The notes under the pieces: model-generated
What the model saw: only the letters and a program-made list of their open reading frames with translations
Databases searched by the model: none
Told to the model about the DNA's origin: nothing
Assembly: GCF_040958095.1 (NCBI RefSeq)
Contig: NC_091165.1
Location: 32,652,460 to 32,716,459 of the forward strand
DNA from: Procambarus clarkii
Lineage: Eukaryota > Arthropoda > Malacostraca > Decapoda > Cambaridae
Length of the DNA stretch: 64,000 bases
Direction of reading: 5' to 3'
Shown: positions 1-64,000 of the stretch, piece by piece
How the letters are laid out: each line of letters opens with the position of its first letter
Position numbering within the stretch: the stretch's first letter is position 1
Made by a program: the position numbers and the translations under genes

Positions 1-719
1 AATCTGACCTTAAATGCAAAAAAGTGTCATTTTGGCCAAGGCACAGTGACGTACCTCGGTTATGAAGTGGGCCAAGGAAAAGTGTTACCTCGGCAAGATA
101 AAATCAGTGCCATTCTGGAGTATCCGGTGCTAAAGTCTAAAAAGGATGTTCAAAGATTTATCGGTATGTGTGCGTACTATCAACGCTTTTGTCAGAACTT
201 TTTCCAGTGTGGCCACTCCTCTCACAGACTTGTTGCAGAAGGCCGTTAAATTTAAGTGGTCATCAGACTGTGCAGAGGCATTTAAAAATTTGAAATTGAT
301 CTTAGCTTCCGCCCCAGTGCTCGCTAGTCCAAGGTTCGACAGACCATTTAAAATTCATGTTGACGTGTCTGACTCGGGTGCTGGTGCAGTGTTGTTGCAA
401 ATTGGGGATGATCAAGTGGAACACCCAGTATATTATTACTCTGTGAAATTTGACAAGGCGCAACGCAATTATTCAGTGGTAGAAAAAGAGGCATTGGCGC
501 TAGTGTTTACATGCAAAAAGTTCGAAGTTTACCTCACAGGTAATATAGTGGAAGTGTACACGGACCATAACCCACTAGTCTTCCTGAATCAGGTGAAGGG
601 GGAAGAATAAATGCATCCTCAGGTGGACATTGTACCTACAGGACTTCAATCTTTCCATTACCCACCTACTGGGCCGGCTCAACGTGATAGCTGACGCTCT
701 GTCCCGGTTGCCTGAATAA
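1..719 (+). pseudogene. Ty3/gypsy pol fragment: RT C-terminus and RNase H
   Basis: The window opens inside a Ty3/gypsy-type pol gene. The first ~200 bases give the end of the reverse transcriptase, with the pattern C-H-F-G...Y-L-G-Y and then R-F-I-G-M-C-A-Y-Y. The reading frame then shifts by one base near 200. It continues as an RNase H domain containing V-D-V-S-D-S-G-A-G-A-V-L, Y-S-V-V-E-K-E-A-L-A and Y-T-D-H-N-P-L. A second frame change in the G run near 597 leads to the family's usual end, with W-T-L-Y-L-Q-D-F and A-D-A-L-S-R-L-P-E before a stop at 717-719. No integrase follows before the LTR. Protease and the start of RT lie outside the window. Two frame breaks make this a dead copy. Family knowledge: this block order is specific to Ty3/gypsy pol. 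Confidence 0.9.
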
Positions 720-857
720 CATTCATCTGAGCCACAGGAAGCCATTTACCAACTGCCATGCTTTAGTTATTTTTTTTTTTGTAGGTTCTCCTGTGACATT
801 AAATATTCCGTGTCCAATTTATTTACTTCCCTGTTTTTTTGGTGTATGTGTTTTCTT

Positions 858-1085
858 TTTATTTTATTTTATTTTATTTATGCATAAACAAGAATGTACA
901 TTGGGAATGTGAGGATACATAATATGGTGATTACAGTCTTGTAAAGCCACTAGTACACGCAGCGTTTCGGGCAGGTCCTTAATCTAAGAAAATTTTAGGG
1001 AGGTAAATACTTGCAAAATTTATAGACAAAAAAATGATAACAGTTACATGGAATGAAAAAAAGAAGATGAGAGATGAGAGATTTT
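858..1085 (-). mobile_element. 5'-truncated LINE 3' tail inside the gypsy element
   Basis: This stretch matches the 3' end of the minus-strand LINE at 8881-9095 almost base for base in its core, for example GCAGCGTTTCGGGCAGGTCC. The T-rich TTTATTTTATT start corresponds to the same simple tail. Only about 230 bases are present, so it is a severely 5'-truncated insertion or a captured tail. It sits between the gypsy RNase H and the polypurine tract, where integrase would be expected. The rest of 720-1250 holds only AT-rich sequence without a supported gene. Confidence 0.75.
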
Positions 1086-1237
1086 GTTTCAGAGAATTCC
1101 TTTGTACTTTTCTTCCAGAGAATTTGTTGTTTTTGAGTGATTTTTTTTTATGTCATAAATTTTCCTTTTTATTCTCTGTATACTCTTACAAAAAAAAATA
1201 TGACTACTATTCTAGTTGTCACATTTTTTTCTCTCTG

Positions 1238-2069
1238 AAGGGGGGAGGAGTGTTACGACGCTGGGGTCCTCAGTGGAAACCAGAGGTCAAAATTGAGCTA
1301 AATAAACTACCTTATAGTATTGGACGCATCGCGAGCTGCATTTGTTTGTATCTTCCCTGCCAGACATAAGACTATTCTTGTTGCTCAAAGAGCATTTAAA
1401 GACTGAGCTTGGGGTTGATTATTAAATAATAAAATAGGCACCAACTATGTTTACTAATACTTTCTAATCATTTGTAAAGTAAACCTGAGTAAACTTGGGA
1501 TAGGAATGCTGTACGATTAGTTGAGTAGTCTGCTGGCAGCGAGTGAACTGAGGGAGGAGAGTGGAAACGCTCCGCTCCGCCTTCTGTGACTGGCGTTCGT
1601 GGGGATCAAGACCTTTCTGAGCTGCTCTGCACTCCTCTACCTTTCCTCTTACTTATTTCCCTTACCTTAAGTTCCTGTACCATTAAGTTAAGTCCTGTGT
1701 TTTTTAAGTGTGCCTACTCTGGGTTTGTAAGATTGGTGGACACCTTGGGGTAGTATTTGCCAGTGTTTTGGGTACCCATTAGTGTTGTGTTGTGTTAAGG
1801 TACCACGTGGGCTCACTACCCCCTAAGCTGTCCAAGCTTCAAGTGCTTCACTAGTAGTACTTTACCCTAGCTTGTTCTCAGTGTAAACCTTGTATCCTGC
1901 CTATGTGGACCAAGGCTTTTAACGTAAGATAGTGTGGTAAAGTAATTATTATTGTTATTGGTGTGAATGTATATGGGGGGTTGTTAAGGGGTTAATAAAC
2001 AAGTAAGTTAGTTAAAGGAGTATCCATTCTTCCTGGGTAGGAGATCTATGATCAACCTCTAGGCTGACA
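1238..2069 (+). repeat. Polypurine tract and 3' LTR of the Ty3/gypsy element
   Basis: A purine run GAAGGGGGGAGGAG ends at 1250 and is directly followed by TGTTACGACG, the classical polypurine tract/LTR start. The LTR probably runs 1251-2069 (about 819 bp) and ends in TGACA, giving the short TGT...ACA terminal inversion expected of LTRs. An AATAAA signal lies near 1994, in the expected R-region position. The matching 5' LTR and target duplication are outside the window, so the 3' boundary is inferred from the terminal motif only. Confidence 0.7.
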
Positions 2070-2846
2070 ATTGCAGTAATAAGCCGCTATAAGTTTATTT
2101 TGATATTTTATTGGGGGCCGGGCCTTTTAGATCTCCCATATTTGATAACCCTTAATGCTAACTACTGCCCCTACATCCATGTTATACTAGATCCCCCATA
2201 GTACAGACGCCCATTTTTAACAGAGGCCACAGTGACATCCGGGCTACATCGCCAGCGCCTAGGGCAGAGGGCCACAGACAGCCCGGCCACGTGAGCACCA
2301 CCACCTGGTGCGAAGGCACTGGCGGGTAAAACACCATAGTATAACCCAACTAGCACATCCTAGCCGACTTAACTTAAACTCAATGACAAAAGCGACAGTT
2401 AAACAAACATAATTGCAGCACAATAAAGTTAAATAAAACGTGGAGCAAACGCAGTGCATAAATTGCAGTAACAAATTGCTGAGGGTAATTGACTCATAAA
2501 ATCAAGTCCAAGAATAATCTAAAGCCAGAAGCTTGCACAATGCTAAATTGAGGAATAAATTGAAAGTCTTAATACACGTCATGACTAAAAGACTAAGAAT
2601 ATAACAAGTTATTTAAGTAAGCGTATAGTTAAAGAGGAGGAACGTAAAATACCGAAACAGGAGCGGGCTCCCGTTCACTAAATTGTCATGAAAATATGAA
2701 TCCTTAATTACGAAAATAAAAAATTTTAGGCATGAGGCGTAAGCAAAGCTATAAATTTCCTAAAACTGCAGTGTAATGAAACTAATCAAGCTGAAAGTCT
2801 AAATATAAAGGATTATGTATTTAAAAATGATCAAAATAAATAATAA
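2070..2846. other. AT-rich flank with no recognised feature
   Basis: Between the LTR and the minisatellite I see AT-rich sequence with scattered stops in all frames. Short open stretches on the minus strand (2171-2474) have no recognisable domain. No repeat shared with the rest of the window was found by eye. Confidence 0.5.
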
Positions 2847-2916
2847 ATGACTGCGATAATTAGAAGTCGGGAGTACCGTGCTACAGCATTCGTACGAAAC
2901 GTGGTGGAATTGCCGT

Positions 2917-3136
2917 GCCGGGCTACACCGGCCAGGCGAAAACGTCTGGGTACAAACATGCCGGCTATACCGGCCAGACGAAAACGTCTGGGTACGAACG
3001 TGCCGGGCTACACCGGCCAGACGAAATGTCTGGGAACAAAAGTACCGGGCTACACCGGCCAGACGAAAGGTCTGGGAACAAATGTACCGGGCTATCCCGG
3101 CCAGACAAGACGTCTGGAAACAAACATACCTGCAGG
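2917..3136. repeat. 42-bp minisatellite with a hairpin in each unit
   Basis: Five full units begin at about 2917, 2960, 3002, 3044 and 3086, with lengths 43, 42, 42, 42 and ~42, plus a partial sixth. Each carries CCGGCCAGACG, a short A-rich loop and (C)GTCTGG, a near-perfect 7-bp stem. Because 42 is a multiple of three, several frames stay open on both strands (for example 2847-3251). The open frames are a by-product of the unit length and not evidence of a gene. Confidence 0.85.
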
Positions 3137-3429
3137 TATGTTACCATACTTACCATACAAACATAGCTGCATACCTGATGAACGCAAAACACGCCAGGCA
3201 CGCCTGAGCGCGTCCTGGCTCACAAAGACACCCCCAAACAGGGGACCATAGAACAGAACGGATCATAGAGCGGGGGACAGCCTGGACCAAGAACAGCAGA
3301 GGACGGGGAGACGCTCAGCTAAGTCCAACCTGACGTCGAGGCAGCCCCTAGGCAAAGAAGCCTCAGGGCCTGCCGACCGGGAGCACTGCCACCAGGCGTG
3401 GGCGTCTCCAGCCCGTGGGCGTGAGGCAG

Positions 3430-4240
3430 GCCCCCCACAAGTGTGCACGCCCGGGCACGGCACGAAGGCAGACAGACCCCCGCCCCAGGGAAGGCCACGC
3501 CACTAATCCGCGTGGCTTAGCGCCCAAGAGGGACAGGGAGGAAGTGCAACACAACCCAGGGCAAGCGCTCCTCTGAGCACCATGCCACGTGGGCGACGCC
3601 GACCGGGCATGGGCCCCAGTGGTCGGGCCCAAGGAGCATAGGACCACTGCAACCTGGCCTCTTGGCGCCGCCGCCAAGGGTGACGCCAGACCGCTCACAG
3701 GGAGCCCGCCGGGCACGCACATCCGGGCGCGGCACGCAGCAAGGGCCTAGGGACATGCCTAGGTAGGGGACACAGCAGACTGGGCGCGAGAATGCACGCC
3801 TGGGAGGACAGGAAGGAAACAAAGGGCACGCCCGGGGCAAGCACTCCACGGGCTCCGCGCCACGTGGGCGATGCCAACCGGGCTTTGGACCCCCAGGGCC
3901 GGCCCTAGGGGCATAGGACCACAGTAACCTGTCCACGTGGGGGCGCCTCCAAGGGCGACGCCGGGGGCCCAGCCAGGCATGCACGTCTGAGCGGGGCACG
4001 AACCAGGGCCCCTAGGTGCACGCCTAGGGGACACAGCTGACCAGTGCCCTTAGGGCACGCCTGGGAGTAAACACTACCGGGCGCAGGCCGCTCGGGACAC
4101 GGCACAAACACACACCGACCCAAGGCATTGCGGCAGCAGGAAGAATAGCAGCCGCTGCAGCACCTGGCAAACGTGCAGAAGGCCCTAGGGAACTAAGGCG
4201 GCCCACACGGACCGCGGGGGGAAGGCGCCAAGCACACGCC
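3430..4240. repeat. GC-rich imperfect tandem repeat, period about 275 bp
   Basis: The motif CACGTGGGCGACGCC at 3586 recurs as CACGTGGGCGATGCC at 3861. The neighbouring GCCAAGGGTGACGCC / TCCAAGGGCGACGCC pair is offset by nearly the same distance. Flanking motifs such as GGACACAGC and GCACGCCTGGGAG also recur, so about 2.5-3 diverged units are present. The block is much richer in GC and CpG than its surroundings. Long overlapping minus-strand open frames here follow from the scarcity of AT-rich stop codons and show no domain. Confidence 0.7.
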
Positions 4241-4289
4241 AAACACGGGACAGTCCTGACTAAACTTGAACAGAAAATTTGCACAATAC

Positions 4290-4860
4290 CTTAGAGTAGG
4301 ATGAGTAGGGCAGGGGGCCCCTGCCATATCGGCAGACTGATGAATGCAGGACTGGACAGTTTCGAGTGCTGCGACGGTGACGGGCAGAGTGAGGCAGGGC
4401 CCCTCTCTGCCCCGGAATTTATGGCCCCAGACTTCCCGCGCATCCGCGCGGAGGCGCTGCGCAATTGTTTCTTTGTCCCCCTTTTCAGAAACATCTCCGC
4501 TTTGTATTGCAAATCAGAGGCCATTTTTTTCCCCGTCAGAAACAGCACCGCTTTTCTGCAAAAAGCAGTAACCATTTGTTGTACATGACATGCTATATAT
4601 GTATTACGATGTAGAATGTATACATTTAGATACCAAATTTATGATTGGCATGTATACTGTGATATATCAATTTCATTACTGTTCAGTGCATTAGCTTTTG
4701 TCATGTTAACTGATATTCTGGTACTGTGAGATTTCTACCACAGAGGCAAGGTTTTGGTAATTATGTTGGTATATGATGCCTCTTTTACTCCATGTATACT
4801 TATGTATTAACAGTTGACCAGTAACATCTTGAAATCTTCCCTTAACCCTCCCATCCCCTT
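4290..4860. other. No supported gene; transition from GC-rich to AT-rich DNA
   Basis: Opposed open frames at 4291-4588 overlap on both strands and have no recognisable domain. After 4590 the sequence is AT-rich and unremarkable. Confidence 0.4.
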
Positions 4861-4861
4861 A

Positions 4862-5130
4862 GGGACGGCTGACAGCTGAATAGACAGTGCTTTGGATTCG
4901 TAGTCCTGAGGTTCCGGGTTCGATCCCCGGTGGAGGCAGAGACAAATGGGCAAAATGTTTCTTTCACCCTGATGCTCCTGTTACCTAGTAGTAAATAGGT
5001 ACCTGGGAGTTAGACAGCTGCTACAGGCTGCTTCCTGGGGGTGTGTAGCAAAAAAGGAGGCCTGGTCAAGGACCGGGCCACGGGGACGCTAAGCCCTGAA
5101 ATCATCTCAAAATAACCTCAAGATACCCCC
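4862..5130 (+). mobile_element. tRNA-derived SINE, family 1, nearly full length
   Basis: The 5' head is tRNA-like. An A-box-like GGCTGACAGCTGAATAG is followed by a B box GGTTCGATCCC at 4917-4927 inside an acceptor/T-arm-like fold. A body of about 120 bp follows (TTTCACCCTGATGCTCCTG ... CAGGCTGCTTCCTGGGGGTG). The 3' tail, GGAGGCCTGGTCAAGGACC ... CTAAGCCCTGAAATCATCTC, closes with repeats of the type ACCTCAAGATA and a C run. The same element occurs in reverse at 34988-35222 and as head fragments at 6088-6195 and 39052-39120. The tail is shared with the LINE fragment ending near 57080. Confidence 0.9.
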
Positions 5131-5705
5131 CCCCCCCTGACTTACCGTCTCCGTGAGTGTTACCATATCCTGTAGATATGAATTCTCTGTAAATTATTTT
5201 TATACATCATGATGTACAGTATTGTCTTATGTATTGGTTCAGTGATTGTGTTCTCATGTAAGGTTGTATATTTAAATACTTATTCAGTACTGTATGATTT
5301 AGGAGTTATTGATTGGTAAATGGTTTGATATAAGCTTGCGAGGTTTGAAGGATAAGCATCGGTTGACTTGCCAAGTTGGAAATAATGTCAAGCGGCCCAC
5401 CGGCCCGAAGGCGTCACTAGATCTTTGATTTCTCAGATGGGCGAATGTGTGATGTCCGGCTCTTGCTTTAAGTGGCATTTGTGTGTTTATTGACTACTAA
5501 TATATATAATATTATGCTGTAGTATCTGTCTTAGATCAGTTCTACTGATGTACAACATTTGTGCCAGATGGTAGGTGATTTTGTGTATACATATTAAGGT
5601 GGATACCTGAGGATCTTAAGTAATTCTATTGTACTTTGATATTATATTGTTTCCTTAACCTCATTAATTAATGAGTGTGACACTACCATCCTGTAATTGT
5701 GTTTG
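5131..5705. other. AT-rich DNA, nothing recognised
   Basis: Unique-looking sequence without coding potential or an internal repeat that I can support. Confidence 0.4.
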
Positions 5706-5830
5706 CAGCATACTAGGGGCTAGTAGTGTACCACTGTGCCAGGGCTAGTAGTGTACCACTGTGCCAGGGCTAGTAGTGTACCACTGTGGCAGCATACTAG
5801 GGGCTAGTAGTGTACCACTGTGCCAGGATC
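5706..5830. repeat. 25-bp tandem repeat with higher-order unit
   Basis: The unit GGCTAGTAGTGTACCACTGTGCCAG occurs about four times, two of them directly adjacent. The longer start GCAGCATACTAGGGGCTAG recurs at both ends, indicating that a multi-unit block was itself duplicated. Confidence 0.85.
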
Positions 5831-6087
5831 GAGTCTGGCGTCAGCTAGTCCAGAGTGTGTGCAGTTTAAGGCCTGTTGTTGATTTTGAAGAGCTTTAAGA
5901 AGCTGGATAATGTGATAGAGTGTGAGTTGTAGAGAACTGTAGTTTCTTATTATTTTTACGGTGACCTATGTTATATGCCCCAGTAAACTAGAGTATTTTT
6001 GCTAGCCTTTTACTTTACCCTTGACAAGTATTGATTTTGGCCAGGCTATGGATTCCAGTGATGCTGTAGAGCATGAGATCATGACAG

Positions 6088-6195
6088 TATCAGAGTGAAA
6101 GAAATTTTTGCCCATTTGTTTCCACCTCCACTGGGGATCGAACCCGGAACCTCAGGACTACGAATTAGAAGTGCTGTCCACTCAGCTGTCAGGCC
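6088..6195 (-). mobile_element. SINE family 1 head fragment
   Basis: On the minus strand this gives the tRNA-like head of SINE family 1, with the B box as GGTTCGATCCC (seen here as GGGATCGAACCC) and the following GGGCAAAAATTTCTTTCAC segment. The 3' tail is absent, so it is a 3'-deleted or recombined copy. Confidence 0.8.
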
Positions 6196-7260
6196 CCAGG
6201 AGAGGCGAGCTTGCAACATTCTCGCCACCTGAATCCTCTCATCTGCAGCGAGGATGGGGGTAACTAAAACACCAAGTGGGGAAGAAGTCCCACAAGACTC
6301 CAGGTCGTAGGTGTACCGACAAACAGGCAACATAGCAGAGGCAGGTGTGATTGTCTCCCTGAGGCAGGGGTGACGACAACCAACAACTTCCCACAAGGCG
6401 AGAATGGATCAGATGGATCATGTAACCAACCAGAGCCCACGGGGGGTTCTCCAGGGCCCGTAGGGTATGTCAGCCCAATGGGAAGGTCAGGAACTGTTGA
6501 CAGCTAAGCCGGTAAACCCCCTGCTTGAGAACATGCAGATCAAACTGCCAGTAGCAGCGGTGAAACCTCGGGAGCAATGGAGGAGTAGAGCCACCGCAAC
6601 CTAGTCTGGCCTGATAAGCAGCTAAGCAGACCACCTCCGTCCATAGAGGGAAAATTCCCGATAATGAAATATTAACAAGTCCTTGAAACACCACCGCAAG
6701 CAGAAAGCAGCTGGAAAGAAACTTCGGCTGTCGCAAGGTATTAGAAGACTGCATCAGCCACAGCACCCCCCCCCCCTCACCAGCCAATCACTCTCTCCTA
6801 CAAAGGGCGAGACAGAAAGCCCCAGACCCCCGACTCACCCCAAGGACGAAGACAGCGTCAAACGATGAAGCCCCAAATCCCGAACAATCCCTTAGTGAAT
6901 CCCGAACGTCCAGGATAGTACTTACGGAGCATTCAGAAGGGGTATCCTGGATGCATGCAGCTCTAAGTACAAATAATACCTGGCCACCACACCACACACA
7001 GCTGGTACAGCCTCAAAGGTCAAAATCCAGAACAGGAAAGCAAGGCCAGAGGTGACACCCAAACGCCAAGTACATCAGACGAGAACTGAGGTGACAAATA
7101 GCCAGCTCACCTAGGCGGGCTTCCCCTTAGCGCTATTAGGGGGGGGGGGGAAGGGGGCGAACGGTAACGAGCAGACGTACTAGTAGAGGGTAAGGTTGAC
7201 AGTTTTGGTTATTTTCTGATACATTTCTTTTACCAGGAGTTTCCTTGCTCTTTCAGGCTG
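6196..7260. repeat. Unidentified dispersed-repeat DNA
   Basis: A purine-biased stretch whose wording (for example CCCCGACTCACCCCAAGGACG at 6828, compare 33815-33840) recurs loosely at 21500-22080, 23900-26800, 33590-34140 and 62200-62880. No open frame with a domain was found. A G run occupies about 7141-7152. The class of the repeat is unknown. Confidence 0.4.
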
Positions 7261-7261
7261 T

Positions 7262-7525
7262 AGGTTGCATATTACTGGCTAATTGTTTGTATTGGCTCGC
7301 GTAACTTTCTGGGTGCCCACCCCAGTGATGGCAGAATATGACATACTTTAAATGCAGAGTGGTCATAAGCCATTGCTCCATGCGCCTCTATGAGGGAACC
7401 AGGTTCTGGCTCGTGGTTCCCGGTAGGCATAGGAACTCCAAATGACTGATGACCGCAACTAATATAGCACATATCAGTTCGGATAGCTTCAGGGAGCCGA
7501 CAGGATTGCCCCAAAAAAGCAGTAT
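7262..7525. repeat. Dispersed repeat R, copy 1
   Basis: The order of motifs TGCGCCTCTATGAGGGAACC, GGTTCTGGCTCGTGGTTCCC and ATAGCTTCAGGGAGCC is repeated in diverged form at 32780-32990 and 34480-34700 (TGCCTCTGTGAG..., TTTTGGCTCCGGTCC / CTCTGGCTCTAGTCC, ATAGCTTC...). The repeat has no recognised coding capacity. Confidence 0.6.
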
Positions 7526-7531
7526 GAGGAC

Positions 7532-7692
7532 ATGTTGACCAATCCACACACTAGATAATGAAGGGACGACGACGTTTCGGTCCGTCCTGGGCCATTCTCA
7601 AGTCGATTGTGTCACAATCGACTTGATAATGGCCCAGGACGGACCGAAACGTCGTCCTCCCTTCATTTTCTAGTGTGTGGATTGGTCAACAT
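7532..7692. repeat. 161-bp near-perfect palindrome (foldback repeat)
   Basis: Left arm 7532-7611 and right arm 7613-7692 are inverse complements with few mismatches, centred on base 7612. The arms contain GACGTTTCGGTCCGTCC / GGACGGACCGAAACGTC and end in ATGTTGACCAAT / ATTGGTCAACAT. There is essentially no spacer. The right arm abuts the LINE at 7700. It could be a short MITE-like foldback element or an inverted duplication created on insertion. Confidence 0.9.
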
Positions 7693-7699
7693 ACTTCAG

Positions 7700-8880
7700 C
7701 CACGTTATTGTGACTCATCGCCTGCATAAGGACATGTTTAGCACTCCAATAAACTGCATGAAAGTGGAAAATCCGGACTACTACTTTATGCGTGATATCC
7801 AAACCCTTGTAAATATGATGATAAACATGAGCGTGGCAGATTTTGAAGGAGAAATTGATAACATGCCCATACACTCAGCCCCGGTTCCAGACTCATGGAA
7901 TTCAATATTTATAAAGAAATGCAAAGTGCTAGTAGCACAGGTACTCGGTATAGTGTGGAGGAAGAGCTTGGACACGAGGAAGATACCAGATGCACTTAAA
8001 TTAGCAGACATAGCTCTTCTACACAAGGGAGGGAGAAAAGCATGGGCTAAGAATTATAGACCAGTTGCACTAATGTCCCACATAGCAAAATTGTTAGAGA
8101 GCGATCAGGAGTCAGGTCACCAGTTTCGTGGAGACCAATGACCTCCACAGCCTGGGCCAACATGGATTTAGCAGGAAGATCGTGCCTTTCACAGCTACTT
8201 GACCACTACCACAAAATCACTGAGGCATTAGAAGAAAAACAGAATGCAGATGTGGTATAAACGGACTTCACAAAAGCACGCGATAAGTGTAACCATGGAG
8301 TGATAGAGCACAAAATGAGGTTAATGGGAATAACTGGTAAAGTAAGATGGTGGATACTCAATTTTCTGTCGAACAGAATACAAAGAGTAACAGTCAACCA
8401 AATAATATTGAGTCCAAGCGCAGTTAAAAGCTCAGTACCTCAGGGGTACATTCCTTGCACCACTGTTTTTTCTTATTCTCATATCATATATGGATGAAAA
8501 TACAAGTCATAGCTTCGTAAAGTCCTTTGCAGACAACACAAAAATCAGCTTGAAAACTACCTCTGCTGAAGGCAATGAAAAACTACAAGCAGATATTAAT
8601 AAAGTTTTTGACTGGGCAGCAGAAAGTAACATGTTTAACAGTTTAACAGTGATGAATTCCTGGTACTCAGGTATGGTAAATATGAGGACCTTAAACATAA
8701 TACTGGGTACAAAACACAATCAAATCTACCCATAGTAGGAAAGCAGCATGTAAAGAATCTGGTAATAATGATGTCTGATGACCTAACGTTTAGGGTGCAT
8801 AACCAAGCAAATATTGTGTCAGCCAGAAAAAATGATAGGATGGATTACGAGAACTTTCAAATCCAGGGATCCCATCACGA
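7700..8880 (+). pseudogene. LINE family D RT fragment, 5' part
   Basis: Broken reading frames encode non-LTR reverse transcriptase: I-F-I-K-K-C-K-V, K-I-P-D-A-L-K-L-A-D-I, H-K-G-G then N-Y-R-P-V-A-L-M-S, G-F-S-R-K-I, W-I-L-N-F-L-S-N-R, S-S-V-P-Q-G and S-F-A-D-N-T-K-I. The catalytic F-A-D-D is changed to F-A-D-N. Frameshifts and stops separate the pieces, for example the in-frame stop near 8258. The fragment stops exactly at 8880, where another LINE is inserted, and resumes at 10110. A related piece lies at 42493-42752 on the minus strand. Confidence 0.85.
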
Positions 8881-10105
8881 TTTATTTATATATTTATTTA
8901 TATATATACAAGAAGGTACATTGGGTTTGTGAGAATACATTGGATAGTACAGTATTTACATTCTTGTAAAGCCACTAGTACGCGCAGCGTTTCGGGCAGG
9001 TCCTTAATCTAACAGATAATTTTAAGTAGGTAATTTCAATCAGAATTGATAAATGATAAAGATACATTACAAGAGAAAAATGAGATGAGAGAGATAAGTA
9101 AGTATATTAAAGCACATTGTTATATTAAAGCTCTGATTGATTACATTGACAGCTTGATTAGTAATTTAAACAAGATTAATAGACACCATACAGCAGATTG
9201 ACAGTACATATAAGACAGCAATGATCACAATGGTAAAGATGTTCAAATTGGGAACATAAAGGTTGGGAGATTGGGTAGCAATTGATACAGTGCAATTTTA
9301 AGGCAACAAGTGAAAAACTATGAAGATGAAATTAGGTACTTTTTAGTATTGATTTTGAATGATGTAAAAGTTGGACAGCTTTTCAATTCAGTAGGGAGTG
9401 AGTTCCATAAACTGGGTCCCTTTATTTGCATAGAGTGTTTACACAGATTAAGTTTAACTCTGGGGATATCAAAGAGATATTTATTTCTGGTATGGTGATA
9501 ATGGGTCCTATTACATCTGTCCAGGAAGAGTTTCAGACAAGGATTTGCATTTAAGAACAGGGTTTTGTAAATGTAGTTGACACAAGAGAATTTGTGGAGT
9601 GAGATTATGTTTAGCATGTTTAGGGAGTTAAACAAGGGGGCTGTGTGTTGTCTGAAAGCAGAATTTGATATTATTCTGATAGCAGATTTTTGCTGGGTGA
9701 TGATGGACTTGAGGTGGTTTGCAGTGGTTGAACCCCATGCACAGATACCATAGTTGAGATAGGGATAGATTAGTGCATAATATAGAGAGATGAGAGTAGA
9801 GTTAGGAACATAATATCTGATTTTGGAGAGTATACCAACTGTTTTAGAGACTTTCTTAGTTATGTGTTGTATGTGGGTACTGAAGTTGAGTCTCTTGTCT
9901 AGGAATATGCCAAGAAACTTTCCATCATTTTTATTGCTAATGTTTACATTGTCAATCTGAAGCTGAATTGCATTTGTAGATTTGCTTCCAAATAGGATGT
10001 AGTAGGTCTTTTCTATGTTAAGTGTTAGTTTGTTGGTTGACATCCATAAGTGGACTTTACTTAGTTCATTATTAACAACATCATTTAGTGTCATCAGTCA
10101 TCAGT
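8881..10105 (-). mobile_element. LINE family E, 5'-truncated, nested in LINE D
   Basis: A minus-strand open frame at 10094-9318 (258 aa) encodes the end of a non-LTR RT and the domain after it: W-M-S-T-N-K-L-T-L-N, F-L-G-I-F-L-D-K-R-L-N-F, Y-P-Y-L-N-Y-G-I-C-A-W-G, and near the end P-S-L-W-N-S-L-P. The 3' UTR occupies 9317-8881 and ends in TTTATTTATATA-type simple repeats. The insertion interrupts LINE D cleanly. The flanking ACGA at 8877-8880 and 10106-10109 is the probable target duplication, and reading across it restores the D frame. Tail homologues occur at 858-1085. Clade: CR1/L2/Jockey-like, not resolved. Confidence 0.85.
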
Positions 10106-10109
10106 ACGA

Positions 10110-10780
10110 TGACTGTACTCTTCAAATTACTTCTGCTGTCCCATCTTGAGTACTGTTGAGTACTCACTTCCCACATCAGAGTAGGAGAGATTGTTGAAAT
10201 AAGAGGGAATACAGAGAACATATACAGCATACATAAACATGATAAAAATTCCTAAACTATTTGGATCGTCTCAAAGCTCTCCATCTGTACAGTTCTCACT
10301 AGAAAGGAGACGAGAGAGATATCAAATAATATACACGTGGAAAATACTGAAGGGGCCAGGTCCCAAATCTACACAGTAAAATAACAACATACTGGAGTGA
10401 ACGATATGGAAGAAAATGCAGAATATGACCAGTGAAGAGCAGGGTGCCATCTGCACAGTCAGAGAACACTCTAAACATCAGAGGTCCATGGTTGTTTAAC
10501 ATCCTCCCAGCAAGTATAAGAAATATTGCCAGAACAACTGTGAACATCTTCAAGAGAAAACTAGATAGTTTTTTCAAGAAGTGCCGGATCATCCTGGCTG
10601 TGTTGGATATGTGGGCCTGCAGGCCACTCTAAGCAACAGCCTGTTGGACCAAGCTCTCACAAGTCAAGGCCAGACTTGGGGAGTAGAACTCCCAAAACCC
10701 CATCATGCAGCGGTCATTAACATTACTGACACAACAGGCAGCATGGTGGTGGTAAAAAGAATGATTATCATCTGGTAGCA
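10110..10780 (+). pseudogene. LINE family D, 3' part
   Basis: This continues LINE D after the family E insertion. It begins with L-F-K-L-L-L-L-S-H-L-E-Y-C, the conserved region after the RT core. Around 10432-10632 comes the C-terminal pattern R-G-P-W-L-F-N-I-L-P-A-S-I-R-N-I and G-Y-V-G-L-Q-A-T-L-S-N-S-L-L-D-Q. Several frameshifts and stops are present. The same C-terminus is seen at 27245-27770 on the minus strand. Confidence 0.8.
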
Positions 10781-11702
10781 AAGCAAATCAACACTCCTTA
10801 AACTTACAAATAGCAAAAGTGGGCCTTTCTATAAGGATCATGACATAAACCAAAGGGGATTCCCAGGGCCCTTCCCAAAGCTCCCAAGCACTGGGAGCCA
10901 CTCACCAAAGAAAATGGAACTACAAGCAGCCCCCACTACCAATGCTGCAAAATGGCACCCATGATATGTGTGATGTAAACAAGTGCATGAACCCCCAGTG
11001 TGCCCCTACACAACCAAATAATGTACCCAACAGTGGAAACGACCCGTGAACTGCCCGAGGAAAGGCCTCCAACATATTGGGACGGCTTCACAGAGACGAA
11101 CTCCGAACACACCAGACAAGGTAACTCTGGCTGTGCATGGGTAGCATTAGCAGGTACATGGAAGGAACCCCCTGAATACCTGCAGCCCAAAATTCACAAA
11201 GAGCCAAGCCCCCACGAGCCAGAATCAAAATATGTATTTCAAACTACACTAAAATTGGAAACAGTACAACCAAATGGACCCCTTCAGGACAAGCAAGTCC
11301 AAGGAAGGCTGGCACTTGCTTGACACTTTGGTGCTTGCCTACAAACTGACGTGACCAGAAGCACTTCAAGTTGGCGAGATGACACTAATATCAGGAATAG
11401 AACTTAATTGAGGGAGCTGGCTGGGAGGAGGGGGCTGGGCCACCTGGTAGTGATAATTGGTACTGATGAGTCTCAGGCTCGTTTGAGTGAATCCTTTGTT
11501 CCGTGAGACTCGGTTGCAGTAGTTGTTGCATTTTCAAGGCATCATTTTTTGTGACACTTCCAGTTGTCTGTAAAACTGCACTGACTTTCTGGAGGCTTTC
11601 TGGTGAGATGGCAGACTCACTCACTTTCTGTGAGGGGGTCAGGTTCTGGTCGGCCAAACAGAACTAGCCATGGCTGACATAACCTTTAAGTATGAAGCAA
11701 TC
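10781..11702. other. No gene recognised; possible diverged dispersed repeat
   Basis: Open frames on both strands (10936-11323, 11391-11657) show no domain. The words CAGGACAAGCAAGTCCAAGGAAGG near 11285 resemble the end of repeat R copy 3 near 34690, so part may belong to that family. Confidence 0.35.
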
Positions 11703-12493
11703 CAACCTGTCCTCGACTCAAGTCCATTACATCCAGAAGTTGACCCCCAAAGATGCATTCATAAATTTTTACATGCTGTTCAATCAAAACAGAAATTCAA
11801 ATTACTATTATAATATACTGTATTAGCATATTGTGCATATATAGGCATAGGTTAGGTTAGGTGTTTAGGTTATGTTGGCTATTATTTGTATTTGTAATAC
11901 GTGGGTGAAGCATTTATAGGGTTGTGGTTCGAACAAAATTTGTCAGTGAAGCACTTGTTCCAGAAGTGTTCGATCAAAATCAGTTGCGAATTGTGTGTAA
12001 ACAGCCCGTCCTCCAAACAAAGATCCAAAAGTGATTCCATGCACCCGCCAAACCCCCTGTTTATGAATGAAAAGCAGTTTACACACGACTCACAACTGCT
12101 GACGTTCGAACATATCCGGAACAAGTGCTTCACTGACGAATTTTGTTCGAATCACAACGCTATAAATGCTTCACCCACGTACTACAAATACAAATAATCG
12201 CCAACAGAACCTAAACACCTAACCTCACCTATCCTATACCTATATATACACAATATAGGCTCTATTAGGTGAGTACAATATGCTAATATATTATAATATT
12301 AATTTATACTTAAGAAAATTCCAGTTTTGAATGAACAGCATGTTAAAATTTATGAATGCGTCTGTGGGGTTGACCGCTGAATGTAATGGACTTGAGTCGA
12401 GGACGGGTTGGTGTAAACCATTTTTCATTCATAAACGGGGTTTGGCGGGTGAATGGAATCACTTTTGGGTCTTTGTTTGGAGGACAGGCTGAG
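11703..12493. repeat. Large foldback repeat with A-B-A'-B' structure
   Basis: Segment A (11703-12001) and segment A' (12078-12412) are inverse complements. Both contain TCCTCGACTCAAGTCCATTA, CAAAATTTGTCAGTGAAGC and GGTTAGGTTAGGTG in matching order. The spacer B (12002-12081, starting AGCCCGTCCTCCAAACAAAG) is itself repeated inverted as B' at 12413-12493. This is a nested inverted-repeat arrangement typical of foldback or MITE elements with partial tandem duplication. TTAGG-like steps occur within A. Open frames 11882-12197 on both strands are mirror images and not genes. Confidence 0.8.
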
Positions 12494-13321
12494 CAATCTC
12501 ATCAAGATAGTTTCAGGAAGCCACAAGTTGCTCCCACCTAAAAAACACGCACTTTTGCAAGGTGTTATAACTTATAATAGCTAGATAGATATTATTTTTT
12601 TTTGTTTTGTTTTTTTACATCAAAATGTGATGTCTTACTCGAGAGGATAGGTTGCTTCCATGCCAGTGAAATGATCCCCCCCCCCACCCCCTCTACCCGC
12701 TCACTCCCCAGCCAAGAACCTTCCACAGGGGCCCCCTCCCCGCTCAGCTCGTTGTTGCCGTGAGGGGGGGCTTAGTGGGCGGCTGCCGGAGTGTGATGCT
12801 CCTTGGGACAGTCCTCTGTCCTTTTCTAGCCTTGTGCTCCTGCTGCCGTCCTCTCCAATTATGCTGAGCACCTTTTCCTTTTCCTTCTGTTTCGTTTTTC
12901 TCCCCCCTCTTCTCCTATCTGCTTGCCGTTTCCTGCCGACCTTTTGCTTGTTCTGGTTCTTCCCTTGGACTTCTTCTATTTTGACGCCCGGGTGCTTGAG
13001 GAGGCATACTCTTGCACCCGTAGAACTGTAGTACCCGACGTCAAGAGCGAGGGGACCCTTTTATTGTCAATCCTCCTTTCGTCACTGAACCCGATCTCGA
13101 CGGACTGTCGGTTCTTAAGGTGGCGTTTGTGGGGGCGTATACTCACGACGCACCCCTAGGAGGTCCCGGCATGATCGGCGATAGCTTCTTGCTGGGTGTC
13201 CTGCCTCTAATTGTGGCTCCATGGTGGGTGTGGGGGCACATTCGTGAATGAATATTCCTTTTCGTAGCGATGATAACCCCCTGTTTCGACTGTTTCTACT
13301 TTACCTTCTCAGGCTCGTGGG

Positions 13322-15160
13322 GTGGGCGACCAAGCCCCCGAGTCGGTCCGTGTTGGAAGACCGGGCTCTGTAGCCTCCGCTGCATTGGGCCCCGACCTTG
13401 CTTTTCCTTTGGCCTCTCTGACTCCTTCCCTTGGCTCCCCTCCCTCCTCTGTGGTTGGGTCGAGCCCCAAGCCCCCAGTGGTGACTACCTCGTCCCCTGG
13501 CGCGGCTCCTTCTCTAGTTGTAACTACTGCGCCTTTTAACCCCTCTCTCTCTGGGGGTTCTCACCGCCGTCTTCATCACGGCCGCCCTCGCTCGATTCCT
13601 TCCCGCTCTGCTACCTATCAAGCCTTGTTTGGTCCCGCTTCGTGGGCCAAATATTTTGATCTCCTCCCTCTTGATTCTGCGCCTCCTGACGATTTCTCCC
13701 TCCATCGACATCTCGTTGATTCCGTGGATGCCTGAGTTACTTTCAACCCCACTCGTCTCAGTACACGTGTCGTTGCTGCTCCTTCTCAGGATGCTGCTTC
13801 CCGCTTGGCTGCCTTATCCTGTCTTGGCGAGACCCCTGTTCGGGTCTCGAAGAATGCTCAGTTGAGTGCCAGTGTTGGCACTATTCTGCTCCCGCCCCAT
13901 GTTGCGACCGGTGTTCGGGATCTGCGCGACTGCCACGACGATATTCGACATATCTTTGCTGCCCAGGGCCATTCTATTCTCCAGGTGGACACGTTTACTC
14001 GTCCCCCTCGTGGTAGTCGCCGTCAACCCCTCCGGGTTGTGAAGATTACCTTTGATGGTAGGACCCTTCCACCCTCTGTCATTCTTGCTGGTGTCAGGTG
14101 CTCTGTCCAGGAGTACATTCCTTCTCGGCTCTGTAACAAGTGCTGGAGGTTTGGGCATGGTGCCCTCCGCTGCTCCGGGACTGTCTCTCTGTCCTTTGTG
14201 TGGTGGCGAAGGTCACTCTAAGTCGGAGTGCACTTCTCCCCAAGCTCGTTGCCTCAACTGCGGTGAGGCCCATCCTACCTTCTCCCGTGCGTGTGTCCAC
14301 TACAAGCTTGAGGCAGCCGTCCTCAACTTGAAGCACCGGGAGCGTTTATCTTTTCCTGAGGCGAGACACCAGGTTCGCCGGCTCCCGCCTTATGCTAATA
14401 TCTCTTATGCTCGCGTGTTGCGCTCTTCCTCTCCTCGTCCTTCCCACCTTCCTCAGACTCACAACCGTTTCCGGGCCTTGGACCCTGATACGCCCACTGC
14501 CCCCTCCTCTGTTCCTTTGGGTTCTCTCCCGAAGGATCCACCTCCTGGTCCTCTGTCTAGGGTTCCCCTTCTTTCTACCTGGTCTGTCTTGTCTCCTGTG
14601 TCTTCTTCCTCTTCTCCCTCCGTTCCTCCTTCCCATCCTTCCCCTCCGTCTCTTGACTCTCCCCGCCGCCTGTCGGTGCGGCTGATGTCCATCGCCCTCG
14701 AAACGGTCGTCATGTGTGCTCTCGTTCAGCTTCTCCTGTTGAGACGCTAGAATCCGTTGCCCAGTACGTGGATGCTGGGACACCTGTCTCTTTAAGTCAG
14801 AAGCGTAAGCCTGGCTCCTCTCCGGCGGGTAAGAAGGTTTCGCTTTCTTCCTCGGCCCCTACTTCTGCCTCTCTCGCTCCTTCCCCTCCCATTTTGGTGG
14901 TTGCGCCCCCTGTTCCTGCTATGGAGGTTTCTTTAGCCCCCGCTTCCCTCTCGGTTGCTGCCCTTGCTGAGGTGCGCTCCCCTCTTCCTACCCCCCCTCT
15001 TCCTGCTGCTGTCCTTGACTGCTCCCCTCCGTTGTCTCCTCCTCTTCCTCCTCCGGACCCCGCCCGCCTACCTCTGGTCTGTTCTCCCGTCTCCTTCCCT
15101 CCATCTTTGCTCAGTTTACCCATGCCCCCTAACCCTGATCCCGACCCTGATATTCTTTAA
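13322..15160 (+). pseudogene. ORF1 (gag-like) of the plus-strand LINE, disrupted
   Basis: The frames 13322-13735, 13805-14221, 14052-14750 and 14714-15160 together correspond to the 648-aa ORF1 of the intact copy. Recognisable parts are the G/P/S-rich N-terminus, the central W-A-K-Y-F-D-L-L domain, three CCHC knuckles (C-N-K-C-W-R-F-G-H, C-P-L-C-G-G-E-G-H, C-L-N-C-G-E-A-H) and a long Pro/Ser-rich C-terminus. Nonsense and frameshift changes split it, so no full nucleic-acid-binding ORF1p can be made. Confidence 0.85.
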
Positions 15161-15179
15161 CGTGCTATGTTGCTCTTTC

Positions 15180-18100
15180 GCCTTTGTTTCTTCCTTGTTC
15201 TCTGTTGCTGTCCTTTCTCTTCTCGTCGATGTCTATTCTTCAATGGAACGTTTGAGGTTATTACGCCAATTTCCTCGAACTCCAACTTCTGATTTCGCGG
15301 TTTTCGCCCCTTTGTGTCTGTCTCCAGGAGCCGATGCTTGGTGCTCGTCCTGGTCGTTTTCGTGGCTATTCCTTTCTCTCCTCCTCCCCAGCCGTTGCTG
15401 GGGCTCCTAATTCTTCTGCTCTCTTGATTCGCGCTGATGTTCCCTTTGTTCCTTTACTTTTTCCTTCGCCTCTCCATTGTTCTGCTGCTCGTATCTTTGT
15501 GGGGAAATGGTACACAGTTTGTTCCATTTATCTCCCCCCCCCCCCGAGTGTCCCGCTTTCTCTTCCTGATTTGAAACACCTCCTGGACTCCTTGCCGGAG
15601 CCTGTGCTCCTGCTGGGTGATTTCAATTGTCGTCATTCTCTTTGGGGTGATGTTCTGACGAATACCTGAGGTCGCCTTCTTGAGCCGTTTCTCCTCTCTT
15701 CTTCCCTGTCTCTTCTGAATTCTGGTGAGCCCACTCATTTGGACTCTCGGACTCGCACCCTTTCCTGTCTTGATCTTTCTCTCTGCTCTTCTTCTCTTTA
15801 CTTAGATTTCACGTGGCAGGTTCTTGATGATCACCATGGCAGTGATCATTTCCCCATCCTTGTTTCCGTTTTCTCTTTTCGCCCTTCCCTCTCTTTCTGT
15901 GGCAGTTTGCTAAGGCGGACTGGACCCTATTTACCCTCAGTGCTGCTCTCTCTGACCTCTCCCTTCTGCCTCTCCTCCTTTTTCATGACACTGTCTTCGA
16001 TGCTGGCCTCCGCTCTATTCCTCGCTCTTCCTCTCGGGGTCCACGGAAGTGCGTTCCCTGGTGGAATGCGGACTGTGCTCGGGCTGTCTGCTGTAAGCGT
16101 GCAGCCTGGAAGAGGCACCGCCGTAGGCAGACGACCGATTCTTTTCTTTTCTTTCGGAAAGCGAGTGCGGTGGCCCGTAGGGCCATCCGTATGGCTAAAC
16201 GTGAATGTTGGGCATCTTATGTCTCAACAATTACTTCCGAAACTCCTCTGCCCTAGATCTGGAAGCGTATCCGCAAGATAGCGGGTAAGTTCATTCCCGA
16301 TGTTTCACCGGTCCTTCACCTCCATGATACTCTTGTGGTGGACCCGTTGCAGGTTGCTTCCGTACTGGGTTCCCACTTTTCTTCTGTTAGCTCTGGTCTT
16401 CATCTTCCCTACTCTTTCCTTCTTCGTAAACCTGTCCTTGAGTCTCGTCCTTTAGATTTCTGCACTCGTCTTCAGCTTCCCTATAATGATCCCTTCTCTC
16501 TCTCTGAACTTCGTTCTGCCCTGGCCCTCTGCAGTTCTACGGCGGCGGGCTCCGATGGTATTCATTATGAGATGCTTCGCCATCTCCCTCCGTGCACGTT
16601 CAGTATTTACTGAGTCTGTATAATCGGATCTGGGAGTCGTCGTCAGTCCCTGAGGACTGGCTCGATGCCGTTGTCCTCCCTGTTCGCAAACCGGGGTCTC
16701 TGGGTACTGTCCCTAAGGACTTTCGCCCTATTGCCCTCACAAGTTGTGTCTGCAAACTCTTTGAACGTATGGTTAACGTTCGTCTGATGTGGTTCCTGGA
16801 ACACCATCACCTCCTCTCCCCTTTTCAATTTGGTTTCCGCAAGTGCCGCAGCACGACAGATGTCCTGGTGAACTTGGAGGTCTCTATTCGTACTGCTTTT
16901 GCTGTGAAGACCTCCGTTGATGCCGTCCTTTTTGACCTGGAAAAGGCTTACGACACCACTTGGCGATATCATAATCTATCTCAACTTCATTCTTTTGGCC
17001 TTCGTGGTCATCTCCCTCTCTTTCTCCCTCGTCGTTCCTTTCGGGTGCGCCTTGGTACCGCTCTCTCTGCCTCTTTTCAGCAATACGAAGGTGTGCCCCA
17101 GGATAGTGTTCTGAGCACTACTCTTTTTCTGGTTGCCCTCAATGGTCTTCTTTCCTCTCTTCCTTCAGGTGTCTTCTCTGCTCTCTATGTCGATGATCTT
17201 ACCCTTTGCTGTCAGGGTGATGATTCGCCTCTTCTTCAGCCCCGGCTTCAACTTGCAATTGATGCCGTGTCGTCTTGGGCCACCGATCATGGCTTCAAGT
17301 TCTCTACTTCTAAGACTTGTGCCATGACTTTTACGCGGAAACGGGTCGTTCTTCGTCCCTCTTTGTCACTTCATGGTCATCCCCTTGAGTACAAAGATTC
17401 TGCGAAGCTTTTGGGGTTATTCCTTGACACTCGTTTGTCTTTGTCTCCCCATATCTCTTACCTCCGTGTTGAGTGCTCTAAGGCCCTTGCCCTCCTTCGG
17501 GTCTTGTCCCATACTTCTTGGGGGGGCAGATAGGCGCACTCTCCTTGCTTTACATTCCTCTCTCGTCCTGTCTAAGCTCGATTATGGTTGCCCTGCTTAC
17601 TCGTCTGCTTCTCCTTCTACTCTTCGCCGTCTTGATGCTTTGCACCATACTGGGTTGCGCCTCAGTTCTGGTGCCTTTCGTTCGACTCCCATCCTTAGCT
17701 TGTATGTTGACACTGGCTTCCTGTCTCTCCAGGACCGCCGTGATCGCTACTGTCTTCGCTATATTGCGCGGTCCTTACAACATCCTTCCTCTCGCCTCTG
17801 TCGTGCTTTAACTTTTACCCCTCCAGAGGTTCCTGTTCCTCTTCACCACCTCCCTCTTTCTGTCCGGTTATCTCGCCTACAGGATTCTCTTTCCGTTCGT
17901 ATTTCCAATGTTTCTCCTCGTGTTGTTCCTTCTTTGCCCCCGTGGAGAGTCCCTCTTCCGCGGTTTTGTACATCCTTGACCCGTATCACTAAAGCTTTTA
18001 CCCCTCCTACGGTTCTAAAAAGCCTTTTCCTTGAGCACTTTTCTTCTCACTCCCGCTCCGTTTCTGTCTTCACCGATGGGTCTAAGTCTGCGGACGGTGT

Positions 18101-18872
18101 TGGCTACTCTGTTGTTTTTCCTGATCGCACTTATATGTGTCGCTTACCTCTGGAGACTAGCATCTTTACAGCGGAGCTTTATGCTATTCTCTATGCTCTT
18201 CGTCTCCTGCTTTCTCGTTGTCAGTCTTCCTTTGTAGTTGTTGTTGACTCTCGCAGTGCCCTCATGGCTCTCGGGTCCTTTAATCCGGTTCATCCAGTAG
18301 TTGTCGAGATCCAGCATTGGCTGTTTCTTGTTCACAGTAAATTTAAGTCGGTTGAGTTTTGTTGGGTTTCCAGCCATATTGGTGTGTCTTTAAATGAGCG
18401 TGCGGATGCTACCGCCAAGGAAGCTGTCCGTTCTTGTCCCATCTCTCGTAAAGGTATTCCGTATTCCGACTTTTACCCGGTTATCCATTCCTCCGTTCTT
18501 ACCCGTTGGCAGGCTTCTTGGTTGTCTGTTACTGGTAATAAACTACGTACTCTTAAATGTTGTGTTTCCTCGTGGCCGTCCTCCTACCACCGTAACTGGC
18601 GATGGGAAACAGCTCTGGCGAGGTTGCGTATTAGCCATACTCGCTTAACCCATGGTCACTTGATGGAGCGCCGCCCTGGTCCTTATTGTCCTAGTTGCAT
18701 TGTCCCTCTTACGGTCGTGCATGTCCTGACTTCCAGGACGAGCGTGTCTTGCTTTCCGACCGCCCCTCGCGGTCACCTGCCCCTCAATAGAATTCTTGGT
18801 GACTCGGATACTTTTGATATCGTTCGCCTTATGCGTTTTTGTTCTCGTATTGGCATCCTTGGCGATATTTAG
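15180..18872 (+). pseudogene. ORF2 (EN-RT-RNase H) of the plus-strand LINE, disrupted
   Basis: Pieces cover an AP-like endonuclease (G-D-F-N near 15620; S-D-H near 15843), reverse transcriptase (F-R-P-I-A-L-T near 16725, F-D-L-E-K-A-Y-D near 16930, Y-V-D-D near 17190) and RNase H (F-T-D-G-S-K near 18070, T-A-E-L-Y-A near 18170, V-V-D-S-R near 18240). The sequence G-V-P-Q-G-S of the intact copy is G-V-P-Q-D-S here, a change at a conserved RT position. Multiple stops and frameshifts are present, so it is inactive. Confidence 0.88.
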
Positions 18873-18960
18873 CGCCCTCTGATTATTCTGCGCATTTGAT
18901 GGTGCTACATAGCCTTCCCGGTTTGGTGCCTTCTTTTGATAATTACTTACTTCCACAGGG

Positions 18961-19149
18961 TAGTACTGACATGAATAGGGGATCGACCTACCACTATGGG
19001 CACCCTAGGATTCCTGTCATTATAGTAGGCTGGAGAAGGAAGCAGAAGTCTTCCTCAACAACCTAGAAACTTGTATGCCCTCTTGTCAAGGCGGATCCCA
19101 GTTGGGACTCGTCAGAGGAAAACTTGTTACCTTTAAGGGATCTCAAATT
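18961..19149. other. Short unassigned spacer
   Basis: Flank between the LINE target duplication and the putative 3' end of the host gene. No feature recognised. Confidence 0.3.
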
Positions 19150-21043
19150 ATGCAAGTTTAAAAAATAAATATTCTTTATTCATAGTGAATAAGTAGTATT
19201 GCAAATAATGGGAAGGCAAGTAAGCCAGGTTTACTTCTATTTCAAATCAAACAATATAATAATTCAATATTTTGGTAAATGAACCTACAACGTGTAAGAT
19301 TTCCATTTCCACAAGTTTTCAGTTGAACTGGGCAACAATGTCCCAGATGAGTTACTGTGTGAGGCCCGGGATAACAGGCCAAGCTTATCTATCACATACT
19401 AACATACATAACAACTCCACTGCAACTCGCTCTATGCCTTCACATCTACAGCTCAATAATATACGTATTTGCCATCTTGTAAAACAACAAGAAAGTTTCT
19501 CAAATTTCAAAGAAATTCTTAACTACCTTTGGCAGGTTCAAATGTATTAAGGTTTGAATGAGAAATATACAATCTTAATGAAATGAAAAGAAGCCTTTCC
19601 ATTTATTGTGTTATGAGGGGAGAGAGGGTGGGGGGAAGAGAGAGGAGGAAAGGGAGGGAGAGGGAGGGGGGGGGGGGAAGAGGAAGGAAGGGAGAAGAGG
19701 GGATAAAATAACACCATGCACTGTAGTTGAGGGTACAGACCACAGACACCTTCAAGGTCGGCAAGTTGTGCCACCAATGGTGTGCTACTCTTATCGTCAC
19801 CTGCATCACAAACACTTTCATTATCATATTAAGCTAGAAATAAATACCAACAAGATACTGGAAGCATCGTTCATTTAAACTTAAAACAATAGATATGGCA
19901 ACAAAAATAAAGCTCAATCATACCTTAAATCTTGTACATAAAAATTTGATTTTGGCATCGTTATATTTACAATGAAAGTAGAGACAGCTCAAAAGAGCAG
20001 TGAACAAAAATGTTCACGTGCAAGATGAACACCAATTACATTATCTTTAAATGCATGACAACTGGCCTCTTCCAGTAGAAACTATTCTCATTTGAAATTT
20101 TACCTTTGTAATCATAGATAAAAAACAAAAAAGTAGCAAGGTCTGCACCAGGATGAAAACAACAGTAGTAATTAAAACTAACATAAATATCTTTTGTACA
20201 TTAAAAGTCAAAATAGAAAGCTATACAGAAATATTTAGATCATACAACTGGTATTTATATGGAAACTTGACAATTACCCATGACAGCTGTCACAACCACT
20301 TGCCATGGTGTTACAACTGTGGCTCCTTCACATAATGCAAACACACCACCTTTTCTCCCAGTCCGTATCTTAACGTAGCTGGTGCACAACACTTCAACTA
20401 CTGCTCGAGGAGAAAGCCTACATGCCCAGTAAAAACAAACACATATAATGAGGTGCACATGTCCAAGCTATCTCAATAATAAAGACAACTGACAGTCCCT
20501 GGGGTGAGTTGTATGGAGACAATATTATACACAGTCTTGGTGTATTTACTCTACAAGTTAGCAAGAGCTGGACAAGTTGCTGACAATCTGCATCACACTA
20601 CTCTTATCTTCTCCACTACTTCACATTTGATTATTAACTCAAATGCATTTCATAAAATACTTTACTACAAAATATCATAATCTGAAATATACAAGGTTGT
20701 ATTTTAGCTGTAAAGAGGACATGTCAATGATTTATATTTTCAAGATAAAGAGGAAACAGTAAATGATGTGAAGTGTGTGAAACAAGAACCAGCCATGAGT
20801 TAATGTAAAACAATCCTGGTGATTCTATAAGGAACAATGTTTGCTATCACATAAGCTCATCACTGCACCTAGGAGAGCTCACTCTTCTGCATTATCAAAA
20901 GTATGCGTGAATTTTAACCTGCAACAAAGAGCGTTCCTTCAATCCAACTCCTGATAGTTAAAGAACCATTTTCAGCTATCAAAATACATTCTGTGGAGAT
21001 GAGGTTTCATTCTGTAACAATTGGCTCCCTATGCAACATGCTA
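19150..21043 (-). other. Possible 3' UTR and downstream flank of the host gene
   Basis: This follows the stop codon of the minus-strand host gene and looks unique rather than repetitive. On the minus strand AATAAA-type signals occur near 19599 and 19175, either of which could end the transcript. A strongly purine-biased tract on the plus strand (about 19617-19705, including a run of G) lies between them. The exact end of transcription cannot be set from sequence. Open frames here have no domain. Confidence 0.35.
19617..19705. repeat. GGA/GGGA-rich low-complexity purine tract
   Basis: About 90 bases of almost pure A/G on the plus strand with repeated GGGAGAGAGG-type words and a run of about 13 G. 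It would be pyrimidine-rich in the host-gene transcript if that extends this far. Confidence 0.8.
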
Positions 21044-21225
21044 TCATTCCAACAAGGGTAATTCTTGTGCTTGCATCAGTGTGTGGAGCTGCGGGTTGTC
21101 TGCCCGCATGAAGATAGTCACTCCGGACTGGTAAGCAGCTGGGATGGCCACATGGGATGTCAAATGTCTTCGCCCTTGAACCACCGGTGGAGCTGCCTGC
21201 TCCTTTAATACTCCAACCACCTGAC
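21044..21225 (-). CDS. Host gene, last coding exon (C-terminus, stop)
   Basis: On the minus strand an acceptor TTATTGTAG precedes the exon at 21225. The exon contributes two bases to a split Gly codon, then 59 codons and TGA at 21046-21044. The peptide runs Q-V-V-G-V-L-K-E-Q near its start, H-L-T-S-H-V-A-I-P-A-A-Y-Q-S-G-V-T-I-F-M-R in the middle and Q-A-Q-E-L-P-L-L-E at the end, with balanced composition and no repeat character. Its entry phase fits the donor of the exon at 35987. Known: conserved exon structure with in-phase splice sites is typical of real genes. Inferred: it is the last exon. The family is not recognised with certainty. Confidence 0.82.
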
Positions 21226-22082
21226 CTACAATAACAAATTAAACATTATAATTGCAATATTTAATTAAAATTTTAAAATAAAAAATGTATTTCTAAAACC
21301 ACACAATGCAAATTAAATATACACTATCACTCATCGCTATTATCTTCCCATACTATTAAAAGACTATAGGGACATTCCCTATACGAAGGCACCACCCTGC
21401 CACCCGACCACATCTAGAGTCAAGTGGCAGAACAGGGTCTTAGGTTAGATTAAGGTTTAATCATGGTGCATGTTAAGAATGGTGGTCCGGCCCAGAAGGG
21501 TATGAACCATTAGGTTCAATTCCTTCTTGAGACCTTAAAAAACTGGGACTTCCAGCAAAGACAAGAGGTTAACTCAACCACTCCAAAGTTCAACCGAGCT
21601 GTGATAACCAAACAGAGCTGCAGGGAGGACATCTGACCCAAGACTAATGAATTTGAAGCAGGGGCAGTGGACCAACACCACCAAAGAGGGAGGGGGCCAC
21701 GAGCTGGTAAAATGGTCCAGATGGCCAGCACCACAGGTACCATAACAAAGAATCCATGGGTCTTGACCCGAGGCTACACGAGGCCAACTAGGGCCAGTAT
21801 CAGGCATGAGACCTGACTGCCAAATCCTGTGCCCGAATATCGACCGAAACATATCAACAAAGCCGAGAGGGCGGCCAACTTATGAAAGGCATGGTTAAGC
21901 CTCAGCCTCAACACTGCAGACACCTTGAGAAACATGAGCCCTGGAACAGGGAACTAGGGAAACCAGAGCAACCAAGAGTCCACTGAAGCAAAGCTATGGC
22001 ATGAAGGTACAGTAGAGGCGAAGAGCTGCCACTGGGCGAAGAACATGATACACCCCCAGCTGAACCAACCAAGTATCCACCA
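21226..22082 (-). other. Host intron, proximal part, with dispersed-repeat DNA
   Basis: Intron sequence upstream of the last exon. From about 21500 it becomes the unidentified purine-biased repeat also seen at 23900-26800. The piggyBac-like element at 22087 splits this repeat. Confidence 0.45.
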
Positions 22083-23880
22083 TTAACCCTTAAACTGCGC
22101 ATGGCGTATATATACGCCCTGAGTAACATGTCCCATGGTGCGCATGGCGTATATATACGCCATAGGGTGCCAGGCCTGATTCAAATGGCCCGCGGCTACA
22201 CGGGGTTCACAGTAGCTTCCTCAGGGCTCTTGTAAACAGATGCCATTTTAAAAAAAAATCGTGGGCAATATTCTCAGGTGTGAGAGGCACAGTACTGTTG
22301 GAGCAACCAAGGCCGGCGCACGCAGCATGAGCGAACAGCATTGATGTTCAGCTTGTGACCACAGCATCGCCGAAAAATGTCAAAATAAATATATAATTGT
22401 TATTATTTAGCGATGACAATATTACAGATGACCAATGACTGTGATATAAATAACCAGGGTTGTGATAATAGCAGGATTGTTGTAATAATTAGCGCTGTGT
22501 GAGGAGTGATGCTGAGAGACGGAGGGAGACAGCATCGTTTACTGACTGTGTAATTACCTAAGTGTAGTTACAGGATGAGAGCTACGCTCGTGGAGTCCCG
22601 TCTTCCCAGCCAAAAATCCACAAGGGCCGTGACGAAGATTCGAACCTGCGTCCGGGAGCATCCCAGACACTGCCTTAATCCTCGTCACGGCCCTTGTGCC
22701 CACGGTGTGGGCACCTGTTATTGTTTGCGTTCACCATACCAGGTCAGTGGTTCTCTATGGTGAACACAAATGTAGATACTTATATATAATGTGTGTATTA
22801 GTGTAATAACAGCAAAAGGATTATGCTGGGAGGAGCCATATGGGTGACGGAGGTGACGTCGTCTGCACGATTTGTCTAGCTGTTTAGAGGGTGGCCACTA
22901 TGCTCTTTGGGCGCACTACAAGCTTAGGTGTACAGTTACGGTGCATAAAACATGTAGATATTTATATATAATATGTGTATATAGGGTAATAACACTGCAA
23001 AAGGTATTGTTGGGGGAGAAAGTTTAGTGCGTGTGACTTTGAAAGAGTAAGGGAGCCGCCAGCCGCCATCTGTGTATAGCGACGACTCTTAGTGCCTGAA
23101 CTAACTATATCAGCTTAGCTGTACAGTTGTGGTGAACAAAATATACACATACTTATATATAACGTCTGTATATAGTGTAATAACACCACAACTGGTATTG
23201 TTGGGGGAGAAAGTTTAGTGCGTGTGTTGAGGGAGTGGCAGCGAGTGGCTGGCTGGTGTGTGGCGTTAACTCCTCGTTGCTTTTCGACTCTCAATACCAA
23301 CTTAGTGGTTCGGTATGGTGACCAAAACATGCCAATACTTATATATAACCTGTGTATAGAGTGTAATAGCAGCAAAACTATTTGTTTATTGTTTTATAAA
23401 CATAATAATTGAATCACTAATATGCACATATTACTATTTATTAGTACTACCATATTACTTAGTAGTACCATATTACTTACAAAATATACTATTTTGAGTA
23501 TAGCGATTATTAACCACTTTTATTATATAAATATATTACAATACACACTATTGAATAATATTACTGCAAAAAAACTAAGAAAAAATCAATCGGAGACATT
23601 GAAACAATTAGGTAATAATATCTTTGTGGCAACTCCCATCTGTCAACGCGGGTGACGCTGACCGGGTCTGACGATCGCTCTGTCAACGCCCACTTTTTGC
23701 CAGACTTCCTCGTTCAATTGCGCCCAAAATATGTCACCTACGATTTTTTTTTTATTTTTTCCGTGCTCAGGGGACACAAATTAACATGTTTAGAAGACGA
23801 AAAAAAATTTTTGAATTTTTTTTTTTCTTGCGCACAGGGGTGTAAATGTCCATATGACCCCTGAGCAGTGTAAGGGTTAA
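22083..23880 (+). mobile_element. TTAA-flanked (piggyBac-like) element A with satellite core
   Basis: TTAA at 22083-22086 and 23877-23880 flank inverted ends CCCTTAAACTGC (22087-22098) and GCAGTGTAAGGG (23865-23876), 11 of 12 matching. Near the left end the 16-bp palindrome GGCGTATATATACGCC occurs twice, at 22103-22118 and 22146-22161. The interior (about 22700-23400) holds several ~190-240-bp units with ACTTATATATAA, GTGTAATAACA and a stretch resembling GAACCACTAAG in one orientation. No transposase is present, so it is non-autonomous. Related material lies at 36448-40140 (reverse) and 43220-43956 plus 50277-50716 (forward). Confidence 0.8.
22551..22697 (-). mobile_element. SINE family 2: LINE-A-like tail plus tRNA-like head in a hairpin
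   Basis: Bases 22551-22612 match the 3' end of LINE family A (TAATTACCTAAGTGTAG, then TTACAGGATGAGAGCTACGCTCG), also seen at 29175, 40143 and reversed near 56300. Directly next to it, on the minus strand, is a tRNA-like B box (seen as GATTCGAACC). The head is enclosed by a perfect 17-bp inverted repeat, CACAAGGGCCGTGACGA at 22620-22636 and its complement at 22681-22697. This can be read as a SINE whose tail is borrowed from LINE A. A chance junction of two fragments is the alternative. Confidence 0.6.
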
Positions 23881-26190
23881 AGGACTCCTTCAGAAGCAAA
23901 CTGACTCATTCTTCACCAGAAAAGAAGGATCCTGCTGTAAACAAAACGAACATCAGGGCCAAAAGAACAAAAACCCCGGCACCAAAGGAGACCATGAATT
24001 GCACCCACATGACAAATAGAAGAGAGAGCAAAAAGAGAGCCCTATTTTTTTGTAGAGAGCAAAAATCCAGAGCCCGAGAGCAATCACAGACCAAAAGGGG
24101 GACAGTAAAATGAGCAGAAGAAAGAAAAGAACACTGTTCAAAGACCAAGCAGGCTCAGGTAACTCATGAGCAGGCCACAGGTGAAACAGTGCCTGAGGAA
24201 GCCAACGAAATGGGTTCGAAGAAGTATCGACCTTGAAAGCAAGCTGCGGTGGCCCCACCAGCGCCGTATGATATGAGGTGAGAATATTCGGCATAAGATG
24301 CCAATCCAGAAAAAGCCAAGAAAGAAAAGACATGACAAACAAAACCAACACTGAAGAGGAACAATGAGATGGATTGATGGAAATCACACTATAAGACTTC
24401 ATACTGTCGCCAAGAGGACCACAGGTGGGACACCAACAAACCATCACTATAGAGATGGTGATAAACATGCATCCGAAACTTCAGATGCGAAGATTGGAGA
24501 AGGCAGAACCAGCAAGGTATGTCACCAGGCCAATTTTCAGAGGGGTAGCTGCAGGAAACCAGCCGGATTCAGATATCAAGCAAGCTGTGCCTGAAACCAA
24601 GGCCGGACTAGACACCAGAAAGCCAGAAGAACCACCCTCCCCCTTGTAGGACTCCAATTTTGCCAGGACTCAGGGCAAGAGCTGGGTCGGGAAAAACAGA
24701 GGTACAGAAACCCCCAAATTGGTCATTCCAGCCAAAAGGCATACACCACAAGAGCCTCGCAGTCGGGAAGTGGCGCCGCTTAAACAGGAAGGCTCTGTAA
24801 CCAAGCTGACACTAAGGTCCATGTCCGGGCACCGGAATGTCCGACAAAGCCAAAGGAAGGAGTTGGCACTGACGGTCTATTCTGTGGAGATAGGATGGAA
24901 CCGAGAAAGTCTCAGCCAAGATGTTGGACATTCCCTGAATGTGAATGGCCTGGAGAGCCAAACCCTGAGAAACCAGAAGACAAACTATATGTAGTGTAGT
25001 CTTCATGACTACAGAGACACAGAGATCTCAGAGACAAAGAACCACAGGGAGACAGTCTGAATGGAGTTGGGCCACTACATCCGGTTGGACCTGAACCCTA
25101 CGCAGTGCCTGCCACACTGCCACAATCTCCCACACAGTACTATTGGCCCGACGAAGGCAAGGAGACCATGGCTTCCGACCACCCTGATGAACACTGGTCA
25201 TAAAGCACTAACTGAGGTCAGAGGCATCTGAGATGTCGAGTGAGGGCTGAGGAAGGGGTCAGGGAACTGAACCCCAAAAAAACTCGAACATGGAAGCTGG
25301 CGATGGGTTTCCGGAGTTTGCACCCAGAGGTCGCAGCAGAAGACCTAGATCTGGTGAAACCAAAACAGCCTCTGAAGCCAAATCCTGCCCAAGGAAAAAT
25401 ACAAGGAGGGGAAAAGTTGAGGCATCCACACACATGCTCAAGCAACTGCTGAGTCACCAGACATCCACTCAACACTAACAGACAGTGGTGCTGCAGATGG
25501 GTCAAGGCCGCCATAAGGTAGGAACCGCGAAGCCGATCACGAGTCCCCAAACAAGGCCCAGCCAAGTCTGAACCTGAGATGGAACCAAATGGAACTTCCA
25601 CCAGTTCACCAGAAACCCGAACCTGGCGAGCTGAGAAAGAACCAGATCCCTGGCGTCAGACAAGCAGACTAGCTGGGAGCCCACACCAGCCAAACATCGA
25701 GGCAGGCCAGAACCTGAACACCAAGAAAATGAAGATGGATCACAACAACCCGGGCCAAGCTTGTAAAAATGCAAAGAGCCAAATAGAGCCTAAACAGGAT
25801 GACCCAAAAACCATAAGGCTGTCGCTCCACAATAAAGCCTAACCAATCCCTGAACCTGGGATATACCGGGACGTGCTAGTACGCATCCTGGAGGTCCCAG
25901 GGAAATCATCGATGCATGTGCCTCAAGAATGAAACAGACCTGGGACAACTTGTTTATCCGAAAGGAGGAGCAAGGAATGAACCGGTTCAACCCAGACTGG
26001 TCAAGGATGAACCAGAGATCTGGAGAATCCCTTTTTTGGACTGGAAACAGGTGGGAACTCACTGAAGATAAGGGGTTGTTTCGACCACACCTGAAGACAC
26101 TCACTCAAGGATGACCCAACAAAGACAAGGATTCTGTCTGGAAAGACCAGACATAATACTGGAAAGTCTGGAAAGACCAGACAAGCCCTG
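23881..26190. repeat. Unidentified dispersed-repeat DNA in the host intron
   Basis: Purine-biased sequence with many short open frames on both strands and none with a domain. It appears to continue the repeat interrupted by element A at 22083 and shares style and short words with 6196-7260, 33590-34140 and 62200-62880. The short motif TCTGGAAAGACCAGA is repeated at about 26137, 26167 and 26491. Confidence 0.4.
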
Positions 26191-26490
26191 CAGTACGTTA
26201 CCAATGTAACGTACGATTATGTTACTTTTTGGGTAGATTAGATACATAGTGTTTAGTGAGTTTCATATTTATTTAGTAATTCTGGACACAGCAGTCTCGT
26301 AGACGTTGAGACGGAGCTTGGAGCAGAGCAGAGAGCTGAGTGAGGCCAGAGTCGCGGAGCTCTATGTGGGAGAGTGTTGTAGCTGGATGCGGTCCTAGTC
26401 TGCTGTCTGTTCTGTGTCGAAGCTATAGCGTCTTGGAGACGATTAGAACTGCCTACACCGAGTGCTACATTCTTGACTGGAAATTGTACT
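26191..26490. repeat. LTR-like or regulatory repeat shared with 62985-63340
   Basis: This segment (GTAACGTACGATTATGTTAC, then a TTTAGTGAG...ATATTTATTTAGTA block, then GAG-rich text and GAGTGCTACATTCTTG) parallels 62985-63340 in motif order. It is bordered on both sides by TCTGGAAAGACCAGA, compatible with an insertion flanked by a repeat. Solo LTR is one possible reading. No protein is encoded. Confidence 0.4.
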
Positions 26491-27180
26491 GTCTGGAAAG
26501 ACCAGAATCCTCAAAGGAAGAGGGACTGACCAACTTCACCACGGGCTACACAAAGTCACGGGACCAGGCATTGGCAAACCGCACGAGCCTCACCCACACT
26601 GCCCCGCCAAAGGGGTGAACAAAGAAAGGGTCGGTGCAAAGTACTCGAACCAGACATGACAGGCGTGAGCACAACTCCCAACCGGACGAAGAAGAACTGG
26701 CCAAAGGAGGCGCATATGGCTCAGAAATTGGCCCACCCTGACTAACTGAAGATGCTGTCCAAGCCCTGCAGTAGCCACAGAACAGAAGAACCGTTCCACA
26801 ACCTCCTATGGACACAACAATGGAGAAAAAGGAGAGGTGGAAAAAGCACATGCCAATTCCAAAGAGGAATTGGCATATGCCCTATATTTTCATAAACCAT
26901 ATTGAACCCCAAAGTAATTCTGGTGTGTAGGGTAATGAAATATTAGCACAGTATTGAGCTACATGCTATAACCAACTGACTTTATCTGGAGTAGGAAAAT
27001 ACCCAAAAATATACATACATCGCTATTGTATAATACACGATAACGCTATATATAAACATATCAAAATCCTGCCACTAAATCACGAATATGAATAATTTTC
27101 AGTAAGATTATTTTATAAAGGAACATAAGGTCACGTTGTATGATGCGTAGATTCACAAAACTCAGCTGTGTGCCGTAACG
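26491..27180. other. No gene recognised
   Basis: A further part of the dispersed repeat up to about 26870, then AT-rich unique-looking intron DNA. Confidence 0.35.
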
Positions 27181-27244
27181 TCTGGCTCCTGCTGTGATCA
27201 TCATAACTAGTAATGTGTTCACTGATATCTGAACCTTCCTTTGC

Positions 27245-27770
27245 GGTGATTCCGGGGGTCTAGTTCCTCGCAGCCCAGTTTGACCAGGCCTCCTTGTACA
27301 TAGTTTTATTAGCCATGATCATCTGCTGCTTGATGGGGTTCTGGGAGTTCTTCCACTCTCCAAGCCCGGCCTGAGGCCAGGCTTGACATGTGAGAGTTTG
27401 GTCCACCAGGCTGTTGCTTAGAGCGGCCCGGAGGCCCACATACCCACCACAGCCCGGCTGATCCGGAACTTCTCTTAGAAAACAGTCCAGTTTTCTCTTG
27501 AAGATGTCCACGGTTGTTCCGGCAATATTTCTTATAGTCGCTAGGACGACGTTGAACAACTGCGGACCTCTGATGCTTATACAGTGTTCTCTGATTGTGC
27601 CTATGGCACCTCTGCTCTTCACTGGTTCAATTTTGCATTTTCTTCCATATCGTTCACTCCAGTATGTTGTTATTTTACTGTGTAGATTTGGGACCTGGCC
27701 CTTCAGTATTTTCCATGTGTATCTATGATGCATTTTTTTCATGTGCATCTATGACACTCTTTGAAAAATA
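27245..27770 (-). pseudogene. LINE family D, C-terminal fragment
   Basis: A minus-strand frame of 162 aa (27748-27260) contains Y-T-W-K-I-L-K-G-Q, I-R-G-P-Q-L-F-N-V-V, I-F-K-R-K-L-D-C-F-L and P-D-Q-P-G-C-G-G-Y-V-G-L-R-A-A-L-S-N-S-L-V-D-Q. It matches LINE D at 10300-10770. Only the end of ORF2 and its tail are present, so it is 5'-truncated. It lies in the same orientation as the host gene within its last intron. Confidence 0.85.
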
Positions 27771-27836
27771 ATTGAAGCTACTTATTTAATTCATCATTAT
27801 TAAGTAGCACTGTGCTGTGGCCCCCCTATCTTGTTC

Positions 27837-28225
27837 AGCTGTGCTGTGAGCTGCAGCTGCATACACGGTGCTGTGAGCTGCAGCTGTATGCACAGTGCTG
27901 TGAGCTGCAGCTGCATGCACGGTGCTGTGAGCTGCAGCTGCATGAATGGTGCTGTGAGCTGCAGCTGCATGCACGGTGCTGTGAGCTGCAGCTGCATGCA
28001 CAGTGCTGTGAGCTGCAGCTGCATGCACTGTGCTGTGAGCTGCAGCTGCATGCACGGTGCTGTGAGTTGCAGCTGCATGCACGGTGCTGTGAGCTGCAGC
28101 TGCATGCACGGTGCTGTGAGCTGTATGCACAGTGCTGTGAGCTGTATGCACGGTGCTGTGAGCTGCTGCTGCATGCACGGTGCTGTGAGCTGCAGCTGCA
28201 TGCACGGTGCTGTGAGCTGCCAAAC
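27837..28225. repeat. 27-bp minisatellite array 1
   Basis: About 14 units of CACGGTGCTGTGAGCTGCAGCTGCATG with point variants and a few shortened units near 28118-28160. Each unit contains the self-complementary GAGCTGCAGCTGC. As 27 is divisible by three, several frames on both strands are open and encode 9-residue repeats such as (A-H-S-T-V-H-A-A-A)n. These are not taken as genes. Confidence 0.95.
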
Positions 28226-28560
28226 TCTCACTAGCTCTCTATGACAACACAAACGTATCACGGCTGATAACATCAGTAACACACCCCCCGTGATACAATT
28301 GGGTAGCCTGTCCGAGAGCACCTTACATATTGAGCAGCCTGATCGAAAGCCTAATAAAAGTGGATAGCCTGTAGATGTAACCTGATATAAAAATTGTGTA
28401 GCTTATTTTTTTTTTACTTTAACTTGTGTAGAAATTTAGAATAATTTTAATATTGGTATAATATGAATATGTACTTCATAACTTATTTATGTACATTTTA
28501 TTAATCTTTATGAAAAGTGTTTTAAGAATTTTTGTGCGTGTTCTCGAGTGCAAAAAATTT
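28226..28560. other. Spacer between the two minisatellite arrays
   Basis: AT-rich sequence with a loosely repeated GTAGCCTG word at about 28302-28375. No gene seen. Confidence 0.5.
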
Positions 28561-28757
28561 ATGCATGGTGCTGTGAGCTGCAGCTGCATGCACGGTGCTG
28601 TGAGCTGCAGCTGCATGCACGGTGCTGTGAGCTGCAGCTGCATACACAGTGCTGTGAGCTGCAGCTGCATGCACAGTGCTGAGAGCTGCAGCTGCATGCA
28701 CGGTGCTGAGAGCTGCAGCTGCATGCATGGTGCTGTGAGCTGCAGCTGCATGCACCA
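28561..28757. repeat. 27-bp minisatellite array 2
   Basis: Seven units of the same 27-bp repeat as at 27837-28225 in the same orientation, with GAGAGC variants in two units. The separation by a 335-bp non-repeat segment implies either an insertion into one array or a duplicated array. Confidence 0.95.
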
Positions 28758-28948
28758 GCCTTAATTGCTCTGGCAGTACTGATGTTCTCACAGTCAGTAG
28801 TGAAGCAAATTTTTTTTTCAAGATGGCATCTGTTTACGGAGTCTTGAGGAACAGGATGTGAGCCCCGTGTGCCAGTGGCAGTTTGGAGTCTCATCATCTA
28901 CAGTACTAACTAAATTAAAATGTACGGCAGCATACCCACTTTCCCCAT

Positions 28949-28974
28949 GTTGTTGTTGTTGTTGTTGTTGTTGT
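28949..28974. repeat. (GTT)n microsatellite
   Basis: Eight or more tandem GTT trinucleotides. Confidence 0.95.
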
Positions 28975-29079
28975 AGATTCAGCTACTCAGAACAAAAAGC
29001 TCCAAGTAACACAGGCTATGGTGAGCCCATAGTCGACTTACCAGGCACATGAATGGGGCTGTAATGCACTCGCGTGTGT

Positions 29080-29176
29080 GCATGTGTACTTACCGAGTTG
29101 TGCTTGCAGGGGTTGAGCACTGGCTCTTTGGTCCCGCCTCTCAACCGTCAATCAACTGTGTGTGTGTGTGTGTGTA
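29080..29176 (-). mobile_element. LINE family B tail fragment and (GT)n
   Basis: On the minus strand 29090-29155 matches the tail of LINE B seen at 54600-54690 and 35256-35340 (GTTGAGAGGCGGGACCAAAG; AGCACAAC...). A (GT)n run follows at 29157-29174 and adjoins the 3' end of LINE A. Confidence 0.7.
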
Positions 29177-32100
29177 ATTACCTAAGTGTAGTTACAGGAT
29201 GAGAGCTACGTTCGTGGTGTCCCTTCTACCCAGCACTCTTGTTATATAACGCTTTGAAACTACTGATGGTTTTGGCCTCCACCACCTTCTCACTTAACTT
29301 GTTCCAACCGTCTACCACTCTGTTTGCGAAAGTGAATTTTCATATATTTCTTCGGCATCTTTGTTTAATCAGTTTAAATATATGACCTCTTGTTCTTGAA
29401 GTTCCAGGTCTCTGGAAATCTTCCCTGTCGATTTTATAAATTCCTGTTACTACAGTATTTTGTACGTAGTGATCATATCACCTATTTTTCTTGTCTTCTA
29501 GTTTTTGCATATTTAATGCCTCTAACCTATCCTCGTAGCTCTTGCCCTTCAGTTCTGGGAGCCACTTAGTAGCATGACTTTGCACCTTTTCCAGTTTGTT
29601 GATGTGCTTCTTAAGATATGGGCACCACACAACCGCTGCATATTATGGCTTTGGCCTAACAAAAGTCAAAACAATTTCTTTAGTATTTCGCTATCCATGT
29701 ATTTAAGAGCAATTCTGAATTTAGAAAGCGTGGCATAGGCTCCTCGCACAACGTTCTTTATGTGGTCCTCAGGTGATAGTTTTCTATTTAGAACCACCCC
29801 TAGATCTCTTTCTTTATCAGAATTCTTTAAAGATTTCTCACTTAACACTTTCGCGCTCTCGGCGTTCAAAAAAAAAGCATACCCTAGATGCTTTCGGCGC
29901 TTCGCGCGCCTACGCAGTAAGACCGAAAAAGTGTACACTCTTTTGACTGTCCTGATAATAATTGAAGGCGCACGTATTTATATTTGGTATCACTGTGTTC
30001 GCAATAAAATTGTCTATAAGAACATATCTATAAAATGCCGCCAAACCATAAGGATTATCAACACCAAATAAAAAACTATTCAGATCACTAGCCGAGAGCG
30101 CCAAACAGCAACAAAATGTTTCCACTCTCTTAATGGTTGCGAAGCCTACAGTTGTCCTACATCGCTAATTGTGGTATCATTGGAATCGCAATAAAATTCT
30201 CTACACGGACATATGCATATAAATATAGATTCAATGTCGTAGCCCACCCAAAACAGTGTGGGAAGTGGCCGAAGTGTTACCCGCGGCGGCATATCGGCGA
30301 AACTCGCTTTGAAAAGTGTATATTCAATTCACTGTCCTGACATTATTTGTCGATGTATGTATTTCATTTTTGTACCAATGTGCTCGCAATAGAATGTTCT
30401 ATAAAAACATAAGTATTAAAGGTCACATAAGGATGCGTTCGACCGGCAACATATATAAAAACTACGTCGATTACACTCATCGTGTCAATAATACAATTGT
30501 TTTACCACAATGATTCACTGCCACGCCGTTTTCTTTTATAGGCTGTTCGGCTATTAGAGAAAACGTAAATTTCATGGCAAACATTTGTAAACTATTCCCA
30601 AGTTGATCGGATAATAAATGGATTTTATACAAATATTTTTACTCGTGACTCCCGCGAGGGGCACGAGTGCGGTGTGTTTAATAATATTGGTGCCGACGCA
30701 GGTCTGCTGGAAAGCGCCAAAGTGTTAATTTATAGGTTGTGTGAGGTCTATGTTCTCCTATTCCACATTTCATAACATGGCATTTATTAACATTAAATTC
30801 CATTTGCCAAGTGGTGCTCCATATACTTATTTTGTCCAGGTCATCTTGAAGGGCATGACAATCATCTAAGTTTCTTATCCTTCCTTTTATCTTAGCATCA
30901 TCAGCAAACATGTTCATATAATTCTGTATACCAACTGGTAGATCATTTATGTAGACAATAAACATCACTGGTGCAAGAACTGAACCCTATGGTACTCCAC
31001 TTGTGACATTTCTCCAGTCCGATACAGTGCCTCTGATCACTGCCCTCATTTTTCTATCAGTCAGAAAATTTTTCATCCATGTTAGAAGCTTACTTGTCAC
31101 CCCTCCAATATTTTCCAGTTTCCAGAACAACCTCTATGTGGAACTCTGTCGAAAGCTTTTTTTAGGTCCAGATAGATGCAGTCAACCCAACCATCTCTTT
31201 CCTGTAAAATCTCTGTGGTTCGATCATAGAAACTGAGTAAATTCGATACACAGGATCTTCCAGATCAAAAACCATACTGTCTGTCTGATATTATATCATT
31301 TCTCTCCAGGTGTTCTACCCATTTAGTTTTGATTATTTTTTCCAATATTTTGACTATTACACTTGTCAATGATACAGGTCTATAATTGAGGGGGTCTTCC
31401 CTGCTGTCACTTTTGTAGATTGGAACTATGTTAGCCTTTTACCACACAACAGCTACGACTCCTGTACACTGGAATGCCTGATACATCAGTTGAAGTGGAA
31501 TGCTGAGCTCAAGTGAACACTCTCTCAGAACCCATGGTGAAACTCTATTTGGACCAACTGCTTTGTTCTTACTTAGCTCCAGAAGCATTTGTTTCACTTT
31601 CTCTAGACACCTCTATGTGCTCTGTTGTTCTATGGAATTCTTATTGTGTCTGGTTTCCTGAAGATTTCATTTTGTACAAACACACTTCGGAACTTTTCGT
31701 TTAATTTTTCACACATTTCCTTTTCATTTTCTGTGAATCTATTTCCCATTTTCAACCTCTGAATATTATCCTTTACCTGCAATTTGTTGTTTATGAATTT
31801 GTAGAATAGGCCCGGTTCTGTTTTACATTTGTCCGCTATTCCTTTTTTCAAAATTTCTTTCTGCCTCTCTCCTAACTGCCGTGTAGTTGTTTTTTGCAGC
31901 TTTGAATCGCTGAAATATTTGGGGGTTTGGCCTCTTCTATATATATTGATTCCATTTTTGTGTCTTTTGGTCTCTGGCCCTCTCGCAATTTCTGTTGAAC
32001 TAATCCTGTTTCCTAGTTCTATATCTCTGCTTTGGTATAAATTTTGTTGTACCTTTATCATATATGTCACAAAACTTGACATACATCTCATTTACTTCAT

Positions 32101-32640
32101 GTCCTAACAGCAAGTCTTTCCAGTCAAATTCCTTAAAGAAATGTCTGAGTTCCCCATAATGACCTTACCTGAAATCAGGCTTTTCAACTGCTTCAACCTC
32201 ATTTTCTACCAGATTATAACACATTGCATATTTTATTCCCAAAAAGACATGGTCACTTTTACCCAAGGGAGGAAGGTACTGAATGTCAAATATCTTTTCC
32301 TCTTTCCTGGTAAATATCAAATCCAGCATGGAGGGAACGTCCCCTTCCCTCATCCTCGTAGCTTGTTTAAAATGTTAAAACATGAATGTTTCCAGGATGA
32401 GGTTTACGAATCTACAAGTCCAAAAATCCTCTTTTCTAGCTTCATATGCCTCTCAGTCTATGGATTTCAAGTTGAAATCGCCGACTACCAACAGTCGTGA
32501 TCGATCTTTATCAGCTCTCGCTATAATCTCTCTCATTATTGTTATAAGACCCTCACGTTTATTATCCAGCTCCTCCTTTGACCATGTGTTGCATGGTGGT
32601 GGACTATATGCACTTATGATCATTAGTTTATCATCCTAAT
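29175..32640 (-). mobile_element. LINE family A, long copy with EN and RT, broken
   Basis: Read on the minus strand from 32640: endonuclease end with V-V-G-D-F-N-L-K-S-I-D near 32500 and G-K-S-D-H-V-F-L-G-I near 32250. An inter-domain region with L-F-Y-K-F-I-N-N-K follows (32091-31630). RT then has Y-I-N-D-L-P-V-G-I and M-F-A-D-D-A-K-I near 30900-30960, and the conserved C-terminus runs to 29500. Frameshifts and stops disrupt it. The 3' end TAATTACCTAAGTGTAG sits at 29175. A TTAA element (29846-30724) splits it. Shorter copies are at 40143-40687 (minus) and 55590-56310 (plus). Its 5' end near 32640 lacks ORF1 and most of EN. Confidence 0.85.
29842..30728. mobile_element. TTAA-flanked MITE inserted in LINE A
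   Basis: TTAA at 29842-29845 and 30725-30728 borders an 879-bp insert with inverted ends CACTTTCGCGCT and (complement) CACTTTGGCGCT. The uninterrupted LINE A copy near 55650 shows the two flanks adjacent, which confirms insertion at a single TTAA-like site. The interior has no transposase. It shares words such as TTTGGTATCACTGTG / ACACA(A)TGATACCAAA with the elements at 51600-52310 and 38297-38600. The insertion preference at TTAA suggests piggyBac-superfamily mobilisation (family knowledge). Confidence 0.85.
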
Positions 32641-33590
32641 TGCAGATCTCAAGTGCTATTATATTATTATAGTGTTAACTAGCACATGCTATTTGCAAGA
32701 GATTCAATCATTTGTTTACAGTGTTTGGGGAGTTCGCTTGGCAGCTTTGAGGCTTCAGTTTTTTTAATCCAGTAGTGATCTGTATTGGTTTGCTGATGTT
32801 CTGGATGCTCTCTCGGTGGAGTGATGGAGCATCAACTGCTCTCTATGCCTCTGTGAGGGGCCCAGGTTTTGGCTCCGGTCCATGGTAAGCCAATAACAAC
32901 TCTGTGGCTGATGTGACTTAGTAGTTGAGAGCCATCTCAGCAAGATAGCTTCAAAGAACCACTGGAGCTCATCCTGAAAAAGCCATTTCATTACTTTCAG
33001 TACTGGTGTTTACCACCTGATGAACATGACAATGCTCAATGGCTGAAGCACGTTCTTGGTGAAAACTGAACAAAGAATCTCATTGCACAAGTGTAATGGT
33101 GCAGTTATGTCCCAGGTATTGGATAAATACACTAAGCCAATATAGCATATGGCCAGCATAGCCATAGCCAGCACAACAATAAAAACACTACAGTTAAACG
33201 ACTGGCTTGCAAGGACTGTACGTTACTCAACAAATTAATACTGTACTCCAGTCTAGGCTCGTGTGACAAGTGTTGCCGAGCTCCACTGAAGTGTTGTCCT
33301 GTGTAATTATCTCTTCACGCAGGGTGCTTGGTTATCTGAACAGTGACCAGAGTACTAGACCTTGAACTTGTCATTTAACTTATAGAATAACCACTGAATG
33401 GGATAAGTTCAATGACTATAATTAAAATTAAACAACTAAGCAAAGTTTATTTTTGACTATAAATTATACTAAATTGTATAATTTACAATTTATATAGTCC
33501 ACTACTCTAACTGATCCACAACTTCCCACACGAGTATTGTCGTGTGGCACAGATGACGAGCAACCCTTAAACTCAAACAAGGCGAGAGCA
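32641..33590. repeat. Dispersed repeat R, copy 2, and adjoining intron DNA
   Basis: GAGATTCAATCATTTGTTTAC near 32699 and CTCTATGCCTCTGTGAGGGG near 32840 match the other R copies (34150-34240 and 34480-34700; 7262-7525). R covers about 32697-32990. From 33000 to 33590 nothing specific is recognised. Confidence 0.5.
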
Positions 33591-34145
33591 GGTTCGTGGG
33601 GATATGCATAGGAGCCACCAAACCCGCAGGGCATTTCCAGGGCCTGAAGGATAAACCAAGCAGGACAAGTACTGCGGACAATACGCCGGATCTAAAAGTA
33701 AGCCGACACAGCCTGGGTCACACGGCTGTGAGGGCCACCCTTATTGCACTGAAGGGAAGCCAGCGAACCACCAATGTACCCGACCAGGATCAAGACAGAG
33801 AAGCCACAAGACCCCTGACTCACCCTGGGCAAGGACCACCACAATCAAGGAGGACCTCTGTGGGAGCGACTCCTGAACACTCCAGGAAAGGAAACTGGCA
33901 ATGCAAGGGCCAGCTCTAGGGAGCACACATGAAAGATAACACTGAGCAAATGCAACTCCAAGCACTCCTAAAGTCACAATAGGCAATCCCCAAACTACTT
34001 AGTTGAACAGAGGAGCCTACTTGGAAGAAAGGCTACTCGGGAACCATCACATCAGCGACAGAAGTGACGGCTCGGACACTTGCAGACAGTGAGCCACTTC
34101 CTCCCCTCCCCCCAAATGAGTGGGGGAGGTGAGGCGAACGTCACT
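33591..34145. repeat. Unidentified dispersed-repeat DNA
   Basis: The same purine-biased repeat style as 6196-7260 and 62200-62880 (compare ACCCCTGACTCACCCTGG at about 33811). Open frames at 33596-33986 overlap on both strands without domains. Confidence 0.4.
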
Positions 34146-34149
34146 CTAC

Positions 34150-34700
34150 TTTGGAGAGAATTCAATTGTTTGTTTACATAGTTGGGGGAGTTCGTTAGGG
34201 GGGAATTGAGGCTTCATTCTTTTAAACCATGCAGTGGTTTCATTCACTTTGGCATGAGGAGACTCAAACCACTGACCCTGTGAGTGTGAGGCAGAAGCTC
34301 TACCATTATACCATAGACAGCCACAATAGGAAAAAGTAGAGAGGCAACAATCCACCGCCCAACTGAAATTGTATACTTTTTCCCGGCTGCCACTAAGTAC
34401 ATTGGATCAGTCATCAATGCCCACCTCAAATAAATTGTCATCCTTGTCAGCAATGGTCAACAAACTTCCAGTGGGTCGTTTTGATTCACCGACTTTCTGG
34501 TTTCCTTCCTCGGTGAGGTGGCAAAATGTCACCGCTCTCAGTGCCTCTGTGAGAGTGGGGGGGGGGGGGGCTAGGCTCTGGCTCTAGTCCCCCGTAGAGC
34601 TCCACACACACCTGATGAAACCAAGCACATGGGAACCATCTTATTGTATAGCTTCAGGAAGTTACAATGGGCTCTTCCCAGAAACAGGCCCAATGCAGGA
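34150..34700. repeat. Dispersed repeat R, copy 3, split by a SINE
   Basis: The left part 34150-34230 matches R copy 2 at 32697-32780. The right part 34480-34700 matches its continuation. The intervening ~250 bp contain a tRNA-like head in reverse orientation. A short CAGTGG occurs at both junctions (about 34222 and 34469), compatible with a target duplication. Confidence 0.6.
34227..34475 (-). mobile_element. tRNA-derived SINE, family 3
   Basis: On the minus strand the head (34325-34245) reads like a tRNA: an A-box region with TGGTATAATGGTAGAGC and a B-box-like GGTTTGAGTCTCC spaced as in a tRNA. A ~140-bp extension follows. It interrupts repeat R. Only one copy was found in the window, so the family boundaries are provisional. 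A lone tRNA pseudogene is the alternative. Confidence 0.55.
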
Positions 34701-34987
34701 CAAAGTCCAAGGGAAGGTCAATACTTATTTGGAAAGATGAACTGGACCAGACACATGAATGATGGGGTGGGTTATTAGGGGCCTTCGGTGGCTGGGGTTG
34801 CCATCTTGTGGTGATTGAGTGTGGCAAACCAGGGCTTCAACCCAGATAATGACTATTTACATAGTTAGGGTCAGTGTTGCTAGTATGATCCAAGCAGTTA
34901 TCTGTTTTGATGTGCTCTACTTTCCTGGTCATCTTTTGGTTACTGCAGTGGTCCAAGATCTCTGCACTCTCCTTACCTTCTTGGAAG
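34701..34987. other. Intron DNA, nothing recognised
   Basis: No coding or repeat signal supported by eye. Confidence 0.3.
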
Positions 34988-35222
34988 TTACCTTGAGATG
35001 ATTTCGGGGCTTTAGTGTCCCCGCGGCCCGGTCCTCGACCAGGCTTCCACCCCCAGGAAGCAGCCTGTGACAGCTGACTAACTCCCAGGTACCTATTTAC
35101 TGCTAGGTAACAGGGGCATCAGGGTGAAAGAAACTCTGCCCATCGTTTCTCTCTGGCGCCCAGGATCAAACCCGGGACCACAGGATCACGCGTCCAGTGT
35201 TCTGTCCGCTCAGCCACCAGCC
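34988..35222 (-). mobile_element. SINE family 1, nearly full length
   Basis: The reverse complement of the element at 4862-5130. The 3' tail appears at the left as CCTTGAGATGATTTCGGGGC and CCCCGCGGCCCGGTCC. The body with CAGGAAGCAGCCTGTGACAG and ATCAGGGTGAAAG lies in the middle. The tRNA-like head with the B box (GGATCAAACCC) and GTGTTCTGTCCGCTCAGCC lies at the right. The tail ends in ACCTTGAG-type repeats. Confidence 0.9.
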
Positions 35223-35249
35223 ACTGTCACCTTCCTTCAAATGATTGCA

Positions 35250-35700
35250 CCAGATTCTAGTACTCACCTAATTGTGCTTGCGGGGGTTGAGCTTTGTCTC
35301 TTTGAACCCGCCTCTCAACTGTCAATTAAGTGGTGCACAGATTCCTGAGCCTACTGGGCTCTATCATATCTACATTTGAAACTGTGTATGGAGTCAGCCT
35401 CCTCCACATCACTTCCTAGTGCATTCCATTTATTAACTACTCTGACACCAAAAAAATTCTTTCTAACGTCTCTGGCTCATCTGGGTACTAAGTTTCCACC
35501 TGTGTCCCCTTGTTCGTGTCCCACCCGCGCTGAAGAGTTTGTCTTTGTCCACCCTGTCAATTCCCGAGAATTTTGTAGGTGGTTATCATGCCTCCCCTTA
35601 CTCTTCTGTTTTTCAGGGACATGAGGTTCAACTCCTTTAGTACCAGTCTCTGGCAGATAATTGTTATTGGATAGAGTTTGGTGATGCGCCAAAAGGTGCA
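35250..35700 (-). pseudogene. LINE family B, C-terminal fragment and tail
   Basis: The minus strand matches the LINE B at 54700-55570: the tail with GTTGAGAGGCGGGTTCAAAG, then GAGGCTGACTCCATACACAG, and the coding end with the R-G-G-M-I-T-T-Y-K-I-L-type helix near 35585. The frame is broken. It ends about 290 bp from host exon 35987-36271. Confidence 0.75.
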
Positions 35701-35986
35701 CTTACAGAATATAATTTTTAAGAAGCAAGAATGAACCCAATGAAAGAAGAACAAGATTATAAGACATCTCCCTAATCATTAAAATCATGGGAAAGCTTAA
35801 CCACCACATAATATCTTGGCCATCTCATACACAAGTGTAAAGCTTTCCATACACTATCATATACAAATATACTATCATATACTGTACAAGAAAAATAATG
35901 TTAATAAATCAAGCATTCATTAAGGAAATCTGTCTTTTTAAAGATCCAAAATAATAATTGACAGCTTTCAAGAGCAGGTACTATAC
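35701..35986 (-). other. Host intron immediately downstream of exon 36271-35987
   Basis: AT-rich intron that begins with the donor GTATAG on the minus strand at 35986-35981. Nothing else is recognised. Confidence 0.5.
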
Positions 35987-36271
35987 CAAGGACATTCATA
36001 TCCCGCCATCTTGTATCGGGATGCCGTGTCAATCTGATGAGTCTGTCTCCTTGGCCCCATCTGCTCACCACATCTGCTCTTCGTACTAAGAGCACAGAGT
36101 CCGTACACAGCTGATCTCCGAGCAGACAATCGGAAACGCACTCCAGTGGGTTAGTTAAATAAACTCCTTGCGGGCCAACGCCAAAGATCATCTGATGGTG
36201 CCAGGCATCTGGGATTGTCTGGCCCGGAGCAACACCCACTTGAAGGTTTAAGGTAGCAAGAGGAACACCAC
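35987..36271 (-). CDS. Host gene, internal coding exon with C39-like His/Asn region
   Basis: On the minus strand a good acceptor TTTTGTTGTAG precedes 36271 and a donor CTTG|GTATAG follows at 35987. The 285-bp exon starts with the last two bases of a Gly codon and ends with the first base of a Gly codon, matching its neighbours. It encodes V-P-L-A-T-L-N-L-Q, then P-D-A-W-H-H-Q-M-I-F-G-V (His codons at 36200-36195) and G-V-Y-L-T-N-P-L-E. Later come L-C-T-D-S-V-L-L-V-R-R-A-D-V and H-P-D-T-R-W-R-D-M-N-V-L. A His at the start of a strand followed ~15 residues later by Asn/Asp-Pro is the layout of the C-terminal half of papain-fold C39-type peptidases (family knowledge). Assigning the function is inference, since the Cys-bearing part would be in exons outside the window. 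Confidence 0.88.
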
Positions 36272-36447
36272 CTACAACAAAATGAAAACACAATTTTTGT
36301 ATAATATAGCATATAAAAAAGCTTTGTTAAATAGCAGAGATAAATACAAAGTCATGGTCAGCCAACCAAGAAGCACTTAGCTAAAAACTCAGGCAGATAA
36401 AAATAATTATGTGCCTCAGATTAATTAGTTTGTTAATTAAATTATTT
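36272..36447 (-). other. Host intron next to the acceptor
   Basis: AT-rich intron containing the polypyrimidine/acceptor signal of the exon at 36271. Confidence 0.5.
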
Positions 36448-37672
36448 TTAACCCTTAAGCTGCTAAAGGATCCTGAGGACTTTTACACCCCCATGCGCAA
36501 GAAAAAATTTCTAAAATTTTATTTTTTTATCTTCTAAAAATGTTCATTTGTGTTCGCTGAGCACAGGGAAAAAGAAAATCGTAGGCGACATATTTTGGCC
36601 GCAATAGGCCGACGGAGTCTGGCAAAATGTAGGCGTTGACAGAGCAGTTCTCAGAGATGGTCAGCTCCACCTGAGCTGTCAGGCGGGAGTTGACACAAAG
36701 ATATTATTTCCTAATTATTTCAATGTCTTCGATTGATTTTTTTCTTAGTTTTTTGCAGTAATATTATTCAATAGTGTTTAGTGTGTTAGATTTATATAAT
36801 AAAAGGGGTGAATCATCGCTATACTCAAAAGTATGATGTGCATATTAGTGATTCAATTATTATGTTCATAAAAAATAAACAAATAGTTTTGCTGTTATTA
36901 CACTATATATACAGGTTATATATAAGTATCTGCATGTTTTGGTCACCATAACGAACCACTAAGTTGCTATTATGAGTCAAAAAGCAACGAGGAGTGACCG
37001 CCACACACCAGCCAGCCACTCGCTGCCACTCACTCCCTCAACACCTCACTCGCCCACATTTTCCGCCCACCATATTGTTTTTGCTTTTATTCACTATTAT
37101 AGACATTATATATAAGTACAGTATCTACATTCGTGTTCACCATAACGAACCACTAAGCTGGCATGCTGAGTGGCAGTGGCAGCCAGTGGCAGCCCGCCAC
37201 TGGCTGTTACTTCCTCCCTCAACTCGCCTGACTCGCCCACATTCTCCTCCCACAATACTTTTTTGCTTTTATTCACTATATACAGACGTTATATATAAGT
37301 ATTTACATGTTTTGTTCACCACAACTCTACAACTAAGTTGATATACTGTAGTTAGTTTAGGCACTAAGAGACGTCGCTACACACAGTCAGGTGGCGGCTG
37401 CCTCCCTCACACATTCAAGGTCAGACACTAAAATTTCAACCCCAACAATACTGTTTGTGGTGTTATTACCCTATATACAGATGTTATATATAAATATCTA
37501 CACGTTTTGTTCACCATAACTGTTCAATTAAGCAGGTATAATGCCCAAAGAGCATAGTGGCCACCCCCTACTAACATGATAAAATCAGGCAGATGTTGCC
37601 ACACTGATCACCAAAATGGCTTCTCCCCCACACTCCTTTTGCTGTTATTACACTGTATATACACGTCATATA
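36448..37672 (-). mobile_element. TTAA-type satellite element B, reverse orientation
   Basis: TTAA at 36448-36451 is followed by CCCTTAAGCTGC, the same terminus as element A. The next ~400 bp are the inverse complement of the right end of element A (for example GACAGAGCAG..., GTTGACACAAAGATATTAT and the TATATAAT...ATTCAATTATTATG block). Units with CACCATAACGAACCACTAAG and TTATATATAAGTATCTACA then repeat at a spacing of about 190 bp. Its far end is obscured by the Tigger-like insertion at 37675 and later rearrangement. Confidence 0.7.
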
Positions 37673-37947
37673 TACAGTGGAACCTCTATTAACGAGTGGC
37701 TCTATTAACGAGTTTTTCCAGTAACGAGCAAGCCACTCGCAGCAAATTTGTCTCTATTGACGAGCTCGCCTCTATTAACGAGTGAAACCACATGGCGCTT
37801 CCTAGTGTCTCGCGGGTTCTCGCAAATTCTCGGACGCCTCCGACGCCAGTGTTGTTGTTGTATCTCACACGACAAGCATCCCTCTGGATTTATTTGAGCT
37901 TTTCTTTGGGTTTTTAGTGGTTTTGCGACTACAATTTGTAACACACG

Positions 37948-38193
37948 ATGTCTCCAAAGAAGCTGCTTGCTAAAGATAGTGTTTTCAAGAGGAAGAAAGA
38001 CACAATTATTATGGATTTCAAGAAGGAAATTATAGCAAAGCATGAGTGTGGTGTCTGTGTGATTGATCTCACAAGGAAGTATGGCAGGTCCTCATCAACA
38101 ATTTACACCATTAGTAAGGGAATGAGGAGGCAAGGGAGAATGCTGCCTCTTCCACTGAGATCAGGGAAGTGTTTGGAATGTTTGAAAAGGTGA
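37948..38193 (+). pseudogene. Truncated Tigger-like transposase N-terminus
   Basis: An 81-aa frame starts M-S-P-K-K-L-L and includes a basic stretch F-K-R-K-K-D-T and a helix-turn-helix-like segment with D-L-T-R-K-Y-G-R-S-S-S-T-I-Y-T-I. This matches the Psq/CENP-B-like N-terminal DNA-binding domain of Tigger/pogo transposases, usually about 500 aa long. The DDE catalytic part is missing. Confidence 0.75.
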
Positions 38194-38296
38194 ACGCATT
38201 CTTGGAAAAGCTGCCCTGATAAAGCAGTGACAACTCAGTGTGTGAAAATGTTTAATTAATTTATCACTTTGTGATAACACTTTATGAAAGTGTTAT

Positions 38297-38600
38297 CACT
38301 TTCGCCGGTATATGTCGCTTGAACGTAACACACTTTTTCTCTTGAATGCACCCAAACACCGCGCTCAAGCATCATTTGAGCAAATATTTCTATAAAATCC
38401 AATACTTATCCGATCGACTTGGGGATTGTATACATGTTTGCCATGAAATTTCCGTTTTCTTTAATAACCACATTGCCTATTTGAGAAAACGGCATTGTAT
38501 TGTATCTTCGTGGTAAGACTATTATATTGTTGACACAACGAGTGTAATCAACGTAGTTTTTTTATTTGGTGCTGGTCTAACGCATCCTTGTGTGACATTT
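38297..38600. mobile_element. TTAA-type MITE fragment nested in the Tigger-like element
   Basis: CACTTTCGCCGGT at 38297 resembles the terminus of the MITE at 29846. The following sequence (GATCGACTTGGGGATTGTA, CATGAAATTTCCG) matches the interior of that MITE near 30545-30640 in reverse and the element at 50820-50890. The right end could not be fixed. Confidence 0.5.
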
Positions 38601-38961
38601 GAAATGAAATTTGGGTAAAATTCCCAAGAAGAGAGAGTCCGCCTGACTCAGAGGTGAATTCTCCTTCCACACCATAACCCCTCTCCTCCTTCCCACCTCT
38701 CCATCGTCTCCCTCAAGCCAGCAACTACTCTTCATAAGGTAAAGTAAATATTAAAACACTACAACAAAACATTTATATTTACATGTGCAGTATTATATTT
38801 ACATAAAAAAAGTCATACAAGTATGGATGTTTTTGGGAGTGGAACGGATTAAATTTATTTCCTTTATTTTAAATGGGGAAATTTGTTTCCAAAGACGAGT
38901 TTTCCAGGTAACGAGCTCGGTGCCAGAACGGATTAAACTCGTTAATAGAGGTTCTACTGTA

Positions 38962-40142
38962 AATATCTACATTCGTGTTCACCATAACGAACCACTAAGT
39001 TGGTATGCTGAGTGGCAGTGGCAGCCAGTGGCGGGCTGCACTCACTCCCTCCCGGATCGAACCCGGAACCACAGGATCACGCGTCCAGTGTTCTGTCCGC
39101 TCAGCGGCCGGCTACCCGGCGGTCATAATGGCTTCAACACCCACAGGCACAACAAAAAAAAATTCCAAAAAATTCTTTTGTCTTACAAAAGGGTTCATTT
39201 GTGTTCCCTGATCACGGGGGAAAAAAAAATCATAGGTAGCATATTTTGGGCACAATAGAACAGGGAAGTCTGGTAAAAAAAAAAGAGGCGTTGACAGAGT
39301 AGTCGCCAGACGAGGTCTGCTCTGCCCCAGCTATCAGGTGGGGGTTGCCACAAAGATATTATTACCTAATTATTTCAGTATCTGATTTTTTTTTTTTTTA
39401 CAGTACACGTAATATTTTTCAATAGTGTGTATTGTGATATATTTATATAATAATATGTGTGAACCATCGCTGTACTCAAAATTATGTTCATTTTAGTGAT
39501 TCAATTATTATGTTCATAAAACAATAAACAAATAGCTTTGCTGTTATTACACTATATACACATGGTATATATACATATCTGCATGTTTTGCTCACCATAA
39601 CGAACCACTACGTTGGCATTGCGAGTCAAAAAGCAACGAAGAGTGGCCGCCACTCGCCAGCCAGCCAGCCAGCCAGCCAGCCACTCGCCACCACTCCCTG
39701 ACTTACCTCCTCACTCGCCAACATACTCCTCCAACCATACTGTTTTTGCTTTTATTCACTATAAACAGACGTTAAATATAAGTACGTGTTCACTATAACT
39801 GTACATCTAAGCTTGTATGGCGAGTTCAAGCAATAAGAGATGTAGCCACACACACAGTCAGCTGGTGGCTGCTGCCCTCACTGCTTCAAGGCCAGATGCA
39901 CAAATATTTCTCCTCCAACAATACTGTTTGTGGTGTTATTACACTATATACACAGATTATATATAAGTATCAACGTTTTATTCACCATACCTGTACAAAT
40001 AAGCTGGTATGGTGCCCAAAGACCATAGTGGTCACCAGTAAACAACATGACAAGTCGTGCAGATGACGCACCTCCCTAATCAAAATGCTGGCTCCCCTCA
40101 TACTCCTATTGCTGTTATTACACTCTATACACACGTTATTTA
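38962..40142 (-). repeat. More satellite-element B material and a SINE 1 head
   Basis: After the Tigger-like insertion the CACCATAACGAACCACTAAG unit continues to about 39050. A SINE family 1 head (minus, 39052-39120, B box seen as GATCGAACCC) follows. A second copy of the element's terminal part then starts near 39125 and again leads into satellite units up to 40142. A CCAG-type short repeat (GCCAGCCAGCCAG) is present near 39655. The series ends at the LINE A tail. Confidence 0.6.
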
Positions 40143-40687
40143 CCTAAGTGTAGTTACAGGATGAGAGCTACGCTTGTGGTGTCCCATCTACCCAGCACTC
40201 TTTCATATAACGCTTTGAAATTACTGACGGTTTTGGCCTCCACCACCTTCTCACCTAACTTGTTTCAACCGTCTACCACTCTGTTTACAAAAATGAATTT
40301 TCTTATAATTCTCCGGCAGCTTTGTTTCGTTAGTTTAAATCTATGACCTCTTGTTCTTGAAGTTCCGGGTCTCGGAAATTCTTCCCAATCAATTTTATCG
40401 ATTACAGTTACTATTTTGAACGTTGTGATCATATCACCTCTTTTTCTTCTATCTTCTAGTTTTTGCATATTTAATGCCTCTAACCTCTCCTCGTAGCTCT
40501 TGTCCTTCAGTTCTGGGAGCTACTTAGTGGCACGTCATTGCACCTTTTCCAGTTTGTTGATGTGCTTCTTAAGATATGGGCACCATACAACCGCTGCATA
40601 TTCCAGCTTTGGTCTAACAAAAGTTGTGAACAATTTCTTTAGTATTTCTCCATCCATGTATTTAAAAGCAATTCTGAAGTTAGAAAG
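40143..40687 (-). pseudogene. LINE family A, 3' fragment
   Basis: The 3' end TTACCTAAGTGTAG lies at 40140-40155, followed on the minus strand by the C-terminal ORF2 region (E-D-R-R-K-R-G-D-M-I-T-T-F-K-I-V near 40440). It matches 55590-56310. The LINE sequence stops at 40687, exactly where the Tigger-like element begins. Confidence 0.85.
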
Positions 40688-41019
40688 TACTGTCTCCACT
40701 CGATCATCCGGACTATATGGGAAGTACCCCTAGCCGGATTAACACATTTTTCGAATAACGGTACTTTTTCACCTACGAGTCCAAAACTAATAATTTCTAA
40801 CTATTTTTATACTACAAACAACATAATTTGAATTGCCATGCCACATATAATTATTAAATATTCAACTAGAAACCATTTCTGCATCCTCCATTTCTGCATT
40901 CTCCTCATTTCTGACAGTAGACGTGAGGAGTTTTTCCCAGGAATTTTTCAAAGTCGATTCCTTTAATTCACTCCACACCTTGGTCCAGTTATAGATGGCT
41001 TCCTTGACTGTATAGTTCT

Positions 41020-42161
41020 TCAAATTCTGAAGTTTTTTTTAGCCCTGTTATCCACACCGAGTTCAATATCTTCCGGAAGAGGCAAAACCACCAAAACTTC
41101 GTTTAGCATCTTTTTGGTGTACAACCTCTTCGTGGCACAGATAACTCCCCGATCCATAGGCTGAATGAGAGAGGTTGTGTTAGGAGGAAGTGCCATACAC
41201 CTTATCTTGCCATCTTGTGAGGTTAATGTGTCAATTTTGAGGTGGGCAGGCGCATTATCAAGCAGCAACAAAGCCCGAACTTTGCTTGGCCTTACTTTGA
41301 TAGGCACGAACTTCCCTGCAGAATACGTCATGAAACCAGGAAAGAAAGATCTGTGTAAACCCTGCATTTTGTGAACTATAATATTTGACTGGCAGTCTGT
41401 CCAAGCAATGTTGCAAGGCTCTTGGTTTCTTACATTTGCCAACAATTGCACACGTGATTCTGTCTGTGCCGTCGGCATTCGCACACATCATGGCTGAGAG
41501 CCTGTCCTTGTTAACCTTACGTCCTGGCACACAACTCTCACTCCTCATTGCTAGAGTTTTTTCTGGTAAACTCCTCCAATACAACCCAGTTTCATCTGCA
41601 TTATAAATTTGATACGAATATATATTATTTGCCACAATGTATTCTTTTAATTTCTGTTTAAATGGTTCTACACTGCTTTCATCTGCACTCAATTTTTCAC
41701 CGACAATTTTCCTCTTCACAATATTGTGCCTACCCTTGAACCTTGCAACCCACCCTTCACTCGCTTCAAAATTCTTTATTCCAAGGCTTGCAGCAAACAT
41801 GCTTGCAGCATTTTGTATTTCTGGGCCGTGAATTGTCACGCCAGCTGTGCAGTGCTGAGCAAACCACTTGTACACAGCCTCATTCAACTGCACATGCGTC
41901 GAAGTTTTCATAGTTTTTCTACCACAACCTCTGCTAGTGCTTGCACCTTCACTTTCACAGGTTGAAATGAATTGCATAAGTTTCTCTTTTTGTTTCCTTA
42001 TATCAGAAACAGTACTAGTGCCTATATTAAATTCCTTGGCAACACTTGAGGTCGACCGGCCATGTTCACAAAGTTGTATAACACGTAGCTTGTCCTTAAG
42101 TGTTAGGACAACTTCTTCCTCTTAACACCTCCAGAACGATTCATGCTGCTACCAGACATAG
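41020..42161 (-). pseudogene. Tigger/pogo-like transposase, frameshifted
   Basis: From 42161 on the minus strand: an N-terminal helix-turn-helix region with a frameshift near 42105 (V-A-K-E-F-N-I-G-T-S-T-V-S-D-I). A CENP-B/Tc5-type DNA-binding domain follows (W-F-A-Q-H-C-T and A-S-E-G-W-V-A-R-F-K-G-R-H-N near 41745). The DDE_1 nuclease then has Y-N-A-D-E-T-G-L-Y-W near 41595 and, in another frame, L-L-L-D-N-A-P-A-H near 41265 with P-P-N-T-T-S-L-I-Q-P-M-D-R-G near 41170. At least two frame changes separate these parts. The order and motifs are characteristic of Tigger/jerky-like transposases. Inactive. Confidence 0.88.
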
Positions 42162-42492
42162 TCTTGGCCAAAAATGTTCAAAGTTACTATGAAAATAAAA
42201 AAGTTATTTAAAAAAATATTTCACTAATAGTGCGGCACTGTGGTGTAACACGAGGGTAGAGAGCACATTGCTTGACCAGGCCTGGACGGGTCCAGTCGGG
42301 GCAGGGAGGAGGCACGTTACGTAAGCCACCAGGAGGGGAAAAAAAAAATTTGATGGAAACTTCAGCCTGTGCAAATTGTTTTTACGAAACTTGTATAGTA
42401 TTTTCTATTACATAATTACTAGTATTTCTTTTGATTTTGGCTATGATGAACTGTTCTAAAATTGATGGTAATTCCTGTACTGTAGTGTATAG

Positions 42493-42752
42493 GTCCTGAC
42501 TCCTGATCACTCTTTCAAATACAGTACTTTTATTATGTGGGACGTTAGTGCAACTGGTCTATAATTTTTTGCCAATGCTTTGCTCCCTCCCTTGTGTAGA
42601 GGGGCTATGTCTGCTACTTTAAGTGCATCTGGTATCTCCCCCGTGTCCAAGCTCTTCCTCCACACTATACTGAGTGCCTGTGCTACCGGCACTTTGCATT
42701 TCTTTATAAATATTGAATTCTATGAGTCTGGACCTGGGGCCGAGTGCATGGG
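42493..42752 (-). pseudogene. LINE family D RT fragment inside the Tigger element
   Basis: A minus-strand frame includes I-F-I-K-K-C-K-V-P-V, W-R-K-S-L-D-T-G-E-I-P-D-A-L-K-V-A-D-I-A and H-K-G-G...N-Y-R-P-V-A-L-T-S. It is closely related to 7860-8090. It is an internal RT piece with neither LINE end, so a deletion or recombination remnant. Confidence 0.8.
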
Positions 42753-43218
42753 CTACATATTGATCCAAATCGACACTCGCCTTTCCTAAGCATATTTAAA
42801 CATTTTTTGGGATGTTGGTAACTGCATTCTAATCCTTTCTTATTACCAGCATATCTAATTTTTAGTGTACAATAGTTTTCATAAACAGTATTGTAGTACT
42901 CAACATACAGCAGAACTACTTAATAATCAACACAGTGTTAACAGTATAATACACTACAGTACATATTTACTGTACAGCATTCACAACTCCACGAGACTTC
43001 AAGATGGACATAACTCTAACAATAAGGTTAATAACAAATGTAACTTTTTTAGTAGGGTAATAATATATAGGTACAGTATATAATATGATAATGCATTTTT
43101 ATTGTGTACAAGAAAAAAAAAAGACTGACACAAATGCCTCCTGAAGGTCACCTCTTGCAATGCATCCAACGCACTGGGGTTGGTCCCATATAGTATGTTG
43201 AATCGAGGTTGTACTGTA

Positions 43219-43956
43219 TTACAGAAGACCCCTAACTGTGATAAAAATGTCCAAGATTCTGATAATAGCAGGATTGTTGTGATAATTAGTGCTGTAGTGG
43301 GAGGAGTAATCTAGGTGGGGAGAGAGGTAGCATTGTCTGCCGACTCTGTGTGACCACCTTTTACTGTCTGGACTCACTATACCAGCTTAGTTGTTCGCTA
43401 TGGTATACAAACATGCAGATACTTATATATACCACCTGTATATAGTGAATAAAAGCAAAAAACAGTATGGTGGGATGAGAAGGATGTCGAGTCAGGTGAG
43501 GTGAGGTGAGGGAGGGAGTGGCAGCCAGTGGTGGGCTAGCTGGTGTGTGGTGGTCACTACTTGCAGCTGTTTGACTCGGCACCCCAACTAAGTGGTTCCT
43601 TATGGTGAACACAAATGTAGATACTTATATATAACATGTATATATAGTGTAATGACAGTAAAAGGAGTGTTAAGAGAAGCCATTTTGGTGAGGGAGGTGA
43701 CAACATCTGCATGACTTGTCATGCTGGGTAAGGGTGGCTACCATGCTCTTTGGGCACTATACCGCCTTAGTTGATCAGTTATGGTGAACAAAACATGTAG
43801 ATACTTATATATAATGTGTGCATATATGGTAATAACACCACAACAGTATACGTGAAGGAGGACTGTTAGTACAACTGGCCTTGAACCAGTGATGATGGGA
43901 GGGAGGGAGGGAGGGAGGGAGCACGAGTTGTGTGTGGCCACATGTTACTGTCTGCC
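43219..43956 (+). mobile_element. Satellite element C, left part
   Basis: The sequence GATAATAGCAGGATTGTTGT near 43259 matches element A at 22463, and three satellite units with ACTTATATATA...GTGTAATAACA follow. It is interrupted at 43957 by the intact LINE and resumes at 50277. It has the same orientation as element A. A GGGA-rich tract (GGGAGGGAGGG) occurs near 43897. Confidence 0.7.
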
Positions 43957-44046
43957 GTCACCATACAAGTAAGTAATTATCAAAAGAAGGCACCAAACCG
44001 GGAAGGCTATGTAGCACCATCAAATACGCAAAATAATCAGAGGGCG

Positions 44047-47000
44047 CTAAATATCACCAAGGATGCCAATACGAGAACAAAAACGCATAAGGCGAACGAT
44101 ATCAAAAGTATCCGAGTCACCAAGAATTCTATCGAGGGACAGGTGACCGCGAGGGGCGGTCGGAAAGCAAGACACACGCTCGTCCTGGAAGTCAGGACAT
44201 TCAAGAAGGACATGCACGACCGTAAGAGGGACAATGCAACTAGGACAATAAGGAGCAGGGCGGCGCTCCATCAAGTGACCATGGGTTAAGCGAGTATGGC
44301 CAATACGCAACCTCGCCAGAGCTGTTTCCCACCGCCGGTTACGGTGGAAGGAGGACGGCCACGAGGAAACACAACATTTAAGAGTACGTAGCTTGTTACC
44401 AGTAACAGACAACCAAGAAGCCTGCCAACGGGTAAGGACTGAGGAATGGATAACCGGGTAAAAGTCGGAATACGGAATGCCTTTACGAGAGATGGGACAA
44501 GAGCGGACAGCTTCCTTAGCGGCAGCATCCGCACGCTCATTTAAAGACACGCCAATATGGCTGGGAACCCAACAAAACTCAACCGACTTAAATTTACTGT
44601 GAACGAGAAACAGCCAATGCTGGATCTCGACAACTACTGGATGAACTGGATTAAAGCACCCGAGAGCCATGAGGGCACTACGAGAGTCAACAACAACCAC
44701 AAAGGAAGACTGACAACGAGAAAGCAGGAGACGAAGAGCATAGAGAATAGCATAAAGTTCCGCTGTAAAGATGCTAGTCTCCGGAGGCAAGCGACACATA
44801 TAAGTGCAATCAGGAAAAACAACAGAGTAGCCAACACCGTCCGCTGACTTAGACCCATCGGTGAAGACAGAAACGGAGCGCGAGTGAGAAGAAAAGTGCT
44901 CGAGGAAAAGGCGTTTTAGCACCGTAGGAGGGGTAAAAGCTTTAGTGATACGAGTCAAGGATGTACAAAACCGCGGAAGAGGGACCCTCCACGGGGGCAA
45001 AGAAGGAACAACACGAGGAGAAACATCAGAAATACGAACGGAAAGAGAATCCTGTAGGCGAGATAACCGGACAGAAAGAGGGAGGTGGTGAAGAGGAACA
45101 GGAACCGCAGGAGGGGTAAAAGTTAAAGCACGACAGAGGCGAGAGGAAGGATGTTGCAAGGACCGCGCAAGATAGCGAAGACAGTAGCGATCACGGCGGT
45201 CCTGGAGAGACAGGAAGCCAGTGTCAACATACAAGCTAAGGACGGGAGTCGAACGAAAGGCACCAGAACTGAGGCGCAACCCAGTATGGTGCAAAGCATC
45301 AAGACGGCGAAGAGTAGAAGGAGAAGCAGACGAGTAAGCAGGGCAACCATAATCGAGCTTAGACAGGACGAGAGAGGAATGTAAAGCAAGGAGAGTGCGC
45401 CTATCTGCCCCCCAAGAAGTATGGGACAAGACCCGAAGGAGGGTAAGGGCCTTAGAGCACTCAACACGGAGGTAAGAGATATGGGGAGACCAAGACAAAC
45501 GAGTGTCAAGGAATAACCCCAAAAGCTTCGCGGAATCTTTGTATTCAAGGGGATGACCATAAAGTGACAAAGAGGGACGAAGAACAACCCGTTTCCGCGT
45601 AAAAGTCATGGCACAAGTCTTAGAAGTAGAGAACTTGAAGCCATGATCGGTGGCCCAAGACGACACGGCATCAATTGCAAGTTGAAGCCGGCGTTGAAGG
45701 AGAGGCGAATCATCACCCTGACAACAAAGGGTAAGATCATCGACATAGAGAGCGGAGAAGACACCAGAAGGAAGAGAGGAAAGAAGACCATTGAGGGCAA
45801 CCAGAAAAAGAGTAGTGCTCAGAACACTACCCTGGGGCACACCTTCGTATTGCTGAAAAGAGGGAGACAGAGCGGTACCAAGGCGCACCCGAAAGGAACG
45901 ACGAGAGAGGAAGCTGCGGAGAAAGAGAGGGAGATGACCACGAAGGCCAAAAGAATGAAGTTGAGATAGGATATGATAACGCCAAGTGGTGTCATAAGCC
46001 TTTTCTAGGTCAAAAAGGACGGCAACAACGGAGGTCTTTGCAGCAAAAGCAGTACGAATATAGACCTCCAAGTTCACCAGGACATCTGTCGTGCTGCGGC
46101 ACTTGCGGAAACCAAATTGAGAAGGGGAGAGGAGGTGATGGTGTTCCAGGAACCACATCAGACGAACGTTAACCATACGTTCAAAGAGTTTGCAGACACA
46201 ACTTGTGAGAGCAATAGGGCGAAAGTCCTTAGGGGAAGTACCCAGAGACCCCGGTTTGCGAACAGGGAGGACAACGGCATCGAGCCAGTCCTCAGGGACT
46301 GACGACGACTCCCAGATCCGATTATACAGACTCAGTAAATACTGAGACGTGCTCGGAGGGAGATGGCGAAGCATCTCATAATGAATACCATCGGAGCCCG
46401 CCGCCGTAGAACCGCAGAGGGCCAGGGCAGAACGAAGTTCAGAGAGAGAGAAGGGATCATTATAGGGAAGCTGAAGATGAGTGCAGAAATCTAAAGGACG
46501 AGACTCAAGGACAGGTTTACGAAGAAGGAAAGATTGGGGAAGATGAAGACCAGAGCTAACAGAAGAAAAGTGGGAACCCAGTTCGGAAGCGACCTGCAAC
46601 GGGTCCGCCACAAGAGTATCATGGAGGTGAAGGACCGGTGAAACATCGGGAACGAACTTACCCGCTATCTTGCGGATACGCTTCCAGATCTGGGCCAGAG
46701 GGGTTTCGGACGTAATTGTCGAGACATAAGATGCCCAACATTCACGTTTAGCCGTACGGATGGCCCTACGGGCCACCGCACTCGCTTTCCGAAAGAAAAG
46801 AAAAGAATCGGTCGTCTGCCTACGGCGGTGCTTCTTCCAGGCTGCACGCTTACAGCGGACAGCCCGAGCACAGTCCGCATTCCACCAGGGAACGCACTTC
46901 CGTGGACCCCGAGAGGAAGAGCGAGGAATAGAGCGGAGGGCAGCGTCGAAGACAGTGTCATGAAAAAGGAGGAGAGCGCGAGAGAGGGGCAGAAGGGAGA

Positions 47001-47775
47001 GGTCAGAGAGAGTAGCACTGAGGGAAAATAGGGTCCAGTCCGCCTTAGCAAACTGCCACCTAGGGAAAGAGAGGGAAGGGCGAAAAGAGAAAAAGGAAAC
47101 AAGGATGGGGAAATGATCACTTCCATGGAGGTCATCAAGAACCTGCCACGTGAAATCTAAGTAAAGAGAAGAAGAGCAGAGAGAAAGATCAAGACAAGAA
47201 AGGGTGCGAGTTCGAGAGTCCAAATGAGTGGGCTCACCAGAATTCAGAAGAGACAGGGAAGAAGAGAGGAGAAACGGCTCAAGGAGGCGACCCCGGGTAT
47301 TCGTCAGAACGTCACCCCAAAGAGAATGACGACAATTGAAGTCACCCAGCAGGAGCACAGGCTCCGGCAAGGAGTCTAGGAGGTGTTTCAAATCAGGAAG
47401 AGAGAGCGGGACACTCGGGGGGAGATAAATGGAACAAACTGTGTACCATTTCCCCACAAAGATACGAGCAGCAGAACAATGGAGAGGCGAAGGAAAAAGT
47501 AAAGGAACAAAGGAAACATCAGCCCGAATCAAGAGAGCAGAAGAATTAGAAGCCCCAGCAATGGCTGGGGGGGGGGGGGAGAGAAAGGAATAGCCACGAA
47601 AACGACCAGGACGAGCACCAAGCATTGGCTCCTGGAGACAGACACAAAGGGGCGAAAACCGCGAAACCAGAAGTTGGAGTTCGAGGAAATTGGCGTAATA
47701 ACCTCGAACATTCCATTGAAGAATGGACAACGACGAGAAGAGAAAGGACAAAAACAGAGAACAAGGAAGAAACAA
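44047..47775 (-). CDS. LINE ORF2 protein: AP endonuclease, reverse transcriptase, RNase H
   Basis: A 1242-aa uninterrupted frame. Endonuclease ~16-230: I-L-Q-W-N-V-R-G (Asn22), L-Q-E-P (Glu49), G-D-F-N (144-147), C-L-D-L (194-197) and G-S-D-H (218-221). Reverse transcriptase ~495-770: D-F-R-P-I-A-L-T (517-524), F-D-L-E-K-A-Y-D (588-595), G-V-P-Q-G-S-V (645-651) and the catalytic Y-V-D-D (677-680). RNase H ~965-1090: F-T-D-G-S-K (Asp973), T-A-E-L-Y-A (Glu1006), V-V-D-S-R (Asp1030), S-H-I-G (His1073) and R-A-D-A (Asp1083). A C-terminal Cys/His motif C-P-S-C...V-H-V-L-L-E-C-P closes it. All expected active-site residues are present. Role: nicks target DNA and copies the element RNA (target-primed reverse transcription). 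The start codon is the first ATG after ORF1; initiation may be by re-initiation. Confidence 0.96.
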   Translation of the reverse strand: MFLPCSLFLSFLFSSLSILQWNVRGYYANFLELQLLVSRFSPLCVCLQEPMLGARPGRFRGYSFLSPPPPAIAGASNSSALLIRADVSFVPLLFPSPLHCSAARIFVGKWYTVCSIYLPPSVPLSLPDLKHLLDSLPEPVLLLGDFNCRHSLWGDVLTNTRGRLLEPFLLSSSLSLLNSGEPTHLDSRTRTLSCLDLSLCSSSLYLDFTWQVLDDLHGSDHFPILVSFFSFRPSLSFPRWQFAKADWTLFSLSATLSDLSLLPLSRALLLFHDTVFDAALRSIPRSSSRGPRKCVPWWNADCARAVRCKRAAWKKHRRRQTTDSFLFFRKASAVARRAIRTAKRECWASYVSTITSETPLAQIWKRIRKIAGKFVPDVSPVLHLHDTLVADPLQVASELGSHFSSVSSGLHLPQSFLLRKPVLESRPLDFCTHLQLPYNDPFSLSELRSALALCGSTAAGSDGIHYEMLRHLPPSTSQYLLSLYNRIWESSSVPEDWLDAVVLPVRKPGSLGTSPKDFRPIALTSCVCKLFERMVNVRLMWFLEHHHLLSPSQFGFRKCRSTTDVLVNLEVYIRTAFAAKTSVVAVLFDLEKAYDTTWRYHILSQLHSFGLRGHLPLFLRSFLSRRSFRVRLGTALSPSFQQYEGVPQGSVLSTTLFLVALNGLLSSLPSGVFSALYVDDLTLCCQGDDSPLLQRRLQLAIDAVSSWATDHGFKFSTSKTCAMTFTRKRVVLRPSLSLYGHPLEYKDSAKLLGLFLDTRLSWSPHISYLRVECSKALTLLRVLSHTSWGADRRTLLALHSSLVLSKLDYGCPAYSSASPSTLRRLDALHHTGLRLSSGAFRSTPVLSLYVDTGFLSLQDRRDRYCLRYLARSLQHPSSRLCRALTFTPPAVPVPLHHLPLSVRLSRLQDSLSVRISDVSPRVVPSLPPWRVPLPRFCTSLTRITKAFTPPTVLKRLFLEHFSSHSRSVSVFTDGSKSADGVGYSVVFPDCTYMCRLPPETSIFTAELYAILYALRLLLSRCQSSFVVVVDSRSALMALGCFNPVHPVVVEIQHWLFLVHSKFKSVEFCWVPSHIGVSLNERADAAAKEAVRSCPISRKGIPYSDFYPVIHSSVLTRWQASWLSVTGNKLRTLKCCVSSWPSSFHRNRRWETALARLRIGHTRLTHGHLMERRPAPYCPSCIVPLTVVHVLLECPDFQDERVSCFPTAPRGHLSLDRILGDSDTFDIVRLMRFCSRIGILGDI

Positions 47776-47798
47776 AGGCGAAAGACCAACAGAGCACG

Positions 47799-49745
47799 TT
47801 AAAGAATATCAGGGTCGGGATCAGGGTCAGCAAAGTCAGGGTTAGGGGGCATGGGTAAACTGAGCAAAGACGGAGGGAAGGAAACGGGAGAACAGATCAG
47901 AGGTGGGCGGGCAGGGTCCGGAGGAGGAGGAGGAGGAGGAGGAGGAGACAACGGAGAGGAGCAGTCAAGGACAGCAGCAGGAAGAGGGGGAGTAGAAAGA
48001 GAGGAGCGCACCCCAGCAAGAGCAGCAACCGAAAGGGAAGCAGGGGCCAAAGAAACCTCCATAGCAGGAACAGGGGGCGCAAGCACTGAAACGGGAGGGG
48101 AAGGAGCAACAGAGCCAGGAGGAGCTGAGGAAGAAAGCGAAGCCTTCTTACCCGCCGGGGAAGAGGAAGGAGAGGAGCCAGGCTTACGCTTCTGACTTAA
48201 AGAGACCGGTGTCCCAGCAACTACGTACCGGGCAACGGATTCCAGTGTCTCAACCGGAGAAGCCGAACGAGAGCACACACGACGGCCGGTAGGAGAGCGA
48301 TGGACATCCGCCCGCACCGACAGGCGGTGGGGAGAGCTGACAGATGGAGGAAGAGGATGGGAAGGAGGACCGGAGGGGGACGAGGAAGAAGACACAGAAG
48401 ACACGACAGACCGGGTAGAAGGAAGGGGAACCCCAGACAGAGGACCAGGAGGAGGATCCTTCGGGAGAGAACCCGAAGGAACAGAGGAGGGGGCAGTGGG
48501 CGCATCAGGGTCCAAGGCCCGGAAACGGTTGTGAGTCTGAGGAAGGCGGGAAGGACGAGGAGAGGAAGAGCGCAACACGCGAGCATAAGAGATATTAGCA
48601 TAAGGCGGGAGCCGGCGAACCTGGCGCCTCGCCTCAGGAAAAGATAAACGCTCCCGGTGCTTCAGGTTGAGGACGGCTGCCTCAAGCTTGTAATGGACAC
48701 ACGCACGGGAGAAGGTAGGATGGGCCTCACCGCAGTTGAGGCAACGAGCCTGGGGAGAAGTGCACTCCGACTTAGAGTGACCTTCGCCACCACACAAAGG
48801 ACAGAGAGAGACAGTCCCGGAGCAGCGGAGGGCACCATGCCCAAACCTCCAGCACTTGTTGCAGAGCCGAGGAGAAGGAATGTACTCCTGGACAGAGCAC
48901 CTGGCACCAGCAAGAATGACAGAGGGTGGAAGGGTCCTACCATCAAAGGTAATCTTCACAACCCGGAGGGGTTGACGGCGACTACCACGAGGGGGACGAG
49001 TAAACGTGTCCACCTGGAGAATAGAATGGCCCTGGGCAGCGAGGATATGTCGAATATCATCGTGGCAGTCGCTCAGGTCCCGAACACCGGTTGCAACATG
49101 GGGCGGGAGCAAAATAATGCCAACACTGGCATTCAACTGAGCGTTTTTCGAGACCCGAACGGGGGTCTCGCCAAGGCAGGACAAGGCAGCCAAGCGGGAA
49201 GCAGCATCCTGAGAAGGAGCAGCAACGACACGTGTACCGAGACGAGTGGGGTTGAAAGTAATGGAGGCATCCACGGAATCAATGAGATGTCGATGAAGGG
49301 AGAAATCGTCAGGAGGCGCAGAATCAAGAGGGAGGAGATCAAAATATTTGGCCCACGAAGCGGGACCAAACAAGGCTTGATAGGTAGCAGAACTGGAAGG
49401 AATCGAGCGAGGGCGGCCGTGACGAGGACGGCGGTGAGAACCCCCAGAGAGAGAGGGGTTAAAAGGCGCAGTAGTTACAACTAGAGAAGGAGCCGCGCCA
49501 GGGGACGAGGTAGTCACCACTGGGGGCTTGGGGCTCGACCCAACCACAGAGGAGGGAAGGGAGCCAGGGGAAGGAGTCAGAGAGGCCAAAGGAGGAGCAA
49601 GGTCGGGGCCCAATGTAGCGGAGGCTACAGAGCCCGGTCTTCCAATACGGACCGACCCGGGGGCTTGGTCGCCCACCCCACGAGCCTGAGAAGGGAAGCC
49701 AGAAGCAGCCGAAACAGGGGTTTTCATCGTGACGAAAAGAAACAT
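47799..49745 (-). CDS. LINE ORF1 protein: nucleic-acid-binding, triple CCHC
   Basis: A 648-aa uninterrupted frame. The N-terminal ~120 residues are rich in Gly, Pro and Ser. A folded central region (~125-290) includes W-A-K-Y-F-D-L-L-P-L and V-V-K-I-T-F-D-G-R. Three zinc knuckles follow: C295-N-K-C...H303...C308, C315-P-L-C...H323...C328, and C335-L-N-C...H342...C349 (variant spacing in the third). The C-terminal ~250 residues are Pro/Ser-rich and low in complexity. Retrotransposon gag-like ORF1 proteins of this layout bind element RNA and form the particle with ORF2p. The ATG at 49745 was chosen as the first in frame; a second Met is six codons later. A matching but broken ORF1 is at 13322-15160. 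Confidence 0.92.
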   Translation of the reverse strand: MFLFVTMKTPVSAASGFPSQARGVGDQAPGSVRIGRPGSVASATLGPDLAPPLASLTPSPGSLPSSVVGSSPKPPVVTTSSPGAAPSLVVTTAPFNPSLSGGSHRRPRHGRPRSIPSSSATYQALFGPASWAKYFDLLPLDSAPPDDFSLHRHLIDSVDASITFNPTRLGTRVVAAPSQDAASRLAALSCLGETPVRVSKNAQLNASVGIILLPPHVATGVRDLSDCHDDIRHILAAQGHSILQVDTFTRPPRGSRRQPLRVVKITFDGRTLPPSVILAGARCSVQEYIPSPRLCNKCWRFGHGALRCSGTVSLCPLCGGEGHSKSECTSPQARCLNCGEAHPTFSRACVHYKLEAAVLNLKHRERLSFPEARRQVRRLPPYANISYARVLRSSSPRPSRLPQTHNRFRALDPDAPTAPSSVPSGSLPKDPPPGPLSGVPLPSTRSVVSSVSSSSSPSGPPSHPLPPSVSSPHRLSVRADVHRSPTGRRVCSRSASPVETLESVARYVVAGTPVSLSQKRKPGSSPSSSPAGKKASLSSSAPPGSVAPSPPVSVLAPPVPAMEVSLAPASLSVAALAGVRSSLSTPPLPAAVLDCSSPLSPPPPPPPPPDPARPPLICSPVSFPPSLLSLPMPPNPDFADPDPDPDIL

Positions 49746-50276
49746 TCACTCACGAATGTGCCCCCACACCCACCATGGAGCCACAATTAGAGGCAGGACA
49801 CCCAACAAGAAGCTATCGCCGATCTTGTCGGGGCCTCCTAGGGGTGCGTCGTGAGTATACGCCCCACAAACGCCACCTTAAGAAACCGACAGTCTGTCGA
49901 GATCGGGTTCAGTGACGAAGTGGGGATTGACAATAAAAGGTTCCCCTCGCTCTCGACGTCGGGTACTGCAGTTCTACGGGTGCATGAGTATGCCTCCTCA
50001 AGCACCCGGGCGTCAAAATAGAAGAAGTCCATGGAAGAACCAGAACGAGCAAAAGGTCGGCAGGAAACGGCAAGCAGATAGGAGAAGAGGGGGGAGAAAA
50101 ACGAAACAGAAGGAAAAGGAAAAGGTGCCCAGCAGAATTGGAGAGGACGGCAGCAGGAGCACAAGGCTAGAAAAGGACAGAGGACTGTCCGAAGGAGCAT
50201 CACACTCCGGCAGCCGCCCACGAAGCCCCCACACGGCGACAACGAGCTGAGCGGGGAGGGGGCGTCACCATACAAG

Positions 50277-50716
50277 ATTAGTGGTTCGCTATGGGGAACA
50301 CAAATGTAGATACTTATATATAACCAGTGTATATAGTGTAATAACCGACAAGGTATTTGTTCACTGTTTTATGAATATAATAACTGAATCAATAATTTGC
50401 ACACCATAATTTTCAATACAGTGATGATTCACACATTGTATTATATAAATATATCACACAACACACTATTGAATAATATTACAGCAAAAAAAAAGGAACA
50501 AATCAATCATTGACATTGAAATAATTAGGTAATTATATCTTTGTGGCAACCTGCTGCCTGACAGCTGGGGCGAAGCAGAACTTCCCGATGCTTGCCGAGT
50601 CAGCGCCTCTTTTTTTTTTTTTTTTGCCAGACTTCCCTGACTTATTGCCGCCAAAATATGTCACTTACGATTTTTTTTATTATTTTTCCCATGAACAGGG
50701 AACACAAATTAACAGG
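50277..50716 (+). mobile_element. Satellite element C, right part
   Basis: This continues the unit cut by the LINE insertion (GATTAGTGGTTCGCTATGG, ACTTATATATAACC, GTGTATATAGTGTAATAAC) and then the right end as in element A (ATTAGGTAATTATATCTTTG, CCAAAATATGTCAC, GATTTTTTTTATT). The expected TTAA terminus is missing because another TTAA element starts at 50717. Confidence 0.7.
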
Positions 50717-51021
50717 TTAACACTATCGGTCACCTTGGACCTGACTCGCGTCCATTATTTTTATCTTGAATCCTAACTTTGGACTGGACTTATGTCCAAA
50801 ACAAAAATATTTGTATAAAATTCATTTTTCATCCAATCGACTTGGGGATACTTTCAAAATGAGCGCCATAAAATTCCCGTTCTCCTTGATAGGCCTACTG
50901 GCTGCGTGGTGCTTCGGCACAAGGTGGCGACCTCATATTTTGTTGACATCGCTTGTGACTGGATTGTTGTCCCCTAGCGTCCCCAACTCGTGCGGTTTTT
51001 TGCGTTTATTTCGCTTCGTGT

Positions 51022-51327
51022 GTGTTCTCCAACCTTTATATACATTCAACGATGGCAATGTGGGCCCTATTAAGGTGGGACACTGAGGAATGGCCTATCA
51101 CAACAGACACCATTCCACGCGCTCTGGATCTAAATGCTGACGCCAGTACTGCTGATGCTGCAAATCTGTCAACGCCGGGACCATCTGGCGTGAGGCGGCC
51201 TTTATTCGCTGCACACCACGAACCTTCCTCATCTGACTCTGAACTCGAGGCAGATGACCTAGACGCAACAGGTGTTGCAGGAAACGTAGCACCAGGTCGT
51301 TTATTTAGCACAGAAACTTTTATTTAG
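51022..51327 (+). pseudogene. Short acidic ORF, possible transposase N-terminal remnant
   Basis: A 101-aa frame (second Met at 51052) with W-A-L-L-R-W-D-T-E-E-W, T-P-G-P-S-G-V and an acidic S-S-S-D-S-E-L-E-A-D-D-L-D patch. Acidic N-terminal regions are common in piggyBac-type transposases, and the frame lies in a TTAA-type element. No catalytic domain follows, so identity is tentative. Confidence 0.3.
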
Positions 51328-52330
51328 TTTTGTGTAAGTAATTAATTACAATGTATATACATATACTGTTGGTAGACCCATACGTATCCTTCATATGGGG
51401 ATAATATTATGTTTTCCTTGTAGAGCGTTTTATTGCGAAAAAAATGATACCAAAATGTAGACCCAAAAATAGCTTTATAAAAAAATAAACTCCTTTATGT
51501 GTTTATTGGGTGTACCGGGTGTAAAGGGGGTGGGAATGGGTGGACTCTAGCGGGTAAAGCACCCGCGACTTTATATGCGGTTGCGGGTGGGGCGCCCACA
51601 TGTTTTGATATTGATATGCATATGTCCGTGTAGAGAATTTTATTGCGATCACAGTGATACCAGAATCAACGTGATAGATCATGATTTGACTTGACAAACA
51701 TGATAACAGCAACAACGTATCCACAATGTTTAGCGCGCACGGCTAACAAGCGACTTCGCTTTTTATTTGGTACGGGTCTCACAAATGCTTTAGTGACATT
51801 TTATATGTATGTTTCTCTAGAACATTCTATTGCAAACACAATGATACCAAATAGAAACACATGCATCAATAAATAAGGTCACAACACTGAAAAGATTATA
51901 CACTTTTCAGTAGTCGCGAACATGCTGTGCTGTAGGTCGCGCGGTAACGGGTAACTCTTCCCTGACTTCCCACATCTGGCGGGTGGGGGTGGATCACGAA
52001 TAGGACTTGATATTCGTATGTCCGTATACGGAATTTTATAGCGATTCCATTGATACCTAAAAAATGATATAGGACAATTCTGGAGGTGACTACCCTAAAA
52101 ATAGTAAAAACATTTCATCGCTGTTTTGTGCGCGCGGCTAATGAGCGACTTAGTTTTTTATTTGGTACGGGTCTCACGAATGCTTTAGTGACATTTTATA
52201 TGTATGTTTCTCTAGAACATTCTATTGCGAACACAATGATACCAAATAGAAACCCATACATCAATAAATAAGGTCACAACACTGAAAAGAGTATACACTT
52301 TTCAGTGTTGCCGCTTGAGTGCCCAACACT

Positions 52331-52371
52331 CAAGTGGCCTTGACACTTTCCCCAAGTGTCAAGGCCACTTG
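52331..52371. repeat. Perfect 18-bp hairpin
   Basis: CAAGTGGCCTTGACACTT (52331-52348) and its exact complement (52354-52371) flank a 5-base loop. It lies next to a smaller hairpin CTTGAGTGCCCAACACTCAAG. It is probably part of a TTAA-type element and is not followed by a T run. Confidence 0.9.
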
Positions 52372-52630
52372 GGGAAAGTTTCACGGCTGAGTGCCGGTGC
52401 GCGATAATGCAGGAACATTTTTTTTTTGTGCCCCCGTGGGTGACAAATGCCAAATTGCCCTTAGCAACACAAGAGTTAAAAACCTTCTATAAATTCAGTT
52501 TCTGTTCAATTATCAGAATTTTTACATATTTTGTGTAAAGTGGTTTGTTCTACATTCTGGATGTTTAGTTTTGTCCGTAAACCCCAAACATTGGAGTTAT
52601 ACGTTGTTGTGCCTATTTCTGGCGTTTATT

Positions 52631-53150
52631 TTAACACTATCGGTAACTTTGGACCGGACTCACGTCCATTATTTTTCTCCCGAGTCCTAACTTTGAACCG
52701 GACTTGCGTCCACTACAAAAAATATTTGTATAAAATTCATTTTTTATCCAATCGACCTCGGGATAGTATCAAAATAAGCAGCTTTAGAATGTGCACAATT
52801 TGATACCAAAATGAAAGATGTAACATGAAACTTGATGTCCGAACACTTATATGATTATAAATAGGCTTTTGGTCAAAATTTTAAAATATTTGTTAAAATT
52901 CTATTTATTATGCTACCATGTTGGGACTAGTTTTAAAATGCGCGCCTTTACGTCGTGAACAATTTGATACCCAAATGAAAGATGCAACACAAAAATTTAT
53001 GCCAGAACACTGGAAAGATATAAATAATTTTGTGATGATGAGCTTCCAGAATTAAAATATTTGTTAAAATTCCAGTTATTGCTCTATTATTATGGGACTA
53101 GTTTTAAAATACGCCCCTTTTTATTGCGAACAATTGACATGATATATATC
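52631..53150 (+). mobile_element. Second TTAA-type element relic with ~170-bp repeats
   Basis: It starts TTAA CACTATCGGTAACTTTGG at 52631, as at 50717. From about 52720 to 53145 a ~170-bp unit is repeated about two and a half times (ATATTTGTTAAAATTC, GGGACTAGTTTTAAAATGCG, GAACAATTTGATACCAAAATG, then GAAAGATGCAACA). Similar units in reverse orientation end the window at 63880-64000. The right end is not defined. Confidence 0.55.
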
Positions 53151-53414
53151 TACCTCATTACATACACAAAATTATATAGTGAGGTGTGTGTGTATGTTTT
53201 TTGAAGTATTATTACCCATTTTTGGTAAACCAGCTTAGGTGACCTTTGATTGTCAACAACAGATGGCAGCATTTACCAGGTCTGAGTGCCTGTTTCGACA
53301 GTCTGAAGAGCTGGCTCAGCATTACAACATCTGGATGATGTCTCATCATAGCTCAACTTTACCTAATGATGTGAAAACTTAAAAAGGTGAACTGTAAATA
53401 TGAACTCAACTCAC
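53151..53414 (-). other. Host intron downstream of exon 53658-53415
   Basis: Intron starting with a consensus donor GTGAGT at 53414-53409 on the minus strand. No other feature recognised. Confidence 0.5.
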
Positions 53415-53658
53415 CTCTATTGATCCACTGGGCAAGCCATCGGGAGAGCTGTACAGCTCGCTTGGGAAACATATGGAAGAACTTGGCTTTAATAGCACCT
53501 TGTGAAAGATGTATAACTCCATTTATTAGGTCTTTGTGCGTGGTACCAGCAACACAGCGGGAAAACAGATAATCCACGACGAGCGCAGCCTCTGCTCGTA
53601 ACCGTGTCTGGATGCTCTTCTGAACTTCCTCCACAGTATAAGGCTGATCTAAAGCCAA
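53415..53658 (-). CDS. Host gene, upstream visible coding exon
   Basis: On the minus strand an acceptor CTTTTCATCAACAG precedes 53658 and the consensus donor AGAG|GTGAGT follows at 53415. The 244-bp exon begins in phase 0 and ends one base into a Gly codon, which the next exon (36271) completes. It encodes [25 protein letters not shown], a helix with F-F-H-M-F-P-K-R, and [10 protein letters not shown] at its end. Codon-level continuity over 17 kb of intron supports a real gene. The start could lie slightly upstream, as the frame stays open. No catalytic Cys can be assigned, and earlier exons are outside the window or unrecognised. Confidence 0.83.
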
Positions 53659-53800
53659 CTGTTGATGAAAAGTAACGTCATGATGTCTGCTTATATTTCT
53701 TTTAAAACTAAACAACAAAATCTTAAAAGAATAAACAGTGATACAGAATGTTAAACCTTGTGAAATGCCTGTACACATACAAATAATATGGTAGGTAAAA

Positions 53801-54352
<552 letters not shown>

Positions 54353-54355
54353 ATA

Positions 54356-54427
<72 letters not shown>

Positions 54428-54453
54428 TGTATAACCATATATGTATATATGTG

Positions 54454-54518
<65 letters not shown>

Positions 54519-54542
54519 TGTATATACATACACACACACACA
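54353..54542. repeat. (TA)n microsatellite, right side
   Basis: TA dinucleotides interrupted by TGTATA steps, ending in (AC)n at 54529-54541. Confidence 0.97.
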
Positions 54543-54574
54543 TAGTTTTTATATAGCGTTGCTGAACAAACTTT

Positions 54575-55575
54575 CAAGTGTAGATATGATAGAGCCCAGT
54601 AGGCTCAGGAACCTGTACACCTGTTGATTGACAGTTGAGAGGCGGGACAAAAGAGCCAGAGCTCAACCCCCGCAAGCACAACTAGGTGAGTACACACATG
54701 CCAAAATTATGAGAAGGATTAAGACAGAGGAGGACAGTTTAAGGCTTCAAGAAGACCTGGACAAGCTGCAGGAATGGTCGAACAAATGGTTGTTAGAGTT
54801 TACCCCAAGCAAATGTAATGTAACGAAGATAGGGGTAGGGAGCAGGAGACCAGATACAAGGTATCATTTGGGAGATGAAATACTTCAAGAGTCAGAGAGA
54901 GAGAGAAAGACTTGGGGATTGATATCACGCCAGAACTGTCCCCTGAAGCTCATATCAAGAGGATAACATCAGCGACATATGCCAGGTTGGCTAACATAAG
55001 AACGGCCTTTAGAAACTTGTATAAGGAATATTTCAGAATATTATATACCACATGTCAGATTAATCCTGGCGTATGCGGCTCCAGCATGGAGTCCATATCT
55101 AGTAAAGCATAAGACTAAACTGGAAAAGGTTCAAAGGTTTGCCACCAGACTAGTACCAAGCTGAGAGGTATGAGCTACGAGGAGAGACTACGGGAATTAA
55201 ACCTCACTTTGTTGGAAGACAGAAGAGTTAGGGGGGGGACATGATCACCACATTCAAGATTCTCAAGGGAATTGATAGGGTAGATAAAGACAGGCTATTT
55301 AACACAAGGGGCACACACACTAGGGGACACAGGTGGAAACTGAGTGCCCAAATGAGCCACAGAGATATTAGAAAAAACTTTTTTAGTGCGAGTGGTTGAC
55401 AAATGGAATGCATTAGGAAGTGATGTGGTGGAGGCCGACTCCATACACAGTTTCAAGTGTAGATATGATAGAGCCCAATAGGCTCAGGAACCTGTTCACC
55501 TGTTGAGTGACGGTTAAGAGGCGGGACCAGAGCTAGAGCTCAACCCCCGCAAGCACAATTAGGCGAGTACACACA
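54575..55575 (+). pseudogene. LINE family B: tail followed by 3' half of a second copy
   Basis: Bases 54585-54695 are a LINE B tail (GAGCCCAGTAGGCTCAGGAA, GTTGAGAGGCGGGACAAAAG, CCCGCAAGCACAACTAGGTG). Immediately after it a LINE B RT segment begins (L-R-L-Q-E-D-L-D-K-L-Q-E-W-S-N-K-W, G-V-G-S-R-R-P-D-T, then in other frames I-D-I-T-P-E-L-S-P-E-A-H-I). It runs to its own tail at 55460-55570. Several frameshifts are present. Tail and body in tandem suggest head-to-tail insertions or a 5'-extended copy. Confidence 0.8.
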
Positions 55576-55589
55576 CACACCTAATGCCA

Positions 55590-56310
55590 TGTTATAGAAT
55601 GTGGAATTGGAGAACATAGACCCCACACAACCTATAAATTATGTGAGAAATCTTTAAAGAATTCTGACAAAGAAAGGGATCTAGGGGTGGTTCTAGATAG
55701 AAAACTGTCACCTGAGAACCACATTCAGAACACTGTGCAAGGAGCCTATGCTACACTTTCTAACTTCAGAATTGCTTTTAAATACATGGATGGAGAAATA
55801 CTAATGAAATTGTTCACGACTTTTGTTAGGCCAAAGCTGGAATATGCAGTGGTTGTGTGGTGCCCATATCTTAAGAAGCACATTAACAATCTGGAAAAGG
55901 TGCAACGACATGCCACTAAGTGGCTCCCAGAACTGAAGGACAAGAACTTCGAGGAGAGGTTAGAGGCATTAAATATGCAAAAACTAGAAGATAGAAGAAA
56001 AAGAGGTGATATGATCACTACGTTCAAAATAGTAACAGGAATCGATAAAATTGATAGGGAAGAATTCCTGAGACCCGGAACTTCAAGAACAAGAGGTCAT
56101 AGATTTAAACTAATGAAACAAAGCTGCCAGAGAAATATAAGAAAATTCACTTTTGTAAAGAAAGTGGTAGATGGTTGGAACAAGTTAGGTGAGAAGGTGG
56201 TGGAGGCCAAGACCGTCAGTAGTTTCAAAGCGTTATATGACAAAGAGTGCTGGGAAGACGGGACACCACGAGCGTAGCTCTCATCCTGTAACTACTCTTG
56301 GGTAATTACC
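55590..56310 (+). pseudogene. LINE family A, C-terminal fragment with 196-aa open frame
   Basis: The frame 55687-56277 encodes the post-RT region: L-D-R-K-L-S-P-E-N-H-I, R-P-K-L-E-Y-A-V-V-V-W-C-P-Y, K-R-G-D-M-I-T-T-F-K-I-V-T-G-I-D and V-V-D-G-W-N-K-L. It ends shortly before the family's 3' end (GAGCGTAGCTCTCATCCTGTAAC). It lacks RT catalysis. It is the best-preserved copy of this part in the window and shows the uninterrupted site that is split at 29842 in the other copy. Confidence 0.88.
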
Positions 56311-56760
56311 AGCCAGTGTGGTTCACACAACAAGTGAATGACTGAGTTTCCATGATTGTCTTTCACTGGTGTATGGCACCTCTGTCTTTGAAAATGAATT
56401 TCAAGGCTAGAGCGTGAGAAGCTAGCCACATGTGGTGAAATCTCTGTATAGGCTGTTTCTGTGATGAAACACAGGTGTGAACGTGGACAGATATAGGGAA
56501 TACTGTGAGCTTTACGTGGCTTTCCTTCGGATGTGTCGCCACAATTCAGTGACCTATGGCCTCAAAATAATAAAATTAACAAATCATTTCTAAAACAGGT
56601 ATTTTAATAACTTTTTTATCATACTAATGATATTTTTAAACTAAATATAAAACTAAAATTATACTGTAATATGATAGACATCTGCTATTTGAGAAATTAT
56701 TTATGCTATTGGCTCTAGCACAGAAATAACATCACATGAGACCAGAAGACATGGCAGGAT
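56311..56760. other. No gene recognised; segment partly duplicated at 57140-57240
   Basis: TTAACAAATCATTTCTAAAACAGG near 56577 and the text before it (GTGACCTATGG) recur in diverged form at 57160-57210, on the other side of LINE C. This indicates a local direct repeat around it. Confidence 0.45.
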
Positions 56761-57085
56761 GTGCAGAATACCCCCGTTGAAAAGCAGAGGTGCAACAGGT
56801 ACTCCGAGAGAACTCTATCAACATCAGAGGCCCGAGACTGTTCAACACGCTTCCACTACACATAAGGGGCATAACTGGCCGACCCCTCACAGTGTTCAAG
56901 AGAGAACTGGATAAGCACCTCCAAAGGATACCTGATCAACCAGGCTGTGACTCATACGTCAGGCTGCGAGCAGCCGCGTCTAACAGCCTGGTTGATCAGT
57001 CCAGCAACCAGGAGGCCTGGTCGACGACCGGGCCGCAGGGACACTAAGCCCCGGAAGCACCTCAAGGTAACCTTAAGGTAGCTTT
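56761..57085 (+). pseudogene. LINE family C, 3' fragment whose tail matches SINE 1
   Basis: An 85-aa frame (56790-57047) gives N-I-R-G-P-R-L-F-N-T-L-P, F-K-R-E-L-D-K-H-L and P-D-Q-P-G-C-D-S-Y-V-R-L-R-A-A-A-S-N-S-L-V-D-Q. It is related to LINE D but has another tail. That tail (GGAGGCCTGGTCGACGACCG, GGACACTAAGCCCCGGAAGC, ACCTCAAGGTAACC) aligns with the 3' end of SINE family 1 at 5055-5130 and 34988-35050. Confidence 0.85.
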
Positions 57086-58023
57086 CAAAACAACTCAAGT
57101 GCAGGTGGACAGGTCTAATCCCTGTGTACACAGCACCATGTGCTTTTCCTGAGGATGTATTGCCAGTGATCTACGGTCTTGGATTAATAAATCATTTCTA
57201 AAATAAGTATTTTTATAGTTCTTATTATCCTTATAATGTTGCTAAACTTCCAAGGTTCCAAGGGGTTGTCATAGCCAGGGGGTAGTAATGGGGGACGAGC
57301 TCCCATGACCTATAAAATGCTCCTATATGGCATGCGTCTCAAATAGCCTCTGACAACCAAGTCCAACTCCTGGCCAGCACGGGTGGCTTAGTCTAAGTCC
57401 GGCGGAACTGCTTTTACCGACAGGAGAAGGGGGCGAGGGCGTGCCTCTGGCGCCTTACAACCAGCTGCTCCGGGTAGATGGGACTCGATAGCCCGGGAAG
57501 GCAGCCCATCTAGGGGAAGGAAAACCCTGATTTTAAACCTCCGCTGCCTTGCGGCCATACCCCTTTTTTGGGAAAGGCTTCAGGAGTCAACCTCGAGGAA
57601 AAATCCGGAGTTGGAGCCCCTAAGGCAGTTCATTGTTGATGTCGCCCTCGTTCTGGCAGCTCCTGCAACGTTGCTGGAACCATGTGTATTGGCATTTGCC
57701 TTTCTATTGGATAATTTCAGCAACGTGGAGAGGGGGGACCTGCTGCATGGGTAACAGCTTCTCCTCCATATCTACCTACCCAGGCTTTGCGCCCTGGAGA
57801 GGGCACTCCAGCTTCACCTCACAGTGTCGAACCAACACGGGAAGCGACAGTCTACCGGTTTTAAGTCTTCTGTTCGATTGGCGAAGAGTGTGACACCAGG
57901 GGTTGCTTCCGACGGTGGGAGGGGTCATCACGCCCCACTGGGCAGCTACCGCCAGCCTCAAGCTGGGCAAACCCCAGCCAATAAGGTGTTGCCTCACCAC
58001 GGTCCGTTAACCTCACTGGGTGC

Positions 58024-59644
58024 GTGGGGTTTAGGGTGAAAACCGACAAGCGGCCCGACAACTTTGCACCAAGCAATACCAAGCCAAAGAAGAAAATATC
58101 AACTGCCCTAAAGCTGGGCACATGGAACGTCAGGACACTGACACCAGGTTTCTCTGACGACCTGCAAGAAATCAATGACGCCCGAAAAACAGCAATCATC
58201 GATAGGGAGCTGAGCAAGCTTCAGATGGATATTGTTGCTCTCCAAGAGACCAGGCTCTCAGGATCAGGATCTGTGAGAGAGAGGACCTTCTCTTTCTTCT
58301 GGCAAGAAAAACCACCTGATGAGACCAGAGAGCATGGTGTGAAATTTGCCGTCAGGAATGCACTGTTAGGACACATTATGCCACCGATGGGGGGAACCGA
58401 ACAAATTCTGTCTCTGCAACTGCACTCCCAAACAGGACCAGTCAATGTAATTAGTGCATATGCACCAACCCTGACTTCTCCAGCAGAGGCAAAGGAAAAA
58501 TTCTACGATGACCTCAACAGTCATAGCGAGAACCCCTGTAAAGGAGCCACTGTATCCTCGGCGACTTCAACGCCAAAGTGGGTGCCGAGCACAACATTTG
58601 GCCCACTTGTCTGGGTCAATTCGGCATAGGGAGGATGAATGAGAACAGGCAACGTCTGCTAGAACTCTGCTGCCTTCATGGTCTTTGTGTCACCAACACA
58701 TTCTTCGGCACAAAGCCTCAACACCGAGTATCTTGGAGACACCCCAGATCCAAGCACTGGCACCAACTTGACCTGATTCTTGCCAGGCGTGCAAGTCTAC
58801 CCAGCATCAAGATTACGCGTAGCTACCAGAGTGCTGTCTGTGACATCGACTCACTCCCTGGTATGTAGCAGGGTCAACATGCAACCAAAGAAGATTCATC
58901 ACTCGAAAAAGGCGGGCAGACCTCGCATCGACACCACTAAGACCCGCAACCAGGACAAGGTGGAAGATTTTGCACGCGTGCTCGAGGAAGCTCTCCCTGG
59001 CCCAGCCGGGGTCACTGCCTGTAAAAGATGGGAGCACTTCAGAGACGCTGTGTTCAATGCTGCCATTTCCACCTTTGGCAAGAAGACCAGCAGGTCGGCA
59101 GACTGGTTCGAGGCTCACTCGGAAGAGATGACACCTGTCATCGAAGAGAAGAGAAATGCCTTGGCAGCCTACAAAGCCTGCCTAAGTCAGCACAACTTAG
59201 ATCCTTCGGGCCGTCCGCTGCAAAGTGCAGCAGAGCGCCAGGCGATGTGCCAACAACTATTGGCTCCAACTCTGCTCCCAGATACAGACTGCAGCGGATA
59301 CAGGCAATGTAAGGGGAATGTATGACGCATCAAGTAGGCCCTCGGCCCAATCCAGAGGAAGACCGCTCCTCTGAAATCTGCCACTGGCGAGGTGATTCAG
59401 GACCAGACACTGCAGCTGAAGCACAGGGTCGAGCACTACTCTGAGCTATACGCCAGGGACAATGTGGTCACCGAAGATGCCCTGAGCGCCATTGAGTGTC
59501 TGCCTGTGTTAATGGAGCTCGACAGTGAACCGACCCTGGAAGAACTCAGCGATGCCCTAGACTCCCTTGCTTCTGGTAAAGCTCCTGGCAAAGATGGCAT
59601 TCCTGCTGAGACCTTGAAGTGCTGCAGAGGTAGCCTTCTCATGT
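58024..59644 (+). pseudogene. Endonuclease and linker part of the RTE-like ORF, disrupted
   Basis: The frame 58024-58629 carries the start of the AP-like endonuclease: W-N-V-R-T at the first active-site strand and L-Q-E-T-R for the metal-binding Glu. A frameshift near 58558 moves the rest (L-G-D-F-N-A-K region, then S-W-R-H-P-R-S and Q-L-D-L-I-L) to 58578-58868. A further piece at 58780-59325 holds the linker, and 59392-59646 the start of the RT domain up to a premature stop. No functional product is expected. Confidence 0.8.
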
Positions 59645-59704
59645 AGCTGCATGAAATTCTCTGCCTCTGCTGGGAAGAAAGAGAGGTGCCACAGGACATG
59701 AGGG

Positions 59705-61267
59705 ATGCTAACATCGTCACGCTGTATAAGAATAAAGGTGACAGAGGCGACTGTAACAACTACCGTGGAATCTCCCTCCTCAGTATTGTCGGAAAGCTGT
59801 TTGCTCGAGTCGCATTTGAAGAGACTCCAAGTACTTGCAGAGAGAGTCTATCCAGAATCACAATGCGGATTCAGAGCTGGCAGGTCCACCATCGACATGG
59901 TCTTTTCCCTCAGACAACTGCAGGAGAAATGCAGGGAACAGAAGCAGCCACTCTTCGTAGCCTTCATAGATCTGACGAAGGCCTTCGACCTCGTCAGCAG
60001 GGATGGCCTGTTCAAGATCCTTCCCAAGATCGGATGCCCACCCAGGCTCCTCAGCATCATCAGATCTTTCCATGAGAACATGAGGGGCACCGTGGTCTTT
60101 GATGGCCTAACATCAGACGCCTTTGACATCCGAAGTGGAGTAAAGCAGGGCTGCGTACTGGCTCCAACCCTATTCGGGATTTTCTTCGCAGTTATGCTGC
60201 GGCACGCCTTCGGATCTGTCACGGAAGGTATTTACCTCCGGACCAGGTTGGATGGAAAGCTCTTTAACCTCGCCAGGCTGAGAGCCAAGATGAAGGTTCG
60301 GCTGAGGTGTCTGTGCGACTTCCTTTTTGCCGACGACGCAGCAGTCACTGCCCACTCAGCTGAAGACCTCCAATGGCTCATAACCCGCTTCAGCGAGGCC
60401 TCTCAGGCTTTCGAACTCACCATCAGTCTGAAGAAAACACAAGTCATGGGACAAGGAGTGGACTCCCCACCCGACATCGGCATCTCTGATTCCAAACTGG
60501 AAGTTCTTCACGACTTCGTGTACCTGGACTCCACAATCTCTGACTCTCTCTCTCTTGATACAGAGCTAAACAAACGCATTGGTAAGGCATCTACAACCCT
60601 GTTCAGACTGACAAAGAGAGTGTGGGCCAACAATAGGCTAACTGAGTATACTAAGATTCAGGTTTACAGAGCCTGTGTCCTGAGCACTCTCCTTTATGGC
60701 AGTGAGTCTTGGACACTCCGTGCCCGTCAGGAAAGACAGCTGAATGCCTACCATATGCGCTGCCTTCAACACATCTTGGACATCACCTGGCAGGACAAGG
60801 TGACAAACAATAATGTCTTGAGGAGAGCAAGAATCACCAGCATGTACACAATGCTGAAACAGAGACGAATGCGCTGGCTCGGGCACGTTGTGCGAATGGG
60901 CGACGGCAGGATCCCCAAGGATCTCCTGTACGGAGAGCTGATGCAGGGAAAGCATCCAACAGCCAAACCCCAGCTACGGTACAAAGACGTATGCAAGAGG
61001 GACCTGAAAGCCATGGACGTCGATCTTGCTATATGGGAGACACTGGCTGCAGACCGTTCAGCCTGGAGGCAGTCTGTTCAAAGAGGTCTCTCCAAGTTCG
61101 AGGAATCACTTGCCAAGGAATCGGAGGCAAAGAGACAGAGAAGGAAAGCCAGTAGCCAGGAAGACAGACCAGAATCGGACTTTGTTTGTGCTCGGTGTGG
61201 GATGGACTGCCACTCTCGGATTGGCCTCATCAGTCACACCAGACACTGCACCAGGATTGACAACTAG
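59705..61267 (+). pseudogene. Reverse transcriptase and C2H2 C-terminus of the RTE-like ORF
   Basis: An open frame of 520 aa whose first ~35 residues are out of frame relative to the family. The real RT sequence starts around L-A-E-R-V-Y-P-E-S-Q-C-G-F-R-A-G-R-S-T. It contains A-F-I-D-L-T-K-A-F-D, G-V-K-Q-G-C-V-L-A-P and F-L-F-A-D-D-A-A with intact catalytic Asp residues. S-T-L-L-Y-G-S-E-S-W-T and M-R-W-L-G-H-V-V-R-M follow, and the C-terminal C-A-R-C-G-M-D-C-H-S...H-T-R-H-C finger. RT active residues survive, but the upstream breaks make the element non-autonomous. Confidence 0.88.
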
Positions 61268-61329
61268 GGTGCAACTCCATAGTCTCCCGAGACTGAAGGA
61301 TGCCTACTACTACAATAAATAAGACCAGT

Positions 61330-61882
61330 TGGTAGAGGCTTTCGTTGATTCTGTCAATTGCTTCCTGTCTGTCTGGGTGGAAATAGGAAACCACGGAATG
61401 GTTGCCATAGCAAAGAAGGCGGACTTCACTGGAAGTCAGTCTTGCAGATTGAGTAGAAGTAGTAGTAGTTCTGAGCACAGATAATGTGCTCTGCGATATG
61501 TTGTGGGCACCTGTGGTGTAGTGTGTGTATGTACTCATAGTATTTGAAGCACTGTTTCAGGTCATAGTACCATTCCTGCTTCAATTGTGTGGGTAATCTC
61601 TAGATGCCAAAGCACAAAAGTCTGTGCCTGGTAGCAAGGTTCCTCACAGCGACTGTGGTGCGGGTTAGCTTCATAGTCGGGCATTCATCGGGGTCGTGGG
61701 CGAGGATATTCAACTCGTATACCTTCCTGTTGGGGTTGTCAGCAATAATGCTGTTGAAAAGAGCTTCCAGGTCCTGGTCGGCAATACAAATGCTGACACC
61801 TCTGGTAAAGACACTTCTTTCAGCAAGAGAGCGACGTGAGAAGACGAGTTCTATGTTCTCTTAATGCAAGCCTCTTTGGGCT
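61330..61882 (-). pseudogene. Unidentified degraded coding-like region
   Basis: On the minus strand a frame at about 61870-61604 shows codon-like composition (E-N-I-E-L-V-F-S-R-R-S, V-Y-E-L-N-I-L-A-H-D-P-D-E-C-P). After a stop it carries on as W-Y-Y-D-L-K-Q-C-F-K-Y-Y-E-Y, then in another frame C-Y-G-N-H-S-V-V-S-Y-F-H-P-D-R-Q. At least one stop and one frame change are present. I do not recognise the family. An old transposon gene or an endogenised viral relic are both possible. Confidence 0.4.
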
Positions 61883-62200
61883 GAAGCAGAATACAGTTTG
61901 TCAAGTTCAGAGTCTTGAGAGTATTAGAGAACCATTCCATCTCCCTCTTGACCAATGTCGATGGGTGTTGTGTTGGATCTGGTGGTGATGGTCTTCAGAA
62001 GGGTTCTCTTGAGTGTATGGCTGTTTTGGAACCAAACCCTGACTGTGTATCCTGGTCGGACGCTACCCCCTCAACAGGTCCGCAGTAGCGTTGGATGAAG
62101 TGTGGAGTGCCAGAGAGGACACGTCCTGTATTCACCTAGTTCACCTAGTGAAGTGTCTTGTGGAAAGTGTGCAAGCTAGTCTAGGTAAACACAAGAAATA
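61883..62200. other. Continuation of degraded coding-like DNA, nothing assignable
   Basis: The minus strand has short open stretches (for example V-W-F-Q-N-S-H-T near 62030), all interrupted. No domain recognised. Confidence 0.3.
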
Positions 62201-62984
62201 GAAATGAAATGTACAATTTCCAAGGCACAAGAGAGACTCTGCAAGAAAGACAAAACAGGCAGCATGCAAAGCAAAAGCCCTTCTTCCCCAAGTGGGAAGG
62301 GCATCTAAAAACCCATATCAAGTTCCTCCCTGACCCCAAGGGCCCCCCAAAAACAAAAATTTTTAGGCAGAATCAAGATCCACCAAATCCTCAAACTACA
62401 CCCTGCAGAGAAAGAGACGGCAATGGAGCCTTGGCGGAAAACATTAGGTAAACTATCTCTGATGCTGAACATGTAAGGGGCTGCCCCAAGGAACAGCTGA
62501 GCAAACTCCCAAGAACATTCAAAGAAAAAAGAAAGCCGGCAGAACACCACAACCGCTTAACCCCAAATAAAACAACACAAAATGGCTGATCCATGGTTCC
62601 CGCGCTGACCACATTCCACTATAAAAGAGCTGCTCGGTGGCCACTGCCCGACAGCACCCAAGCACAGAAAGGCAGAGCAAACAAAGACAACCACCAAACT
62701 GACCAAAGACATAATGCCAGGCAGGACGTGAAGAGAAAGGGAAGGAGGGAGGAGAGAAATGAAGGAGAGGAATATGGAACCCTCCCCTCAGGACGGAGAC
62801 AACACCTTCCCTGGAGCAGGAGCCAATTTAGTAAACAAGACACCATGAGGACAAATGTTGCAGATCCCAGGGTGAAAAAGTGAAACCACCTACAGGCGAA
62901 GATAGTAACAGATAGACAAATTAATAAAATAAGACCAATGAATATCCTACAGACTCGCACCACAGCGAGTGTGGAATTGAAGGG
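62201..62984. repeat. Unidentified dispersed-repeat DNA
   Basis: Resembles 6196-7260, 23900-26800 and 33590-34145 in composition and short words. Open frames on both strands lack domains. Confidence 0.4.
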
Positions 62985-63640
62985 CTGGTAAAATACGATT
63001 ACGTGTACGTATTTGGTTGATTAAACACACAATATTTAGTGTATTTTTTATATTTATTTAGTATAGCCTTGGTTACAATAGTTGGTTTATTGGCACTGTA
63101 GTCAAGTGTTGTAGTACAGTAGTTGAGACAAAGCCTGGAGCATGGCAGAGAGTGAGGGAGGCCGGGGATAGACAGCAGCTCGGATAAAGAACGAGTGTGT
63201 AGAGCACGGCGCTCTGAATGCTGGCGAAGTTGAGGAGCTCGAGTGCGGGAAGGGAACATGGAAGTTCAATGCAGCCGGAGTCTGGCTGAAGCGTTTTGTA
63301 AGGGCCGGAACTGGACACGTCGAGTGTTACATTGTTGTTGGTGAATGTTGAATGTGTGCGATATCTCTCAAGTGTCTGTACTGAACCACTCCTGGAGATA
63401 GACTGATGATGATTCACTATCGCTTGCTTATATTACCGGTCCACACCTTGCCTGACTATCCACTAGCAGGCTTGGGAAGAGTTATTAACTGGATACTTGG
63501 GAAAAGGTGTTAATTGTAATTAGTGGACTAAGTGGTATTAATAGACCCATCTCATTATCTGCACATAAGCTAATGAGAATATGGAGCAAGTATATTACTG
63601 ACATAATATACTTGCTACAGACCACTTGAGTAGGACCACT
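62985..63640. repeat. LTR-like repeat, longer copy of 26191-26490
   Basis: It begins with an ACGATTACGTGTACGTATTTG region, then TTTAGTGTATT...ATATTTATTTAGTATAG, a GAG-rich section and GAGTGTTACATTGTTG near 63320. These parallel 26210-26470 in order. An inverted ATATTACTTGCTCCATAT-like pair occurs near 63577-63615 (GCAAGTATATTACTGACATAATATACTTGC). Solo LTR is possible but unproven. Confidence 0.4.
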
Positions 63641-63844
63641 AAAATCCACCGGAGCCTGCTAGGTCCCTAAGGAATGATCAAGCAGGAAACACTAGGTACA
63701 GGGACCACTCCCCAAATATAATATAAAAACAGCCTAAGGACAGTGGCAGTTGTTAACAATTTCACAGGTCCGGTGGATGACCCGCCACACACCGCAAGAT
63801 AGGCGACCTTTGGCCGTGAACGCACAAAGCACACACAAATGTTT

Positions 63845-64000
63845 AAACTCTCTTCAGCTTTGTTACCTCAATTTTTGTGCTACGTCGTTCAGTTTGGAAT
63901 CAAATTGTTCGCAATATCATGGCATGCTTTTTAAAACCAGTCCCATAATATTCAAACAATAAATGAAATTTGTACAAATTTTGATGCCGTTTGCGTCATC
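63845..64000 (-). mobile_element. Partial TTAA-type element at the window edge
   Basis: On the minus strand this matches the ~170-bp units at 52890-53110 (CAAAATTTGTAC, TATTATGGGACTGGTTTTAAAA, GCGAACAATTTGATTCCAAA). It is cut by the end of the window. Confidence 0.6.

Follow-up and report, generated by a model that had tools for sequence, protein, structure and literature searches.

C39-like peptidases are few in animal genomes. In the papain-like proteins more broadly, the core helix always has the cysteine at its N terminus, and human proteins named in papain-like cluster I include calpains, cathepsins, ATG4, BLMH, ZUP1, BIVM, GUCD1, C19orf54/ACTMAP, and UFSP2 (PMC10318531). Actin processing requires ACTMAP (PMC13367750). 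BIVM was counted in 2023 among seven human papain-like proteins in no Pfam family and does not belong to the three described as having no potential catalytic site (PMC10318531). The active site residues of the C39 peptidase LahT are Gln21, Cys27, His101, and Asp117, so that Gln is found at -6 from Cys and Asp 16 residues after His; the same work places Gln21 4.3 Å from the oxygen and takes its oxyanion role from earlier work (PMC6363468).

The locus considered here lies in a window of 64,000 nucleotides of the Procambarus clarkii genome, the window being the whole stretch of DNA that was analysed. Judged from reading frames and residue spacings, the last exons of a minus-strand host gene at this locus probably encode a cysteine peptidase of papain-like (C39-like) type, whose triad would be Cys-His-Asn. 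Three minus-strand exons of 244, 285, and 182 nucleotides join to give 236 residues followed by TGA, internal stops being absent, and both junctions between them are of phase 1, with a codon split after its first base. Exon A (coding, 53415..53658) has an acceptor of phase 0 and a donor of phase 1 and ends in WLAQWINR plus one base. Exon B (coding, 35987..36271), of phase 1 at both ends, reads (G)GVPLATLNLQ...DAWHHQMIFGVGPQGVYLTNP...NVL plus one base and carries the proposed catalytic His and Asn. Exon C, the last coding exon (21044..21225), enters in phase 1 and runs from QVVGVLKEQ to QELPLLE before the TGA stop. Joined, these exons encode PDAWHHQM and then YLTNP.

When recomputed, the three exons, their coordinates, strand, phases, stop, and motifs all agreed with the preliminary description of this DNA. 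Its further statement that the splice sites are of consensus type goes too far. Scored with our own generic metazoan weight matrix, the acceptors of exons A, B, and C (with CATCAACAG, TTTTGTTGTAG, and GTTATTGTAG directly before the exons) reach 3.9, 7.7, and 4.9, respectively, and the donor of exon A (GTGAGT, after 53415) reaches 7.2, but the statement fails for the donor of exon B (TTG/GTATAG, after 35987) because its score of -2.5 is weak. Neither AATAAA nor ATTAAA is present within about 1 kb past the stop; the first AATAAA, at 19607, comes 1.4 kb after it, a distance that counts against the gene reading.

The minus-strand introns that separate these exons measure 14.8 kb (21226..35986) and 17.1 kb (36272..53414), and the larger of the two contains mobile-element ORFs, one for an endonuclease, reverse transcriptase, and RNase H on the minus strand (44047-47808) and one for a CENP-B_N/DDE_1 transposase (41258-42121). 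Nine long ORFs, a selection from the 33 window ORFs of at least 150 residues, were scanned, and five of the nine matched mobile-element families at E<=0.001 (134-610, 16571-17533, and 59702-61267 in addition to the two just named); the remaining four (47799-49745, 9318-10097, 55585-56277, and 57985-58629) matched nothing. The exons set among these elements look like the end of a host animal gene that is single in the assembly. When all six frames of the genome (4,027,284,227 bases in 2308 contigs) were searched with the 236 residues, six candidates were scored and three were kept at E<=0.001, one per window exon, at its own place and free of stops; no second or intronless copy was reported at that threshold. 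Because each has a single genomic place, the window exons look like host coding sequence rather than repeat. A Pfam search with the same 236 residues returned no family at E<=1, transposon families included.

The preliminary description had placed the Cys of the proposed peptidase upstream of the window. A phase-compatible, in-frame candidate exon with this residue lies on the minus strand outside the window, 1,075 bases from its edge, at 65075-65218 in window-extended coordinates (L001:1075-1218), and so the prediction has gained a concrete candidate, whose membership in the gene and splicing to exon A we infer. The scan for minus-strand exons covered 200 kb beyond the window edge on the same contig (L001-L020); candidates more than 60% repeated were removed first, which left 14 non-overlapping ones at 53660-91139. 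Among these 14, the Cys exon candidate ranks third by score and is one of four in phase 0/0. It includes QIATSACGATAIINVL (full reading, ASEGEGGGEESCPRVKKVMIWTELQASARQVTQIATSACGATAIINVL) and joins exon A in frame to give a protein of 284 residues without an internal stop. Its splice sites, CAAATTCAATAG and TTG/GTTAGT, are weak, with an acceptor score of 1.6 and a donor score of 0.9 on the generic metazoan matrix. The proposed minus-strand intron between this exon and exon A would measure 11.4 kb overall; its in-window part, 53659..64000, holds the plus-strand reverse transcriptase ORF 59702-61267.

With a scorer trained without the Cys exon, three phase 0/0 candidates in the real region score above 17, namely 83736-83455 at 20.3 and both 65218-65075 and 71505-71206 at 17.5. 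The highest scoring of these was rejected, as it is 86% (13-mers) to 96% (15-mers) repeated and by eye reads as reverse transcriptase. Within 264 kb, the repeat content of the Cys exon is 0% at 13-mers and 21% at 15-mers, and that of the candidate at 71206 is 0% at both. Phase 0/0 candidates above 17 number zero in each of 60 dinucleotide shuffles, one on the complement strand, and one in the reversed sequence; since the threshold of 17 was picked once the score of the Cys exon (17.3) was known, and since dinucleotide shuffles contain no decayed repeats, the complement and reversed sequences are the fairer controls. The pattern QxxxxxCG[PAVSTN] occurs in a phase 0/0 open segment at one place in the region and at two minus-strand places and one plus-strand place elsewhere in the 264 kb, and because of these three other places it is not rare by itself, with about 0.2-0.4 occurrences expected by chance in 37.5 kb. 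The case for the Cys exon lies in the combination of motif, phase, coding score, and nearness; the motif alone is weak evidence.

The joined 284 residues contain Gln33 (codon 65122-65120), Cys39 (65104-65102), His154 and His155 (36195..36200), one of which is the proposed general base, and Asn170 (36150..36152, in LTNP), the proposed third member of the triad, with all of these codons on the minus strand. Gln is at -6 from Cys, the distance from Cys to His is 115/116 residues, and Asn follows the two His by 16/15. Residues that could be the oxyanion-hole Gln and the nucleophilic Cys of the superfamily stand in the candidate exon as QIATSACGATAIINVLLAL, and the helix predicted for this Cys box would pass without a break from the Cys exon into exon A if the two are spliced as proposed. 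The superfamily pattern of a His followed at a fitting spacing by Asn, Asp, or Gln is found in His154/His155 and Asn170.

In its order Gln-Cys-His-Asp/Asn, in the Gln at -6, and in the 16 (or 15) residues between His and the acid or amide, the proposed protein is like both the bacterial peptidase C39 domain (LahT150, PF03412; PCAT/AMS transporters) and Peptidase_C39_2 (PF13529). It is unlike LahT in the distance from Cys to His, which is 74 residues there versus 115/116 here, and in the use of Asn here where LahT has Asp. It is also unlike the bacterial C39/PCAT proteins in that it would be the product of a spliced eukaryotic gene, in which the ABC transporter part was not seen.

Likenesses to animal proteins were also considered. 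GUCD1 (Guanylate_cyc_2) has G-H-Y-I-L-L-I-G...V-Y-Y-R-N-P, which by eye is like the H-H-Q-M-I-F-G-V...V-Y-L-T-N-P found here, and the GUCD1 exon in the same genome (G000:C67, L024) matches PF09778 at E 7.9e-39 and PF13529 at 24.5 bits (cut-off, 24). However, GUCD1 is a separate locus in which 18 residues lie between His and Asn versus 16/15 here. BLASTP of the protein against this GUCD1 exon found no similarity, and identity with GUCD1 was rejected because its exon belongs to a different contig and has a PF09778 match that our protein lacks (Pfam, E<=10). ACTMAP (C19orf54) is like the proposed protein as an animal cysteine protease, placed in papain-like cluster I with BIVM and GUCD1 (PMC10318531), and BIVM is like it in having an animal papain-like domain. 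ACTMAP is presumably not similar in sequence to our protein, and BIVM presumably carries other motifs around its Cys and His; because these motifs would differ, BIVM was dropped as a lead. None of the human cluster I papain-like proteins named above is known to carry the motif of our protein.

For the C39-type fold that the preliminary description had proposed, the evidence is divided. The candidate Cys, the Gln at -6, and the His-Asn spacing point to such a fold, but the C39-like profile search suggested there, when run against Pfam, matched no family at E<=10 with the 284 joined residues, neither Peptidase_C39 (PF03412) nor Peptidase_C39_2 (PF13529) among them, and there were likewise no matches in NCBIfam or, at E<=10, among PDB sequences. 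A single weak match in PHROG (phrog_966, E 0.003, 24 residues, a 59-position family of unknown function) was taken for chance and phrog_966 was set aside as a relative. Searched against the genome at E<=1, PF13529 found two other places, both under its cut-off and neither of them this gene. A model of exon B alone, predicted without an alignment, has a mean pLDDT of 41.1, which is too low to be relied on for the superfamily core, a helix packed on an antiparallel sheet; in this model (pLDDT 41) the second His, at position 25, is the first residue of a strand at 25-32, and the next strand, at 35-38, stops just before Thr-Asn-Pro at 39-41. Searches for relatives covered viral and prokaryotic collections and no animal proteome, and thus say nothing on animal orthologues: the peptide pattern matched two viral and nine prokaryotic stretches, none of them confirmed, and the WHHQM...TNP DNA pattern matched none in either collection. 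In a literature text search, AWHHQM or YLTNPLE appeared in no paper.

These observations also bear on other ways of reading the locus. A papain-like fold may be retained in a catalytically dead protein that serves as a binding or scaffold domain, and TINAG, androglobin, C2D2A, C2D2B, and vertnin are among the animal papain-like proteins named as inactive (PMC10318531), yet the presence here of Cys, His, Asn, and the preceding Gln, all at C39 spacings, makes loss of catalysis unlikely in this case. We consider it about as improbable that the window exons form one gene while 65075-65218 is a chance open stretch, in which case the true upstream exon would lie elsewhere and the domain might not be a papain fold. 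That a region this large can hold the motif by accident, that the splice sites of the Cys exon are weak, that the real non-coding controls yield one comparable candidate each, and that no profile matches are all consistent with such a chance stretch; against it, none of 60 shuffles reached its score together with the phase fit, the repeated fraction of the exon is 0 (13-mers) and 0.21 (15-mers) versus 0.86-0.96 for 83455-83736, and the Cys-box helix would pass the junction smoothly.

Decay is a different matter, since the exons could be parts of a pseudogene or of a mobile element, as might be supposed from the tens of kilobases with retroelement and transposase ORFs that surround them. The three open frames with matching phases, the finding of every exon just once in 4.03 Gb, the absence of an intronless copy at E<=0.001, and the lack of a match to any Pfam family, transposon ones included, render this origin very improbable. 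The reading as a host gene for a C39-like peptidase remains the preferred one.

The start of such a gene very probably lies beyond 53658, given the candidate exons at 65218-65075, 71505-71206, and 92839-91140. The last of these (L003:8839-7140, minus strand) is an acidic, low-complexity candidate of 1700 nucleotides, with an acceptor of phase 1 and a donor of phase 0 and no Pfam match at E<=1; the candidate at 71505-71206 (L001, minus strand; alternatively from 71475, at a second AG) is compatible in phase both with this large exon and with the Cys exon, as the large exon is with the Cys exon. Together the two probably make up the N-terminal region. Upstream of 92839, where the candidates include reverse-transcriptase-like ORFs, Piwi exons, and short unclear ORFs, an ATG-bearing first exon was not found. 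The gene would extend over at least 44 kb and probably 72 kb. The Piwi-domain exons, at 232.6-233.2 kb and likewise on the minus strand (E 6.7e-14 and 5e-23), represent a neighbouring Argonaute-type gene.

If the C39-like reading holds, the catalytic domain would be formed by the C-terminal ~280 residues. The first helix would begin with Cys39, which would attack the substrate amide, and a core strand would begin with His154 or His155, which would activate the Cys; Asn170, just before Pro on the next strand, would orient the His, and Gln33 would contribute to the oxyanion hole. Relative to LahT, the domain would have ~40 extra residues between Cys and His and 114 residues after Asn. The upstream exons would probably supply a long, acidic, low-complexity N-terminal region, with one exon of 1700 bases. 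As a best guess, by analogy with ACTMAP, the enzyme may perform limited cleavage of one specific cellular protein.

A gene whose exons of 144-285 bases lie between introns of 11-17 kb would be an example of how a gene can hide. More tentatively, and again by analogy with ACTMAP, the protein may represent an intact animal C39-like peptidase family that is outside Pfam-A (2025 copy) and presumably outside the human cluster I proteins of the 2023 classification, dedicated to processing a substrate of its own; we hold this to be somewhat less probable than not. As animal genomes hold few C39-like peptidases, a further one with the full set of active site residues might carry out another dedicated maturation step, and its interest would rise if orthologues keep the four residues.

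In the candidate papain-like cysteine peptidase gene, the intron that separates exon A from exon B carries, on the minus strand, a transposase ORF (41258-42121) with CENP-B_N, HTH_Tnp_Tc5, and DDE_1 domains. A second minus-strand ORF (41020-41487) overlaps it, giving a combined span of 41020-42121, and seems to continue the transposase in a different reading frame. Elsewhere on the minus strand, an ORF of 648 residues (47799-49745) adjoins, directly upstream, the ORF encoding an endonuclease/reverse transcriptase (44047-47808), and appears to represent ORF1 of the same non-LTR element; CCHC-like Cys/His stretches can be recognized in it by eye, with no Pfam match at E<=0.001. The plus strand has similar ORF pieces, again as judged by eye, around 13277-18872. 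Between 27776 and 28402, a tandem-repeat-like stretch produces long open frames on each strand, in which the repeats read CCELQLHAR and TAPCMQLQL.

Beyond the window on the same contig, two minus-strand exons of an Argonaute-type gene encode a Piwi domain (L017:8624-9163; window-extended 232624-233163), and a further exon, judged Argonaute-like by eye only, lies at L018:8998-9164. A minus-strand ORF with a strong coding score at L016:6592-7044 (window-extended 220592-221044) contains ...DFPGLELYSANDERVVGVAICALEAAGQFDISQIVTPRKHQVELVPML....

Elsewhere in the genome, at G000:C24:47354735-47354902, a weak match to PF13529 (Peptidase_C39_2; 21.8 bits, under the cut-off) sits inside an ORF with other ORFs beside it; from inspection by eye, we take this ORF to resemble an adenain-type protease in an ORF neighborhood like that of Polinton-like elements. 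An exon of a GUCD1-type gene, at G000:C67:21630381-21630614, matches PF09778 (Guanylate_cyc_2) with an E value of 7.9e-39.
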